This document shows positions 1-43,873 of a DNA stretch of 43,873 nucleotides, in pieces. The position numbers and the translations under genes were made by a program. This stretch comes from a virus. The notes below the pieces were generated by a model. The model was not told the DNA's origin and did no database searches. It was given only the letters and a program-made list of their open reading frames with translations. The DNA is taken from the IMG/VR virus record IMGVR_UViG_3300046809_000438, positions 1-43,873 of that record. One strand, written 5' to 3'. Numbering within the stretch: position 1 is the stretch's first letter; each line of letters starts with the position of its first letter.

Positions 1-127
1 AACGCACACCGCGCGACCCGCCACCCGAAAGGATGAACCCATGCAGGAATTCAACATGACCACCGCCGAACTGGAAAAGGTCCACGTCGAAATCGCCAAA
101 CTGATGGCCGAGACCAAAAAGCTCAAC
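1..127. repeat. Terminal direct repeat, left copy (circular join)
   Basis: Bases 1-127 are identical to bases 43747-43873. The repeat starts and ends inside ordinary sequence (an operon leader and the first part of a small gene), not at a packaging-like site. A 127-base overlap is the mark left when a circular molecule is assembled with 127-mers, so the natural unit is most likely a 43,746-bp circle. A true 127-bp terminal redundancy is a less likely alternative. Confidence 0.9.
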
Positions 128-238
128 GCCGAAGCCGGCAAGATGACCCGCGAAACCTTCTGGTATCCGGTGGCCGTCGCCACCGGCCTGATCACGGCGG
201 TGGCGACCATCACCGCGCTGTTGATCAAGTACATCTAA
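41..238 (+). CDS. Small coiled-coil membrane protein
   Basis: 65 residues. The first half is a charged amphipathic helix with heptad character (TTAELEKVHVEIAKLMAE), likely a short coiled coil. Residues about 41-64 form one hydrophobic transmembrane helix ending KYI. A GAAAGGA ribosome site lies 8 bases before the ATG. It is the first gene of the small-gene operon, downstream of the operator-promoter at 43705-43733 across the circular join. Short coiled-coil plus one-TM proteins are common in phages and are usually unassigned. I do not recognise a specific function. Confidence 0.8.
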   Translation: MQEFNMTTAELEKVHVEIAKLMAETKKLNAEAGKMTRETFWYPVAVATGLITAVATITALLIKYI

Positions 239-244
239 TCGACC

Positions 245-268
245 GGCCCCGCCCAGTGCGGGGCCTTT
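245..268 (+). terminator. Weak terminator-like hairpin
   Basis: An 8-bp stem (245-252 pairing with 258-265) with a 5-base loop is followed by only three T residues. It lies between the first and second small genes, with the next ribosome site directly after it. The short T run suggests attenuation rather than full termination. Confidence 0.45.
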
Positions 269-284
269 CGCCTTCTGGGGTCAC

Positions 285-587
285 ATGATCATTATTGAAC
301 GCTACACCCCGCCGTCGTCGGCCGCTTTGGCGCGCCTGAAAGATGACCTCGGCTGCACCAGTGACCAGATGGCCGCGCTGGCCGGTTTGGCCCAGGGTGG
401 CCAGTGGCGCAAGTACACCGGCGGCACTACGCCGCGCACCTTGGGCCTGCACATGCACTTTTGCATGGCCGCGCTGCTGACCCTGAGTGACGCCGAGGTG
501 GCCCGGGTTCTCGCCACCATGCGCGAGCAGGGGGCGACGGTCGAGGCCTGCGCGGTCGAGAGGCTGGCGTCACTCGCCCCGAACTGA
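285..587 (+). CDS. HTH-like small phage protein
   Basis: 100 residues. Residues about 12-60 (ARLKDDLGCTSDQMAALAGL, then WRKYTGG and a long helix) have the spacing of an XRE-type helix-turn-helix: a helix, a short turn after CTSDQMAALAG, and a recognition-like stretch around QWRKY. Start ATG with TGGGG before it. The role is probably DNA binding or regulation within the small-gene operon. The family call is by pattern only. Confidence 0.75.
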   Translation: MIIIERYTPPSSAALARLKDDLGCTSDQMAALAGLAQGGQWRKYTGGTTPRTLGLHMHFCMAALLTLSDAEVARVLATMREQGATVEACAVERLASLAPN

Positions 588-606
588 ATAGAAAGGAGTC
601 CGCCCT

Positions 607-882
607 ATGGCGACCTGTCTGTTTTGCACGGCGGCACCGGCCGACCTCGGCCGCTATTGCTCGGGCTGCTATGGCCGGGTGTTTCATGCCGACGGCGCGC
701 CCCTGGTGCTGGGCGATCCCGCCGACCCATGGCGGGCCTTCAACGCCGAGGCCGACCGGGCGCTGGCCGATCAAAAGTTGCATGCCGTCGTCGCGCCAAT
801 GATGGCGGCCCGCTGGTTTTTCCCGGTCAAGGTCGCGGCCTGGAAGCTGCGCCGTAAGCCGGCGCCCGTGCGTGACGCGTAA
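607..882 (+). CDS. Small zinc-ribbon-like protein
   Basis: 91 residues. The N-terminus carries CLFC and, 13 residues on, CSGC, a four-cysteine arrangement typical of a zinc ribbon or knuckle. The C-terminus is basic (KLRRKPAPVR). A strong GAAAGGAG lies before the ATG. The stop overlaps a GTGACGCGTAAC element at 872-883, a one-base variant of the palindromes found elsewhere in this genome. Function unknown; a nucleic-acid or protein adaptor role is an inference from the zinc motif. Confidence 0.75.
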   Translation: MATCLFCTAAPADLGRYCSGCYGRVFHADGAPLVLGDPADPWRAFNAEADRALADQKLHAVVAPMMAARWFFPVKVAAWKLRRKPAPVRDA

Positions 883-923
883 CGACCTGTCAACTTTTCG
901 CACACAAGAAAGGACCCCCCGCC

Positions 924-1130
924 ATGACTGAGCAACTAGAGCCGCTGGACGTGGATATCGCGTCAGTGCTGGCCCTGCAGGCCGAGATTGAGGCCGCGAT
1001 TAAGGTGTCGATGCGGCCGTTTCTCGGCCAGGCATTGACCGCTGAAAACGCTCCCGGGCTGCGCGCCGACCTGGTCGAGGCGATCTATTGTGTGTGCTTT
1101 CCGCCCGTGACCGTCGACCTGGACCAATAA
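924..1130 (+). CDS. Small hypothetical protein
   Basis: 68 residues, acidic and mostly helical (VLALQAEIEAAIKV), with no motif I recognise. It has its own ribosome site (AAGAAAGGA, 906-914). It lies in the co-directional small-gene operon with 41-base and 13-base gaps to its neighbours. Confidence 0.7.
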   Translation: MTEQLEPLDVDIASVLALQAEIEAAIKVSMRPFLGQALTAENAPGLRADLVEAIYCVCFPPVTVDLDQ

Positions 1131-1143
1131 GGAATCCCCTGTC

Positions 1144-1395
1144 ATGAAAGCCGTTGAAACCCGCGCCTGGCGCTTTGAGACACCACCCAGCGACGATTGC
1201 GAGGTCCGGTGTCCCGATGGCGAGTGTGCCGCCTGGAGTCCGCTGACGGCCTGGACGGTCGAGGATCTGGAGTGCGAAACCTGCGGCGAACATGACGCGA
1301 TGCAATGCCCGGTCTGCGGCTGGCTGCACGACCATGTGCACAGCGGCCTGACCCCGCTCAAGGTCCGCGCGCCGTCCGTGACCCATCACGAATAG
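1144..1395 (+). CDS. Cysteine-rich zinc-binding-like protein
   Basis: 83 residues with cysteines at DCEVRCPDGEC, ECETCGEH and CPVCGWLHDHVH. The CETC...CPVC spacing plus the HDHVH cluster suggests one or two zinc sites. ATG follows AAGGAATCCCC. The last codons (THHE stop) lie inside a 20-base sequence that is repeated at 1660-1679. Function unknown. Confidence 0.75.
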   Translation: MKAVETRAWRFETPPSDDCEVRCPDGECAAWSPLTAWTVEDLECETCGEHDAMQCPVCGWLHDHVHSGLTPLKVRAPSVTHHE

Positions 1396-1400
1396 AAAGG
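1381..1400 (+). repeat. 20-bp leader repeat, copy 1
   Basis: This 20-base stretch (end of the preceding gene plus the GAAAGG ribosome site) is identical to 1660-1679. It marks duplication of a gene-junction segment within the small-gene operon. Confidence 0.9.
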
Positions 1401-1409
1401 AACCCTGCC

Positions 1410-1598
1410 ATGAGCAAACGCATGACCCCGGCCGAATGGGCTGAGCGCTATAGCCCGCTAGCCGTGCCTGCCGATCTGCGCGAGTCGCGCCCGGTATTTC
1501 TGGTAGCGCAGCGCCTTACGCCCTTGTCGTCGGCTATGGTTCGGGTCGAAGCACCGACCGCCCTGGGCAAGTCTGAATCGATCATCCGGTGGCAATGA
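1410..1598 (+). CDS. Small hypothetical protein
   Basis: 62 residues beginning MSKRMTPAEWAERYSPLAVP. The start is set by AGAAAGGA 13 bases upstream. The reading frame is open further upstream but without a ribosome site. The C-terminus ends at ATGA, overlapping the start of a 21-codon reading frame. No family recognised. Confidence 0.65.
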   Translation: MSKRMTPAEWAERYSPLAVPADLRESRPVFLVAQRLTPLSSAMVRVEAPTALGKSESIIRWQ

Positions 1599-1660
1599 CG
1601 CGCAGCGATATCAGCGCCGCCCTGGCGATATTGCTGTGGGATGAAGTCGACCCGCTGTAA
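1595..1660 (+). CDS. 21-residue reading frame, coupled
   Basis: ATG at 1595 overlaps the upstream stop (ATGA), so translational coupling is possible. The peptide begins MTRSDISAALAILL and ends DEVDPL. Too short to assign. It may be real or a leftover of a longer gene, since the repeated junction follows directly at 1660. Confidence 0.35.
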   Translation: MTRSDISAALAILLWDEVDPL

Positions 1661-1679
1661 CCCATCACGAATAGAAAGG
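1660..1679 (+). repeat. 20-bp leader repeat, copy 2
   Basis: Exact copy of 1381-1400. Here the sequence is not the end of a gene but leads to a ribosome-site-like GAAAGG and an ATG at 1690 whose frame stops after 7 codons. Confidence 0.9.
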
Positions 1680-1689
1680 CACCCGCGCC

Positions 1690-1713
1690 ATGATCAATAA
1701 CCGAAGGGCCTGA
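1690..1713 (+). other. Seven-codon minigene or gene-start remnant
   Basis: ATG at 1690 with a standard operon leader encodes MINNRRA and then TGA. Downstream comes DNA carrying a minus-strand gene. The layout fits an operon gene whose body was replaced by the insert at about 1714-2000. A short open stretch ending in TAA at 2033 (reading ADLVLLNIDNL) could be its lost C-terminus. This is a suggestion only. Confidence 0.3.
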
Positions 1714-1724
1714 CGAAACGTAAG

Positions 1725-1937
1725 TCACCAAGCCAAATCGCTTTGCCCTTCAGAGGCCGCCCAGGACAGCCACTCCTTCTGGATGGCCGGATCTGTGTAT
1801 GTGTCGCCCAGCCTGGAGAGGTTTGTCGAGGGATCGGCTGCAAGCTTCGTCTCTTCAAATTGAATGCGGTAAAGATCGTTCAGGCTTCTATTATTCATGC
1901 GAGAGAAAAGCTGTTTAAGCCAGGTAAATACATTCAT
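1725..1937 (-). CDS. Minus-strand moron-like small protein
   Basis: 70 residues from the ATG at 1937 (MNVFTWLKQLFSRMNNRSLN). An amphipathic N-terminal helix is followed by a polar acidic region ending in tryptophan. Base composition is visibly more AT-rich than the flanks, and the strand is opposite to the whole operon, both typical of a moron acquired separately. A 7-bp-stem hairpin (1983-2000) lies upstream, and TAGAAT at about 1970-1975 read on this strand could be a -10 element. The ribosome site is weak. It resembles small uncharacterised Pseudomonas proteins, but I cannot name a family. Confidence 0.55.
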   Translation of the reverse strand: MNVFTWLKQLFSRMNNRSLNDLYRIQFEETKLAADPSTNLSRLGDTYTDPAIQKEWLSWAASEGQSDLAW

Positions 1938-2027
1938 CACTTTTCGGCCTTGTCTTGATGGGAGTGAAATTCTAGCAAATATCCACACGGGGGCGTGTGG
2001 CTGACCTGGTTCTACTCAATATCGACA

Positions 2028-2066
2028 ACCTGTAAACAATCCGCACCCATGAAAGGAACCCCCGCC
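2028..2066 (+). repeat. 39-bp operon-leader repeat, copy 1
   Basis: A 39-base sequence containing an ATG, the ribosome site GAAAGGA and a C-rich spacer is identical to 2292-2330. Each copy stands directly before a small gene. Confidence 0.95.
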
Positions 2067-2067
2067 C

Positions 2068-2292
2068 GTGATCGACTCGAAACCGCTACCCGTATCGTCT
2101 GATCGTTCGGCGGCCATGGCCAGCCACCAGGTGCGCGCCGGGCTGGGCCTGCTGCTGTTCGCCCTGGCCTTGCCGCTGACGGTGTTGTCGGACAGTCTGC
2201 CGCTATCGCTGATCGGCGCCCTGGGCGTGTTCGGCGGCGGGATGATCGCCGGCTATCAGGCGGCGCGAATGGGCCAAGCCGCTGCCCGCTGA
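2068..2292 (+). CDS. Small two-helix membrane protein
   Basis: 74 residues from a GTG start placed after the 39-bp leader (GAAAGGA 11 bases upstream). Residues about 24-40 (AGLGLLLFALALPLTVL) and 45-64 (LSLIGALGVFGGGMIAGY) are two transmembrane helices. The C-terminus is short and basic. Function unknown; it may be an inner-membrane exclusion-type protein by analogy with phage small membrane proteins, which is inference. Confidence 0.7.
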   Translation: MIDSKPLPVSSDRSAAMASHQVRAGLGLLLFALALPLTVLSDSLPLSLIGALGVFGGGMIAGYQAARMGQAAAR

Positions 2293-2330
2293 CCTGTAAA
2301 CAATCCGCACCCATGAAAGGAACCCCCGCC
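2292..2330 (+). repeat. 39-bp operon-leader repeat, copy 2
   Basis: Exact copy of 2028-2066. Here the internal ATG at 2313 is in frame with the following gene, but the ATG at 2331 is correctly spaced from GAAAGGA and is the likelier start. Confidence 0.95.
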
Positions 2331-2573
2331 ATGCCGATCGACCTTGAAACTCTTAAGCACGGCCTGTTGCCCGTGCAGCAAGCCGAAGCCCGCTATAAGC
2401 AGGCCAGCGCTGACCGCCGCGCCGGCAGTGAAGCCGGGGCGGACATGACCCCGCTGTTTGACGCCGAGGACCGGGCACGCGAGGCCTATCATGAGGCTTG
2501 CATCGTCTTGCACGGCTACGTCCGGGGCGCGGTGAACGTCGCCGAGGGCCGTCGCGCCGATCAGGACGCGTAA
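2331..2573 (+). CDS. Small helical hypothetical protein
   Basis: 80 residues, nearly all helical and charged (VQQAEARYKQASADRRAG). Start chosen at 2331, 9 bases after GAAAGGA. An in-frame ATG 18 bases upstream overlaps the ribosome site itself. It is the last gene before the strong terminator at 2608. No family recognised. Confidence 0.7.
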   Translation: MPIDLETLKHGLLPVQQAEARYKQASADRRAGSEAGADMTPLFDAEDRAREAYHEACIVLHGYVRGAVNVAEGRRADQDA

Positions 2574-2607
2574 GCCGCGTTACCAATAACGGCGTTTATG
2601 TTCAATC

Positions 2608-2645
2608 GGCCCCCACACGGGCGACAGGCGTGGGGGCCTTTTTTT
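2608..2645 (+). terminator. Strong rho-independent terminator
   Basis: A 9-bp GC-rich stem (2608-2616 with 2630-2638), a 13-base loop and a run of seven T. It ends the first small-gene block. The next gene starts 99 bases on, so a promoter in 2646-2743 is likely, though I see no convincing -35/-10 pair. Confidence 0.9.
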
Positions 2646-2743
2646 GCGGGTGTGAATTCCAGACGTGGCATGTGTGGGATACCATAGGCCCATTGTCTGG
2701 TTTTACGCACTGACCGCCACTCACTCGAAAAGGAATCCAGCCC

Positions 2744-2953
2744 ATGGCCATGACTGACGCACCGCCGCGCCGCACCTTCCTGCAGTGGCTGTTCCGGGGC
2801 GGTCTGGGGCGGCCGCTGGTCAATCTGTGGATCGAAACCCGCGAAGGCGGTTATGGCCAGCGCACCACCGACACCAAGTTGAACCTTGGGCGTTATACGG
2901 TGCTGCGCTGGGAGAGCATTACGACCGACATGGATCAGTTCGATCGCAGTTAG
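2744..2953 (+). CDS. Small hypothetical protein
   Basis: 69 residues beginning MAMTDAPPRRTFLQWLFRGG, with a basic aromatic N-terminal segment then a beta-rich part (TKLNLGRYTVLRWESI). GAAAAGGA lies before the ATG. First gene after the terminator. No family recognised. Confidence 0.65.
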   Translation: MAMTDAPPRRTFLQWLFRGGLGRPLVNLWIETREGGYGQRTTDTKLNLGRYTVLRWESITTDMDQFDRS

Positions 2954-2963
2954 AACAAGGCGC

Positions 2964-2975
2964 GTGACGCGTCAC
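2964..2975. promoter_or_regulatory. GTGA-N4-TCAC palindrome (site 1)
   Basis: GTGACGCGTCAC, a perfect 12-bp palindrome between two genes. It belongs to a set of similar palindromes (4200, 4246, 9997, 10531, 13711, 20424). It could be a regulator site or a short hairpin at transcript ends. Which one is not decidable from sequence alone. Confidence 0.5.
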
Positions 2976-3002
2976 CACCCCTATCTAAAAGGAGCTTTGC
3001 CC

Positions 3003-3362
3003 ATGCCTGCCCTCGATTTGATCCTGCCCATCCCCGACAGCGGCCGCACTGACCCCTTGTACTGGGCCGCGGTGCGTTTTGCCGCTGCACGCCGCGAGGT
3101 GGGTCCGGTCGGCCTGATGCGCCGCTTCAAGATCGGCCGTGGTCGCGCGACTAACCTGGTTCTGACCATGCGTGACGAGCGCCTGACCTATCGCCGGGGC
3201 CACCGTGGGGTTTATCGGCTGATGCCGCTGATTTGGGGCTGGCTGGAGGTGGTCGGTAGCCACCCCGACGCGCCGAGTGATCCGGCCGGTTATCGGCTGT
3301 ACCTGAACGGTCACCCGGCCTATCGCAACGTGCCCGGCTGGGCAGCGCAAGGGGGTGCATGA
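3003..3362 (+). CDS. FtsK-gamma-like winged-helix protein
   Basis: 119 residues; ATG preceded by AAAAGGAG. Residues about 16-72 match the FtsK gamma winged helix: DPLYWAAVRFAAARREV, then LMRRFKIGRGRATNLVLTMR (recognition helix region; family pattern LQRxFxIGYNRAARLI), then a wing ending in a VYRLMP strand. In FtsK this domain reads KOPS and stimulates XerD. Here it stands alone with no motor domain, followed by a 45-residue tail of unknown role. It could bind KOPS-like DNA, act as an adaptor on host FtsK/Xer, or be a repurposed regulator. The fold call is fairly sure; the function is inference. Confidence 0.7.
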   Translation: MPALDLILPIPDSGRTDPLYWAAVRFAAARREVGPVGLMRRFKIGRGRATNLVLTMRDERLTYRRGHRGVYRLMPLIWGWLEVVGSHPDAPSDPAGYRLYLNGHPAYRNVPGWAAQGGA

Positions 3363-3799
3363 TGGCGCGCAAGAAAGCCAAGGAAGCGCAAACGCTGACC
3401 CTCGATCGCGTCCAGGCGCTGGAGGCGCGGGCGATGAAACTGGTGGCGGCGATCGAGGCGGTCGACAGCGCCGACGACCTGGAAGATGCCGGCCAGTACG
3501 TGAAATGGTTCACCGACATGATGGTCAGCGAGGGCTATCACCCGATCGCCGCCGAAGGCTTTGCCGCGCACGGGCGCAAGGCCGTGGCGGCGGCCCAGGT
3601 GCGCCTCGGGGTGCGGCGGGACGCCCCGGGCCTGCCGAAAACCGAGGCCGGCGCGCTGGACGCCGGCTATTTCAAGACCCGGCTGAAAGGCATGGTCGCC
3701 ATTCTGTCGACCTACAGCCCGGCCGAGCTGGCCCGCGAATGCGCGCGCCTGGCCCGCCGCGCGGATCCGCGCGTGCTGCAGGAGGACGAATTTCAATGA
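3362..3799 (+). CDS. Helical hypothetical protein
   Basis: 145 residues. Start at the second of two adjacent ATGs, 6 bases after GGGGG. The first ATG (3359) overlaps the previous stop. Strongly helical: a basic start (MARKKAKEAQ), then a long charged helix (RVQALEARAMKLVAAIEAV), and a C-terminal STYSPAELARECARLARR helix. Its overlap with the FtsK-gamma-like gene suggests a joint product. No family recognised. Confidence 0.7.
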   Translation: MARKKAKEAQTLTLDRVQALEARAMKLVAAIEAVDSADDLEDAGQYVKWFTDMMVSEGYHPIAAEGFAAHGRKAVAAAQVRLGVRRDAPGLPKTEAGALDAGYFKTRLKGMVAILSTYSPAELARECARLARRADPRVLQEDEFQ

Positions 3800-3838
3800 C
3801 GGCCCCCCGCGATCGGCGATCGACCAGGAGAGTCCGCC

Positions 3839-4180
3839 ATGCCCCGCATCTATAAAGGCAAGCTGAGCGAAGGCGCCGGCCTGGCCAACTGTGTACGCCA
3901 GGCCATTCTCGACCAGGAGCTGGCCGGCAACGCGCTGCGCCTGTACTGGGTCGACGACACCGACGTGGTGGCCGCCCGCTCGCGCGAGGAAGCCCTGGAG
4001 GTGATGCGCCGCCAGTACGGCACCGAGCAATGCCGCGACTTGACCGAGAAAGTCGTCAAGCCGATCGATGACGCCCAGGCCGACCTGCCGCTGACCGACC
4101 CCCAAGGCGCGGCCGTGGCCACCCTGCGCGCGCGCCTGGCCCTCGCCCAGGGCCCGACCTGGCTCGGCGGTTCGCAATGA
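3839..4180 (+). CDS. Hypothetical protein
   Basis: 113 residues starting MPRIYKGKLSEGAGLANCVR. Beta strands (ALRLYWVDDTDVVAA) precede a helix (SREEALEVMRRQYG) and a long polar helix at the C-terminus. AGGAG lies 11 bases before the ATG. Last gene of this block; two palindromes follow. Function unknown. Confidence 0.65.
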   Translation: MPRIYKGKLSEGAGLANCVRQAILDQELAGNALRLYWVDDTDVVAARSREEALEVMRRQYGTEQCRDLTEKVVKPIDDAQADLPLTDPQGAAVATLRARLALAQGPTWLGGSQ

Positions 4181-4197
4181 GCCCGGGCCTCCCCCTG

Positions 4198-4257
4198 GCG
4201 TGACCCCTCACGCGCGGCGCAGCAGATTGCGCGTTTGACCTTGTTGTGACCGGTCAC
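4198..4257. promoter_or_regulatory. Pair of GTGA-N4-TCAC palindromes (sites 2 and 3)
   Basis: GCGTGACCCCTCACGC (4198-4213) and the perfect palindrome GTGACCGGTCAC (4246-4257) lie in the gap between the small-gene block and the partition region. A TTGACC at 4235-4240 directly precedes the second site. Two sites in one gap suggest a regulator, or transcript-end hairpins. Confidence 0.5.
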
Positions 4258-4318
4258 GCCGTTATTGACCGCCCCACCCCCAAAGCAGCCCAGGCGAGAG
4301 CGGTTTATGCGCTCGGTC

Positions 4319-4347
4319 TTGCCCTGTGCGCCGCGACCCGCTACAAA
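4319..4347 (+). promoter_or_regulatory. Putative sigma70 promoter of partition region
   Basis: TTGCCC (4319-4324), 17-base spacer, TACAAA (4342-4347). It would start transcription about 20 bases before the ATG at 4375. Prediction by consensus only. Confidence 0.35.
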
Positions 4348-4374
4348 GACCCCACTTTCGTTACAGGCCGCCCC

Positions 4375-4662
4375 ATGACCACCCGCAACCCCGACAGCCG
4401 CCCGTTGCGCGGCATTACCGAGGAAACCTTTCTGTCCCATGTCCGCAATCACTCCGCGCGCGAGGTGGTGGTGCAGTACATGGGGGTGAGTGAGGTGGAC
4501 GGGTCCGAGCAATGGACGATTTCCATTCGCCTGGGGGATTCGCGCAACCGTCTGACCCCGATTCGTTCCAAGCGCGAGCCGGTGCGCTACTGGAAAAGCC
4601 TCAAGGCGGTGGCCAGTTTCTGCCGTAAACGGGGTGTGCCGGTGGCGACCGTTGAATGGTAA
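4375..4662 (+). CDS. Partition-associated small protein
   Basis: 95 residues. Start ATG at 4375; the ribosome site is weak (ACAGG). The sequence has a compact alpha/beta look: LSHVRNHSAREVVVQYMGVS, then WTISIRLGDSRNRL, IRSKREPVRYWKSLKAVASF and a final strand. It sits directly before parA with only the repeat array between them. It resembles small proteins found next to parA on Pseudomonas plasmids, some annotated as ParC-type. I rely on memory for that similarity, so treat the partition link as probable from context, not proven. Confidence 0.6.
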   Translation: MTTRNPDSRPLRGITEETFLSHVRNHSAREVVVQYMGVSEVDGSEQWTISIRLGDSRNRLTPIRSKREPVRYWKSLKAVASFCRKRGVPVATVEW

Positions 4663-4666
4663 AGAG

Positions 4667-4743
4667 ATATCAAAAAGATACGAAAAGAATTGACGTTAGA
4701 TATCTATAGGATATCCTTTGCGTATCTAAACGATACATGAGGG
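4667..4743. repeat. Tandem 11-bp repeats upstream of parA
   Basis: Seven 11-base units in strict register start at 4667, 4678, 4689, 4700, 4711, 4722 and 4733. Clear units read ATATCAAAAAG, ATATCTATAGG, ATATCCTTTGC and GTATCTAAACG. The third is degenerate, overlapping TTGACG. The phase of 11 places each copy on the same helix face. The family appears again at 5418-5483 and 42830-42896. Such arrays are typical centromere/operator sites for RHH partition proteins. Confidence 0.85.
4690..4717 (+). promoter_or_regulatory. parA promoter within the repeat array
   Basis: TTGACG (4690-4695), 16-base spacer, TATCCT (4712-4717). Both elements lie inside the 11-bp array, so a repeat-binding protein would repress parA, as in parFG-type autoregulation. 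GAGGGGGAGG before the ATG at 4756 is the ribosome site. Confidence 0.5.
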
Positions 4744-4755
4744 GGAGGCGACACT

Positions 4756-5409
4756 ATGTCCATTATCGTGGTGGGGAACACCAAGGGCGGGATCGGCAAG
4801 TCGACCAATGCGGTACAGGTGGCGGTGGGTCGCGCGTGCCAGGGCAAGGACGTGCTGCTGGTCAATGCTGACCGGCAGTCGTCCTCGTCCAATGCGATCG
4901 ATCGGCGGGACGCCGCCGGCCTCACGCCGAGCGTGACCCTGGTCGCGTACCCGGACGGCCAGCAGCTGCGTACCCAGGTGCTGCGGCAGCTGGACAAGTA
5001 CGACGATATCGTTATCGATGCCGGCGGCCGTGACAGCTCGGCCTTTCGCCATGCGATGATGATCGCCGACGTCATGCTGGTGCCGATCGCGCCAGGCGAT
5101 TTCGAGCTGGACGCCCTGGAGGATGAACTGGTGCCGCTGATCCGCGAGATTCAGGCCTCGCGTGGCGACAACCCGCTGCCGATCTATGCCTACCTCAACA
5201 TGGCCGAGGCCAAGAAGTTTTCCAGCGACAACCTCGACACCCGCAAGTCGATCGAGAGCTTTCCCGAGCTGCAGCTGCTCGACCTGAACATCGTCAAGCG
5301 CAAGTCCATTGCGGCGGCGTCAGCGCGCGGTCTGGCCGTTAGGGAAATGAAGCCGCGCGACCCCAAGGCGGTCAAAGAAATTGACGAACTGCTGGCCGCG
5401 CTGTTTTAA
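4756..5409 (+). CDS. parA: ParA/ParF-type partition ATPase
   Basis: 217 residues, the usual length for small ParF-type (type Ib) ATPases that lack an N-terminal HTH. Deviant Walker A KGGIGKST at residues 10-17 with the signature lysine K10. A' motif VNADRQSSS with D39. Walker B IVIDAGG with D88. It would polymerise on or gradient over the nucleoid to move the prophage plasmid, with the RHH protein encoded next as its partner. Flanked by 11-bp repeat arrays on both sides. The repeats overlap its promoter, which predicts autoregulation. Strong evidence for plasmid maintenance. Confidence 0.95.
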   Translation: MSIIVVGNTKGGIGKSTNAVQVAVGRACQGKDVLLVNADRQSSSSNAIDRRDAAGLTPSVTLVAYPDGQQLRTQVLRQLDKYDDIVIDAGGRDSSAFRHAMMIADVMLVPIAPGDFELDALEDELVPLIREIQASRGDNPLPIYAYLNMAEAKKFSSDNLDTRKSIESFPELQLLDLNIVKRKSIAAASARGLAVREMKPRDPKAVKEIDELLAALF

Positions 5410-5417
5410 TCAAAAAC

Positions 5418-5483
5418 ATATCCTTTGGGTATTTATTTAATATCCAAATAAGATCTAAAAAGTATCAGGACAATATCCTATGG
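5418..5483. repeat. Tandem 11-bp repeats between parA and the RHH gene
   Basis: Six units in register start at 5418, 5429, 5440, 5451, 5462 and 5473: for example ATATCCTTTGG, ATATCCAAATA, GTATCAGGACA and ATATCCTATGG. The fifth unit contains the AGGA ribosome site, and the sixth runs over the ATG of the RHH gene, so binding could also block its translation start region. Confidence 0.85.
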
Positions 5484-5731
5484 CTGTTATTAAACGCGCT
5501 CCAAAACCCGCCAGCGATGCCCCCGAGGAAGCGCAAAAAGCCGCCCTGATCGCGGCGCCGGCGCCGGACAGCAAGGCCGAGAGCGTGCCGCGGGGCAAAC
5601 CGGTGAAATTTCCGGTCGGCCTGGCACCTGAGTTTTTAGCCGAAGTGGACGCCGCCGCCCAACGGATCGGACTGTCGCGCGTGGCGTTGATCAAGCTGGC
5701 CTTGCGCCGCTTGCTCGATGCCGGCGTATAA
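5480..5731 (+). CDS. Ribbon-helix-helix centromere-binding protein (ParG-like)
   Basis: 83 residues. A flexible Ala/Pro/Lys-rich N-terminus (residues 1-38) is followed by an RHH fold: strand KPVKFPVGL, helix PEFLAEVDAAAQRIGL, helix SRVALIKLALRRLLDAG. A basic mobile N-tail before an RHH domain is the known layout of ParG, which stimulates ParF through that tail. Overlap of the start codon with the last 11-bp repeat and position after parA support a partition role. It is the obvious candidate to bind all three repeat arrays. Confidence 0.85.
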   Translation: MAVIKRAPKPASDAPEEAQKAALIAAPAPDSKAESVPRGKPVKFPVGLAPEFLAEVDAAAQRIGLSRVALIKLALRRLLDAGV

Positions 5732-5750
5732 GGCCCAAAGGCCAGGCATT

Positions 5751-5788
5751 AAAAAGCCCCGCCAGGCATGACCCTGGCGGGGCTTTTT
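5751..5788. terminator. Bidirectional terminator between par and LuxR-type gene
   Basis: A perfect 16-bp stem including A5 and T5 tracts (5751-5766 with 5773-5788) and a 6-base loop. It separates the plus-strand par genes from the convergent minus-strand genes and serves both. Confidence 0.95.
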
Positions 5789-5810
5789 GGGCAGGCGGAA
5801 CGGGCGGCGA

Positions 5811-6224
5811 TCAATACCCGCGCCGGTTGCGCCGCTCGGCGTAGTGCGGGTCGAGGGTGGCGGGGCCCATGTGCTCGGTGGCCATGTCGAGCTGCGAGAT
5901 ATGGTCAGCATTGCTGTGGTTGAGATAGCTCAGGGCCGAATAACCCAGTCCGGCGACGAGGCCGATCACCATCAGGTGGCGCGGGCGCAGCACGCCAAGC
6001 AGAAAGGCTTTGGCAATCATGTGGGCCTGGGTCCGGGCCCCCAGCTTGCCGCGAATGCGCCCTTCGACCAGGGGCAGGGCTTCTTCATGCAGGCCCGTGG
6101 CCTGGGCTTGTTCGGGCGTGGTGTAGCCCTCGGCCATGCACGCCAGTAGGCCCAGTTCACGCTGGGTCAGGTTCTGGCCTGGGGTGATAATCAGGTTCTC
6201 GGAGACCTGTTCGCGAGTGGTCAT
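5811..6224 (-). CDS. LuxR-type HTH protein with C-terminal membrane helix
   Basis: 137 residues from the ATG at 6224. Residues 19-79 match the LuxR/GerE DNA-binding domain: LTQRELGLLACMAEGYTTPE, then QAQATGLHEEALPLVEGRI, KLGARTQAHMIAKAFLLGVL. Residues 83-101 (HLMVIGLVAGLGYSALSYL) form one transmembrane helix, followed by a 36-residue polar tail. There is no autoinducer-binding or receiver domain. A membrane-anchored LuxR-type HTH next to a prophage repressor is unusual and could link phage decisions to an envelope signal; that is inference. The recognition helix departs from the TVKxH norm (ALPLVEGRI), so DNA specificity or even binding needs proof. Confidence 0.8.
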   Translation of the reverse strand: MTTREQVSENLIITPGQNLTQRELGLLACMAEGYTTPEQAQATGLHEEALPLVEGRIRGKLGARTQAHMIAKAFLLGVLRPRHLMVIGLVAGLGYSALSYLNHSNADHISQLDMATEHMGPATLDPHYAERRNRRGY

Positions 6225-6252
6225 GGCTGTTTCAATCCGTTGAAAGGGGCGG

Positions 6253-6510
6253 TTACCCCAGGAGGTTGTTGGGTGCCTCAAACAGGCCGCCACTGGGCTC
6301 ACTTGAGAGAAAGCGATCGTGAGCCTTTTCGAGGATGTGCTGCGCCTTGAGCAGGTGGAATTTCAAGCGTTCGTGCTCATTTGCCCCGAGCTTTCCTTGC
6401 AGGAAATACAGGGTCACCGTATCCACGGCGCCGCCAATGTGGTGCGCGCTTTCAGAGAGGTGATCGCTTACGGCGTGGAAGGTGGCCGCGCACAGTGGAT
6501 TTTCGGGCAT
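6253..6510 (-). CDS. Small helical protein in the lysogeny operon
   Basis: 85 residues from the ATG at 6510, preceded by AAAAGGA. Start MPENPLCAATFHAVSDHLSE; helical throughout, with ALxxAQHIL-like helix LKAQHILEKAHDRFL. It overlaps no neighbour: the repressor gene ends at 6598 upstream and the LuxR-type gene starts at 6224 downstream. A 17-bp operator of the repressor type (6544-6560) lies in its promoter region, so it is probably regulated by the repressor. Small Pseudomonas proteins of this look are uncharacterised. Confidence 0.7.
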   Translation of the reverse strand: MPENPLCAATFHAVSDHLSESAHHIGGAVDTVTLYFLQGKLGANEHERLKFHLLKAQHILEKAHDRFLSSEPSGGLFEAPNNLLG

Positions 6511-6543
6511 TCGAGCGGATCCTTTTGACGAATTTATATACAA

Positions 6544-6560
6544 ATGCAACGTTTTTGTAT
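6544..6560. promoter_or_regulatory. Predicted repressor operator O1
   Basis: ATGCAA-N5-TTGTAT, a perfect inverted repeat apart from the purine/pyrimidine position, 34 bases before the minus-strand gene starting at 6510. Same form as the sites at 7297, 7359 and 11979. Confidence 0.6.
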
Positions 6561-6597
6561 TTTAACGACTTTGTAAGGACCTGTAACAGGGGTTTTT

Positions 6598-7233
6598 CTA
6601 GCGCGAATGCAAAATGGCGGTGACGCGACCAATAATCACTAAACTTTCATCTTTGGCGACCACCTCGCGGCCGTCATGGTTGATCACCTTGATCGAGCCG
6701 TCTAGCTCGGGCTCCAGCCAGCGAAACCAGATCCGGTTATCGACCAGCAAGGCGTACAGGTCACGCTCACGCGGGGTTTTATTGCTGTGATCGATCAGCG
6801 CCAGGTCGTTTTTGCTCAAGGTCGGCGACATGCTGGAATCGGTGGCCTTGACCAGGATGCAGCGTTCGGGCGTCAGGCCCAGCTGTTCAAAATAGAAGGC
6901 GCTAAACGCGGCGTTTTTGTCCGTGGCGATGCGCACGGCTGCGCCTTCGGCGTTAATCACCGAGGTGCCTTCCAGGCACGGGTAGCCGCTGTCCAGGTTG
7001 GTGCGGTAATCGTTGGTAATGCCCATCAGGTAACCCGGGGCCACTTCCAGGGCGGCGGCCAGCTCCAAAATCGTCGGTATTTTCGGCATGGCGCGCCCGC
7101 GTTCCCATGCGTGGTATTTCGAGGTACTGGGGCGGCTGGGCATGCGCGCGCAGACGTCATCGATTTTCATTTTCAAACGCTGACGGGCCTGGGCCAGGCG
7201 CTCGCTGATCGGCGACTCGGTGTCGATAATCAT
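6598..7233 (-). CDS. S24-family prophage repressor (CI-like)
   Basis: 211 residues, the usual size for a CI-type repressor; AAAAGGA before the ATG. Residues 11-71 form an XRE HTH (LAQARQRLKMKIDDVCARM, YHAWERGRAMPKIPTILELA). Residues 115-210 form an S24/LexA-like domain with DSSMSPTL (nucleophile candidate S134) and the GRVTAIL end. Two departures stand out: the usual catalytic lysine position after the DNRIWF strand reads R171, and no Ala-Gly or Cys-Gly cleavage pair is visible in the linker. It may therefore not self-cleave under RecA. Divergent from the early genes, with operators at 7297 and 7359 between. Confidence 0.9.
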   Translation of the reverse strand: MIIDTESPISERLAQARQRLKMKIDDVCARMPSRPSTSKYHAWERGRAMPKIPTILELAAALEVAPGYLMGITNDYRTNLDSGYPCLEGTSVINAEGAAVRIATDKNAAFSAFYFEQLGLTPERCILVKATDSSMSPTLSKNDLALIDHSNKTPRERDLYALLVDNRIWFRWLEPELDGSIKVINHDGREVVAKDESLVIIGRVTAILHSR

Positions 7234-7296
7234 AAAAGTCGGATCCTTTTGGGGGTGCTGTTTTACAATTTAGGTTTGTCAATTTATGACTAAATA

Positions 7297-7313
7297 GTAC
7301 AACCTTTTTGCAC
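7297..7313. promoter_or_regulatory. Predicted repressor operator O2
   Basis: GTACAA-N5-TTGCAC in the repressor/early intergenic region, nearer the repressor side. It fits RTRCAA-N5-TTGYAY exactly and probably serves autoregulation. Confidence 0.65.
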
Positions 7314-7344
7314 ATCACCATAAAAATCTGTTGCAACTGCGGTG

Positions 7345-7373
7345 TTGTGCGGCTAAAAATGCAAAAATATTGT
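7345..7373 (+). promoter_or_regulatory. Putative early promoter
   Basis: TTGTGC (7345-7350), 17-base spacer, TATTGT (7368-7373). The -10 overlaps operator O3 (7359-7375). The same TTGTGC -35 and an operator-covered -10 occur before 12031, which supports a shared repressed-promoter design. Confidence 0.45.
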
Positions 7374-7386
7374 ACTAATCAATATT
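7359..7386. promoter_or_regulatory. Predicted repressor operator O3 and overlapping dyad
   Basis: ATGCAA-N5-TTGTAC (7359-7375) overlaps a second dyad, AATATTG-N7-CAATATT (7366-7386, perfect 7-bp arms). Binding here would cover the early promoter -10. Confidence 0.65.
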
Positions 7387-7458
7387 AAATGTATTTTTAT
7401 GTTGGCTGATTGTATGACTCCCCAGCACCAAATTAGTGCCATAACTGTCCTGCCTATA

Positions 7459-7998
7459 ATGGAAAGCCGCGTCGCAGACCCGTTGGTCGTGACGGTGCGC
7501 GCACGCCTGGGGGTTGCGGGGGTCGGTCGCCTGGCCACCATTCTGTCGCTCTGCGGCCCCGCCGGGGCCAGCCTCGGTTATGCCGAATGGTTGGGCCTGC
7601 TGCAAGCCACGCCGCATGAATACGACCTCTTAGTCACCGTGCTGCGCGAGCTGCAGGTGTTCACCATCCAGGCCACCGATGAGCCGCCGCATATCCGGTT
7701 TGAGCCCGGCCCGGCCTGGGCGCCGACGTGGGCCGCGCGCCCGGCCCGCCTGACGCTGATGCCCGACGCCGCGGCGTGGGCGGCCTGGTGCCAAAGCGAG
7801 CTGGCCATGCCGGGCTGGCTGCTCGATACCGCCGAGACCCAAGCCCTGTTCCGCCGCTGGTGCGCCTCTAACGTCACCGTCGACGAGGCCACCCAGGCCG
7901 TGCTGCAGGCGGTCGCCGTGGGCGATGTCAGCCCGTCGACGATCCATCAGCAACTGGCCGCTGTCCGCAAGGCCGCCCTACACAAAGCCTCCCGCTAA
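7459..7998 (+). CDS. Early protein with winged-helix-like N-terminus
   Basis: 179 residues from the ATG at 7459. In-frame ATGs at 7399 and 7414 are possible, and none has a clear ribosome site. I prefer 7459 because GC-rich coding sequence begins there. Residues about 18-70 (GRLATILSLCGPAGASLGYA, then WLGLLQATPHEYDLLVTVLR) have a winged-helix look as in phage O-like replication proteins. The C-terminal part has ALFRRWCASNVTVDEATQAV, reminiscent of DnaT-type domains. It is the first gene under the repressed early promoter, where lambda-like phages place cro or replication genes. Role uncertain. Confidence 0.7.
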   Translation: MESRVADPLVVTVRARLGVAGVGRLATILSLCGPAGASLGYAEWLGLLQATPHEYDLLVTVLRELQVFTIQATDEPPHIRFEPGPAWAPTWAARPARLTLMPDAAAWAAWCQSELAMPGWLLDTAETQALFRRWCASNVTVDEATQAVLQAVAVGDVSPSTIHQQLAAVRKAALHKASR

Positions 7999-8013
7999 GG
8001 CGCGTCGCGCGCC
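7999..8013 (+). promoter_or_regulatory. GC-only hairpin after the first early gene
   Basis: GGCGCG-TCG-CGCGCC directly after the stop codon, with no T run after it. A near twin (GGCGCG-TTCG-CGCGCC) sits at 10552-10567 before the recombinase. Likely an RNA processing or stability hairpin. Confidence 0.45.
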
Positions 8014-8066
8014 GCCTCTCACCCCTCCGGCTGCCTGTCAGGTGGCCATGCAAGGAACCCGCCCCA

Positions 8067-8465
8067 ATGCTGATTATCGGCCTCTATGGGGGCTCGCCCG
8101 AGTCCCGCCACGAAATCCAACGCGCCCTGGTCCACCCGCAAAAACGCCCCGAGCTGCAGGCCTTCGCCTGCCCGATCGCGGTGCGCCTGGCGGGGTCGCG
8201 GGTGCACCACCTGCGTGCCGCCCTGGAGCAGCGCCCGGCCGGCGTCCAGGTGCTGCTGGTGACGCATGTGCAAACCGTCGAGGAAGCCCAGTTGCTCAAG
8301 GAGTACGGCGCGCGCATGTGGTACGTCATGGGCCAGCCCAGTGAAGTGATCCCGCTGGCCCAGGGCGACCTGCCGGTGACCGGCATGGTCGGCGGCTGCC
8401 GGCACTACCTCGACCCGCTGGAAGCGCTGAGCCAATCGCTGCTCGATGCGCGCCGGAGGCGCTGA
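8067..8465 (+). CDS. Hypothetical protein, degenerate nucleotide-kinase look
   Basis: 132 residues. The start MLIIGLYGGSPESRHEIQRAL resembles the first strand and helix of P-loop dNMP kinases, but the GK[ST] lysine is absent (GGSPESRH), so ATP-phosphate binding is doubtful. The rest (VQVLLVTHVQTVEEAQLLKE, ARMWYVMG, a final helix) fits an alpha/beta Rossmann-like fold. AAGGA lies before the ATG. The stop overlaps the next start. Function unknown. Confidence 0.65.
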   Translation: MLIIGLYGGSPESRHEIQRALVHPQKRPELQAFACPIAVRLAGSRVHHLRAALEQRPAGVQVLLVTHVQTVEEAQLLKEYGARMWYVMGQPSEVIPLAQGDLPVTGMVGGCRHYLDPLEALSQSLLDARRRR

Positions 8466-8668
8466 TGGCCTTGCCTCACTACGCCTACCGCGACCCGGCC
8501 CTGCAGGTGGAGGCGGACGAGCTGCACCGCATGGGCTGCCAGGGCTGCGCCCGGGCCGAGACCATGCTCGGCCTGTCGTTCTGCCCCAGTGACCTGCGTT
8601 ACCCCAGCTGCAAGGGCAACAAGCGCGACGGCTACCTGCTGGCTCGCGAGCATGGGGGTGAGGGATGA
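8465..8668 (+). CDS. Small cysteine-rich protein
   Basis: 67 residues. CQGC, then CPSDLRYPSC 21 residues later, gives four cysteines that could hold zinc, followed by a basic KGNKRDGYLLAREH segment. Translationally coupled at both ends (TGATG with the previous gene, ATGA with the Q gene). Small cysteine proteins directly before Q occur in several Pseudomonas phages as far as I recall; the role is unknown. Confidence 0.75.
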   Translation: MALPHYAYRDPALQVEADELHRMGCQGCARAETMLGLSFCPSDLRYPSCKGNKRDGYLLAREHGGEG

Positions 8669-9099
8669 CGCCACTGACGCAAAAACGCCTCAAGGTCCAT
8701 TTGGAAAAATGGGCACGCTGGACCGCCGGCCTGGGCGTAGGCCTGGGCGGCGGCAGCATTCTGGCGCGCTGGATGGACAGCAAGGGTCACCTGATTTTCG
8801 GCGGCAACAGTGGCCCGAAAAAAGGCCCGATCGATGACTGGGAAGCGGCGATCGAGGCCTGCGTGCTGCACCTGGCCACCACCGACCTGCTGGCCGCTGA
8901 CGTGCTGCGCCTGGAGCACGACGCCGGGATCGACAACGTGCTGAGCCGCCGGGGCATTCAAGGCTATGACCCGATCAACGCCACCAGCGTGCGCCGCGCC
9001 AAGGCCCTGGGCATCAGCGATCGCACCTATCGCCGCCACCTCACTACCGCGCGCCAGGCTGTGGCCACCGCGCTGAAACTGGAGACACCCCCCGCATGA
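8665..9099 (+). CDS. Q: Phage antitermination protein Q-like
   Basis: 144 residues. The pattern follows the lambdoid Q (PF06530) type: N-terminal LEKWARWTAGLGVGLGG, a middle PIDDWEAAIEACVLHL helix (family: D-D-E-A-x-x-I-D-x-A), and a C-terminal HTH-like part with ALGISDRTYRRHLTTARQAV. Q binds DNA and paused RNA polymerase at the late promoter and makes it resist terminators. Context supports this: the late promoter at 13774 is followed by two terminators, and more stand between late genes. The match is by pattern, but context makes it convincing. Confidence 0.75.
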   Translation: MTPLTQKRLKVHLEKWARWTAGLGVGLGGGSILARWMDSKGHLIFGGNSGPKKGPIDDWEAAIEACVLHLATTDLLAADVLRLEHDAGIDNVLSRRGIQGYDPINATSVRRAKALGISDRTYRRHLTTARQAVATALKLETPPA

Positions 9100-9650
9100 A
9101 ATCCCACCCGCTGTTCGCCTGGCTCGGTCAGGAGCCTGACCAAATCCCTCTGGCGCGCTTGAATGCCTACAGTGCCGCCCTCGGGCTCGATGCGCGCGTC
9201 GTGACCCATCACGCCCTGCGCGGCGAGGGCCAGCCGTTGGACGCCTTCCTGCAGGCGGCGCTGACCCGGTTCGATCGGGCCTACGTCGAGCGCGAGCTGG
9301 GCGCTGGGTTTGTCGCCGCCGTGGCCTTTATGACCCCCAACCACCGCGCCGGCTTCCTGTTCGTGCGCCCTACCACGCCGGCGGCCGTGGCGCTGTGGGC
9401 CATTGGCCTGGCCGACCTGGACAACCCGCTGCCGGTGCGTCAGCGCCTGTCGGAGCTGTGCGCGCCAACGCTGACGCCGATTGCGCCGTGCGCGCCGGCC
9501 GATCGCACCCGGCAGTTGGCCCAGGCGGAATTGTCCCGCCTGCACGCCCCGACGCTGCAGGGCGCCTTTGACCTGCTGATCGACGGCCTGCAGCTGCACG
9601 CCCATGGCTTGCCCGGGCTGATGTTCGATCAGGGCGAGGGCCGCCTGTGA
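9096..9650 (+). CDS. Hypothetical early protein
   Basis: 184 residues, ATGA-coupled to Q upstream and TGATG-coupled to the LytTR gene downstream. Predicted mostly helical with a central hydrophobic stretch (AGFVAAVAFM, AVALWAIGLADL). No motif recognised. Tight coupling to Q and the LytTR protein suggests a regulatory or early-function cassette. Confidence 0.7.
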   Translation: MKSHPLFAWLGQEPDQIPLARLNAYSAALGLDARVVTHHALRGEGQPLDAFLQAALTRFDRAYVERELGAGFVAAVAFMTPNHRAGFLFVRPTTPAAVALWAIGLADLDNPLPVRQRLSELCAPTLTPIAPCAPADRTRQLAQAELSRLHAPTLQGAFDLLIDGLQLHAHGLPGLMFDQGEGRL

Positions 9651-10000
9651 TGCGCGAGGAATTTGTGCAGGTCCTTGGGCGGCGGGTGCTCAAGGCCCTG
9701 CCTCGGGCCGAGGTGCTGCGCCTGCAGGCCGGCGACAAGTACGTCACCGTCTATTCCGCGACCCAGGAGGTGCTGCTGGCGGATTCCCTGGCCGCCCTGG
9801 AGCGCGAAGGCATGCCGGGCTTTTTCCGTTGCCACCGCACGCACCTGGTGCGCCTTGACCTGATCACCCGGGTCTGGCGTGCGCACAACAGCACCGATTA
9901 CTGGCTGCAGCTGCAGGGCTGTGCCGAGCCGCTGCCGGTGTCGCGCCGCCATCGTCGCGCGCTGTTTGCTCTGCGCCCGGAACTCAACCCCTCGGCGTGA
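9650..10000 (+). CDS. LytTR-type DNA-binding protein
   Basis: 116 residues, ATG at 9650 in TGATG overlap. The whole protein is a LytTR domain: LPRAEVLRLQAGDKYVTVYS, then LADSLAALEREGMPGFFRCH with the hallmark F-x-R-x-H-R segment (CHRTHLVRLDLITRV), and a last strand ending PVSRRHRRALFAL. LytTR domains usually follow a receiver (AlgR, AgrA); here there is none. A stand-alone LytTR in a phage early operon is unusual. It may activate genes carrying direct-repeat GTT-type sites. Stop lies in a palindrome (9997-10008). Confidence 0.85.
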   Translation: MREEFVQVLGRRVLKALPRAEVLRLQAGDKYVTVYSATQEVLLADSLAALEREGMPGFFRCHRTHLVRLDLITRVWRAHNSTDYWLQLQGCAEPLPVSRRHRRALFALRPELNPSA

Positions 10001-10011
10001 TCCGTCACGCC
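9994..10011. promoter_or_regulatory. GTGA-N4-TCAC palindrome (site 4)
   Basis: GGCGTGATCCGTCACGCC: 7-bp arms around TCCG. The TGA stop of the first LytTR gene is part of the left arm. Confidence 0.5.
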
Positions 10012-10042
10012 GCCTTGTTCTTTCCCCTCACTGGAGCCTCCG

Positions 10043-10534
10043 ATGAACGAATTCACCACCCTGCTCGCTGCCGCTGGTCAACGGGTCGGCGAGATCCCCC
10101 TGGCCGCCGTGCGGCGCATCGAGCGCGCGGGTACGCGCGTGATCGTCCATCTGCGGGACGGCAGTCAGCTGTTGCTCGACGAATCGATCCTGTTCCCGGA
10201 CCTGGCGGTGTTGCCGGACTGGATCGCGCCCGATGGTCTCAACCTGGTGCGCCGGAGCGCCATCGAGCGCGTGCGCCCGGCCCCGGGCTTCGACCTGTTC
10301 CAGGTACTGCTCGACACGGGTGAGGTGTGGTGGGTCTCGGGCGCCTATGGCGTCGCGCTGGCCGGGGCCTGGGTGGCCAATGTCGAGCGCCGGTTTGAAG
10401 GGCACCCGTTAGATGCGGGCTCGCTCATGCCGTGGCCACCAGAGATTCCCGCGCCCAAGCCGGGCCCGATGTCCGACGACTTCCGCAAGCTGTTCAGTGA
10501 CCGCCGCCCGGGTGCCTACCTGTCGCTGCCGTGA
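10043..10534 (+). CDS. Divergent LytTR-like paralogue
   Basis: 163 residues with CTGGAG before the ATG. Residues about 16-110 align by eye with the LytTR protein just upstream: VRRIERAGTRVIVHLRDGSQ, then PDGLNLVRRSAIERVRPA (in place of FFRCHRTHLVRLDLITRV), then VLLDTGEVWWVSGAYGVAL. The histidine of the hallmark motif is missing. About 50 Pro-rich residues follow. It could be a partner or antagonist of the canonical LytTR protein. The stop overlaps the next palindrome. Confidence 0.6.
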   Translation: MNEFTTLLAAAGQRVGEIPLAAVRRIERAGTRVIVHLRDGSQLLLDESILFPDLAVLPDWIAPDGLNLVRRSAIERVRPAPGFDLFQVLLDTGEVWWVSGAYGVALAGAWVANVERRFEGHPLDAGSLMPWPPEIPAPKPGPMSDDFRKLFSDRRPGAYLSLP

Positions 10535-10567
10535 TCCGTCACACCTAAATAGGCGCGTTCGCGCGCC
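10531..10567. promoter_or_regulatory. Palindrome (site 5) and TTCG-loop hairpin
   Basis: GTGATCCGTCAC (10531-10542) includes the stop codon of the LytTR-like gene. It is followed by GGCGCG-TTCG-CGCGCC (10552-10567), a very stable tetraloop hairpin without a T run. Probably an RNA 3' protecting or processing element. Confidence 0.5.
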
Positions 10568-10655
10568 ACTCCCCCGCGTCACCTTCTACCCTTCCCCTTG
10601 CCCCGGCGTTCGGCTGCCTGCCGTTCGCCGTCGGCGCCTGCCCGAGGCCTGCCCC

Positions 10656-11948
10656 ATGCCCCGCACCCTGAAAACCGAGATCACCGAGGCATCCATCAAG
10701 CGCCATGCCGCGGATCCCGACATTCGCGAACTCAACGACCCGCGCCTGCCGCTGCGCCTGCGCTATGGCAAGGACCGCGCCGCGGCCAGTTGGCACCTGG
10801 TGCGCCACGTCGACGGCAAGGACCTCTGGCGCAAGGTCGGCAGCTGGCCGGCGCTGACCAGCAAGGCGCTCAAGGAGGCCCTGCCGCGCATCCTCGCCCG
10901 TTACGCCCATGATTCCGGTTACACCGCCACGGTCAGCGGCTACACCACCCTCAACGACCTGCTGGTCTGGTACGAGACCCGTCTGGCGACTAACCGGAAT
11001 TTGTCGGCCCGGCGCATCGCCACCGTGCGCTCGGCGATTCGTAAACACCTGCGGCCCAAGGTCGGCGCCCTGTCCTTGATCGACTGCACCCGCGCCGCCC
11101 TGGACGCCCAGTTGATCTGGCCACTGCAGGGGCAATGCTCACTGGCCCATACGCGCCTGGTGTGGTCGGCCTTGCGGGTGATCTGCAAGCAAGCGGCCAA
11201 ACTGCAGCTGGTGGAGGTCGACCCGTTGCTGGGCATGCAGTTCTCCGACTTTTCCAGCGTGGCGATCCGCGCCAAGGCCATGCGCATTCGGCCCGAGGTG
11301 ATCGCCCCGCTGCTGGCCCAGTTGGCCGAACGCTTCGACGAACGCCCGGCCGAGGTGATGCTGGTGGCCCTGCAGCTGGCCCACGGCACGCGGATCAACG
11401 AGACCCGCCTGGCGCGCTGGCAGCACGTCAACGGCGGCGGCTGGTGGCACATTCCGGCCGAAAACGCCAAGACCCGCGAAGCCTTGAACATCCCCATCAC
11501 CGCGCAGCTGCAGGGCCTGCTGGAACGCTACCGGGCCCGTCAGGTCAAGGCCGGTTATAGCGGGGTGTGGCTGTTCCCGGGCAAGCGTCAGGGCCAACCC
11601 TTGTCCGAACGGGCGGCGCTGGAGGTCTACGCGCGCTATTCGGCCGGCGAGTGGAGCAGTCACGACCTGCGCAAACTGGCGCGCACCACCTGGCTCGACC
11701 TGGGCATCGACTACCTGATCGGCGAGCTGCTGCTCAACCACAAGCTCAAGGATTTGAACGCCGCGTACATCCATACCCACGCCGAGGAACGCAAGCGCGA
11801 CGGCCTGCAGCGCTGGCACGCCTGGCTCGATGCCCGGGGTTTTGCGGCCTTGCACGCCAAGACGTCACCAAGACACGAAGAATCCAACAGTGCGCTGCAG
11901 GCCGCGGCGGGTATGGGCTCGGCGGCGGGTGAGGCGTACATAAGCTAG
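10656..11948 (+). CDS. int: Tyrosine recombinase / integrase
   Basis: 430 residues from the ATG at 10656 (MPRTLKTEIT); the frame is open upstream but overlaps the LytTR-like gene. Residues 1-90 form an N-terminal arm-like region and 95-190 a SAM-like core-binding domain. The catalytic domain has R246 (HGTRINE), a K272 candidate, H336-x-x-R339 (SSHDLRK), H362 (LLLNHKL) and nucleophile Y371 (AAYIH). The C-terminus is extended by about 45 residues. On a replicating plasmid it may resolve multimers, as Cre does for P1, or integrate the element. No attP can be proven; the long inverted repeats at 39713 and 41931 are candidates. Confidence 0.9.
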   Translation: MPRTLKTEITEASIKRHAADPDIRELNDPRLPLRLRYGKDRAAASWHLVRHVDGKDLWRKVGSWPALTSKALKEALPRILARYAHDSGYTATVSGYTTLNDLLVWYETRLATNRNLSARRIATVRSAIRKHLRPKVGALSLIDCTRAALDAQLIWPLQGQCSLAHTRLVWSALRVICKQAAKLQLVEVDPLLGMQFSDFSSVAIRAKAMRIRPEVIAPLLAQLAERFDERPAEVMLVALQLAHGTRINETRLARWQHVNGGGWWHIPAENAKTREALNIPITAQLQGLLERYRARQVKAGYSGVWLFPGKRQGQPLSERAALEVYARYSAGEWSSHDLRKLARTTWLDLGIDYLIGELLLNHKLKDLNAAYIHTHAEERKRDGLQRWHAWLDARGFAALHAKTSPRHEESNSALQAAAGMGSAAGEAYIS

Positions 11949-11955
11949 GAGGACG

Positions 11956-12014
11956 TTGTGCGCGGCGGGCGCTTCGGAATACAATCGTTTTGCATTTATC
12001 AAAAACGGTTTGAT
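11956..12014 (+). promoter_or_regulatory. Regulated promoter with operator O4 and AAAACGG box
   Basis: TTGTGC (11956-11961), 18-base spacer, TACAAT (11980-11985). The -10 lies in operator ATACAA-N5-TTGCAT (11979-11995). Downstream, ATCAAA-N5-TTTGAT (11998-12014) contains AAAACGGTTTGA. The same two boxes with the same 23-base offset precede the late promoter. Confidence 0.55.
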
Positions 12015-12030
12015 TTTAAGGCGCCCGTCC

Positions 12031-12342
12031 ATGACTCGACCCACCCGTTCCACCCTACGCCAGGGCCAGACCCTGTACGTGCTGGTTTGCCCGCTGCTGA
12101 GTAATTCCGGGCGCCATGAAACCCTGGCCGTCTCCATCGACAGCAACGCTCGGCGCGACCGCGTCGGGCGCCTGATGGGTCCGGCCGGGGTCTACAGCTA
12201 CAGCCGCAAACGCATCGAGTCGCTGGCCAACGGCCTCAACGCGCGCCAGGCGGCCGATCCGGTGCAAACCCTGGACGTGCCCTTGCCGCGCTCGACGTCG
12301 CGCCGTCAGCGGCCTTTCAGGAGCTTGACCCATGTCGCGTAA
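12031..12342 (+). CDS. Small basic protein, tandem paralogue A
   Basis: 103 residues, ATG at 12031 chosen because the upstream frame runs through the operator region. LRQGQTLYVLVCPLL and VYSYSRKRIESLANGLN are shared in pattern with the next gene (LRAGQTLYLVNEYA, FYSRRRALRCGRQL). Basic throughout and plausibly nucleic-acid binding. First gene of a repressor-type regulated operon. No named family recognised. Confidence 0.7.
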   Translation: MTRPTRSTLRQGQTLYVLVCPLLSNSGRHETLAVSIDSNARRDRVGRLMGPAGVYSYSRKRIESLANGLNARQAADPVQTLDVPLPRSTSRRQRPFRSLTHVA

Positions 12343-12616
12343 GCCTTCCCTTGCCTCATTGCGTGCCGGCCAGACCCTGTACCTGGTCAACGAATACGCC
12401 ACGGCGCGCTGTGGCCGGGCGCAGATCGCCATGATCCACGTCAGCAATGCCGACATTCGGCATGCCCAGGACGTGTTGCGCGGCCTGCCGCCGATGACCT
12501 TTTACTCGCGCCGCCGCGCCCTGCGCTGTGGTCGCCAGTTGGTGCGCAAACAGGCGCAACTGAAAGGCGCGCTCGGCAACATCATTCGCGCCCTGGCGTC
12601 GGAGGGTCGGCCATGA
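12332..12616 (+). CDS. Small basic protein, tandem paralogue B
   Basis: 94 residues, overlapping paralogue A by 11 bases, with AGGAG upstream. LRAGQTLYLVNEYA, then a strand (AQIAMIHVSNADI), FYSRRRALRCG and a basic helix (VRKQAQLKGALGNIIRAL). The matching block order with the upstream gene indicates an old tandem duplication. Function unknown. Confidence 0.7.
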   Translation: MSRKPSLASLRAGQTLYLVNEYATARCGRAQIAMIHVSNADIRHAQDVLRGLPPMTFYSRRRALRCGRQLVRKQAQLKGALGNIIRALASEGRP

Positions 12617-12879
12617 GGCGGATTCTGTTGTTGGGCGCCGGTCTGTTGGGTCTGGCCAGCCTGAGCGGCTGTTATGCCCCGGACGCGGCCCAGCGCGCCC
12701 TGTTCGATGCCGGCTACACCGGGATTGAAGTCAGCCGCGAGCCGCTGCTGGCCTTTTCCAAGTGCGCCGACGGCGATCGTTTCGAGACCTGGTTTACGGC
12801 CGTGAGCCCAGCGGGGCGCCGCGTTTCGGGCGCGGTGTGCAGTGGCTGGTTTAAGGGCTCGACCGTGAGGGTGGACTGA
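12613..12879 (+). CDS. Small lipoprotein
   Basis: 88 residues. MRRILLLGAGLLGLASLSGC is a signal peptide with lipobox LSGC (lipidated C20). The mature part has two more cysteines (FSKCADGD, GAVCSGW) that could form a disulphide, and the sequence ends in a beta-rich domain. ATGA-coupled upstream. It would sit in an envelope membrane; a superinfection or surface-modifying moron is possible but unproven. Confidence 0.75.
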   Translation: MRRILLLGAGLLGLASLSGCYAPDAAQRALFDAGYTGIEVSREPLLAFSKCADGDRFETWFTAVSPAGRRVSGAVCSGWFKGSTVRVD

Positions 12880-13328
12880 TGAGCGAACAAACCTCCCTGG
12901 CCCGGCTGGGCCGCCTGATCGGCGACGACGCCCATGCCCTGACCTTTCAAACCTTCGGCCAGTACCGCACGGCGCTGCTGGCCGAGGTCAAACTGCTGCA
13001 GGGCCTGCCGGGCGCGGCCCCAGTGGTGCTGTCGAAGGCCGAGCAGGATATTCAGGCGGCGCGCCTGAGTCTCCAGTTGGAGCATGCGCAGTGTGGTTTT
13101 CCGGCGACGCGGGATGATGCCTACGCCTCGGGCGAGCTGGTATTGGAAGCGTCGGCCTACCTGGTCGCGGCGCGGGGGTTCAACCAGGCCAATGCGCCAC
13201 GGTGTTTTCCATGGGATCGCGTGCACTGGCCGCTGGACACGCCGCGCGGCTACCTGGTCAGGACGGCCGCGTTGTGCCGTGATGAGCTGGAACGCCTGGA
13301 CCGCGCGGCGGCGCAGGCGCGCCCATGA
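12879..13328 (+). CDS. Phage protein with DDAYASGEL and FPWD motifs
   Basis: 149 residues. The order DDAYASGELVLEASAYLVAA, CFPWDRVHWPLDTPRGYLVR, then ALCRDELERLDRA matches a small phage family I recall as usually carrying GEL...WPW..W.....R.LV.A.AL..AEIERLDR. That family is common in phage early regions and lacks a clear function. Overlapping starts and stops tie it to both neighbours. Confidence 0.75.
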   Translation: MSEQTSLARLGRLIGDDAHALTFQTFGQYRTALLAEVKLLQGLPGAAPVVLSKAEQDIQAARLSLQLEHAQCGFPATRDDAYASGELVLEASAYLVAARGFNQANAPRCFPWDRVHWPLDTPRGYLVRTAALCRDELERLDRAAAQARP

Positions 13329-13714
13329 GTCGCGCCAAGCCGCTGACCAAGGCCCAGCAAAAGGCCCTCGACCAGAAAGCCAAGGACGAGCAGAACGCCC
13401 GCAAGGAGGCTCAGCGCCGCCGCGAGAAAGCCCTGGGCATCGAGCGTAAGGAGCTGGCCCTGTCGACCCGCGAGCTGGACATGGTGCGCTTTGGCTGCCT
13501 GGTGCGCGGCGGCCTGGCTGAGCCCTACAGTCTCAACGAATACCTCAGTACGCTGATCCGCCGGGATTATGCGCAGCTGCAGGAACAACTGCAGGCCGTC
13601 CAGGGCCAGACCTGCGAGCAGTGCCACCAGCCGTTGCCGCAAGGCTGCGGCGGCGAGCATCCGGGGTATGCCACCTGCTGGTTTACGCGGGGTCCGGCCT
13701 CGCTATTGCTGTGA
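13325..13714 (+). CDS. Coiled-coil / RHH-like protein with cysteine tail
   Basis: 129 residues. A highly basic charged coil (residues 1-45), then LALSTRELDMVRFGCLVRGG and SLNEYLSTLIRRDYAQLQEQL, which look like an RHH-type strand-helix-helix. The C-terminus has CEQCHQPLP...C...C, a likely zinc knuckle. Possibly DNA binding. It is the last gene before the late promoter, and its stop lies in the GTGACTGGTCAC palindrome. Confidence 0.7.
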   Translation: MSRAKPLTKAQQKALDQKAKDEQNARKEAQRRREKALGIERKELALSTRELDMVRFGCLVRGGLAEPYSLNEYLSTLIRRDYAQLQEQLQAVQGQTCEQCHQPLPQGCGGEHPGYATCWFTRGPASLLL

Positions 13715-13722
13715 CTGGTCAC
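13711..13722. promoter_or_regulatory. GTGA-N4-TCAC palindrome (site 6)
   Basis: GTGACTGGTCAC, perfect outer arms, contains the stop codon of the preceding gene and lies 52 bases before the late promoter -35. Confidence 0.5.
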
Positions 13723-13742
13723 AACAGCGTGCATTGAGTGAA

Positions 13743-13802
13743 ATACAAAAATATTTGAAATATACAAAACGGTTTGACAGTTCTGGCCGCTTTCCTTATC
13801 TT
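13743..13802 (+). promoter_or_regulatory. Late promoter (lambda pR'-like)
   Basis: TTGACA (13774-13779), 17-base spacer, TATCTT (13797-13802): the best sigma70 match in the window. Upstream lie a degenerate operator (ATACAA at 13743) and AAAACGGTTTGA (13766-13777), which runs into the -35. Two terminators follow within 175 bases and no gene starts before 13994, so transcripts should stop early unless Q acts. Confidence 0.75.
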
Positions 13803-13900
13803 TTGTTCTAGCGTGGTGATTGACGCGCCACCGCTGACCCTATCAGGCCACCCCCGCCCGGCCATTTTTTTGATGTAACCCCGGCCCCAGCCTGCCGGGT

Positions 13901-13927
13901 GCTGAATGCCCCGATTCAGCGCTCTTT
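13901..13927 (+). terminator. Late leader terminator 1
   Basis: GCTGAAT (13901-13907) pairs with ATTCAGC (13914-13920), followed by GCTCTTTTTA. Lies about 95 bases after the predicted late start. Confidence 0.7.
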
Positions 13928-13949
13928 TTATTTCGCCTCACACTTTTTT

Positions 13950-13976
13950 ACCCGGCCGCCCCGCCGGGTTTTTTTT
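13950..13976 (+). terminator. Late leader terminator 2
   Basis: ACCCGGC (13950-13956) with GCCGGGT (13963-13969) and eight T. Strong. The holin ribosome site (CTGGAG) comes directly after. Confidence 0.9.
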
Positions 13977-13993
13977 CGTCTGGAGTTTTTAGC

Positions 13994-14212
13994 ATGTCGA
14001 GAGCCCTGGAACTGGCGAAGGACGCGACCCAAGCCGCCCCGCCGGTGTATGTCGCGGCGCAAACGCTGTTTTTCGGGCTGCCGCTGAGTGGCTGGGCGTC
14101 CCTGCTGGCCATCGTCTACACGGCGTTGATCATCCTCAACCATATCCGCAAGCAGTGGCTGCCCTGGCTGGTGTCGAAGCCGTGGACGCGCTCGCAGTGG
14201 TGGAAGGGTTGA
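13994..14212 (+). CDS. Holin
   Basis: 72 residues with CTGGAG before the ATG. One or two hydrophobic helices (YVAAQTLFFGLPLSG and WASLLAIVYTALIILNHI) then a basic aromatic tail (RKQWLPWLVSKPWTRSQWW). First late gene, directly before an SAR endolysin, which marks it as a holin or pinholin. The sequence resembles small holins of Pseudomonas phages. Confidence 0.8.
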   Translation: MSRALELAKDATQAAPPVYVAAQTLFFGLPLSGWASLLAIVYTALIILNHIRKQWLPWLVSKPWTRSQWWKG

Positions 14213-14700
14213 AGCTGCCGCGAGGGCTGGTGATCCCGCTGGCCGGTTCGGCCTTGGCCATTGCGGGCAGCCTGGCGCATTACTTCGAGGGGACGCGTTA
14301 TGCCGCGTACCAGGATGTCGGCGGGGTCTGGACTGTCTGCGACGGCCATACCGGGCCGGACGTGACGCCGGGGCTGGTGGCGACGGAGGCGCAGTGCGAA
14401 GCCTACCGCCAGGCCGATTTGGCGGTGGCTAACCGCGCGGTCAAGCGCCTGATCACCCCGCCGCTGTCGCCGGCCTGTGAAGGGGCCTTGACCGACTTCA
14501 CCCTGAATAACGGCGGCGGCACGCTGGCCAAGTCGTCGATCCGCACCAAGTTCAACGCCGGTGACTACGCCGGCGGCGCGGCCGCTATTTCCCTGTACCA
14601 CTACGCCGGCGGCCGTGACTGCCGGCTGAGCACGTCCAGTTGTACCGGGATCGTGGTTCGGCGCTCGGTCGAGCGCTGGTTATGTGAGTTGAACCTATGA
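14209..14700 (+). CDS. SAR endolysin (GH24 lysozyme)
   Basis: 163 residues if started at TTG 14209 (overlapping the holin stop). GTG at 14200 or 14230 are alternatives, and 14230 has GAGGG nearby. The first 25 residues (LVIPLAGSALAIAGSLAHY) form a weakly hydrophobic signal-anchor-release helix. The catalytic triad E27-x8-D36-x5-T42 (FEGTRYAAYQDVGGVWT) is that of the P21/P22-type lysozymes. Cysteines in VWTVCDGH and later fit disulphide control. It would be exported by Sec, held at the membrane and released upon depolarisation by the holin. Confidence 0.9.
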   Translation: MKLPRGLVIPLAGSALAIAGSLAHYFEGTRYAAYQDVGGVWTVCDGHTGPDVTPGLVATEAQCEAYRQADLAVANRAVKRLITPPLSPACEGALTDFTLNNGGGTLAKSSIRTKFNAGDYAGGAAAISLYHYAGGRDCRLSTSSCTGIVVRRSVERWLCELNL

Positions 14701-15233
14701 ACCTTTCCACCCTCTGGGCGTTCTTCTGCGCCCTGTTCCGTCCTAAAGGAGCTATCAATTTGGCACTTAATGATCTTGCCGACCCGGGCGCCGCTGCCGG
14801 CGTGGTTTCCGCTGCTGCGCCTGTTTCTGTCGGTGTTGCTGCTGCTGACGTTGCTGCCGTCGCCGCGCCTAGCGTTGCCGTCGCTGGCAATGATTCTACT
14901 GCGCTTGTTCAGACACTCACCGCCCTTGGCGTTGCTGTTGATCCGGTCGACCCGACTGCTGCTGTCGCGCTGGATGCCTTTGTTGCGCCGCTTGCCGCTG
15001 GACCAGCTGTTGCGCTGGTCGCTGCGCCCGCTCTGGCTACGCTGGATCCTGACGACGAGGCCGAAGACCGCGCCGAGCTGGAAAACCTGGGCACGCTGGT
15101 CGGGGGTGCGGATCTGTTCGTGACCTCGCTGAAAAACCTGGTGTCGTTCGCCCTGGAGCTGGGGCACGACTTCGACACCGCGTTCGACGCCGCGGCCGCC
15201 CGCGTCAAAGCCATGATGACGGCGCAGCAATGA
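14697..15233 (+). CDS. Ala/Val-rich lysis-cassette protein
   Basis: 178 residues from the ATG coupled to the endolysin stop. An internal TTG at 14760 has a much better ribosome site (AAAGGAG) and would give 157 residues (MALNDLADPG). The long form adds a hydrophobic start (LSTLWAFFCALFR). Middle: a low-complexity Ala/Val/Pro stretch. C-terminus: an acidic helix (DPDDEAEDRAELENLGTL) and a globular helical end. Between endolysin and Rz. Function unknown; dual-start products are possible. Confidence 0.65.
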   Translation: MNLSTLWAFFCALFRPKGAINLALNDLADPGAAAGVVSAAAPVSVGVAAADVAAVAAPSVAVAGNDSTALVQTLTALGVAVDPVDPTAAVALDAFVAPLAAGPAVALVAAPALATLDPDDEAEDRAELENLGTLVGGADLFVTSLKNLVSFALELGHDFDTAFDAAAARVKAMMTAQQ

Positions 15234-15631
15234 AAACGGCCCTCGCGCTCGTTCTGTGCGTCCTGGTGCTGCTCGGCGGCGTGTCCTACATCGAGTGGCA
15301 GTTGCACACAGCAGAGAGCGCGGCGGCCACGGCGAACACTGAGTTAAAGGCAGCAAAGGAGGCGAATCAATCTCAGGCCCTGGCCCTGGCGACCCTGAAA
15401 GCCGACCGCGCTGCCGACCAACAGCAACTGGCCGCGCTGGCTGATCAGCTGACGTTGATCGAGGCGCAGCGCAATACCGCGCGAAGTACCTTCGCCCAGG
15501 TGGTGGTGCATGCAACGCCCGCTGATAAAGACTTGCTTAATCGCAAGTTGCCTGCTGCTACTTTGCAGCTGTTCCCGCGATCAACCGTCACCGTTGATCC
15601 AAACGCAAGTAATCCGCCTGTCCATCCCTGA
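15230..15631 (+). CDS. Inner-membrane spanin (Rz-like)
   Basis: 133 residues. N-terminal transmembrane helix (ALALVLCVLVLLGGVSYIEW) and a long periplasmic coiled coil (residues 30-90), the i-spanin layout. A lipoprotein reading frame starts inside its 3' end in another frame. Together they fuse inner and outer membranes at the end of lysis. Confidence 0.85.
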   Translation: MKTALALVLCVLVLLGGVSYIEWQLHTAESAAATANTELKAAKEANQSQALALATLKADRAADQQQLAALADQLTLIEAQRNTARSTFAQVVVHATPADKDLLNRKLPAATLQLFPRSTVTVDPNASNPPVHP

Positions 15632-15785
15632 CGCGATGCTCACGCCTTGCGCCATGACCGGGATGGACGGCGACACCGTTGCCGACCTGGTGAACTACGC
15701 CATCGATCAAAACGCCGCCATAGCCTGTTATCAGGCCAAGCAAAATCAGGTGCGCGCGAAAGTGGCCAATCAGCCCGCCGGTTAA
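15510..15785 (+). CDS. Outer-membrane spanin (Rz1-like lipoprotein)
   Basis: 91 residues. MQRPLIKTCLIASCLLLLCS then C21 is a lipoprotein signal. A proline appears soon after (SRDQPSPLI), as in o-spanins. It starts 122 bases inside Rz in a different frame, the classical overlapped arrangement, and then extends beyond it. Confidence 0.85.
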   Translation: MQRPLIKTCLIASCLLLLCSCSRDQPSPLIQTQVIRLSIPDAMLTPCAMTGMDGDTVADLVNYAIDQNAAIACYQAKQNQVRAKVANQPAG

Positions 15786-15802
15786 TGAGTTGGAAAAAGC
15801 CC

Positions 15803-16477
15803 ATGTCTGATGCTTTTAATATTTCGATACGATCCAATATCAAGGAAATCAGTAAAAGCCTCTCAGACATGGCATTCAAACAAATTGCTTTTGCTACAAC
15901 TAAGGCCCTGACCGAGTTAGCAAAAGAAGTACAAGCCGATGAGAGTGACAACATCGCGCATACATTCAAGAAGCCCAAGGCCTTTACCAAAAATGCCGTG
16001 GGCATGCGTGGGGCACGGAAGGATAACTTGACCGCGCTGGTGTTCGTGCGGCCCATCGCCGCGCGTTACCTCGACCCGTATGAAACGGGCGGCGATCACG
16101 TCCTGCCAGGTTCCAGCCAGGCCATTCTCAACCCCAAGGACATTAGGCTAAACGCCAATGGCCAGTTGCCGCGCGGGGTGCTGGAACGGCTCAAGGCGCG
16201 CCCGGATATCTTTATTGGTCCGGTGCAGACCAAGGCCGGCCCGGTCAATGGGGTGTGGCAGCGCATCCCGGCCGCCAAGACCGGCGCGCAACTACGGCGC
16301 CGAGCCGCGGCCGGCGTGAAAGCCGTCGGCCACCTCAAGTTGCTGATTCGTTTCGGTGATGCCCTGCCCGTGAATAAGCGGCTCAACTATCGCAGTCGGG
16401 CAAAAAGTTTGGTGGATCGTCGGTTTGATGCGGCATTCGCCAAGGCCATGGCTGAGGCGCTGGCTACTGCGAGGTGA
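15803..16477 (+). CDS. Putative minor tail / virion assembly protein (gpZ-like)
   Basis: 224 residues from ATG 15803 (GGAAAAAG upstream). ATG 15785 is an alternative coupled to the Rz1 stop. The order of features, an N-terminal helix pair (KEISKSLSDMAFKQIAFATT), a basic middle, strands, and a C-terminal helix with basic residues, recalls lambda gpZ-type tail completion proteins. The first 60 codons are more AT-rich than the rest. Location between spanins and terminase is unusual for a tail gene, so the call is tentative. Confidence 0.5.
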   Translation: MSDAFNISIRSNIKEISKSLSDMAFKQIAFATTKALTELAKEVQADESDNIAHTFKKPKAFTKNAVGMRGARKDNLTALVFVRPIAARYLDPYETGGDHVLPGSSQAILNPKDIRLNANGQLPRGVLERLKARPDIFIGPVQTKAGPVNGVWQRIPAAKTGAQLRRRAAAGVKAVGHLKLLIRFGDALPVNKRLNYRSRAKSLVDRRFDAAFAKAMAEALATAR

Positions 16478-16481
16478 GTCA

Positions 16482-16697
16482 ATGTTTGTTCTAGTCCTGA
16501 TGCTGTTGTTTATGGCCGCCGTGCCAATATTTGTTATTGGCGTGCCGTTGTTAGTTGTTGGTGTTTGGTTTGTTTCTGAATTGGTAGTTAAAGCCGCTGG
16601 CCTGTTCCTGAATATCTATGAGTGGGTGCTCGGGGTTCTGGCTGTCCTTATCGCCGAATTAATCGGCGCCATTGAAATAAGACCCTATAAAGGTTAA
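16482..16697 (+). CDS. Small hydrophobic membrane protein
   Basis: 71 residues, almost entirely hydrophobic, with two or three transmembrane helices (FVLVLMLLFMAAVPIFVIG, LVVGVWFVSELVVKAAG, LGVLAVLIAELIGAI). GAGGTGAG before the ATG. Codon use is AT-shifted like the start of the previous gene. Possibly a second holin-like or exclusion protein; not proven. Confidence 0.65.
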   Translation: MFVLVLMLLFMAAVPIFVIGVPLLVVGVWFVSELVVKAAGLFLNIYEWVLGVLAVLIAELIGAIEIRPYKG

Positions 16698-16701
16698 TAC
16701 G

Positions 16702-17340
16702 ATGCACACTTTCTTATTGTTTATGGTGGGGGTGATGTGCTTGTGCGCAGTTATCACCATTGTTTCGTTGGCCATTGATGAAAACCTAACACCGGTCGGC
16801 AAGACGTTTTCCAGTGGGTTTGTCGGTTGTTGCGCGGTCGTCCTGGTGCTGCTGGTGATGCGCGCGGATCCCGCAACGATTGCGGCGGTGTCAGGCGTGG
16901 CCATGGTGCAGCACTTTGAGCATCTGCCGACGTTTGAGTCCGGTTCGGTCGCGCTGCCAGATGAGGTGATCGAGGCGCCGCGTGCGGTCAGTGCGGCTCC
17001 GGCTGTTGCTGCTGCGCCTGTCGCGGCCGCTGCGCCGGTGATGGTGGCGCAGGCGCCGGCGTCCGACTCGACCAAGGACATGCTGCTCGGCGGTGCGCTG
17101 GGTTACATGCTCGGTTCATCTGGTCGCCAGTCGGCCGCGCCGGCGGTGCAGTCCGTGACGAGTCACACGACGGTGATTCATAACGCACCCACTGCTGCGC
17201 CATCCGCGCCGACGCCGCCACCGGTGGCCGTCACGCCACGGCCAGCACCTGCGCCGAAACCGGCGGCAGTGGCCAGCGCGCCACGGCCGGCGCCGTCGTC
17301 CTTTCGTTCCACGTTCTCGATGACGCGCAGCCGTCGCTGA
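16702..17340 (+). CDS. Membrane protein with Pro/Ala-rich tail
   Basis: 212 residues. Two N-terminal transmembrane helices (FLLFMVGVMCLCAVITIVSL and SGFVGCCAVVLVLLVMRA), then long Ala/Pro/Val-rich linkers around a short GGALGYMLGSSGR segment, and a basic C-terminus. Spacing of 4 bases to the previous gene suggests co-expression. No family recognised. Confidence 0.65.
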   Translation: MHTFLLFMVGVMCLCAVITIVSLAIDENLTPVGKTFSSGFVGCCAVVLVLLVMRADPATIAAVSGVAMVQHFEHLPTFESGSVALPDEVIEAPRAVSAAPAVAAAPVAAAAPVMVAQAPASDSTKDMLLGGALGYMLGSSGRQSAAPAVQSVTSHTTVIHNAPTAAPSAPTPPPVAVTPRPAPAPKPAAVASAPRPAPSSFRSTFSMTRSRR

Positions 17341-17723
17341 TCGCGTAGCCATTCAACTGTGAGGTGGTCGCCATGATCAAGTAGATGAACGCTTTTCCTG
17401 AGTCACGGGCGCAAGTGACCGTTTACATGCCCCACCCGTAAAACGAGGGCAGCGCTGGCCTGGCGGTGTGACTGAATACCAGGCTCGGAGTGCGTCAGCC
17501 AGCCAGCTGACCCCGACAGCGACCGCGAAGGTCACAAGGACGGCCAGTGGCACGGCGCCGGATAACGTCACCGGCACGCTCGGGAGGGCCTGACGGGGTG
17601 GGTAGGAGGGCCATAGGCACCCCCCCCTTGTTTGGGTCCCTCCTGGGTCCTTTTGCAGCGTGGGCATTGCGCGCCGCGCTGCGGCCCCAGCTAAAAGTTT
17701 TGAAATTTGGGTAACAGTCGAAA
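17341..17723. other. Non-coding gap before terS; candidate cos region
   Basis: About 380 bases without a convincing gene. Lambda-type phages carry cos just before the small terminase gene. Here AGGAGGG (17604-17610) and CCCTCCT (17638-17644) frame a GC-rich core with eight C in a row, a plausible nicking-site dyad. A start-stop minigene (ATG ATC AAG TAG, 17373-17384) and an 18-codon frame (17385-17441) also occur. The exact cut site cannot be read from sequence. Confidence 0.35.
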
Positions 17724-17984
17724 ATGGCCGTAGTCAATCAAGCGGAATTTGCTCGGCTGATGGACGTTTCGCGGAAAACGGTCACGGTCTGGAAAGGCCG
17801 CAATTTACTGGTGTTGCAGGGCGATTTGATCGACGTCGAAGCGTCGAAAAAGATCCTGAAAAAATACCGCCGCGAAGGCCTCGAAACTGTTACCTCAAAA
17901 ACCGCCGGCGTCGGCAAAAAACCGCCGGCAGGTAACAAGCCAGGTAACACGAAAAAGGCGCCGGCAGGTAACAGTCAGGTAACG
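17710..17984. repeat. GGTAAC repeat cluster (candidate TerS-binding sites)
   Basis: GGTAAC occurs at 17710, 17931, 17943, 17967 and 17978, and inverted at 17889-17894. The longer GGTAACAGT is present at 17710, 17967 and inverted at 17886. The cluster straddles the terS start, where cosB R-sites lie in lambda. Confidence 0.55.
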
Positions 17985-18371
17985 CCCCGGGCGCCGAGAA
18001 AACGGCCGCCACCGGAACCCGGCACGCTGGAGTTTGAGGCCGAGGTCGAGCTGGATCGGCGCGGCGCGAATCTAACCCTTAACGAAGCGCGGCGGGTCAA
18101 AGAGAACTACCTGGCCCTGCTGCGCGAATTGGAATACCAGGAGCGCACCGGCTCGCTGGTCGACCTGGACCTGGTCAAGCGCGTCCTGTTTGAGGAACAC
18201 CGATCCCAGCGTGATGCCTGGCAGAACTGGCCGGCCCGTGTGGGGCCGCTGGTGGCGGCCGTCCTTGGGCTGGAAGCCGATAGAGTCGTAGGGATCCTAA
18301 ACGAGCATGTCCACAAACACCTCGTCCAGCTCGGAGAGCCTGAACTCGACCTTAGCGCTGAGCAAAACTGA
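17724..18371 (+). CDS. Terminase small subunit (Nu1-like)
   Basis: 215 residues. An N-terminal winged-HTH of the Nu1 type (NQAEFARLMDVSRKTVTVWK, then a GDLIDVEAS strand) binds cos DNA. A repetitive linker follows (AGNKPGNTKKAPAGN), then a C-terminal helical part (NEARRVKENYLALLRELEYQ...AWQNWPARVG) for contact with the large subunit. The linker is encoded by the GGTAAC repeats, so DNA sites and protein linker coincide. Overlaps terL by 65 bases. Confidence 0.9.
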   Translation: MAVVNQAEFARLMDVSRKTVTVWKGRNLLVLQGDLIDVEASKKILKKYRREGLETVTSKTAGVGKKPPAGNKPGNTKKAPAGNSQVTPRAPRKRPPPEPGTLEFEAEVELDRRGANLTLNEARRVKENYLALLRELEYQERTGSLVDLDLVKRVLFEEHRSQRDAWQNWPARVGPLVAAVLGLEADRVVGILNEHVHKHLVQLGEPELDLSAEQN

Positions 18372-20427
18372 TCAACTACGTTCGGCCATTCGCCGGGGGT
18401 GGACGCCGCCGCCGCGTATCAGCGTGCCCGACTGGGCCGACCGTTTTCGGGTGCTGGCCAAGGAGGCCGGCAGCACCTCGGGCAAATGGTCGACGGCGAC
18501 GGTCGAGGTCGCACGCGGACCGATGTTGGCCGTGACCGAGGCCGGCGTGCGCACCATCACCGCGATGGTCAGCACCCAGCTATTGAAAACCGCCCTGCTG
18601 GAGAACATCACCGGCTTTTTCGCGCACCTGGACCCGTGCCCGATCCTGTTGATTCAGCCCAAGGAAGCGGCCGCCGAGCAGTTTTCCAAAGAGCGTATTT
18701 CGCCCCTGATCCGCGTGACCCCGGTCCTGCGCGCGATCATGGGCAGCAAAGGCAAGTCCCGCTCCGGCGACGAAACTTTGCTCTACAAGGCCTTCCCCGG
18801 TGGCTTTCTGGCCCTGGCCGGCGCCGGTAGCCCCGATAACCTGGCGCGCCGGCCGATCCGGGTCGTGCTGTTCGACGAGGTCGACAAGTACCCGATCACC
18901 CGAGAGGGCGAGCCGATCCCTATCGCCGAGGAACGCATGGCGACCTTCGGCGCTAACTCGCTGTCGGTGCGCGTGTGTTCGCCGACCGTGCAGGACGAAA
19001 GCCGGATCGAGGCCAGCTATCTGGATTCGGACCAGCGCCGGGCGTCGATGGAATGCCCGCACTGTCGTCACCGCCAGTTCCCCGATTTCGTCAAGCATGT
19101 GATGTGGGACAAGAAGGGCGAGACCCACCTAACCCGCACCGCGCGGCTGTACTGCGAAAGTTGCGGGGTCGGCTGGGCGGAGGGCGACCGCCTGCTGGCC
19201 CTGAACACGGTGCGCTGGCACCAGACCCGGCCGTTTGACTGCTGCGAGCAGCACCACCGGCCGCTGGAAATGTACGACCAGTTCCGGATCACCGAGGGCC
19301 TGGCGGCGCTGGATCGGGTCTGGTCCTGGAGTCAAAGCGACCGCCACGCGGTGTACCTGGCCAAGTGTCCGACCTGCGGGGATCTGCCGGTCAGTAATGA
19401 ACACGCCGGCTTCCAGGCTGGGAAATTGTTCAGCCCCTGGCCCAAGGACAGGCCCGCCGATATCGCCCGTAAGTGGATCTCGGCCCAGGGCAACGAGGAA
19501 ATGCTACAGGTCTGGTACAACACGCAAATGGGCCTGCCGTATCGCAAACACGCCGGCAAAGAGATCCGGGTGGAAGCCCTGATCAGCCGTTGTGAGCTGT
19601 GGTCGGCCGAAGTGCCGGACGGGGTGGCGATCATCACCTATGGCGTCGATATTCAGGATTACCGGGTGGAGGTCGAGACGATTGGCTGGGGCCTGAATGA
19701 AGAATCTTGGTCGATTGACTACAGCGTGATCGAGGGCGAGTTTTCAGAGCCCGACACCCAAGCCCGCCTGGACGCGCATTTAAAACGCCTGTGGTATCGC
19801 GGTGACGGTCGAGCGTTCGCGGGCAAGGCCGCGTGCATCGACTCCGGCGGTCACCACACGCAGGCGGTGTATGCCTTCTGCAAGGCGCGGATCAGCCGCC
19901 GGGTCTGGGCGATCAAGGGCGAATCGGCGCAGAACGGCCAACGCAACCCGGTCTGGCCGGTGAAGAAACCCAACGCGCGGAACAAGGCGGCGTATCGACC
20001 GGTGATGATCGGCGTTAACTCGGCCAAGGACAGCGTGGCCGGGCGCCTGCAAAAAGACACGCCAGGCCCCGGCTACATGCACTACCCGACCAGCCGCGAC
20101 CTCGGCTATTTCGAGCAGTTGACCGCCGAGCGGTCGGTGGTCAAGTTCAAGTCGGGCCACAAGTACCGGGTGTGGGAAGTTCGCCCAGGGCGGGCTAACG
20201 AGGCGCTGGACTGCCGAGTGTATGGTTACGCGGCACTACAAGGCCTGTTGCACATGGGGCTAAAACTCAATGCCGAGGCCATGGCCCTGGCCAAGACCAT
20301 TGGCCCGACCGTGGCGCGTCCCGTGCCACCAGAAGCGCTAGCGGCCGGGGTGTTGATCGAGCACAGCGCGCCGGTGGTTGTCACCGCGCCCGAACCACCA
20401 CCGAAAAAGCGCCGGCGCTTGGCGTGA
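18307..20427 (+). CDS. Terminase large subunit (lambda gpA family)
   Basis: 706 residues, usual for the gpA family (PF05876). N-terminal ATPase with a Walker A-like STQLLKTA (89-96), adenine-side LLIQPKEAAAEQF, and Walker B VVLFDE (186-191). Zinc-like cysteines (CPHCRHR, CESCG, CPTCGD) are typical of the family. The C-terminal nuclease region includes YGVDIQDYR and IDSGGHHTQAV. Pairs with the Nu1-like subunit for cos cutting and packaging. The stop lies in the GTGACCGGTCAC palindrome. ATG 18307 chosen; it overlaps terS as A overlaps Nu1 in lambda. Confidence 0.95.
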   Translation: MSTNTSSSSESLNSTLALSKTDQLRSAIRRGWTPPPRISVPDWADRFRVLAKEAGSTSGKWSTATVEVARGPMLAVTEAGVRTITAMVSTQLLKTALLENITGFFAHLDPCPILLIQPKEAAAEQFSKERISPLIRVTPVLRAIMGSKGKSRSGDETLLYKAFPGGFLALAGAGSPDNLARRPIRVVLFDEVDKYPITREGEPIPIAEERMATFGANSLSVRVCSPTVQDESRIEASYLDSDQRRASMECPHCRHRQFPDFVKHVMWDKKGETHLTRTARLYCESCGVGWAEGDRLLALNTVRWHQTRPFDCCEQHHRPLEMYDQFRITEGLAALDRVWSWSQSDRHAVYLAKCPTCGDLPVSNEHAGFQAGKLFSPWPKDRPADIARKWISAQGNEEMLQVWYNTQMGLPYRKHAGKEIRVEALISRCELWSAEVPDGVAIITYGVDIQDYRVEVETIGWGLNEESWSIDYSVIEGEFSEPDTQARLDAHLKRLWYRGDGRAFAGKAACIDSGGHHTQAVYAFCKARISRRVWAIKGESAQNGQRNPVWPVKKPNARNKAAYRPVMIGVNSAKDSVAGRLQKDTPGPGYMHYPTSRDLGYFEQLTAERSVVKFKSGHKYRVWEVRPGRANEALDCRVYGYAALQGLLHMGLKLNAEAMALAKTIGPTVARPVPPEALAAGVLIEHSAPVVVTAPEPPPKKRRRLA

Positions 20428-20435
20428 CCGGTCAC
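20424..20435. promoter_or_regulatory. GTGA-N4-TCAC palindrome (site 7)
   Basis: GTGACCGGTCAC, extended to 14 bp with flanking C and G, contains the terL stop. Identical to the site at 4246-4257. Confidence 0.5.
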
Positions 20436-20442
20436 GAAACCT

Positions 20443-20466
20443 AACCCCGCCGCGTGCGGGGTTTTT
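20443..20466 (+). terminator. Terminator inside the late operon (after terL)
   Basis: AACCCCGC (20443-20450) with GCGGGGTT (20456-20463) and a run of five T. The next gene's GGGGG ribosome site follows directly, so this stop must be passed for head genes to be made. Confidence 0.85.
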
Positions 20467-20480
20467 ATTTGGGGGCACTT

Positions 20481-20750
20481 ATGCGCCGTACTTCTCAACC
20501 GGCGGTCAGCCTGCTGGCCGGCCGTCCCGTACTCCAGCTACAAAGCGACTTGGCGGCCGCGCAAACGGCCTATGTCGAGTTATCGAGCGGTTCCAAGGTG
20601 GTCAGTGCGTCCTATGCTCAGGGCGCCGGTAGCCGCACGGTCAGCTATACCCCGGCCGACATGGGCGCGCTGCAAATCCTGATCCGCTCGTTGCAGCAAC
20701 AGTTGGGTATTGTCCAGCGCGCCCGTGCCCCGATCAGGCCGGCATTCTGA
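20481..20750 (+). CDS. Head-tail joining protein gpW-like
   Basis: 89 residues, ATG 20481 with GGGGG before it. LQSDLAAAQTAYVELSSGSK, SRTVSYTPADMGALQILIRS and LQQQLG match the gpW fold and its YTxADxxxLxxxIxxLxxxL signature. It plugs the head and joins it to the tail. ATG of the portal gene overlaps its stop, the same order W-B as lambda. Confidence 0.9.
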   Translation: MRRTSQPAVSLLAGRPVLQLQSDLAAAQTAYVELSSGSKVVSASYAQGAGSRTVSYTPADMGALQILIRSLQQQLGIVQRARAPIRPAF

Positions 20751-22411
20751 TGGCCGACACTGTGCGTATCCTCGGCGCCAATGGTCAGCCCTTGGCGCCC
20801 ATGCAGCCCTCGCGGTCCAAGATGCTCGCCCATGGCAGCCGCACGCCCTATGACGCGGCGGCTCAGGTTGGCGAGCATGTCCAGGACTGGAACCCTTACC
20901 TAGCGTCGCCGGATGGCGAGCGCAACATGTACCGTGACCGGATCACCGCGCGCTCGCGGGACCTGGTGCGTAACGATGGCTGGGCCTCGGGCGCCGTGAC
21001 GCGGATCCTCGATAACCAGATTGGTGGTCAGTTCCGGCCGATGTTCAAGCCGGACTATCGGGCCTTGGCCCGGCGCACCGGGATCAAGGCCTTCGACGCG
21101 ACCTGGGCGCATGAATACGCCCAGGTGGTCGAGGCCAACTATCGCGCCTGGGCCGATGACGCTGGCAGCTACGCCGATGCTCAGCGGCATTCGTCGATTG
21201 TCCAGCTGATGCGCCTGGCCTTCCGGCACAAGCTGATTGATGGTGACGCGCTGGCCCAGCTGCTGTGGTTGCCGGATCGTCAGGGGCCGGGTCGCGCCAC
21301 CTATGCCACCGCGCTGCAATTGATCGACCCGGATCGGCTGTCCAATCCACAACTGCAATTCGATACGCTGACCATGCGCGGTGGGGTGGTGGTCGACCGC
21401 TTTGGTGCGGCGACCGGTTATCACATCCGCCGGGCGCACCAGGGCGATTGGTGGTCCGCTGCGGACAGCATGACCTGGGACCTGATCCCGCGCGAAACGG
21501 CGTGGGGGCGGCCGATCATCGTCCACGACTATGATCCGGACCGCGCCGGCCAGCACAAGGGCGGTACCGGGATTTTTACCCCGATCCTGACCCGCATGAA
21601 AATGCTGGCCAAGATGGACGGCGTGGAGCTGGACGCGGCGGTGGTTAACGCGGTGTTCGGAGCCTATATCGAAAGCCCTTACGACCATGCCCTGGTCGAA
21701 GAAGCCCTAGGCGACGAGTCGGTCAGCGGCTTGAAAACCTACCAGGATGAGCGCGCGGACTTCCACCAGGAGCGGCGCACGTCGCTGGGTGGCGTGCGCA
21801 TGCCGATCCTGTTCCCGGGCGAGAAAATCAACGCGGTGGCCTCGACCCGGCCCAATGCCAACTTTGCCGGCTTCCAGAATTCGTTTCTGCGCAACTTTGC
21901 CGCGCAAACCGGCCTGTCCGCGCAGCAGCTGTCGAACAACTGGTCGGACGTCAACTACAGCTCGGCCCGTGCCGCGATGCTGGAAGCCTATAAAACCATG
22001 GCGCGCCGGCACTACGACTTCAGCCACCGCTTTGCCAGCCCGATTGTGAATGGCTGGCATGAAGAAAGCCGCGATGTCGACGAGTACCCACTGCCGCGTG
22101 GCGCGCCGGACTTTGAAGTCTGTCGCGGGCTGTACGGCCGCATGATCTGGATGAAACCGGCGCGCGGCTGGGTTGATCCAGTCGCCGAGAAACAGGGGGC
22201 GATCCTGGGTATGGATGCCGCGTTGTCGACGCTGCAGCACGAGTGTCAGGAGCAGGATCTGGATTGGCTGGAAGTGCTGGAACAGCGCGCCATTGAAGAA
22301 GCCAAGATGGTCGAGCTGGGCATTGAAAAGCCGGCCTGGGCCGGCGGTGTGCCAGCGCAAAATCGAACATTACCCGCGAACGAGTCAGACAAAAAACCGG
22401 AGCCTCAATGA
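20750..22411 (+). CDS. Portal protein (lambda gpB family)
   Basis: 553 residues, in the range for PF05136 portals. N-terminal SRTPYDAAAQVGEHVQDWNP, then NDGWASGAVTRILDNQIG, DPDRLSNPQ, and WSDVNYSSARAAMLEAYKTM (family motif YSSxR). Forms the dodecameric ring for DNA entry and tail docking. ATGA overlap with the protease gene. Confidence 0.95.
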   Translation: MADTVRILGANGQPLAPMQPSRSKMLAHGSRTPYDAAAQVGEHVQDWNPYLASPDGERNMYRDRITARSRDLVRNDGWASGAVTRILDNQIGGQFRPMFKPDYRALARRTGIKAFDATWAHEYAQVVEANYRAWADDAGSYADAQRHSSIVQLMRLAFRHKLIDGDALAQLLWLPDRQGPGRATYATALQLIDPDRLSNPQLQFDTLTMRGGVVVDRFGAATGYHIRRAHQGDWWSAADSMTWDLIPRETAWGRPIIVHDYDPDRAGQHKGGTGIFTPILTRMKMLAKMDGVELDAAVVNAVFGAYIESPYDHALVEEALGDESVSGLKTYQDERADFHQERRTSLGGVRMPILFPGEKINAVASTRPNANFAGFQNSFLRNFAAQTGLSAQQLSNNWSDVNYSSARAAMLEAYKTMARRHYDFSHRFASPIVNGWHEESRDVDEYPLPRGAPDFEVCRGLYGRMIWMKPARGWVDPVAEKQGAILGMDAALSTLQHECQEQDLDWLEVLEQRAIEEAKMVELGIEKPAWAGGVPAQNRTLPANESDKKPEPQ

Positions 22412-23295
22412 TGCAGTTTGGCCACCTGGCGCAACGCATGTTCAACACGCCCGTGGCGATCCGCCCGGAAAAGGCCGAGGTGATCATGGCCGCCCTGGCC
22501 GAGCGCATGGGCCTGTCCTCGCTGCGCTATTTGGGCGGCGAGTCGATCAGCCTGGCTAAGCCGCTGATGATGGAGGATGACGGCTACGACTACGGCGCCC
22601 GGGATAAGCGCGAGGCGTGCGGTTACGACATGGCCGGCCCTGTGGCGGTGATTCCGATTCACGGCACCCTGGTGCAAAAGCTCGGCTCGTTGCGGCCTTA
22701 TTCGGGCATGACCGGTTACGACGGGATCCGTCAGGCCTTTGTCACGGCCATGAATGACCCCAAGGTCAAAGCGATTGTGCTCGATGTCGATTCGCCCGGC
22801 GGCGAGGTCGCCGGCTGTTTCGACCTGGCCGATATGATCTACCAGGCGCGTGGCGATAAACCGATCTGGTCGATTCTGACCGAGTCGGCCTACTCGGCGG
22901 CCTATGCCCTGGCCAGTTCGGCGGATCGCATCCTGGTCCCGCGCACCGGTGGCGTCGGTTCGATTGGCGTGATTTGCATGCACGTCGACATGAGCAAGGC
23001 GCTGACCAGCGCCGGGCTGCAAGTGACGTTCATCACCTACGGCGACCGCAAGGCCGACGGCCATGCCGAGATCGCGCTATCGCCCGAGGCGCTGAAAAGC
23101 TTTCAGGTTGATATCGACACCATGGGCGAGCTGTTTGTGGACACCACGGCGCGCAATCTGGGGCTCGCGGCGAGCAAGATCCGCGCGACCCAGGCCGCCA
23201 CCTACCTGGGCGCCAAAGGCGTGGACATGGGCCTGGCCCATGCTGTGGCCTCGCCCGACGCTGCTTTCCGCTCGCTGATTAAACAGCTGGCATAA
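22408..23295 (+). CDS. Prohead protease, S49 family (gpC-like)
   Basis: 295 residues. SppA-type serine protease: VAVIPIHGTL, IVLDVDSPGGEV, nucleophile S163 in ESAYSAAYAL, and lysine partner K215 in GDRKADGH. It should cut scaffold and itself during head maturation. In lambda a scaffold is made from the same frame (Nu3); here a separate acidic gene follows instead. Confidence 0.95.
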   Translation: MMQFGHLAQRMFNTPVAIRPEKAEVIMAALAERMGLSSLRYLGGESISLAKPLMMEDDGYDYGARDKREACGYDMAGPVAVIPIHGTLVQKLGSLRPYSGMTGYDGIRQAFVTAMNDPKVKAIVLDVDSPGGEVAGCFDLADMIYQARGDKPIWSILTESAYSAAYALASSADRILVPRTGGVGSIGVICMHVDMSKALTSAGLQVTFITYGDRKADGHAEIALSPEALKSFQVDIDTMGELFVDTTARNLGLAASKIRATQAATYLGAKGVDMGLAHAVASPDAAFRSLIKQLA

Positions 23296-23318
23296 CCCCC
23301 TGAAAAGGATTCGATACC

Positions 23319-23921
23319 GTGAGTAAATTACAGAGCTTCGCTGCTTTCCTGGGCTTGGCCCCGCGTGGCGCCAAGGCTGAAGGCGATGACGACGACAAGC
23401 CGGCGGCGGGTCCGCTGGACGACGATCCGCTCGATGAGCAAAACGCCAAGGGTAAAAAGGCCAAGGGCAAGCGCGCCGAGGATGACAAGCCCGACCCTGA
23501 TGATGACGACGACGATCAGGATGACGACGACGATCAGGACGACGCCACCAAAGGCAAGAAAGCCAAGGGCAAGCGCGCCGATGATGACGACAAGCCCGAC
23601 AAGGATGCCGATGACGGCGACGACGACAGCGCCAAGGCAGTACGCGCGGATCGCACCCGCTGCGCGGCGATCATGGCCTACGGCCTGCAAAACGGCTGTG
23701 CTGAGCAGGCCGGCGAGTTGGCGTTTTTCTCCGGCATGGGCAAGTCCGCCGCTATTCGCGTGCTGAAAGCCGGCGGCAGCCATGGACGCAAAGCGCCGGC
23801 GGCGAGCCTCAACGGCCGCATGGCGAATCTGAATGTCGCGCAGGTCGGCCCGGAAGGCGGTGCAGAGCTGCCGGTCGGGATGTCGGCGATTGCCGCCGGG
23901 ATCATCAAAGCGGGCCAATAA
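23319..23921 (+). CDS. Acidic repeat protein, probable scaffold
   Basis: 200 residues from GTG 23319 (AAAAGGA upstream). The middle is extremely acidic with runs of Asp, broken by KGKKAKGKRA blocks occurring twice. The C-terminal 95 residues are globular-looking (RCAAIMAYGLQNGCAEQAGE). Position between protease and decoration protein equals lambda Nu3. A scaffold or scaffold-like role is likely from place and composition; it might instead be a virion protein. Confidence 0.7.
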   Translation: MSKLQSFAAFLGLAPRGAKAEGDDDDKPAAGPLDDDPLDEQNAKGKKAKGKRAEDDKPDPDDDDDDQDDDDDQDDATKGKKAKGKRADDDDKPDKDADDGDDDSAKAVRADRTRCAAIMAYGLQNGCAEQAGELAFFSGMGKSAAIRVLKAGGSHGRKAPAASLNGRMANLNVAQVGPEGGAELPVGMSAIAAGIIKAGQ

Positions 23922-23957
23922 GCCCAGTTAATCACCCCCTTTTAAACGGATCCGTTT

Positions 23958-24647
23958 ATGTCCATGACTCCTTTGAACGTGAGCGACAACGCCCAAGTGC
24001 CGGGCGTTTCCGCTTTCATGTACCGCCCTGATCAGCTGATCGCCGATTCGCGCAATCTGGTCAGCCAGCCGATTCTGTTGCCGGCGGGCACCTACAAGCG
24101 CGGTACGGTGCTGGGTCTGCAATCGGTCAACGACCTGGTGACCCTGGCGGCCCCGACCAACGTCGGGAATGGCACCCTCGGCAGCCTGTCGACCGCCTCG
24201 CTGAACACCGGCGTCTATACCCTGACCGCGACCGATGCGACCCACTTCGCGGTGGTCAATCCCGAGGGCGTGGCGCTCGGCAACGCCGTAGCCGGCACCC
24301 CCTTCGTCAGTGCGGAAATCTCCCTGACCATCACCGCCGGCACGACGCCGTTTTCCGCCGGTGACCTGTTCACCGTCACGGCCTACGACGCGACCGGCCT
24401 GTATGTGCCGTGTGTGCGCACCGCCAGTGACGGCAGTCAGGACCCCTCGGCCATTCTCGCGGATGACGTGACCACCAGCGTGACCGTCACGGCCGGCGCC
24501 TATGTGGCCGGTGAATTCAACCTCAACGCGCTGACGTATGACGCGAGTTGGACCCCGGCCCTGCTGACGGCGGCCCTGCGCAAATACGCGCTGTATGCCA
24601 AGGGCTCGATCAGTGCCGCCGCGCCGCTGAACAACTCCGCGCCGTAA
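23958..24647 (+). CDS. Head decoration protein (gpD-like)
   Basis: 229 residues, longer than lambda gpD (110). SRNLVSQPILLPAGTYKRGT and VLGLQS, then a beta-rich insert, YVPCVRTASDGSQDPSAILA and VAGEFNLNALTYD match PF02924 landmarks. Residues about 55-125 look like an extra beta domain inserted in the family core, perhaps a displayed Ig-like or carbohydrate-binding surface. Just before the major capsid gene as in lambda. Confidence 0.85.
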   Translation: MSMTPLNVSDNAQVPGVSAFMYRPDQLIADSRNLVSQPILLPAGTYKRGTVLGLQSVNDLVTLAAPTNVGNGTLGSLSTASLNTGVYTLTATDATHFAVVNPEGVALGNAVAGTPFVSAEISLTITAGTTPFSAGDLFTVTAYDATGLYVPCVRTASDGSQDPSAILADDVTTSVTVTAGAYVAGEFNLNALTYDASWTPALLTAALRKYALYAKGSISAAAPLNNSAP

Positions 24648-24666
24648 CCCTCGACCGCCACCCGTA

Positions 24667-24690
24667 CCCCGCCGCGTGCGGGTTTTTTTT
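24667..24690 (+). terminator. Late-operon terminator before the capsid gene (1)
   Basis: CCCGC (24668-24672) with GCGGG (24678-24682) and eight T. First of two stops between gpD and gpE. Confidence 0.85.
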
Positions 24691-24705
24691 CGCCTGGAAT
24701 CTGCC

Positions 24706-24734
24706 AAAAAGCCCGCCGCTGTGCGGGCTTTTTT
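24706..24734. terminator. Late-operon terminator before the capsid gene (2)
   Basis: A perfect 11-bp stem including A/T tracts (24706-24716 with 24723-24733). Works in both directions. The capsid ribosome site GGAG follows 22 bases later. Confidence 0.9.
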
Positions 24735-24762
24735 GTGGGTGATCCAGTCTCCCGGAGTAGTT

Positions 24763-25857
24763 ATGCCCAACCCGAATGTGCCTAATCTGGAATTCAGCAC
24801 GGTCGACCTGATTCAGGTCGTGCCGACCCTCAAGCGCCCGAGCAAGTTTTTGCTCGACAAGTTTTTCCCGTTCACCCAAATGTCCGAAACCGAGTACGTG
24901 GCTATCGACATCGATGTCGGCAAGCGCCGTATGTCGCCGTTTGTCAGCCCTCTGGTGGAAGGCAAGCTGGTCGAGCAGCGCGGCCGTCAGCTCAACTTGT
25001 ACAAGCCGCCGTACATCAAGGACAAGCGCGCCCCGGATCTGCGCAAGCCGGTGATGCGCCAGATCGGTGAGCGGATCGGCGGTGGCCAACTGAAAGGCGC
25101 TGAGCGTGAAATGGCCAACATCAACGCCGAGATGACCGACCAGGTCGACATGATTGATCGTCGTCTGGAATGGATGGCCGCCAGTGCCCTGCAAACCGGC
25201 CAGGTGGTCGTCTCCGGTGAAGGTTTCCCGACCGAGGTGATCGACTTCGGCCGTGACCCGTCGTTGACCGTGGCCTTGACCGGTGCCAGCCAGTGGGGCG
25301 TGGTGGCCAACTTCGACGCCGAGGGCCGGGACCCGGTGCCGACCCGCTCGATTGAGCGCTGGCAGCAGCGCATTTTGCGCTTGTCCGGTGCCCAGGCGAC
25401 CGACCTGGTGTTTACCACCAGTTCCTGGGCGTGTTTCCAGAACGCCAAATCGGTGTATGGCGCTATCGCCTTCCCGAAACAAAACGACTTCGGCAACGCG
25501 ATCAACCCGGGCGCGCAGATTGCGCCAGGCGCGGTGTACAAGGGCCGCTGGGGTCAGTACGACCTGTGGCTGTACAACGAATGGTACGTCGACGAGGACA
25601 ACGTCGAGCAGCCAATGTTGGTCGACGGCACGGTGCTGATGAGCGGCGCTGACCTGATGGGCATTCGTGCCTTCGGCGTGATCATGGATCCGGCGTTCAA
25701 CTACGAATCGCTGCCGTATGCGCCGAAAACCTGGCTCAAGGAAGACCCGGGCCAACGCATGATGATGATGCAGAGTTCGCCGCTGGTGATCCCTTCCCGT
25801 GTAAACGCCTCCCTGGCCGCGACGGTGTGCGCGCCTCAATCCGATCTGAGTAACTAA
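24763..25857 (+). CDS. Major capsid protein (lambda gpE family)
   Basis: 364 residues, ATG 24763 with GGAG. PF03864 landmarks: LLDKFFPFTQMSETEYVAID, KRRMSPFVSP, a DKRAPDLRKP-type segment, the EMTDQVDMIDRRLEWMAA helix, and a C-terminal MMMMQSSPLVIPSRVNASL. HK97-fold shell protein. Strong call by order and motifs. Confidence 0.95.
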   Translation: MPNPNVPNLEFSTVDLIQVVPTLKRPSKFLLDKFFPFTQMSETEYVAIDIDVGKRRMSPFVSPLVEGKLVEQRGRQLNLYKPPYIKDKRAPDLRKPVMRQIGERIGGGQLKGAEREMANINAEMTDQVDMIDRRLEWMAASALQTGQVVVSGEGFPTEVIDFGRDPSLTVALTGASQWGVVANFDAEGRDPVPTRSIERWQQRILRLSGAQATDLVFTTSSWACFQNAKSVYGAIAFPKQNDFGNAINPGAQIAPGAVYKGRWGQYDLWLYNEWYVDEDNVEQPMLVDGTVLMSGADLMGIRAFGVIMDPAFNYESLPYAPKTWLKEDPGQRMMMMQSSPLVIPSRVNASLAATVCAPQSDLSN

Positions 25858-25859
25858 GC

Positions 25860-26084
25860 ATGGCTACTACATCGAGCAAGGAAAAGGCGGTTGAGCTGGT
25901 GACCAAGGTCGTCGCCCCTCGCCGCACGGTCGAAGACCACGCCGGAAAAACGGTGCTGCCTGGCGAGTCGGTTCAGGTTCACCCGGAGGAAGCCGAGCGC
26001 CTGACCCGTCTCGGCTTCCTGGTCGGGGATGGCGCGGCGCTGCCGCTGCGCGCCGGCCCGGCGACGTTGTCCGAATCCGAGTAA
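25860..26084 (+). CDS. Small head-completion-region protein
   Basis: 74 residues. VVAPRRTVEDHAGKTVLPGE, then SVQVHPEEAERLTRLGFLVG is a small-barrel pattern often found downstream of capsid genes in Mu-like and lambda-like phages. TAA is followed at once by the GTG of the next gene. May replace gpFI in position, but has no clear sequence link. Confidence 0.65.
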   Translation: MATTSSKEKAVELVTKVVAPRRTVEDHAGKTVLPGESVQVHPEEAERLTRLGFLVGDGAALPLRAGPATLSESE

Positions 26085-26420
26085 GTGGCGCTCAACTTTG
26101 ACGCCCTGTTGCACGGCCCTGTTGCTGCCATTTTTGGCGAGCAGGGCCAGGGTGCAGCCCTGCCGGTCTACCAGCCGCAAACTGGTGCCGCCTACCCCGT
26201 CGACGGCATTTTCGACGATGCCTATATCGAGGCTGACTTGTTGTCGGGGATTGGGGCCAACACCGTCGAAAACGTGTTCGGCGCGCGGCTGGCGGCCTTC
26301 GCCGCTACGCCGGTGCAGGGTGACCTAATCACCATCCCGCGCGTGGGCAAAACCTTCCTGGTGCGTGACGCGCAGCCGGACGGCCATGGCTGGGTGCAAC
26401 TGAGGCTCAACGAAACATGA
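26085..26420 (+). CDS. Head-tail attachment protein (gpFII-like)
   Basis: 111 residues from GTG 26085, abutting the previous stop. VDGIFDDAYIEADLL, GDLITIPRVGKTFLVRDAQP and GHGWVQLRL match the FII-type connector (PF05354) pattern. It would cap the filled head to accept the tail. Here it must join a lambda-type head to a Mu-type tail, so it is at the seam of the hybrid. Confidence 0.8.
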   Translation: MALNFDALLHGPVAAIFGEQGQGAALPVYQPQTGAAYPVDGIFDDAYIEADLLSGIGANTVENVFGARLAAFAATPVQGDLITIPRVGKTFLVRDAQPDGHGWVQLRLNET

Positions 26421-27043
26421 CGCAAACCATTGATCTGCTGATCAGTGCGGTGGAAGCCATGAAGGACCACACCCTGGCCGGTGCCCGGGTGTACCCGGTG
26501 ATCGATTGGCCGACCACTGCCCCGCACTACCCGGTGATTTATTGCAAGGTCCCGACCGAGGAAAAGCACTCGCTCAGTCGGAACGGTGGGCCGGATTTCA
26601 CCGTGACCGCGACCCTCAAGGTCTGCGCCCGAACCGAGGTCGCGGCGCTGCCCAATGGGCAGAGCGCAGCCGTGTTGTTGCAACAGCTGGCGCAGCTTAG
26701 CCAGCAAATTCAGGTGGCGCTGGTCAATAACCCGGTCCTGATGGGCCAGGTGCAGCAGGTCCCGTTTATTCACACGGAAATGGCGATCACCGCCAATGGC
26801 AACAAGGAATTGGGCGAAGTCGAGGTGTCCATCGGCCTGGAGTTTTACCAAGGCCCGGAGGACTTTTTCCCGTTACCCGTCACGCCGCTGGAATCGATGG
26901 GGCTGACGACCGACCTGATCAACGTGTTTGACCCCTCCGCAACGTATGTCGACCCGCTGTTCCCCGCTGCGGCCACCCCGGCCCCACGGACCAGCGGGCC
27001 GGATGGCCGCCCCGAGGGCGGCTTGGTCCTCGACCTCACTTAG
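26417..27043 (+). CDS. Tail terminator-like protein
   Basis: 208 residues, ATGA-coupled to the connector. A mixed alpha/beta domain (AVEAMKDHTLAGARVYPVID, YPVIYCKVPTEEK, LEFYQGPEDF) with the position and size of a tail terminator or Mu gp37/J-type completion protein. The C-terminal 50 residues are Pro-rich. Family by context mainly. Confidence 0.65.
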   Translation: MTQTIDLLISAVEAMKDHTLAGARVYPVIDWPTTAPHYPVIYCKVPTEEKHSLSRNGGPDFTVTATLKVCARTEVAALPNGQSAAVLLQQLAQLSQQIQVALVNNPVLMGQVQQVPFIHTEMAITANGNKELGEVEVSIGLEFYQGPEDFFPLPVTPLESMGLTTDLINVFDPSATYVDPLFPAAATPAPRTSGPDGRPEGGLVLDLT

Positions 27044-27055
27044 GAACACCCCCCT

Positions 27056-27343
27056 ATGAAAGTTTATCCCGTTGCCGGGTTGCTTCTACGCGACCCGGTC
27101 AAGGGCGATTTTGTGCCCGCCGCCGGCCGCGAGGTCAGCGATTCGCCGTTCTGGTTCCGTCGCCTGGCCTGCGGTGATGCGTCTTTGACCCCGCCCGTGG
27201 TCGAGCCTGGTTCGGCGCCTGATGCGCTGTCGGAGGCCTCGGCCCCCGTCGTCGCTGAATCGACCACCGAGCCCTTGGAGCCTAGCGCCGAGCTGACCCC
27301 GGCCGGTGATGAGCCCGCCGAAACCGAGGAGCCCGCCGAATGA
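27056..27343 (+). CDS. DUF2635 protein (Mu gp38-like)
   Basis: 95 residues. The first 45 match DUF2635: MKVYPVAGLLLRDPVKGDF, PAAGREVSDSPFWFRRLACG. A Pro/Glu/Ser-rich acidic tail follows. In Mu-like phages this gene lies just before the sheath gene, as here; role unclear. Confidence 0.85.
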   Translation: MKVYPVAGLLLRDPVKGDFVPAAGREVSDSPFWFRRLACGDASLTPPVVEPGSAPDALSEASAPVVAESTTEPLEPSAELTPAGDEPAETEEPAE

Positions 27344-28827
27344 GTGTGTCCTTTAACAACATCCCGTCGAATCTGCGCTTGCCGCTGTTCTCGGCCGAGG
27401 TGGATAACAGCCAGGCCAACAGTGGCGCGCAGACTCAGCGCACGCTGATCGTTGGCCAGATCACCAGCGCCGGTAATGCCGTGGCCGGTGTGCCGGTGAT
27501 TTGTGCCGGCGTGACCGATGCCAAGGCCAAGGGCGGCCCGGGCTCGCTGTTGCATTTGCTGACGCAAACCTACATGGCGTCGGATTCGTTCGCTGAGGTC
27601 TGGCTGCTGCCCCTGGCGGACGCCGTTTCGTCGCTGGCGGCCAAGGGTTCGCTGCTGGTCAGTTCGGCGCCGACCGATGCCGGGGTGATTTCGCTGTACC
27701 TGGGCGGCAACCTGGTCAGCGTCGCGGTGAGCAGTACCGACACCCCGACCACCGTTGCGGCCGATATCGTCGCCCAGGTCAACGCGAATCTGGCGTTACC
27801 CGTCACGGCGGCCGTGGATGGCACCGTGCCGGCTAAGGTCAACTTGACCGCGAAAAATGCCGGGCTGTGCGGCAATGACATCGATATCCGGCTGAATTAC
27901 CGGGGCACGGTTGACGGCGAGGCGCTGCCGGCCGGTATGGGCCTGACCATTGTCGCCATGGCTGGCGGCGCGACCAACCCAGTGTTGGACATGGCCCTGT
28001 CGGCCTTGGGCGATGAGGCGTTCGATTTCATCGTCTCGCCCTATACCGACACCGCGTCGCTGAATTCGCTGAAAAGCTTGCTCAATGACACCACCGGGCG
28101 CTGGAGCTGGGCCAACCAGCTGTATGGCCATGTCTTCGCGGCCAAATGCGGCACCCTGGCCACGCTGACCACCTTCGGCAACGCGCGCAATAACCAGCAC
28201 GAGTCGGTGCTGGGCGTGTACGACTCGCCAAGCCCGTCATGGCTGTGGGCGGCCGACTATGCCGGCGCGGCCGCTGTGGCGCTGCGGGCGGATCCGGGGC
28301 GGCCGCTGCAAACCATCCAGCTCAGTACGGTCCTGCCGCCGCCGCATGCGTCGCGCTTTACCGCGCCCGAGCGCAACACCTTGCTCTGGGACGGGATTTC
28401 GACCTTTACGGTCGGCAGGGACGGCACGGTGGCGGTGGAAAACGTCATTACCACCTATCAGCTCAACAGCTTCGGCGAGGCCGACGACAGCTATCTGCAA
28501 GTCGAAACCATGTTCCTGCTGATGTACGTCCTGCGCGCGCAGAAGTCGGTGATCACCTCGCGGTTTCCCCGGATGAAACTCGGGGTCGACGGTGGCCGTT
28601 ATGCGGCCGGCTCCAACGTGGTCACGCCGTCGGTGATTCGCGCCGAGCTGATCGCCAATTACCAGGAGCTGGAAACCTTAGGTTTTGTGCAGAACAGCGC
28701 GCTGTTCGCCCAGGCGCTGATTGTCGAGCAGGACAGCACCAACCCGAACCGGGTCAACGTGCTGTGGCCGGCCGAGCTGATCAACCAGCTGCGAGTCCTC
28801 GCCTTGCTGGCGCAATTCCGCCTGTAA
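27340..28827 (+). CDS. Tail sheath protein (Mu gpL-like)
   Basis: 495 residues, ATGA-coupled to the DUF2635 gene. SVSFNNIPSNLRLPLFSAEV (N-terminal linker), middle beta domains, LWDGISTFTVGRDGTVAVEN and ITTYQLNSFGEADDSYLQVE, LMYVLRAQKSVITSRFPR and a C-terminal NVLWPAELINQLRVLALLAQ are those of contractile sheath proteins of the Mu type. Shows the virion is a myovirus. Confidence 0.95.
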   Translation: MSVSFNNIPSNLRLPLFSAEVDNSQANSGAQTQRTLIVGQITSAGNAVAGVPVICAGVTDAKAKGGPGSLLHLLTQTYMASDSFAEVWLLPLADAVSSLAAKGSLLVSSAPTDAGVISLYLGGNLVSVAVSSTDTPTTVAADIVAQVNANLALPVTAAVDGTVPAKVNLTAKNAGLCGNDIDIRLNYRGTVDGEALPAGMGLTIVAMAGGATNPVLDMALSALGDEAFDFIVSPYTDTASLNSLKSLLNDTTGRWSWANQLYGHVFAAKCGTLATLTTFGNARNNQHESVLGVYDSPSPSWLWAADYAGAAAVALRADPGRPLQTIQLSTVLPPPHASRFTAPERNTLLWDGISTFTVGRDGTVAVENVITTYQLNSFGEADDSYLQVETMFLLMYVLRAQKSVITSRFPRMKLGVDGGRYAAGSNVVTPSVIRAELIANYQELETLGFVQNSALFAQALIVEQDSTNPNRVNVLWPAELINQLRVLALLAQFRL

Positions 28828-28844
28828 CCGGCGCCGCTCCATCC

Positions 28845-28873
28845 AAGCCACCCACCCGGGTGGCTTTCTTTTT
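28845..28873 (+). terminator. Terminator between sheath and tube genes
   Basis: AAGCCACCC (28845-28853) with GGGTGGCTT (28858-28866) and a T-rich tail. Ribosome site of the tube gene (GGGATATC region) follows. Confidence 0.8.
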
Positions 28874-28884
28874 GGGATATCAAA

Positions 28885-29256
28885 ATGGGTGCAAACAATC
28901 GTCTGGCCGGTACGGCCAGCATTACCGTGAGTGGCCGCAATTACATGCTGGTCGGCGAGCTGAGCTATGACCCGTCGACCGTCAAGCGTGAAACCAAAAC
29001 CGGCCAGGACGGCGTGCATGGGTTTGGTGAAATGCCGAAGGCCGGGAAAATTTCCGGCACCCTGCGCGACTCGGGGGACCTGACCGTGGCCGATATCAAC
29101 GGCATGGTTAACGAAACCGTTGTGCTGACCCTGGCCAACGGCAAAACGATCATCGGTCGCAATATGTGGACCGTTGAAAGCCAAGAAGTCAAAACCGCCG
29201 AGGCCACGTTTGAAGTGGTTTGGGAAGGCCCATCCGTTACTGAGGTACCTGCATGA
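28885..29256 (+). CDS. Tail tube protein (Mu gpM-like)
   Basis: 123 residues. NNRLAGTASITVSGRNYMLV, RETKTGQDGVHGFGEMPKAG, KISGTLRDSGDLTVADINGM and an E-rich end match PF10618. Forms the inner tube below the sheath. ATGA-coupled to the chaperone gene. Confidence 0.95.
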   Translation: MGANNRLAGTASITVSGRNYMLVGELSYDPSTVKRETKTGQDGVHGFGEMPKAGKISGTLRDSGDLTVADINGMVNETVVLTLANGKTIIGRNMWTVESQEVKTAEATFEVVWEGPSVTEVPA

Positions 29257-29546
29257 AAAGCCTTGACACTCTGAAACTTGAGTTCCGTAAACCGATCGTC
29301 ATTGGCAAGGACGAAGGCGCGGTGACCTATACCCACGTCGAGTTGCGCGAACCGACCGCTGGCGAGCTGGAGAAAGGCCAGCGCGCTGACACCCCGGTGG
29401 GCAGCGTGATCAACCTGGTGGCTGAGATCGGCAAGATCCCGCGTCTGGTCGCGGAAAAAATGAGTGGCCGCGATATCAACCGCGCCAGTGAGTACCTGTC
29501 GTCTTTCCGCGATGGCCCCGAGGCGGCGGCGGATGGCCTGAGCTGA
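29253..29546 (+). CDS. Tail assembly chaperone (short form, Mu gp41 / P2 gpE type)
   Basis: 97 residues. TLKLEFRKPIVIGKDEGAVT, YTHVELREPTAGELEKGQRA, then a helical end (INRASEYLSSFRDG) is the TAC pattern. Just before the tape measure, where such chaperones are usually made in short and frameshifted long forms. A -1 frame stays open from 29492 to 29671. Confidence 0.9.
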   Translation: MKSLDTLKLEFRKPIVIGKDEGAVTYTHVELREPTAGELEKGQRADTPVGSVINLVAEIGKIPRLVAEKMSGRDINRASEYLSSFRDGPEAAADGLS

Positions 29547-29671
29547 TAGCCGAACTGACCAAGTTCTACGGTTGGGGGCCGCGTGACGCGTGGTCCCTGA
29601 CGCTGGCCGAGCTGAAATGGTGGGCTCAGCAGTCCAACCGCATGATGGAAAAAAAGCCCGATGGCGAATAA
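29519..29671 (+). CDS. Frameshift extension of the tail chaperone (gpE'-like)
   Basis: The -1 frame after the chaperone encodes AELTKFYGWGPRDAWSLTLA, ELKWWAQQSNRMMEKKP, the GpE' pattern (hydrophobic-x-x-W-G/P-P ... S/T-L-x-E-L-x-x-W). It has no good start codon of its own. The shift most likely occurs at C-CCC (29516-29519), where a Pro tRNA can re-pair after a one-base slip; the exact site is inferred. The end overlaps the tape-measure ATG at 29661. Confidence 0.75.
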   Translation, partial: RGGGGWPELIAELTKFYGWGPRDAWSLTLAELKWWAQQSNRMMEKKPDGE

Positions 29672-31691
29672 TTTTCAGATCCAGATTAGTGCGGTCGACA
29701 AGGCGTCAGCGGTTTTTCGCAAGGTCAACAGTGCCGTCAACCAGCTGACCCGGCCGTTTGAACAGGTCGGCCAGTCCTTTAAAAGCCTGGGCAAGGAATT
29801 GGGCTTTCAGCGCCTGGGCAAGAACCTCAGCCAAATCGGCCGCGAAGCCAAGGGCGCGGCCTCGGGCGTGGCCTCGATTGTCGCGCCGATGGCGGCGGTG
29901 ACCGGGATCGGTTCGGTGGCCGGGATTATTGCCCTGGCCGATGGCTGGGCTCGGCTCGGCCGCTCGACGGCCAACACCGCCGGCACCATCGGGGTTAATG
30001 CCGACGAGCTGCAAAAGTTCCAGGGCGCGGCCAAGCTGGCGGGTCTGTCGTCCGAGGACATGGCCAGCAGCCTGCAAGGGCTGTCGAGCACCATGGAAAA
30101 CGCCCAGTTCGGCCGGGATAACCAGGCGCTGATGCTGTTCAACAGCTTGACCGGGGGCATGAAGCGCACGGCGTCCGGGGCGTTGGACGTGACCGGTGAG
30201 TTCAAGGCCATGGCCAGCGCGATTGCCAAGCTGGACACCCCGCAAAAGCAAATGCTCGCCGCGCAAAAGTTCGGCATGCAAGCGTTGTTGCCGTTGATCC
30301 GCCAAGGCCCGGGGGCGTTTGAGGCGCTGCAAGACCGCGCCGAGGCGCTGGGCCTGGTGATGTCGGGGTCGGCACTCAAGGCCGCGACGGATTTTGCCAA
30401 CAGTTTGGACAATCTGCACGGCGCCGGTACCGGGCTGAAAAACTCGATTGTCGAGCAGATCACCCCGGCGATTAAGCCGCTGGTCGATGGCCTGGCCAAT
30501 TGGATCGTGCAAAACCGCGCGCTGATCGCGCAGGACGTCGGCGCCTGGGCCAAGGACTTCGCCACCTGGGTTAACTCGGTGGATTGGAAGGGGGTCGGCA
30601 GCGGCATTCACGACTTTGTCAAAGGCATTGGCAACGTGGTGCATCACCTGGGCGGCTGGAAGGGCGCCGCGATTGCGGTCGCGGTGGTGATGAATGCCGC
30701 GCTGATCGGTGGCATCGTCAGTCTGGGCGTGACCTTGCTCCGGGGCGGTGCGGGGATTTTGGCCTTTATCGGCCTGTTGAAACGCTGGAAGTTTGCCGCC
30801 CGAAGCGCGGGCGCCGCGCAGCTGGAGGCGAATGCAGCCGGAGAGGCCGGTGGCGCGCTGGGGGGCTGGCTGTTGAGGGCCGGCGTGGTGGGGTCTGCTC
30901 TGGCCTTGAAAGGGGATAAATCCGAAGACACCCGCGACGCGGAAAACCTGCAAAACGCCGGCATGGCCGGGGATCGCGGCGCCGCTGAAAAGCTGGCCCG
31001 CCAGCAGCTAACCCATTGGTGGCACACACCGACGGACAAGGAGGTCGGCGAGCGCGCCGATGATATCGCCAGCGGCAAGCAGGCCGGCTACAGCCCGGAA
31101 CTGATGGCCAGGCTGCACCCGGCGCAAGCCACGGCAGAAAAGCAGCTGACCGGGCTAGAACAGCAATATCACTTGCCGGCCGGTCTGCTGGACAAGGTGT
31201 GGAAACAGGAGTCGTCGCGCGGGGCCAACCTGTTGTCGCCGAAAGGTGCCAAGGGCCACTTTGGCTTTATGGACCCCACGGCCCAGCAGTACGGCGTGAC
31301 GGATCCGAACAACTTCGCGCAATCGGCGGATGGCGCCGCGCGGATGTACCGTGACCTGTTGAAGGCCAACGGCGGCGACCTGGATAAAGCCCTGGCGGCC
31401 TACAACTGGGGCCAAGGCAACCTGGATAAAAAGGGCCTGGAAAACGCGCCGAAGGAAACCCGCAACTATATCCGCGAGGTCGAGGCGGGTATGCGCGACG
31501 AGCAGGCGCCGGCAACGGAGCAGGCAGCCCCGCAAGGGCCGATCAGCAGCGCCAAAAACGAGCCGCAACGGCATGCCTTCGACGTGACCTTTAGCGGTCT
31601 GCCGGCGGGGGTTACCGCGAAAACGCGTTCCATCACGGGGGCTGACGTGAGTACAAAAATCGGCCATTCGGCCATTGGGGGTGTCGTGTGA
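29661..31691 (+). CDS. Tape measure protein with lytic transglycosylase domain
   Basis: 676 residues. Long helical N-terminus (NFQIQISAVDKASAVFRKVN), a hydrophobic region near residues 335-370 (AIAVAVVMNAALIGGIVSLG) that may insert in the host membrane, and a C-terminal SLT domain: YHLPAGLLDKVWKQESSRGA with catalytic E517, GHFGFMDPTAQQYGV, ALAAYNWGQGNLDK. Sets tail length and opens peptidoglycan during entry. Confidence 0.95.
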   Translation: MANNFQIQISAVDKASAVFRKVNSAVNQLTRPFEQVGQSFKSLGKELGFQRLGKNLSQIGREAKGAASGVASIVAPMAAVTGIGSVAGIIALADGWARLGRSTANTAGTIGVNADELQKFQGAAKLAGLSSEDMASSLQGLSSTMENAQFGRDNQALMLFNSLTGGMKRTASGALDVTGEFKAMASAIAKLDTPQKQMLAAQKFGMQALLPLIRQGPGAFEALQDRAEALGLVMSGSALKAATDFANSLDNLHGAGTGLKNSIVEQITPAIKPLVDGLANWIVQNRALIAQDVGAWAKDFATWVNSVDWKGVGSGIHDFVKGIGNVVHHLGGWKGAAIAVAVVMNAALIGGIVSLGVTLLRGGAGILAFIGLLKRWKFAARSAGAAQLEANAAGEAGGALGGWLLRAGVVGSALALKGDKSEDTRDAENLQNAGMAGDRGAAEKLARQQLTHWWHTPTDKEVGERADDIASGKQAGYSPELMARLHPAQATAEKQLTGLEQQYHLPAGLLDKVWKQESSRGANLLSPKGAKGHFGFMDPTAQQYGVTDPNNFAQSADGAARMYRDLLKANGGDLDKALAAYNWGQGNLDKKGLENAPKETRNYIREVEAGMRDEQAPATEQAAPQGPISSAKNEPQRHAFDVTFSGLPAGVTAKTRSITGADVSTKIGHSAIGGVV

Positions 31692-33118
31692 CGAGCTGGG
31701 TTAAGCGGTTAAACCCCGCCTCGTTTCGCGGGGTGCGCTTCGGGGTGCTGGGCAGCGAAGGGCGATTCGGTCGACGGATCGCCGAGCACGAATACCCCAA
31801 TCGGGATAAGCCCTATATCGAGGACATGGGGCGCTCGACCCGGCGTATCAGCCAGGTCGGCTTTCTGGTCGAGGACAGCCTGGTCTATGGTGGCGGCGAC
31901 GTCATTCAGCAGTTGGAACGGATGATCGGGGCGGCGGAAAAGGCCGGCCCCGGGATTCTGATTCACCCCACGCTCGGCCAGCTGACGGTGTCGATTCCTG
32001 ACGGCGGTCTGTCGGTGACTGAACGCTGGGATGAGGGCCGTTATTTCGAGCTGCATTTTTATTTTATCGAGTCGGGGGACCGGGTATTCCCGGCGGCCCA
32101 GGTCGCCACCAAAACCCTGCTGGATTCGCTGGTCGACAAATTGGGCAGCGCGGCGCTGAGTGACTTTGTGCGCTCGGTAGAGGCCACCATCGGCTCGGTA
32201 TTCTCCGCGATCAAAACCGTCGAGGGCGTGGTCAGCGACACGCTCGACACTGTTGAATCGGTGATCAGTGTCGGCCAGTCCGCCGTCAATGCGGTGATCG
32301 ATACGGTCGCGGGGTTTCAGCAGATGGCCGGGCGGGTGTCCCACGATGTCAGCAGTATCAGCAGTCTGGGCAGTCTGCTCACTGGCGACTGGGGGCGCTA
32401 TACCTCGGGCGCCACCACCCAGGCGTTTCAGGACAGCCCGTCGTCGTCCGACACCTCGGCGGCGATGTCGACGCTGATCACGGCCGGCTGTGCGCAGCGG
32501 GCGGCGGTGACCACGGCCTCGGCGGCACTGGCGGCAGCGGCGGCGGGGTTGAATGCCAACACCGTGCCGGCCTTCGTCGCGGCGGTTAATGCCCTGGTCG
32601 CGGCGGTGGTCGCCGGGATCGCCAGTCCGGCCGATCAGATCCGTTTGCTGTCGGCCATGGCCAGCTACACCCCCAGCGGTTACAGCAGCACGTCGCCGAT
32701 GGGCCAGGCTCAGACCGTCGCGCAGTTTGTGACGGCCGCGTTAGTGCGCCGGGCCACGCTGGCCGCCGTGGCCTCGGCGGCCTCGGTGTATGTGCCGAGT
32801 TCTTACGACGACACCCTGGCGGTGCGCACGGCAGTGGTGGAGTTGATCGACGCGGAATTGTTGATCGCCGGCGACATGGCCGACGACGCCACCTATGCCG
32901 CCTTGAACAGCTTGCGCCAGGCGGTGGTGCTCGATCTGGACACGCGCGGCGCCAGTCTGGCCACGCTGCAGACGTTCACCCTCAACGCCAACCTGCCGTC
33001 GCTGGTGTTGGCCAATCGGCTGTATCAGGACCCCAGCCGCTCGGATGAACTGATCGGCGAGGCTGACCCCATTCACCCGGCGTTCATGCCGTCGAGTTTT
33101 CGTGCGCTGGCCCGTTAG
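31688..33118 (+). CDS. DNA circularisation protein (Mu gpN-like)
   Basis: 476 residues. N-terminal SWVKRLNPASFRGVRFGVLG, YPNRDKPYIEDMGRSTRRIS, LIHPTLGQLTVSIPDGGLSV match PF07157 (DNA_circ_N). In Mu this protein sits in the baseplate/tail. Ala-rich C-terminal half. ATGA-type overlap with the tape measure. Confidence 0.9.
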   Translation: MTSWVKRLNPASFRGVRFGVLGSEGRFGRRIAEHEYPNRDKPYIEDMGRSTRRISQVGFLVEDSLVYGGGDVIQQLERMIGAAEKAGPGILIHPTLGQLTVSIPDGGLSVTERWDEGRYFELHFYFIESGDRVFPAAQVATKTLLDSLVDKLGSAALSDFVRSVEATIGSVFSAIKTVEGVVSDTLDTVESVISVGQSAVNAVIDTVAGFQQMAGRVSHDVSSISSLGSLLTGDWGRYTSGATTQAFQDSPSSSDTSAAMSTLITAGCAQRAAVTTASAALAAAAAGLNANTVPAFVAAVNALVAAVVAGIASPADQIRLLSAMASYTPSGYSSTSPMGQAQTVAQFVTAALVRRATLAAVASAASVYVPSSYDDTLAVRTAVVELIDAELLIAGDMADDATYAALNSLRQAVVLDLDTRGASLATLQTFTLNANLPSLVLANRLYQDPSRSDELIGEADPIHPAFMPSSFRALAR

Positions 33119-33136
33119 CGCCGTCTGAGAGTTCCC

Positions 33137-34216
33137 ATGTTTAACGATGATGTTTCGATCACCGCCGGCGGCCAGGTGCTGAGCGGCTGGACCGACGTGC
33201 GCATCACGCGCGGCGTCGAGCGGCTGCCGAGTGACTTTTGCGTGAGCATGACGGACGCGACCCCGGGCACGCTGCAAGCCATGCAGGTGAGGAAGGGCGA
33301 CCCCTTTCAACTGAAAATCGGCAATGACCTGGTGATTACCGGCTATGTCGACAAGGTGGTGCCGGGGATGTCCGCGCGCTCGCACTCGATCCGCCTGGCT
33401 GGGCGCTCCAAATGTTCGGACCTGGTCGACTGCGCGGCCGAGTGGCCGGGCGGCCAAATCAGCGGCGCTAACGCGCTGGTGATCGCGCAGAAACTCGCCT
33501 CGGTGTACGGGGTGAATGGGGAAGGCATCCCGGTGGCGACCTCGATCACCGACTTGCCGATCATCCCGCAATTCAACCTGATGCTAGGCGAAAGCGCGTT
33601 CGAGATCATCGAGCGGATCTGTCGTTATTCGGCGGCGCTGGTCTATGACCTGCCCGACGGCAGTCTGTTCCTCACTCAGGTCAGCACGAAACCGGCGGCC
33701 AGTAGCCTGATCGAGGGGCAGAACGTAGAAACCGCCTGGATCGAGGATTCGGCCGATGGGATCTTTTCGGAGTACGACGCCTATTTGCAGTCGATGCAAG
33801 ACCTCGACGATCTGGGCGGCGGCACCGGTAACCTGCAATACACCGCCTATGACAAGAACTGCCGGCGGCACCGAAAAATGGTGCTGATTGCCGAGGCGGC
33901 CGGGGGCGGCCTGGCGATCTTGCGCCGTCGGACGCTGTGGGAGGCCGCGCGGCGCGCGGGCCGGTCGCAGGTGGTGCGGGTGCAGGTCGATTCCTGGCGC
34001 GATGGCGCGGGGGTGCTCTGGACCCCGAACACCCTGGTGTCGGTCGAGCTGCCGACCTTAAAACTGGAGTCGGCCACCTTGCTGCTGGGGGAGGTGACCT
34101 TTCAGCTCGATGACCGCGGCGGCCATGTCGCCGAACTGCTGCTGATGGACCCGGCGGCGTTTACCCCTCAACCGGTGTTGCTCCAGCCGCTGCTGGCCGA
34201 GTTCGCCCATGGATAA
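33137..34216 (+). CDS. Baseplate hub protein (Mu gp44/P-like)
   Basis: 359 residues. [63 protein letters not shown] are the Mu gpP / T4 gp27-like hub pattern. Binds the spike made by the next gene. Starts after an 18-base gap. Confidence 0.9.
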
Positions 34217-34778
34217 CGCCGGCGCGATTTCCCGCCTGTGGCGGCGGGTGCAACTGTTCGTCACGCGCGGGCGGATCACCCTCAGCAATGACGCCGGCAA
34301 CGTGCAGCTGCTCCAGGTGCGTCTCGGCGCTCAGGAGCTGCGCGATTCCACCCCGCGCCTGGGCGAGTTCGGTCACGCCTCGCGCCCGCCGGCGGGCTCG
34401 GACGTGGTCGTGCTGTTCGTTGCCGGCGACCGCTCTAACGGCGTGGTGGTCGCCAGCGGGCACCAGGCCAGCCGTCCGCGCAACCTGCTGGAAGGCGAAA
34501 GCCAGCTGTATGACCTGTGGGGCCGGTCGGTTTACCTGACCCAAGACGGCGGCATTGTGGTCGAGGCCCTGGGCACGCCGGTGACGGTCAACAACGCCAC
34601 CACGGTGACGGTCAACGCCTCGGCAAAAGTGCAGTTCAACACCCCGGTGCTGGAGGTTTCCGGCCCCGGTGGCGTCGGTGGGGTGGTTAAGGTCGGCGCC
34701 GGCGCGACCGGTTCGTTTACCACGCCGCTCGGGCAGACCGTCATGGTGCAAGACGGAATCATTACCAACATTTTTTGA
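34209..34778 (+). CDS. Baseplate spike protein (Mu gp45-like)
   Basis: 189 residues, overlapping the hub gene by 8 bases. [40 protein letters not shown] and [20 protein letters not shown] form the OB part; the Val/Thr/Asn-rich C-terminus ([20 protein letters not shown]) forms the beta-helix spike. PF06890 type. Pierces the outer membrane. Confidence 0.95.
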
Positions 34779-34785
34779 GGCGCTT

Positions 34786-35187
34786 ATGAATCCCCAAGGC
34801 TCGCAACCCGTTAATGCCGGCTACTTCCAGTCGCTGACCGACCAGGTCAATGGCTCTGTGAGTTGTGCGGATCTACAGGCGATGACCACTGAGGCGTATG
34901 CCTCGATCAACGCCATGATCAAGGGGATCGAGGACCAGTTGGCGCTGTTGGCGCCGCTCCTGGATCTGCTGACGGCGCCGTCGGCCAACCTGGCCGCCAT
35001 CGTCACCTGGATCACCTCGTTTATTCAGAGCTTTCTGACCCCCAGCACCAAGCCGTATTTCACCTATACCGCCCAGCTGACGGAAGTGGTGACGCAGATG
35101 ACGGCGCTGTCGAGCGCCATCGCGGCGAAGGCGGCGAGCTTTGAGCAGTGCGCGGTGGCGATTCCGCCGGTCGTGACGGCGCCATGA
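34786..35187 (+). CDS. Hypothetical baseplate-region protein
   Basis: 133 residues, ATG 34786 (MNPQGSQPVNAGYFQSLTDQ). Mainly helical with a hydrophobic middle (LLAPLLDLLTAPSANLAAIV). It lies between the gp45-like and gp46-like genes, where Mu has no gene. No family recognised; likely a virion or assembly protein by position. Confidence 0.7.
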   Translation: MNPQGSQPVNAGYFQSLTDQVNGSVSCADLQAMTTEAYASINAMIKGIEDQLALLAPLLDLLTAPSANLAAIVTWITSFIQSFLTPSTKPYFTYTAQLTEVVTQMTALSSAIAAKAASFEQCAVAIPPVVTAP

Positions 35188-35627
35188 GTGATATCAAAAC
35201 GGTATGGGTGGCCAGCACCGGTCAGGGTGACTGGCAGATCATCGCCGGCGCCCTGGCCAGCGGCGACGACCTGGAAACGTCGGTGTATATCAGCCTGTTT
35301 TCAGATCGCCAGGCCGATGCCGACGACGAGACCCCCGACGGCTCGACGGATCGCCGGGGCTGGTGGGGCGATGAGGATCAGCCGGTGAAACTAGGGTCGC
35401 GCTTGTGGCTGCTGTCGCGCTCCCGGCTTGACGACGACGCGGCCAAAATGGCGGTGATCTACGGCAAGGAGGCCTTGCAATGGCTGCTCGATGACAAGGT
35501 GGCGCAGGCCGTGACTGTCACGGCGACGATCCAGGGGCCTAAACAGCTCGATGTGGCCGTGACCGTCACGCGCAGCACCGGGACCAGTAGTTACCAGTTC
35601 GCCTGGGCCTGGGATCAGCTGGCCTGA
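35184..35627 (+). CDS. Baseplate protein (Mu gp46-like)
   Basis: 147 residues. ETSVYISLFSDRQADADDET, DRRGWWGDE, KLGSRLWLLSRSRLDDDAAK match PF07409 (GP46), the gp25-like wedge part of Mu-type baseplates. Confidence 0.95.
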   Translation: MSDIKTVWVASTGQGDWQIIAGALASGDDLETSVYISLFSDRQADADDETPDGSTDRRGWWGDEDQPVKLGSRLWLLSRSRLDDDAAKMAVIYGKEALQWLLDDKVAQAVTVTATIQGPKQLDVAVTVTRSTGTSSYQFAWAWDQLA

Positions 35628-35644
35628 CTCAACCCGTTTTTATG

Positions 35645-35668
35645 ACCGCCCGCGTGGCGGTTTTTTTT
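35645..35668 (+). terminator. Terminator between gp46-like and gp47-like genes
   Basis: ACCGCC (35645-35650) with GGCGGT (35656-35661) and eight T, followed by CGCCTGGAG, the same junction layout as at 13969 and 24683. Confidence 0.9.
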
Positions 35669-35685
35669 CGCCTGGAGTTTCCCTC

Positions 35686-36816
35686 ATGCCCTACCCACGT
35701 CCGCCGCTGTCGGTCCTGCGCTCGCAGGTATCGACCGACATTTCGGAGGGCCTCAAGACCGTCGACGGTCTGTTGCGGTTTTCCAATCTGGGGATTCTCG
35801 GGACCAGCGTCGCCGGTCTGGCGCACCAGCACTATGGCTTTCTGGCATGGATCGCCAAGCAGGCCAGCCCCTGGACCGCCACGGATGAATACCTCGACGC
35901 CTGGGCCGCGCTGAAAAACGTCTTTCGCGACCCGGCGCTGGTGGCCAGCTTGCAAGCGTCCTGGCTGGGCACACCCGGGGCGCTGTTGCCCCAGGGCACC
36001 GAGGTGGTAATCGGCAACGGGGTCTACTACACCACGGCGGCGGATGCGCTGGCCGATGGGGCGGGGCATGTGTCGGTGACGGTGGTCGCCCGGCTCGCCG
36101 GCGCGGCGGGGAATGCCGAGGTCGGCAGCCTGGTGACGCTGACCAGCGCGGTCGACGGCATTCAGTCGAGCGGCGCGGTAACGGCCAGCGTGGCCATCGG
36201 CACCGACGTCGAGAAAAACGAGCCATTGCGCACGCGGATGCTGGCCGCCTATCAGGCCCCCGCACGCGGCGGCACGGCGCTCGACTACAAGTCCTGGGCC
36301 ATGAACTGCCCGGGCGTGACGCGGGCCTGGGTGCAGCCGATGGGGGCCGGGCCGGGCACGGTCGTGGTCTACGTGATGTTTGACCTGGTCAACAGCGCGA
36401 ACAACGGTTTCCCTGTTGGCACGAATGGTCTGTCCTCGCTGGATAACCGGGCGATCCCGGCCACCACCGCCGCCGGTAATCAGCTGGTGGTGGCCAACAT
36501 GCTGTTTGCCAGCCAGCCGGTGACGCCGTTGGTGTACACCTGCGCACCGGCGCCCAACCCGATCCCCTTCACCATCACCGGTCTGCTCGGCGCGTCGGCT
36601 GCGCTCAAGGCGGCGGTGGCCGATGCGATTGCCCAGGTGATGATCGATGAGGGCGATCCGGCGCCCGTGGCCGGCTCGGTCGTCGAGCTGGACAGCCTCA
36701 ACGCGGCGATCAGCGCCGTACCGGGCACCGCCGGGTTTGTGATCACCAGTCCGGTGGCGAACATCGCCAACGTGCTGGGCCAGTTGCCGACGGTGGGGGC
36801 CATCACCTATGGCTAA
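35686..36816 (+). CDS. Baseplate J-like protein (Mu gp47-like)
   Basis: 376 residues with CTGGAG upstream. RPPLSVLRSQVSTDISEGLK, GLAHQHYGFLAWIAKQASPW, ARGGTALDYKSWAMNCPGVT RAWV and a C-terminal domain match PF04865. Forms the baseplate wedge with gp46- and gp48-like proteins. Overlaps the next gene by 8 bases. Confidence 0.95.
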   Translation: MPYPRPPLSVLRSQVSTDISEGLKTVDGLLRFSNLGILGTSVAGLAHQHYGFLAWIAKQASPWTATDEYLDAWAALKNVFRDPALVASLQASWLGTPGALLPQGTEVVIGNGVYYTTAADALADGAGHVSVTVVARLAGAAGNAEVGSLVTLTSAVDGIQSSGAVTASVAIGTDVEKNEPLRTRMLAAYQAPARGGTALDYKSWAMNCPGVTRAWVQPMGAGPGTVVVYVMFDLVNSANNGFPVGTNGLSSLDNRAIPATTAAGNQLVVANMLFASQPVTPLVYTCAPAPNPIPFTITGLLGASAALKAAVADAIAQVMIDEGDPAPVAGSVVELDSLNAAISAVPGTAGFVITSPVANIANVLGQLPTVGAITYG

Positions 36817-37405
36817 GCCGGTGTTTACCGATGCGGACTACGCCCAGGCGCTGAGCAATTTGCTGCCCCCGGGCAAAGCCTGGAACCGTGACCCCGACAG
36901 CGTACAAGCCCAGGCGGTGAGCTGTTATGCGCCGACCTTCCGGCGCAACAGCGACGACGCCCTGGCGCTGCTGATCGATGCCTTCCCCGCGACCGCCGTC
37001 AACCTGCTGCCCGAGTGGGAGGCCACCCTCGGCCTGCCCGATCCCTGCGCCGGCGTCTCGCCGACCTTGCAGGGGCGCCGCGCGCAGGTGGTGGCGCGTT
37101 TTTCCGCCCATGGCGGCCAGTCCGTCAGTGACTTCCAGACCTACGCGGCGGGCTTGGGTTACAGCGTCACGGTCAAGCAGTTCGCCCCATTCCGCATGGG
37201 GCAAAGCGTCTGCGGCTCGGCGCTGGGCGGTCTCGATTGGTTTTACACCTGGGCGATTGAAGCCCAAGGCAACCCGGTCACGCCCTTTTCCCTGGGCCGC
37301 TCGACCGTGGGCGAGCCCCTGGCCAGTTGGGGCAACGCGGTCCTGGAGTGCGAACTCCGGGCGATTGCCCCCGCGCACAGCATTTTGCAATTCCACTATT
37401 CCTAA
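36809..37405 (+). CDS. DUF2313 tail protein (Mu gp48-like)
   Basis: 198 residues. DADYAQALSNLLPPGKAWNR, FPATAVNLLPEWEATLGLPD, LQGRRAQVVARFSAHGGQSV match DUF2313 (YmfQ-like), the last wedge protein connecting the baseplate with fibres. Confidence 0.95.
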   Translation: MAKPVFTDADYAQALSNLLPPGKAWNRDPDSVQAQAVSCYAPTFRRNSDDALALLIDAFPATAVNLLPEWEATLGLPDPCAGVSPTLQGRRAQVVARFSAHGGQSVSDFQTYAAGLGYSVTVKQFAPFRMGQSVCGSALGGLDWFYTWAIEAQGNPVTPFSLGRSTVGEPLASWGNAVLECELRAIAPAHSILQFHYS

Positions 37406-37422
37406 CGAATCCCAGGGGTTCT

Positions 37423-39138
37423 ATGTATCAGATTGATAACGGCACCGCTGCGTCTGTTCAGCCGGCCAGTACCGCCTTTGGCTCGGCGGGCTTTTTTACC
37501 GATGGCAATCCGGCCGCCGGCCAGGCGGCCACGGTGTTGCCCGCCGAGTTTATGAACTCGCTGATGCTGGAAAATCTCAATGTCTTGAGTGCGGCCGGGA
37601 TTGCGCCGTCCAAAAACACGTTTAACCAGTTGGCGCTGGCGATCAAGACCATTATCCAGGGCGGCGCGACCACCTACGCGGCGGATACGGGCGTGGCCAA
37701 TGCCTATGTGCTGGCCCTGACCCCAGCGATCACGGCCTACACCGGCACCACCAAGGTGCGCGGCCTGGTCGCGCACACCAATACCGGCGCCTGCACCCTG
37801 GATGCCGGCGGCGGCCCCAAGGCCTTGGTCGGTCTGGCGCATGCGGCGCTGCAAGGCGGGGAAATGTTCGCCGGCGGCTATTTCGAGGCGCAGTACAACG
37901 TCGCCCTGGGCAAGTTTATTTTGCTCTGGTGTACCGGTGCCGCCGAGCAAGTGGCCAACGCCACGCAAAGCCAGCACGCGCTGACGCTCGGCCAGGCGCA
38001 GTCGGGCGCGTCCACCTATGCCGTCGATACCGGCGTGGCCAATGCTTATGTGCTGGCCCTGACCCCGGCAGTCACGGCCTACAACAGCCCGCTTAAGGTG
38101 CGCGGCCAGGTGAGCACCACCAACACCGGCGCCAGTACGTTGGATGCCGGCGCCGGGGCCAAGGCCTTGGTCGGCCTGGCGCATGCGGCGCTGCAAGGTG
38201 GCGAGATGGTCGCCGGCGGCTATTTCGAAGCCGAGTACAACGTGACGCTGGGCAAGTTTATCTTGCTGTTCTGCACCGGCGCGCCGGAGCAGGTCGGCCT
38301 AGCCACCCAGCCCCTGCACGCGGTGCAGCTGGGGCAGATCGCCGGCCTGGTGACCGGCAACGTCACCAACATCAGCGCCGACACCTCGCTGACCGCCGCG
38401 CAGAAGGGCCTGGTCATTATTGACGCGACGTCTGGGAACCGTGCAGTCAACCTGCCGGCGACCTCTGGCGGCATCATGGATTTCATCGTCCGGCGCTTGG
38501 ATAACACCGCCAACACGTTGGCGGTGAGTGCCGTCGGTACTGACAAAATCAAGTTCCACACCCACTTGAATGCGGCCGGCTATTCGTTCTTGTACCTGAT
38601 GGGTGCGGGCGATTACTGGCACTTGCGCAGCGATGGCGCGGGCAACTGGTGGCCGGTCAGTCGCTACGACAACACGCCGCTGGGGCGGCCGGTCCTGGAT
38701 ACCACCACCGTGTTTAACCCCGGCGGTAATGGGGCCTTAAATGGTTCGATCCTGACGCGGGCCCTCTGGCCTTGGTTGTGGGACCACGCGCAGCAGTCGG
38801 GGATGCTGACCACGGAAGCCGCGCGCACCGGCATGGAAGGCGGCTGGACCTCGGGCGACGGGTCGACCACGTTCCGCTGTCCCGATGCGCGCGGTACGTT
38901 CTGGCGGCCGCTGGATGAATCGCACGGGGTTGACCCGAGTCGTGTGGGGGGTAGCTCGCAGGCCAGCATGCTCGGCTCTCACGCCCACGGCTACGGCGTC
39001 GGGGTCAACGTGGCGGCGGGTAGCGGCAACACGGTGATTCAAGGCGGTATTACCCCTATCGCCACAACGGCGAACTTCGGCGGCACTGAAACGCGCCCAA
39101 TCAACATTGCCTATCCGGGCCGAATCAAATTGATCTGA
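37423..39138 (+). CDS. Tail fibre protein
   Basis: 571 residues, ATG 37423 with AGGGG. The N-terminus attaches to the baseplate. Residues 84-311 are two copies of a 114-residue unit (see repeat). The C-terminal third resembles a phage collar/receptor tip: FRCPDARGTFWRP, GSHAHGYGVGV and TETRPINIAYPGRIKL, with the H-x-H pair seen in metal-binding fibre tips. It should decide host range, with the Tfa-type protein as chaperone. Confidence 0.9.
   Translation: MYQIDNGTAASVQPASTAFGSAGFFTDGNPAAGQAATVLPAEFMNSLMLENLNVLSAAGIAPSKNTFNQLALAIKTIIQGGATTYAADTGVANAYVLALTPAITAYTGTTKVRGLVAHTNTGACTLDAGGGPKALVGLAHAALQGGEMFAGGYFEAQYNVALGKFILLWCTGAAEQVANATQSQHALTLGQAQSGASTYAVDTGVANAYVLALTPAVTAYNSPLKVRGQVSTTNTGASTLDAGAGAKALVGLAHAALQGGEMVAGGYFEAEYNVTLGKFILLFCTGAPEQVGLATQPLHAVQLGQIAGLVTGNVTNISADTSLTAAQKGLVIIDATSGNRAVNLPATSGGIMDFIVRRLDNTANTLAVSAVGTDKIKFHTHLNAAGYSFLYLMGAGDYWHLRSDGAGNWWPVSRYDNTPLGRPVLDTTTVFNPGGNGALNGSILTRALWPWLWDHAQQSGMLTTEAARTGMEGGWTSGDGSTTFRCPDARGTFWRPLDESHGVDPSRVGGSSQASMLGSHAHGYGVGVNVAAGSGNTVIQGGITPIATTANFGGTETRPINIAYPGRIKLI
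37672..38355 (+). repeat. Two 342-bp units in the tail fibre gene
   Basis: Residues 84-197 and 198-311 of the fibre repeat: DTGVANAYVLALTPA, KVRG, TNTGA-TLDAG, KALVGLAHAALQGGEM, AGGYFEA-YNV-LGKFILL in both. Protein identity is high, and DNA stretches are nearly identical in places, so the duplication is fairly recent or kept alike by recombination. Confidence 0.9.
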
Positions 39139-39146
39139 GGTGTTTT

Positions 39147-39674
39147 ATGTTCATTTACTTGTTTGATGCGCTGGGTATTTTAGCGGGTCCGGTGTCGCTG
39201 CCTGAGGTCCCGGGGCTTGGCGTTCAGGTGCCGGGTAATGCCGTCGAGCTGGACGAGCCGTTGCCGGCGCCGGATCCGGGCCAGGCCTGGGCCCTGGTCA
39301 ACGCGGAGCCGGTGCAGCTCGCCGATCATCGCGGCCTGGTCTACAGCACGGACACCGGCGCCGCGCTGGAGTGGGGCGAGCTGGGCGAACTCCCCAGCGG
39401 CTATACGGCGCTGCCGTGCCCGGGCGCGCATTACGTCTGGAGTGGCGGCGCGTGGGTGCTGGATGCGGCGGCGGCCGCCCTGGCCCAGCGCGATCAGTTG
39501 CTGGTGGCGGCCAACCAGGCCACCGCCGGCATGGCGAACGCCTACATTGCCGGGCTGCTGGATGATGCGGACACGGCCACGTTCAAGGCGTTCGCGGCCT
39601 ACCAGCTGGCACTGAACAAGATCGAGCAGCAGCCTGGTTACCCGGCCACCATTGCGTGGCCGCCCGCGCCATAA
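39147..39674 (+). CDS. Tail fibre assembly protein (Tfa-like)
   Basis: 175 residues. GNAVELDEPLPAPDPGQAWA, WSGGAWVLDAAAAALAQRDQ and the C-terminal QLALNKIEQQPGYPATIAWP are Tfa (PF02413) landmarks. Chaperone for the fibre tip. Last gene of the late operon. Confidence 0.9.
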   Translation: MFIYLFDALGILAGPVSLPEVPGLGVQVPGNAVELDEPLPAPDPGQAWALVNAEPVQLADHRGLVYSTDTGAALEWGELGELPSGYTALPCPGAHYVWSGGAWVLDAAAAALAQRDQLLVAANQATAGMANAYIAGLLDDADTATFKAFAAYQLALNKIEQQPGYPATIAWPPAP

Positions 39675-39712
39675 TCGAGCCTGAGTCGCTGATGTTCGGC
39701 CAGGTCGACCTG

Positions 39713-39763
39713 TTCAAGTTGTTGCCGCGGTTTCACCTCCGCTTGACGCGGTAACAACTTGAA
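39713..39763. repeat. Long inverted repeat A (17-bp arms)
   Basis: Arms 39713-39729 and 39747-39763 pair over 17 positions with one G-T, around a 17-base spacer. No T run follows at once. May be the end-of-late-operon terminator or a recombinase site; similar in architecture to the repeat at 41931-41978. Confidence 0.75.
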
Positions 39764-40138
39764 TGATCATCAATTTTCTTGCCGCGTTCGGACGATGGAG
39801 AGTACGATCCGGGGAACCTATAACGACCGATTGGTGATGGAAGGTCGGGGCGGGAGACGGCGATCGGGGTGGAAAAATTCAATTTTTTTTGTATTTTTGC
39901 ATTCCATTGCGCGCGCGTCCTGCGCTAAGATGCAACGCATAGGCGGCCCATAGAAGGCGCCAAAGCAGCAAAAAAGGCTTTAAATTCAGGAATTTAGCTT
40001 CGCAGAAAAGAAAAAACCCCAGGCCCTGGCAGGCTTGAGGTTTTTGGGGCCACCCGCAAAAAACTCTTTGCAATGACCTAGATGAAGGTTTGAGTTTATG
40101 CGTGTCGGCCCACTGATGCAAGCGCACAGGGGCAAGGC
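39764..40138 (+). other. rep leader region
   Basis: About 375 bases without a convincing gene. Contains an AT-rich patch (39878-39900) with TTGTAT and TTGCAT operator-like half sites, TAAGAT (39926-39931, a possible -10), and a C-rich/G-rich segment (40013-40052) able to fold. ATG at 40098 begins a short frame ahead of repA in another frame, possibly a leader peptide as in IncFII plasmids. An antisense copy-control RNA is expected here but not proven. Confidence 0.4.
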
Positions 40139-41164
40139 ATGCAGAGCTTTAACGAAGCTTGCAGTGTGCTTCCACGGATGTGGGGTACGCGCGAGTATGG
40201 TTTTCCGGGGCTTTACCTGGGAACAGGCAACCGATGCGGGCACGATCCGCAGAAACTGGCCGTTGATCGGCTGGATCTGCACGCCCCGCGCGGCGGCAAA
40301 TGGCCGCGTCTTATTCAAGACGGGATCGATCGCATTCAGGCGTATTTCAATGACGCCGACGCGCTGGAGCCGCTGGCCCACCTCTCCAAAAAACACAACA
40401 AAGACGGCACACCGCGGCAAAACCGCAGCGAGGCGCGCGAAGGGCATGCCCTGGTGCTGTCGGTGATCTTTACCTACCTCGACCTCAAGTCGTTGCGGGT
40501 GGGCTACTACACCACCGCCGCCACGTTCGTCAGCATTTCCTTTCTGGACATCGCCCGGCGTTGCGCCATGACCTGCCAGGTCAAGGCGCGCGACGACGCG
40601 GGCCAGATCATCGCCGGCAAATACAAAGAAGTGCCCACCTCGCGTTTCTGGCGCACCGTGCGCGACCTCAAAAAAGCCGGCGCCATCAGCGTGTTCGAGC
40701 AGTACGAGGAAAAGGACGCCGGCAAGCGCGCCCTGACCGCGATCAAGGCCTTTAGCGCAAAATTCCTGCGCCTGATTACCGGCTGGAACCCCAAGCGTAT
40801 CGAGAAAGCGCGCAAGAACGCGAATGGCCGTGTGATGGGCTTCCTGCTGGGCGCGAGCGACGCCGGCGTCGAGAACGTCAACCAGCGTAAGCGCTTGGTT
40901 AAAGAGATTGAGTCGGCCAACGTCAAGCGCGAGCTGTTCGGCGCGCCCACCGCCAAAAACCGCCAGCCGGCCGTCGGTGACGCCCGCCAGTCTATCGAGG
41001 ACGCGCTGCAGCAAGAATACGCCGAGCATGAAGCCCAGGTGCTGGCCAGCATCACCGCCGCCCTGGGCCGGCCACCGCGCGGCATGGAGCAGCTGAAACT
41101 GCAGGCCCAGCATGGCCACCTCAGCCGCGACGACTTTAGGCGTCGACGACTCGCCGGCAGCTAG
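40139..41164 (+). CDS. repA: Plasmid replication initiator, IncFII RepA family
   Basis: 341 residues with GGGGCAAGG before the ATG. The core matches the IncFII/L/M RepA pattern (PF02387): REGHALVLSVIFTYLDLKSL with LRVG, then VPTSRFWRTVRDLKKAGAIS, then ALTAIKAFSAKFLRLITGW followed by a basic helix KRIEKARKNANGR. It would initiate plasmid replication at an origin that in this family lies downstream of repA. This explains how the prophage persists without integrating. Confidence 0.8.
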   Translation: MQSFNEACSVLPRMWGTREYGFPGLYLGTGNRCGHDPQKLAVDRLDLHAPRGGKWPRLIQDGIDRIQAYFNDADALEPLAHLSKKHNKDGTPRQNRSEAREGHALVLSVIFTYLDLKSLRVGYYTTAATFVSISFLDIARRCAMTCQVKARDDAGQIIAGKYKEVPTSRFWRTVRDLKKAGAISVFEQYEEKDAGKRALTAIKAFSAKFLRLITGWNPKRIEKARKNANGRVMGFLLGASDAGVENVNQRKRLVKEIESANVKRELFGAPTAKNRQPAVGDARQSIEDALQQEYAEHEAQVLASITAALGRPPRGMEQLKLQAQHGHLSRDDFRRRRLAGS

Positions 41165-42058
41165 TCCGCCACCCTCCCCCGCTTCCCGCCATCCTCCCCC
41201 TGAACGCCAGGGCGCCCCGCTATGGGCGCTTTCTGGCGTTTCTGCGTTGATCCCTCCCCCATTCCCCCGCCATACGTGCCAGGCCCGCCCAAAACGGCCG
41301 TAGCGCACGACAAACACCCCTCCCGGCCCATGCAACACCGCACAAATGCCGGCGCGTGCGCCGCGCATAGAAATTTAACTCACACCCCCCCAATATTAAG
41401 TCGCTCTAGAGTTGATTTAAGTCCGTGTTGGTCTTTCCCGGTATACAACCAGAGAAGCCTGGCCAGGCTGCGCCTGTCCTAGTAATGCCTCGGCGATGCC
41501 GAGAACGGTTTGTTTACGCCTGAGCTTCGCCCAGGCTACTCAGCCGCCCGCAATTCGTGCCTACGGCACGGCGGGGCCCACGCAGCTCGCCGGGGCGCCC
41601 GCCGCCGTTTCGTCAGTAAGGCGCCTTACTCCCCCTGCAGGCCGGCCGATCCCTCGGCACGCCGCACCACCACCGTATCGGCCTTTGGGTGAACAGGCGC
41701 CGGCCGTTGGCCTGGTCGGCGCGCAAGCGCGCCAGCGATCAGTAACGGGGGTGCCCTGTCGAGTTTTGTTCGGCCCTGGCCACGTCTGCGCCTGCCTGGG
41801 CGGTTTCCCGGTTAATGCCAGGTCAGCGGTGCACCTGGTCAATGGTGCGGCCTGGGCGGCGTTCTGCGCGGTAGCTCGGCGATCGAGCGGGCCAGGCGTT
41901 CCGGCCGGCGCATGGCGCGCCGTTGTTAACAGGCTCAAAGATCCTAAATAAAGCTGTACGTGTAGGATCTTTGAGCCTATAGTTCGTTCCGTTGGTGGCA
42001 TGCAGAAAGCCACTCGACTTCTGAGGGGGCTCGTCATGCCGCCGACGGAGAACGAGAT
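41165..42058. other. Palindrome-rich non-coding region; candidate origin
   Basis: Nearly 900 bases after repA. A strong hairpin (AACGCCAG 41203-41210 with CTGGCGTT 41233-41240, inner GCGCCC/GGGCGC) directly after repA resembles a CIS-type stop. Then an AT-richer patch (41390-41425), and a series of exact palindromes: 41456-41469, 41489-41503, 41556-41570, 41615-41630 and 41718-41733. Open frames here lack ribosome sites and look like shadows. In IncFII plasmids CIS and ori follow repA, so the origin is probably here. Confidence 0.55.
41931..41978. repeat. Long inverted repeat B (16-bp perfect arms)
   Basis: AGGCTCAAAGATCCTA (41931-41946) and its exact reverse complement (41963-41978) around a 16-base spacer. 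No T run. Resembles repeat A in size and spacing; with it, flanks the rep/origin segment. Confidence 0.85.
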
Positions 42059-42346
42059 TTGAAACTTTCTGAGGTGGCGACCATCCGCACACACTTTCCC
42101 GAGGCGCATTTCTGGATCGTGCGGCGGGGCTCAGCGGCGCGGTGCGGCGAGCCTACCCGGGTGTTTAACCCCGAGCATATCGGGGTGCGGGTAGAGCGGA
42201 CCGACCTACTGTTACCGGATTACCTGTTCTACTGCTTCGCGGCGATTCATCAGCGCGGCAGCTGGCAGGCGGTGGCAACCGGGACGCTGAGCCTGGTCAA
42301 TATCCGTGTTTCAGACGTTCGACGTATCGAGCTGTCACCACGGTGA
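42059..42346 (+). CDS. Single-domain HsdS-like (type I restriction specificity) protein
   Basis: 95 residues from TTG 42059, 8 bases after GGAG. MKLSEVATIRTHFPEAHFWI at the start, DLLLPDYLFYCFAAIHQRGS WQAVATGT and SLVNIRVSDVRRIELSP at the end match one target-recognition half-domain plus conserved region of HsdS proteins. No HsdM or HsdR is present. It might redirect a host type I system or have lost that link. The start codon choice is uncertain. Confidence 0.6.
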   Translation: MKLSEVATIRTHFPEAHFWIVRRGSAARCGEPTRVFNPEHIGVRVERTDLLLPDYLFYCFAAIHQRGSWQAVATGTLSLVNIRVSDVRRIELSPR

Positions 42347-42350
42347 GAAA

Positions 42351-42366
42351 GGGGCCGCAAGGCCCC
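42351..42366 (+). promoter_or_regulatory. GCAA-tetraloop hairpin
   Basis: GGGGCC-GCAA-GGCCCC right after the HsdS-like stop. No T run; probably limits or stabilises the mRNA between the two genes. Confidence 0.5.
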
Positions 42367-42399
42367 GGACTCTCAACCGAACACATAGGGGATACAGGC

Positions 42400-42810
42400 A
42401 TGCACATTGATTTGCCGCCGATCGCGGATCAGCTGGAACTGATTTTCGAGCAGGCCACCAAGGACGCCATCGTCCAGCTGAAACACAATCTCCAGGCGCC
42501 GCGTGTGCCTGGGCAAACCGAGGTGGACGAAAGCCTTTACCCGCGCACGCATTTATTGCGTGAGCGTGAGGGCTGGGAGCCGCCGCACCGCGACATTGTG
42601 GGCGCCTACTTTCGCCACTTTCAGGCGCATTTTCCCCAGTACGGCACCGACGCCAAGCTGGCCGAGCTGCTGGGACTGTCGGCCGCTCGGCGGGTGCGCG
42701 CCTTCAAGGACGGCAGCAAGCGGGCGCCTTATGGGATCTGGCGGCGTTTTCTAGTGATGACCGGCCGCGCGCCGCAGGAAATTATCCAGGTCCTGGCGTT
42801 TATGGGGTAA
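42400..42810 (+). CDS. HTH-containing plasmid protein
   Basis: 136 residues from ATG 42400 (AGGGG and ACAGG upstream). N-terminal helix (PPIADQLELIFEQATKDAIV), then an HTH-like end: GTDAKLAELLGLSAARRVRA, FKDGSKRAPYGIWRRFLVMT. Probably a DNA-binding regulator of the rep region. No named family. Confidence 0.65.
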   Translation: MHIDLPPIADQLELIFEQATKDAIVQLKHNLQAPRVPGQTEVDESLYPRTHLLREREGWEPPHRDIVGAYFRHFQAHFPQYGTDAKLAELLGLSAARRVRAFKDGSKRAPYGIWRRFLVMTGRAPQEIIQVLAFMG

Positions 42811-42829
42811 ACCGCGGCAATCTGCGCGG

Positions 42830-42896
42830 GTATCTATTAGGTGTTTTTTGTGTATCTAAAGGATATCTAATGGATATCATAAGGATATTAAAAAGG
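42830..42896. repeat. Third 11-bp repeat array
   Basis: GTATCTAAAGG (42852), ATATCTAATGG (42863), ATATCATAAGG (42874) and ATATTAAAAAGG (42885) run in 11-base register. A further GTATCTATTAG lies 22 bases earlier (42830). Same family as the arrays around parA. Placed before the 42969 gene. Confidence 0.85.
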
Positions 42897-42968
42897 TGTT
42901 GATTTTGCGGTGAGCCGTCGGCATGATGTGACGCATTGATTAAGCCCTTTGAGTCGGAGCGCGGCGCG

Positions 42969-43658
42969 ATGAAAGACCCCCTAGACCATCAGACCCTTGA
43001 CCTGGTCGAAGCCGCCAAGCGGCCCTTGAGTCCCGCCGAGCGGCAGAAGCGTCGCCGCGACAGGGTCCGCGAGCTGAAAGCCGCCGAAGGCCTGCGCACG
43101 GTGCTGCTGTCCGAAGACGAGCGCCGCCTGGTGGAGCAACTGCGCGAGCAGAAAGCCGCCCAGGCGCCCGAGGGTGTGCAGGCGATCGCCCTGACCCAAA
43201 CGGATCGTATGGTGTTGAGCCTGGGGCTGTTGGCCCATGAGGATCTGCACCACCGGCCCAAAGACTGGGAAGCCACGAAAAAACCCGGGTTTGACGCGCT
43301 ACTGCGCAAGCTGTGGCCCGAGGGGGATAACGGCCGTTACCTGGCCGAGCCTGAGCGCAGCACCCGCCGGCCATCCGCGTTTTTGCGCGACCAGTTGGAC
43401 GCCGCGCGGGTGGAAAATCAGCGCCTGAAAAGCGCCCTGCAGGAGATTGCCGCCGAAGTCGGCGGCGGGGTTGCCGCGCCCGTACCAGCCTCAGCGTCGG
43501 AAGTGGCCGAGCTGCGGCAACGGATCGCGAGCCTAGAGCAAGAAAACAGCTTGCTGGAAGGCGAGCGCAACGGTGCGCTGGGGGCGGTCAAGGTGTACGT
43601 GGCGCGTTTACAGAACGCCGAGCTGTCGACCGACTACCGCCGGCAGCCGGGCGAATGA
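42969..43658 (+). CDS. DNA-binding-like coiled-coil protein
   Basis: 229 residues from ATG 42969 (CGGAG upstream). N-terminal basic part (PLSPAERQKRRRDRVRELKA) leading to GLRTVLLSEDERRLVEQLRE, which has an RHH-like strand then helix. C-terminal coiled coil (RVENQRLKSALQEIAAEV, ELRQRIASLEQENSLLEGER). The layout recalls KfrA-type plasmid proteins, which bind DNA near their promoter and form filaments. The 11-bp array just upstream is a natural operator. Family assignment uncertain. Confidence 0.7.
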   Translation: MKDPLDHQTLDLVEAAKRPLSPAERQKRRRDRVRELKAAEGLRTVLLSEDERRLVEQLREQKAAQAPEGVQAIALTQTDRMVLSLGLLAHEDLHHRPKDWEATKKPGFDALLRKLWPEGDNGRYLAEPERSTRRPSAFLRDQLDAARVENQRLKSALQEIAAEVGGGVAAPVPASASEVAELRQRIASLEQENSLLEGERNGALGAVKVYVARLQNAELSTDYRRQPGE

Positions 43659-43704
43659 CCGGACGTGACGCGTAACGGCGGACTAGAATAATGCGGGTGG
43701 GGGC

Positions 43705-43733
43705 TTGTCTAGTGTACCTTAAAGGTACATAAT
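43705..43733 (+). promoter_or_regulatory. Operator-controlled promoter of the small-gene operon
   Basis: TTGTCT (43705-43710), 17-base spacer, CATAAT (43728-43733). The spacer holds TGTACCTTAAAGGTACA (43713-43729), 8-bp perfect arms about one central base. A regulator bound here would shut the operon starting at base 41 across the join. This palindrome differs from the RTRCAA operators and from the 11-bp repeats, so a different regulator is implied. Confidence 0.65.
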
Positions 43734-43746
43734 GTGCCTCAAGGGA

Positions 43747-43873
43747 AACGCACACCGCGCGACCCGCCACCCGAAAGGATGAACCCATGCAGGAATTCAA
43801 CATGACCACCGCCGAACTGGAAAAGGTCCACGTCGAAATCGCCAAACTGATGGCCGAGACCAAAAAGCTCAAC
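43747..43873. repeat. Terminal direct repeat, right copy
   Basis: Exact copy of bases 1-127. Should be trimmed when closing the circle; it contains a second, truncated copy of the first gene. Confidence 0.9.
43787..43873 (+). CDS. Partial second copy of the first small gene
   Basis: First 29 codons of the coiled-coil membrane protein, cut by the end of the window. Not a separate gene; it is the overlap of the circular join. Confidence 0.9.
   Translation, partial: MQEFNMTTAELEKVHVEIAKLMAETKKLN

Follow-up and report, generated by a model that had tools for sequence, protein, structure and literature searches.

A probable Pseudomonas phage-plasmid pairing a lambda-type head and a Mu-type tail with a circular replicon under predicted antisense control

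Phage and plasmid genes share a single 43,873-base virus record (IMG/VR IMGVR_UViG_3300046809_000438; this whole stretch of DNA is hereafter the window), which raises the question of what kind of element it is and how it would be maintained. A preliminary description had read it as a closed circular phage-plasmid with a lambda head, a Mu tail and an IncFII-type replicon, a combination not known as a described group. Bases 1-127 match 43747-43873 exactly and the window therefore closes into a circle, in line with that description:

1-127, same as 43747-43873, no strand: end repeat and circular join (exact match; unit 43,746 bp)

Repeats of about 127 bp are the usual assembler overlap at circular joins; this one thus speaks for a circle but is no evidence on the virion ends or of a biological terminal repeat. 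The window holds no tRNA genes and no recognised host genes, and chromosomal junctions are absent from the record. Packaging, head, tail and lysis genes are all present, homology adds a plasmid-type replication initiator and partition genes, and relatives show end overlaps as well. What the sequences show is the gene content, a circular assembly, the recurrence of the set in relatives, exchange of modules, a conserved antisense promoter and a covarying hairpin; the episomal state, virion production, antisense action, a resolvase role and the host are inferred. Very probably the window is the whole genome of a temperate phage-plasmid with a contractile tail, Pseudomonas being the most likely host; in its prophage state it would persist as a low-copy circular plasmid.

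Virion and lysis genes were assigned as follows:

14155-14700, plus: endolysin (lysis module, 14155-15631)
15230-15631, plus: Rz-like spanin (same lysis module)
17724-26420, plus: lambda-type head module with TerS, TerL, gpW, portal, S49 protease, major head protein (MCP) and head closure (PHROGs, phmmer)
17724-18371, plus: TerS (phrog_57)
18307-20427, plus: TerL (phrog_15, E 1e-207)
24676-25857, plus: MCP (PHROGs)
26085-26420, plus: head closure (PHROGs)
27056-39674, plus: Mu-type contractile tail with gp38-like protein, sheath, tube, tape measure (TMP), N, P, 45-48 and fibre S (PHROGs, phmmer)
27340-28827, plus: sheath (phrog_165, E 6e-182)
28885-29256, plus: tube (PHROGs)
29661-31691, plus: TMP (PHROGs)
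35148-35627, plus: Mu 46 homologue (phmmer against Mu)
37327-39138, plus: fibre S (PHROGs, phmmer against Mu)
39147-39674, plus: last ORF of the Mu-type tail module

With phmmer we retrieved homologues of lambda A (2e-59), W (4e-7), B (2e-64), C (4e-57) and E (6e-28) in lambda order, and of Mu gp38 (3e-9), L (2e-96), M (6e-9), N (3e-15), P (2e-42), 45, 46, 47, 48 and S in Mu order, both sets of matches being collinear. PHROGs assigned sheath, tube, tape measure, hub, wedge and fibre across 27340-39138. Comparison with the Mu and lambda records left Mu T and the lambda tail genes unmatched in the window. Every module named in the preliminary description was found where it had been placed, including the lambda-family head genes at 17724-26420; the tail that it called full, at 27056-39674, is collinear from 38 to S and near-complete.

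The presumed replicon genes follow the tail module:

40139-41164, plus: RepA, 341 aa, presumed initiator of plasmid replication; the family is uncurated (full-length plasmid homologues)
41222-41482, plus: small gene immediately 3' of repA, retained in the RepA group (conservation)

RepA is presumed to be an initiator from synteny and from the names that PGAP gives to Aeromonas proteins 40% identical to it; its relatives reside mainly on plasmids, and it is present in 2 of the 400 Pseudomonas genomes searched. The proposed IncFII type did not hold by family. None of 17 RepA homologues matched IncFII_repA (PF02387), even at E 10, and the Rfam CopA model (RF00042) was unmatched in the window, the positive-control IncFII plasmid being found at 99 bits; the assignment to the IncFII family is thus not supported. 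An hhalign comparison with R1 RepA gave E 0.054, which is within noise, unrelated window proteins scoring at least as well. IncFII_repA was found in none of 200 Pseudomonas and 369 class-level genomes, and there was therefore no divergent IncFII set for profile comparison. Searches of RepA against Pfam, NCBIfam, PDB and Foldseek returned nothing usable, and its weak predicted structure (mean pLDDT 62) is a mixture of helix and strand without a confident solved-fold match. Neither convincing iterons near repA nor a credible Rfam family in the window, at gathering and relaxed thresholds, was detected. What stood of the IncFII claim is its principle, through a predicted CopA/Inc-like antisense RNA in the repA leader. 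Judged from sequence comparison, replicon control would resemble that of IncFII/IncI plasmids, yet the replicon forms a family of its own and IncFII membership is not supported.

This predicted RNA of about 85 nt, just 5' of repA, is the new element here. The region upstream of repA is the best conserved noncoding DNA of the RepA group, and comparison of leaders delimited the following:

40004-40121, minus: predicted antisense RNA gene, ~85 nt (promoter and covarying hairpin conservation)
40121-40116, minus: -35 element TTGCAT
40098-40093, minus: -10 element TAAACT, after a 17-nt spacer
about 40087 to 40004, minus: predicted start, and end at a terminator hairpin with T-run

Of 20 leaders, 19 have the minus-strand promoter TTGC[AT]T-N17-TAAACT or a close variant; the spacer is always 17 nt long in these, although its sequence varies; the one leader devoid of the pattern is that of Aeromonas, and the Halomonas variant has TTGCCC as its -35 element. 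Downstream of the promoter lies a terminator hairpin with a T-run; the hairpin folds in all 20 leaders. Across 12 distinct hairpins, 77 of 84 cells are paired and two-sided (compensatory) change is evident at 7/7 stem positions; of 2000 shuffles, none attained the observed pairing, none the observed variety of pair types and 5 the two-sided count, in a test that ignores relatedness. A covariance model scored 69-88 bits and found the full site at RepA leaders only, among 26 sources including phages Mu and lambda, the hits being mostly model members or near copies. Outside the model, a record with a distant RepA (L153, 35%) has a like hairpin 0.2 kb upstream (E 0.16) with the target loop UUGGCG, which is also that of pPL-38ph, Halomonas and Aeromonas. 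PMC10724649 gives UUGGCG as the target-loop motif of the IncI plasmid ColIb-P9 (Asano et al. 1998, as cited there), and places an antisense RNA opposite the rep leader in IncI-complex, IncL/M and IncFII plasmids (ColIb-P9, R1); the window differs from IncFII in its RepA, outside IncFII_repA, and in the unmatched CopA model. That the window encodes such an RNA, complete with its terminator hairpin, as in IncFII and IncI-complex control, is a prediction. A generic promoter scan of the window alone did not list the antisense promoter, so the case rests on conservation. Inspection by eye of the compared leaders revealed no consistent pseudoknot partner of the leader loop, such as the site close to the rep start in IncI-complex and IncL/M control, and only some members seem to have a leader peptide ahead of repA.

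Maintenance and lysogeny genes lie on the other side of the circular join:

4756-5409, plus: ParA partition ATPase (phrog_164, E 3e-35; 89% identical to pPL-38ph ParA)
5480-5731, plus: small ribbon-helix-helix-like protein, presumed ParB-like partner of ParA (weak phrog_18157 repressor match)
6598-7233, minus: CI-like repressor, lysogeny control (HTH and S24 peptidase fold)
7399-9099, plus: early genes 7399-7998, 8067-8465 and 8665-9099 (kept in the phage-plasmid backbone)
10656-11948, plus: tyrosine recombinase, 430 aa (phrog_1, PF00589, alignment of relatives)
13325-13714, plus: transcriptional regulator, conserved backbone gene (phrog_536)

ParA matches NF041546 under the family cut-off. 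The ParA/RHH partition system proposed at 4756-5731 is clear for ParA; its second gene has the repressor match only, co-occurs with ParA in pPL-38ph, Au-Pse12 and PARCL1pr, and is followed by a terminator-like inverted repeat at 5751-5788. A backbone of RepA, CI, three early genes, recombinase and g25 recurs, largely collinear, on pPL-38ph (Pseudomonas lundensis, NZ_CP062157, 38 kb), pHN2 (Pseudomonas sp. HN2), phage PARCL1pr and Delftia pHQS1, and ParA is part of this shared backbone. Both pPL-38ph and pHN2 resemble the window in RepA (72-75%) and in the antisense-RNA leader, with a ParA that is divergent in pHN2; their virion, however, has a P2-like tail and a fused protease/capsid gene, and lacks the lambda head and Mu tail. 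PARCL1pr and pHQS1 combine the backbone with a siphovirus virion and HK97-type head, and a Halomonas plasmid with yet another virion retains most backbone genes. The host is probably Pseudomonas, the genus of the cultured strains that carry the nearest replicon relatives (pPL-38ph, pHN2, Au-Pse12).

These genes suggest how the element may be kept. RepA would initiate plasmid replication, and the antisense RNA, on the opposite strand of the repA leader, would bind the leader stem-loop and limit RepA synthesis, thereby setting copy number and incompatibility. ParA and the RHH protein would segregate the plasmid copies, and the CI-like repressor would hold the lytic genes off until induction, upon which the lambda-type terminase would package DNA into lambda-type heads bearing Mu-type tails.

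The tyrosine recombinase, missing from the preliminary description and conserved in the backbone, bears on whether the circle might instead be the excised or replicating form of an ordinary integrating temperate phage, with the recombinase as its integrase and RepA and ParA as accessories. The listed ORF, from 10413, is 81 codons too long, since relatives align from its residue 82 and place the true start at about 10656; the gene is intact, and its catalytic residues R246, K272, H336, R339, H362 and Y371 are invariant in the alignment, which speaks for an integrase. Related virion modules also travel with integrase-type genes, namely an excisionase in Citrobacter phage phiNP and an integrase-like gene at the contig end in two virion relatives devoid of RepA (G007, G017). 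In the latter two, however, the recombinase homologue is internal and the integrase-like ORF, identified by eye rather than by family search, is a second gene, so the internal recombinase need not be an integrase. Moreover, RepA, ParA and the recombinase stay together on elements deposited as circular plasmids, RepA relatives are mostly plasmid-borne, and in PLSDB the recombinase family occurs mostly on plasmids of 36-48 kb, the size of phage-plasmids, from Pseudomonas, Delftia, Halomonas, Vibrio and Aeromonas. An integrating phage is accordingly unlikely, and the recombinase of the phage-plasmid probably serves dimer resolution rather than genome integration; neither an att nor a res site was identified for it. 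The deposited pHN2 is a tandem dimer whose two halves have identical protein accessions; such a dimer is either a state that a resolvase would normally resolve or an assembly product.

A linear phage-plasmid with hairpin ends, like N15, whose sequence the assembly permuted circularly, is suggested by two elements with the virion set of the window: ppDSJ01 (Pantoea stewartii DC283) and the Orbaceae lpD02 plasmid, which carry a lambda-type head and a Mu-type tail in the same order (sheath 57% and 50%). Both differ from the window in being linear, with a protelomerase and CyRepA1 replicon as in N15, and ppDSJ01 has ParA/ParB. The window carries neither CyRepA1 nor a protelomerase, its recombinase matches Phage_integrase only, RepA homologues lie on records deposited as circular, and ppDSJ01 was not among the matches listed for the window RepA search; a linear form is therefore very improbable. 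phiNP likewise has the lambda head and Mu tail in this order, with an annotated excisionase and replication protein O and no plasmid replicon. The virion set is thus already known on phage-plasmids and the replicon type is known with other virions (pPL-38ph, pHN2, pHQS1), so the combination is undescribed only as the exact set: in the collections searched, we found no description of this virion paired with this circular replicon. At the DNA level, the window gave zero matches to phages and only pieces of ~250 bp to plasmids. Typed phage-plasmid groups comprise AB, P1, N15 and SSU5-related elements, mostly enterobacterial; other phage-plasmids are singletons or fall into sparse clusters (PMC12977533). 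Mycobacteriophage prophages kept extrachromosomally by RepA and parABS resemble the circular phage-plasmid proposed here; they differ in hosts and, for some, in RNA initiators instead of RepA, and no antisense RepA control appears in the excerpted text (PMC7157519).

Scans of IMG/VR with TerL, RepA and gp47, followed by whole-record searches, revealed that the window is not one of a kind and that the group is wider than this genome. Five further records (G001, G002, G004, G005, G006; 41.2-44.6 kb), of which at least three are circular, carry the whole module set; their end overlaps reach 127 bp in G004 and G006, 123 bp in G001 and 19 bp in G002. They and an 18-kb fragment (G003) bear a like head and/or tail with RepA, and sample 3300047322 holds fragments identical to the window. 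Content, closure and these five relatives support reading the window as a circular phage-plasmid whose head is lambda-type and whose tail is Mu-type. Of 400 Pseudomonas genomes searched, none had a close relative of TerL (E ≤ 1e-200); a sole plasmid match to TerL at 80-90% proved to be a 40-residue piece in Sphingomonas. A metagenomic chimera of phage and plasmid replicon, conceivable for an IMG/VR assembly, is scarcely credible because independent relatives from different records repeat the module set and the junction of Mu tail, RepA leader and RepA (L008, L014, L015, L016/L102, L101, G004, G005; 63-98% tail identity).

The five full relatives resemble the window in sheath (76-95%) but not in RepA (40-79%), ParA (24-47%) or CI (36-47%). 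Conversely, window ParA is 89% identical to that of pPL-38ph versus 24-27% to those of its own-virion members G001, G002 and G005, and window RepA 72% to that of pPL-38ph versus 41% to that of G004 (sheath 78%). Such identities indicate that maintenance and immunity genes are exchanged among the five records and the window, and that replicon and partition modules are reassorted irrespective of the virion type. It has already been proposed that replication and partition genes are often transferred, perhaps to escape incompatibility (PMC10879196). This Pseudomonas-centred lineage thus appears to be an unnamed group of phage-plasmids whose common replication, partition and repressor kit is visibly swapped between unrelated virions, entirely different virus shells. 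We are inclined to regard the RepA family and its antisense RNA as an undescribed replicon class that would define compatibility groups among Pseudomonas, Delftia, Halomonas and Aeromonas phage-plasmids and travel as one cassette among lambda/Mu, P2-like and HK97/siphovirus virions; phages as close as 95% in sheath could then differ in replicon, partition and immunity type and share a cell; the predicted RNA would make phage-plasmid incompatibility readable from a short loop sequence. G006 is such a close phage, with 95% identity to the window in sheath and 40%, 47% and 36% in RepA, ParA and CI, respectively. Its DNA aligns at ~91% over the tail and 76% over the repA leader and start (to 40280), is unmatched over the rest of repA, and aligns again at 85% from 41483.

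Comparison of the window with G006, one of the IMG/VR relatives that carry its whole module set, revealed near-identical phages, with a tail at 91% at the DNA level. Their differences fall almost exactly on the repA body (window 40280-41483) and the ParA-RHH-CI stretch (window 5093-8317), a distribution in which replicon, partition and immunity appear to have been exchanged. The virion relatives G007 and G017, both devoid of RepA, each bear two tyrosine-recombinase-like genes, one internal and of the phage-plasmid type and the other at the contig end, which suggests transitions from a phage-plasmid to an integrative state. Phages may not be the only carriers of the replicon, as judged from a 3.6-kb locus (L153) where none of the window phage genes was found and where the hairpin AAAAAGCCCCGG-TTGGCG-CCGGGGCTTTTT (~1255-1285) lies upstream of a distant Pseudomonas RepA (35%). 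The Pseudomonas plasmid pHN2, as deposited (81,985 bp), consists of two tandem copies of a ~41-kb phage-plasmid.

On visual inspection, the window's S24-type repressor (6598-7233, minus strand) retains the Ser (SMSP), whereas Arg seemingly replaces the catalytic Lys of LexA, rendering SOS self-cleavage doubtful. An exact direct repeat is placed ahead of early genes:

2028-2066 and 2292-2330, 39 nt, spacing 264 bp

Its core, ATGAAAGGAACCCCC, occurs four times at ≤2 mismatches (0.05 expected); the repeated segment may have a regulatory role or serve in ribosome binding. High G+C at third codon positions probably accounts for the following long minus-strand ORFs:

39986-41368, minus, opposite repA
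29706-30953, minus, opposite the tape measure gene
24610-25839, minus, opposite the capsid gene
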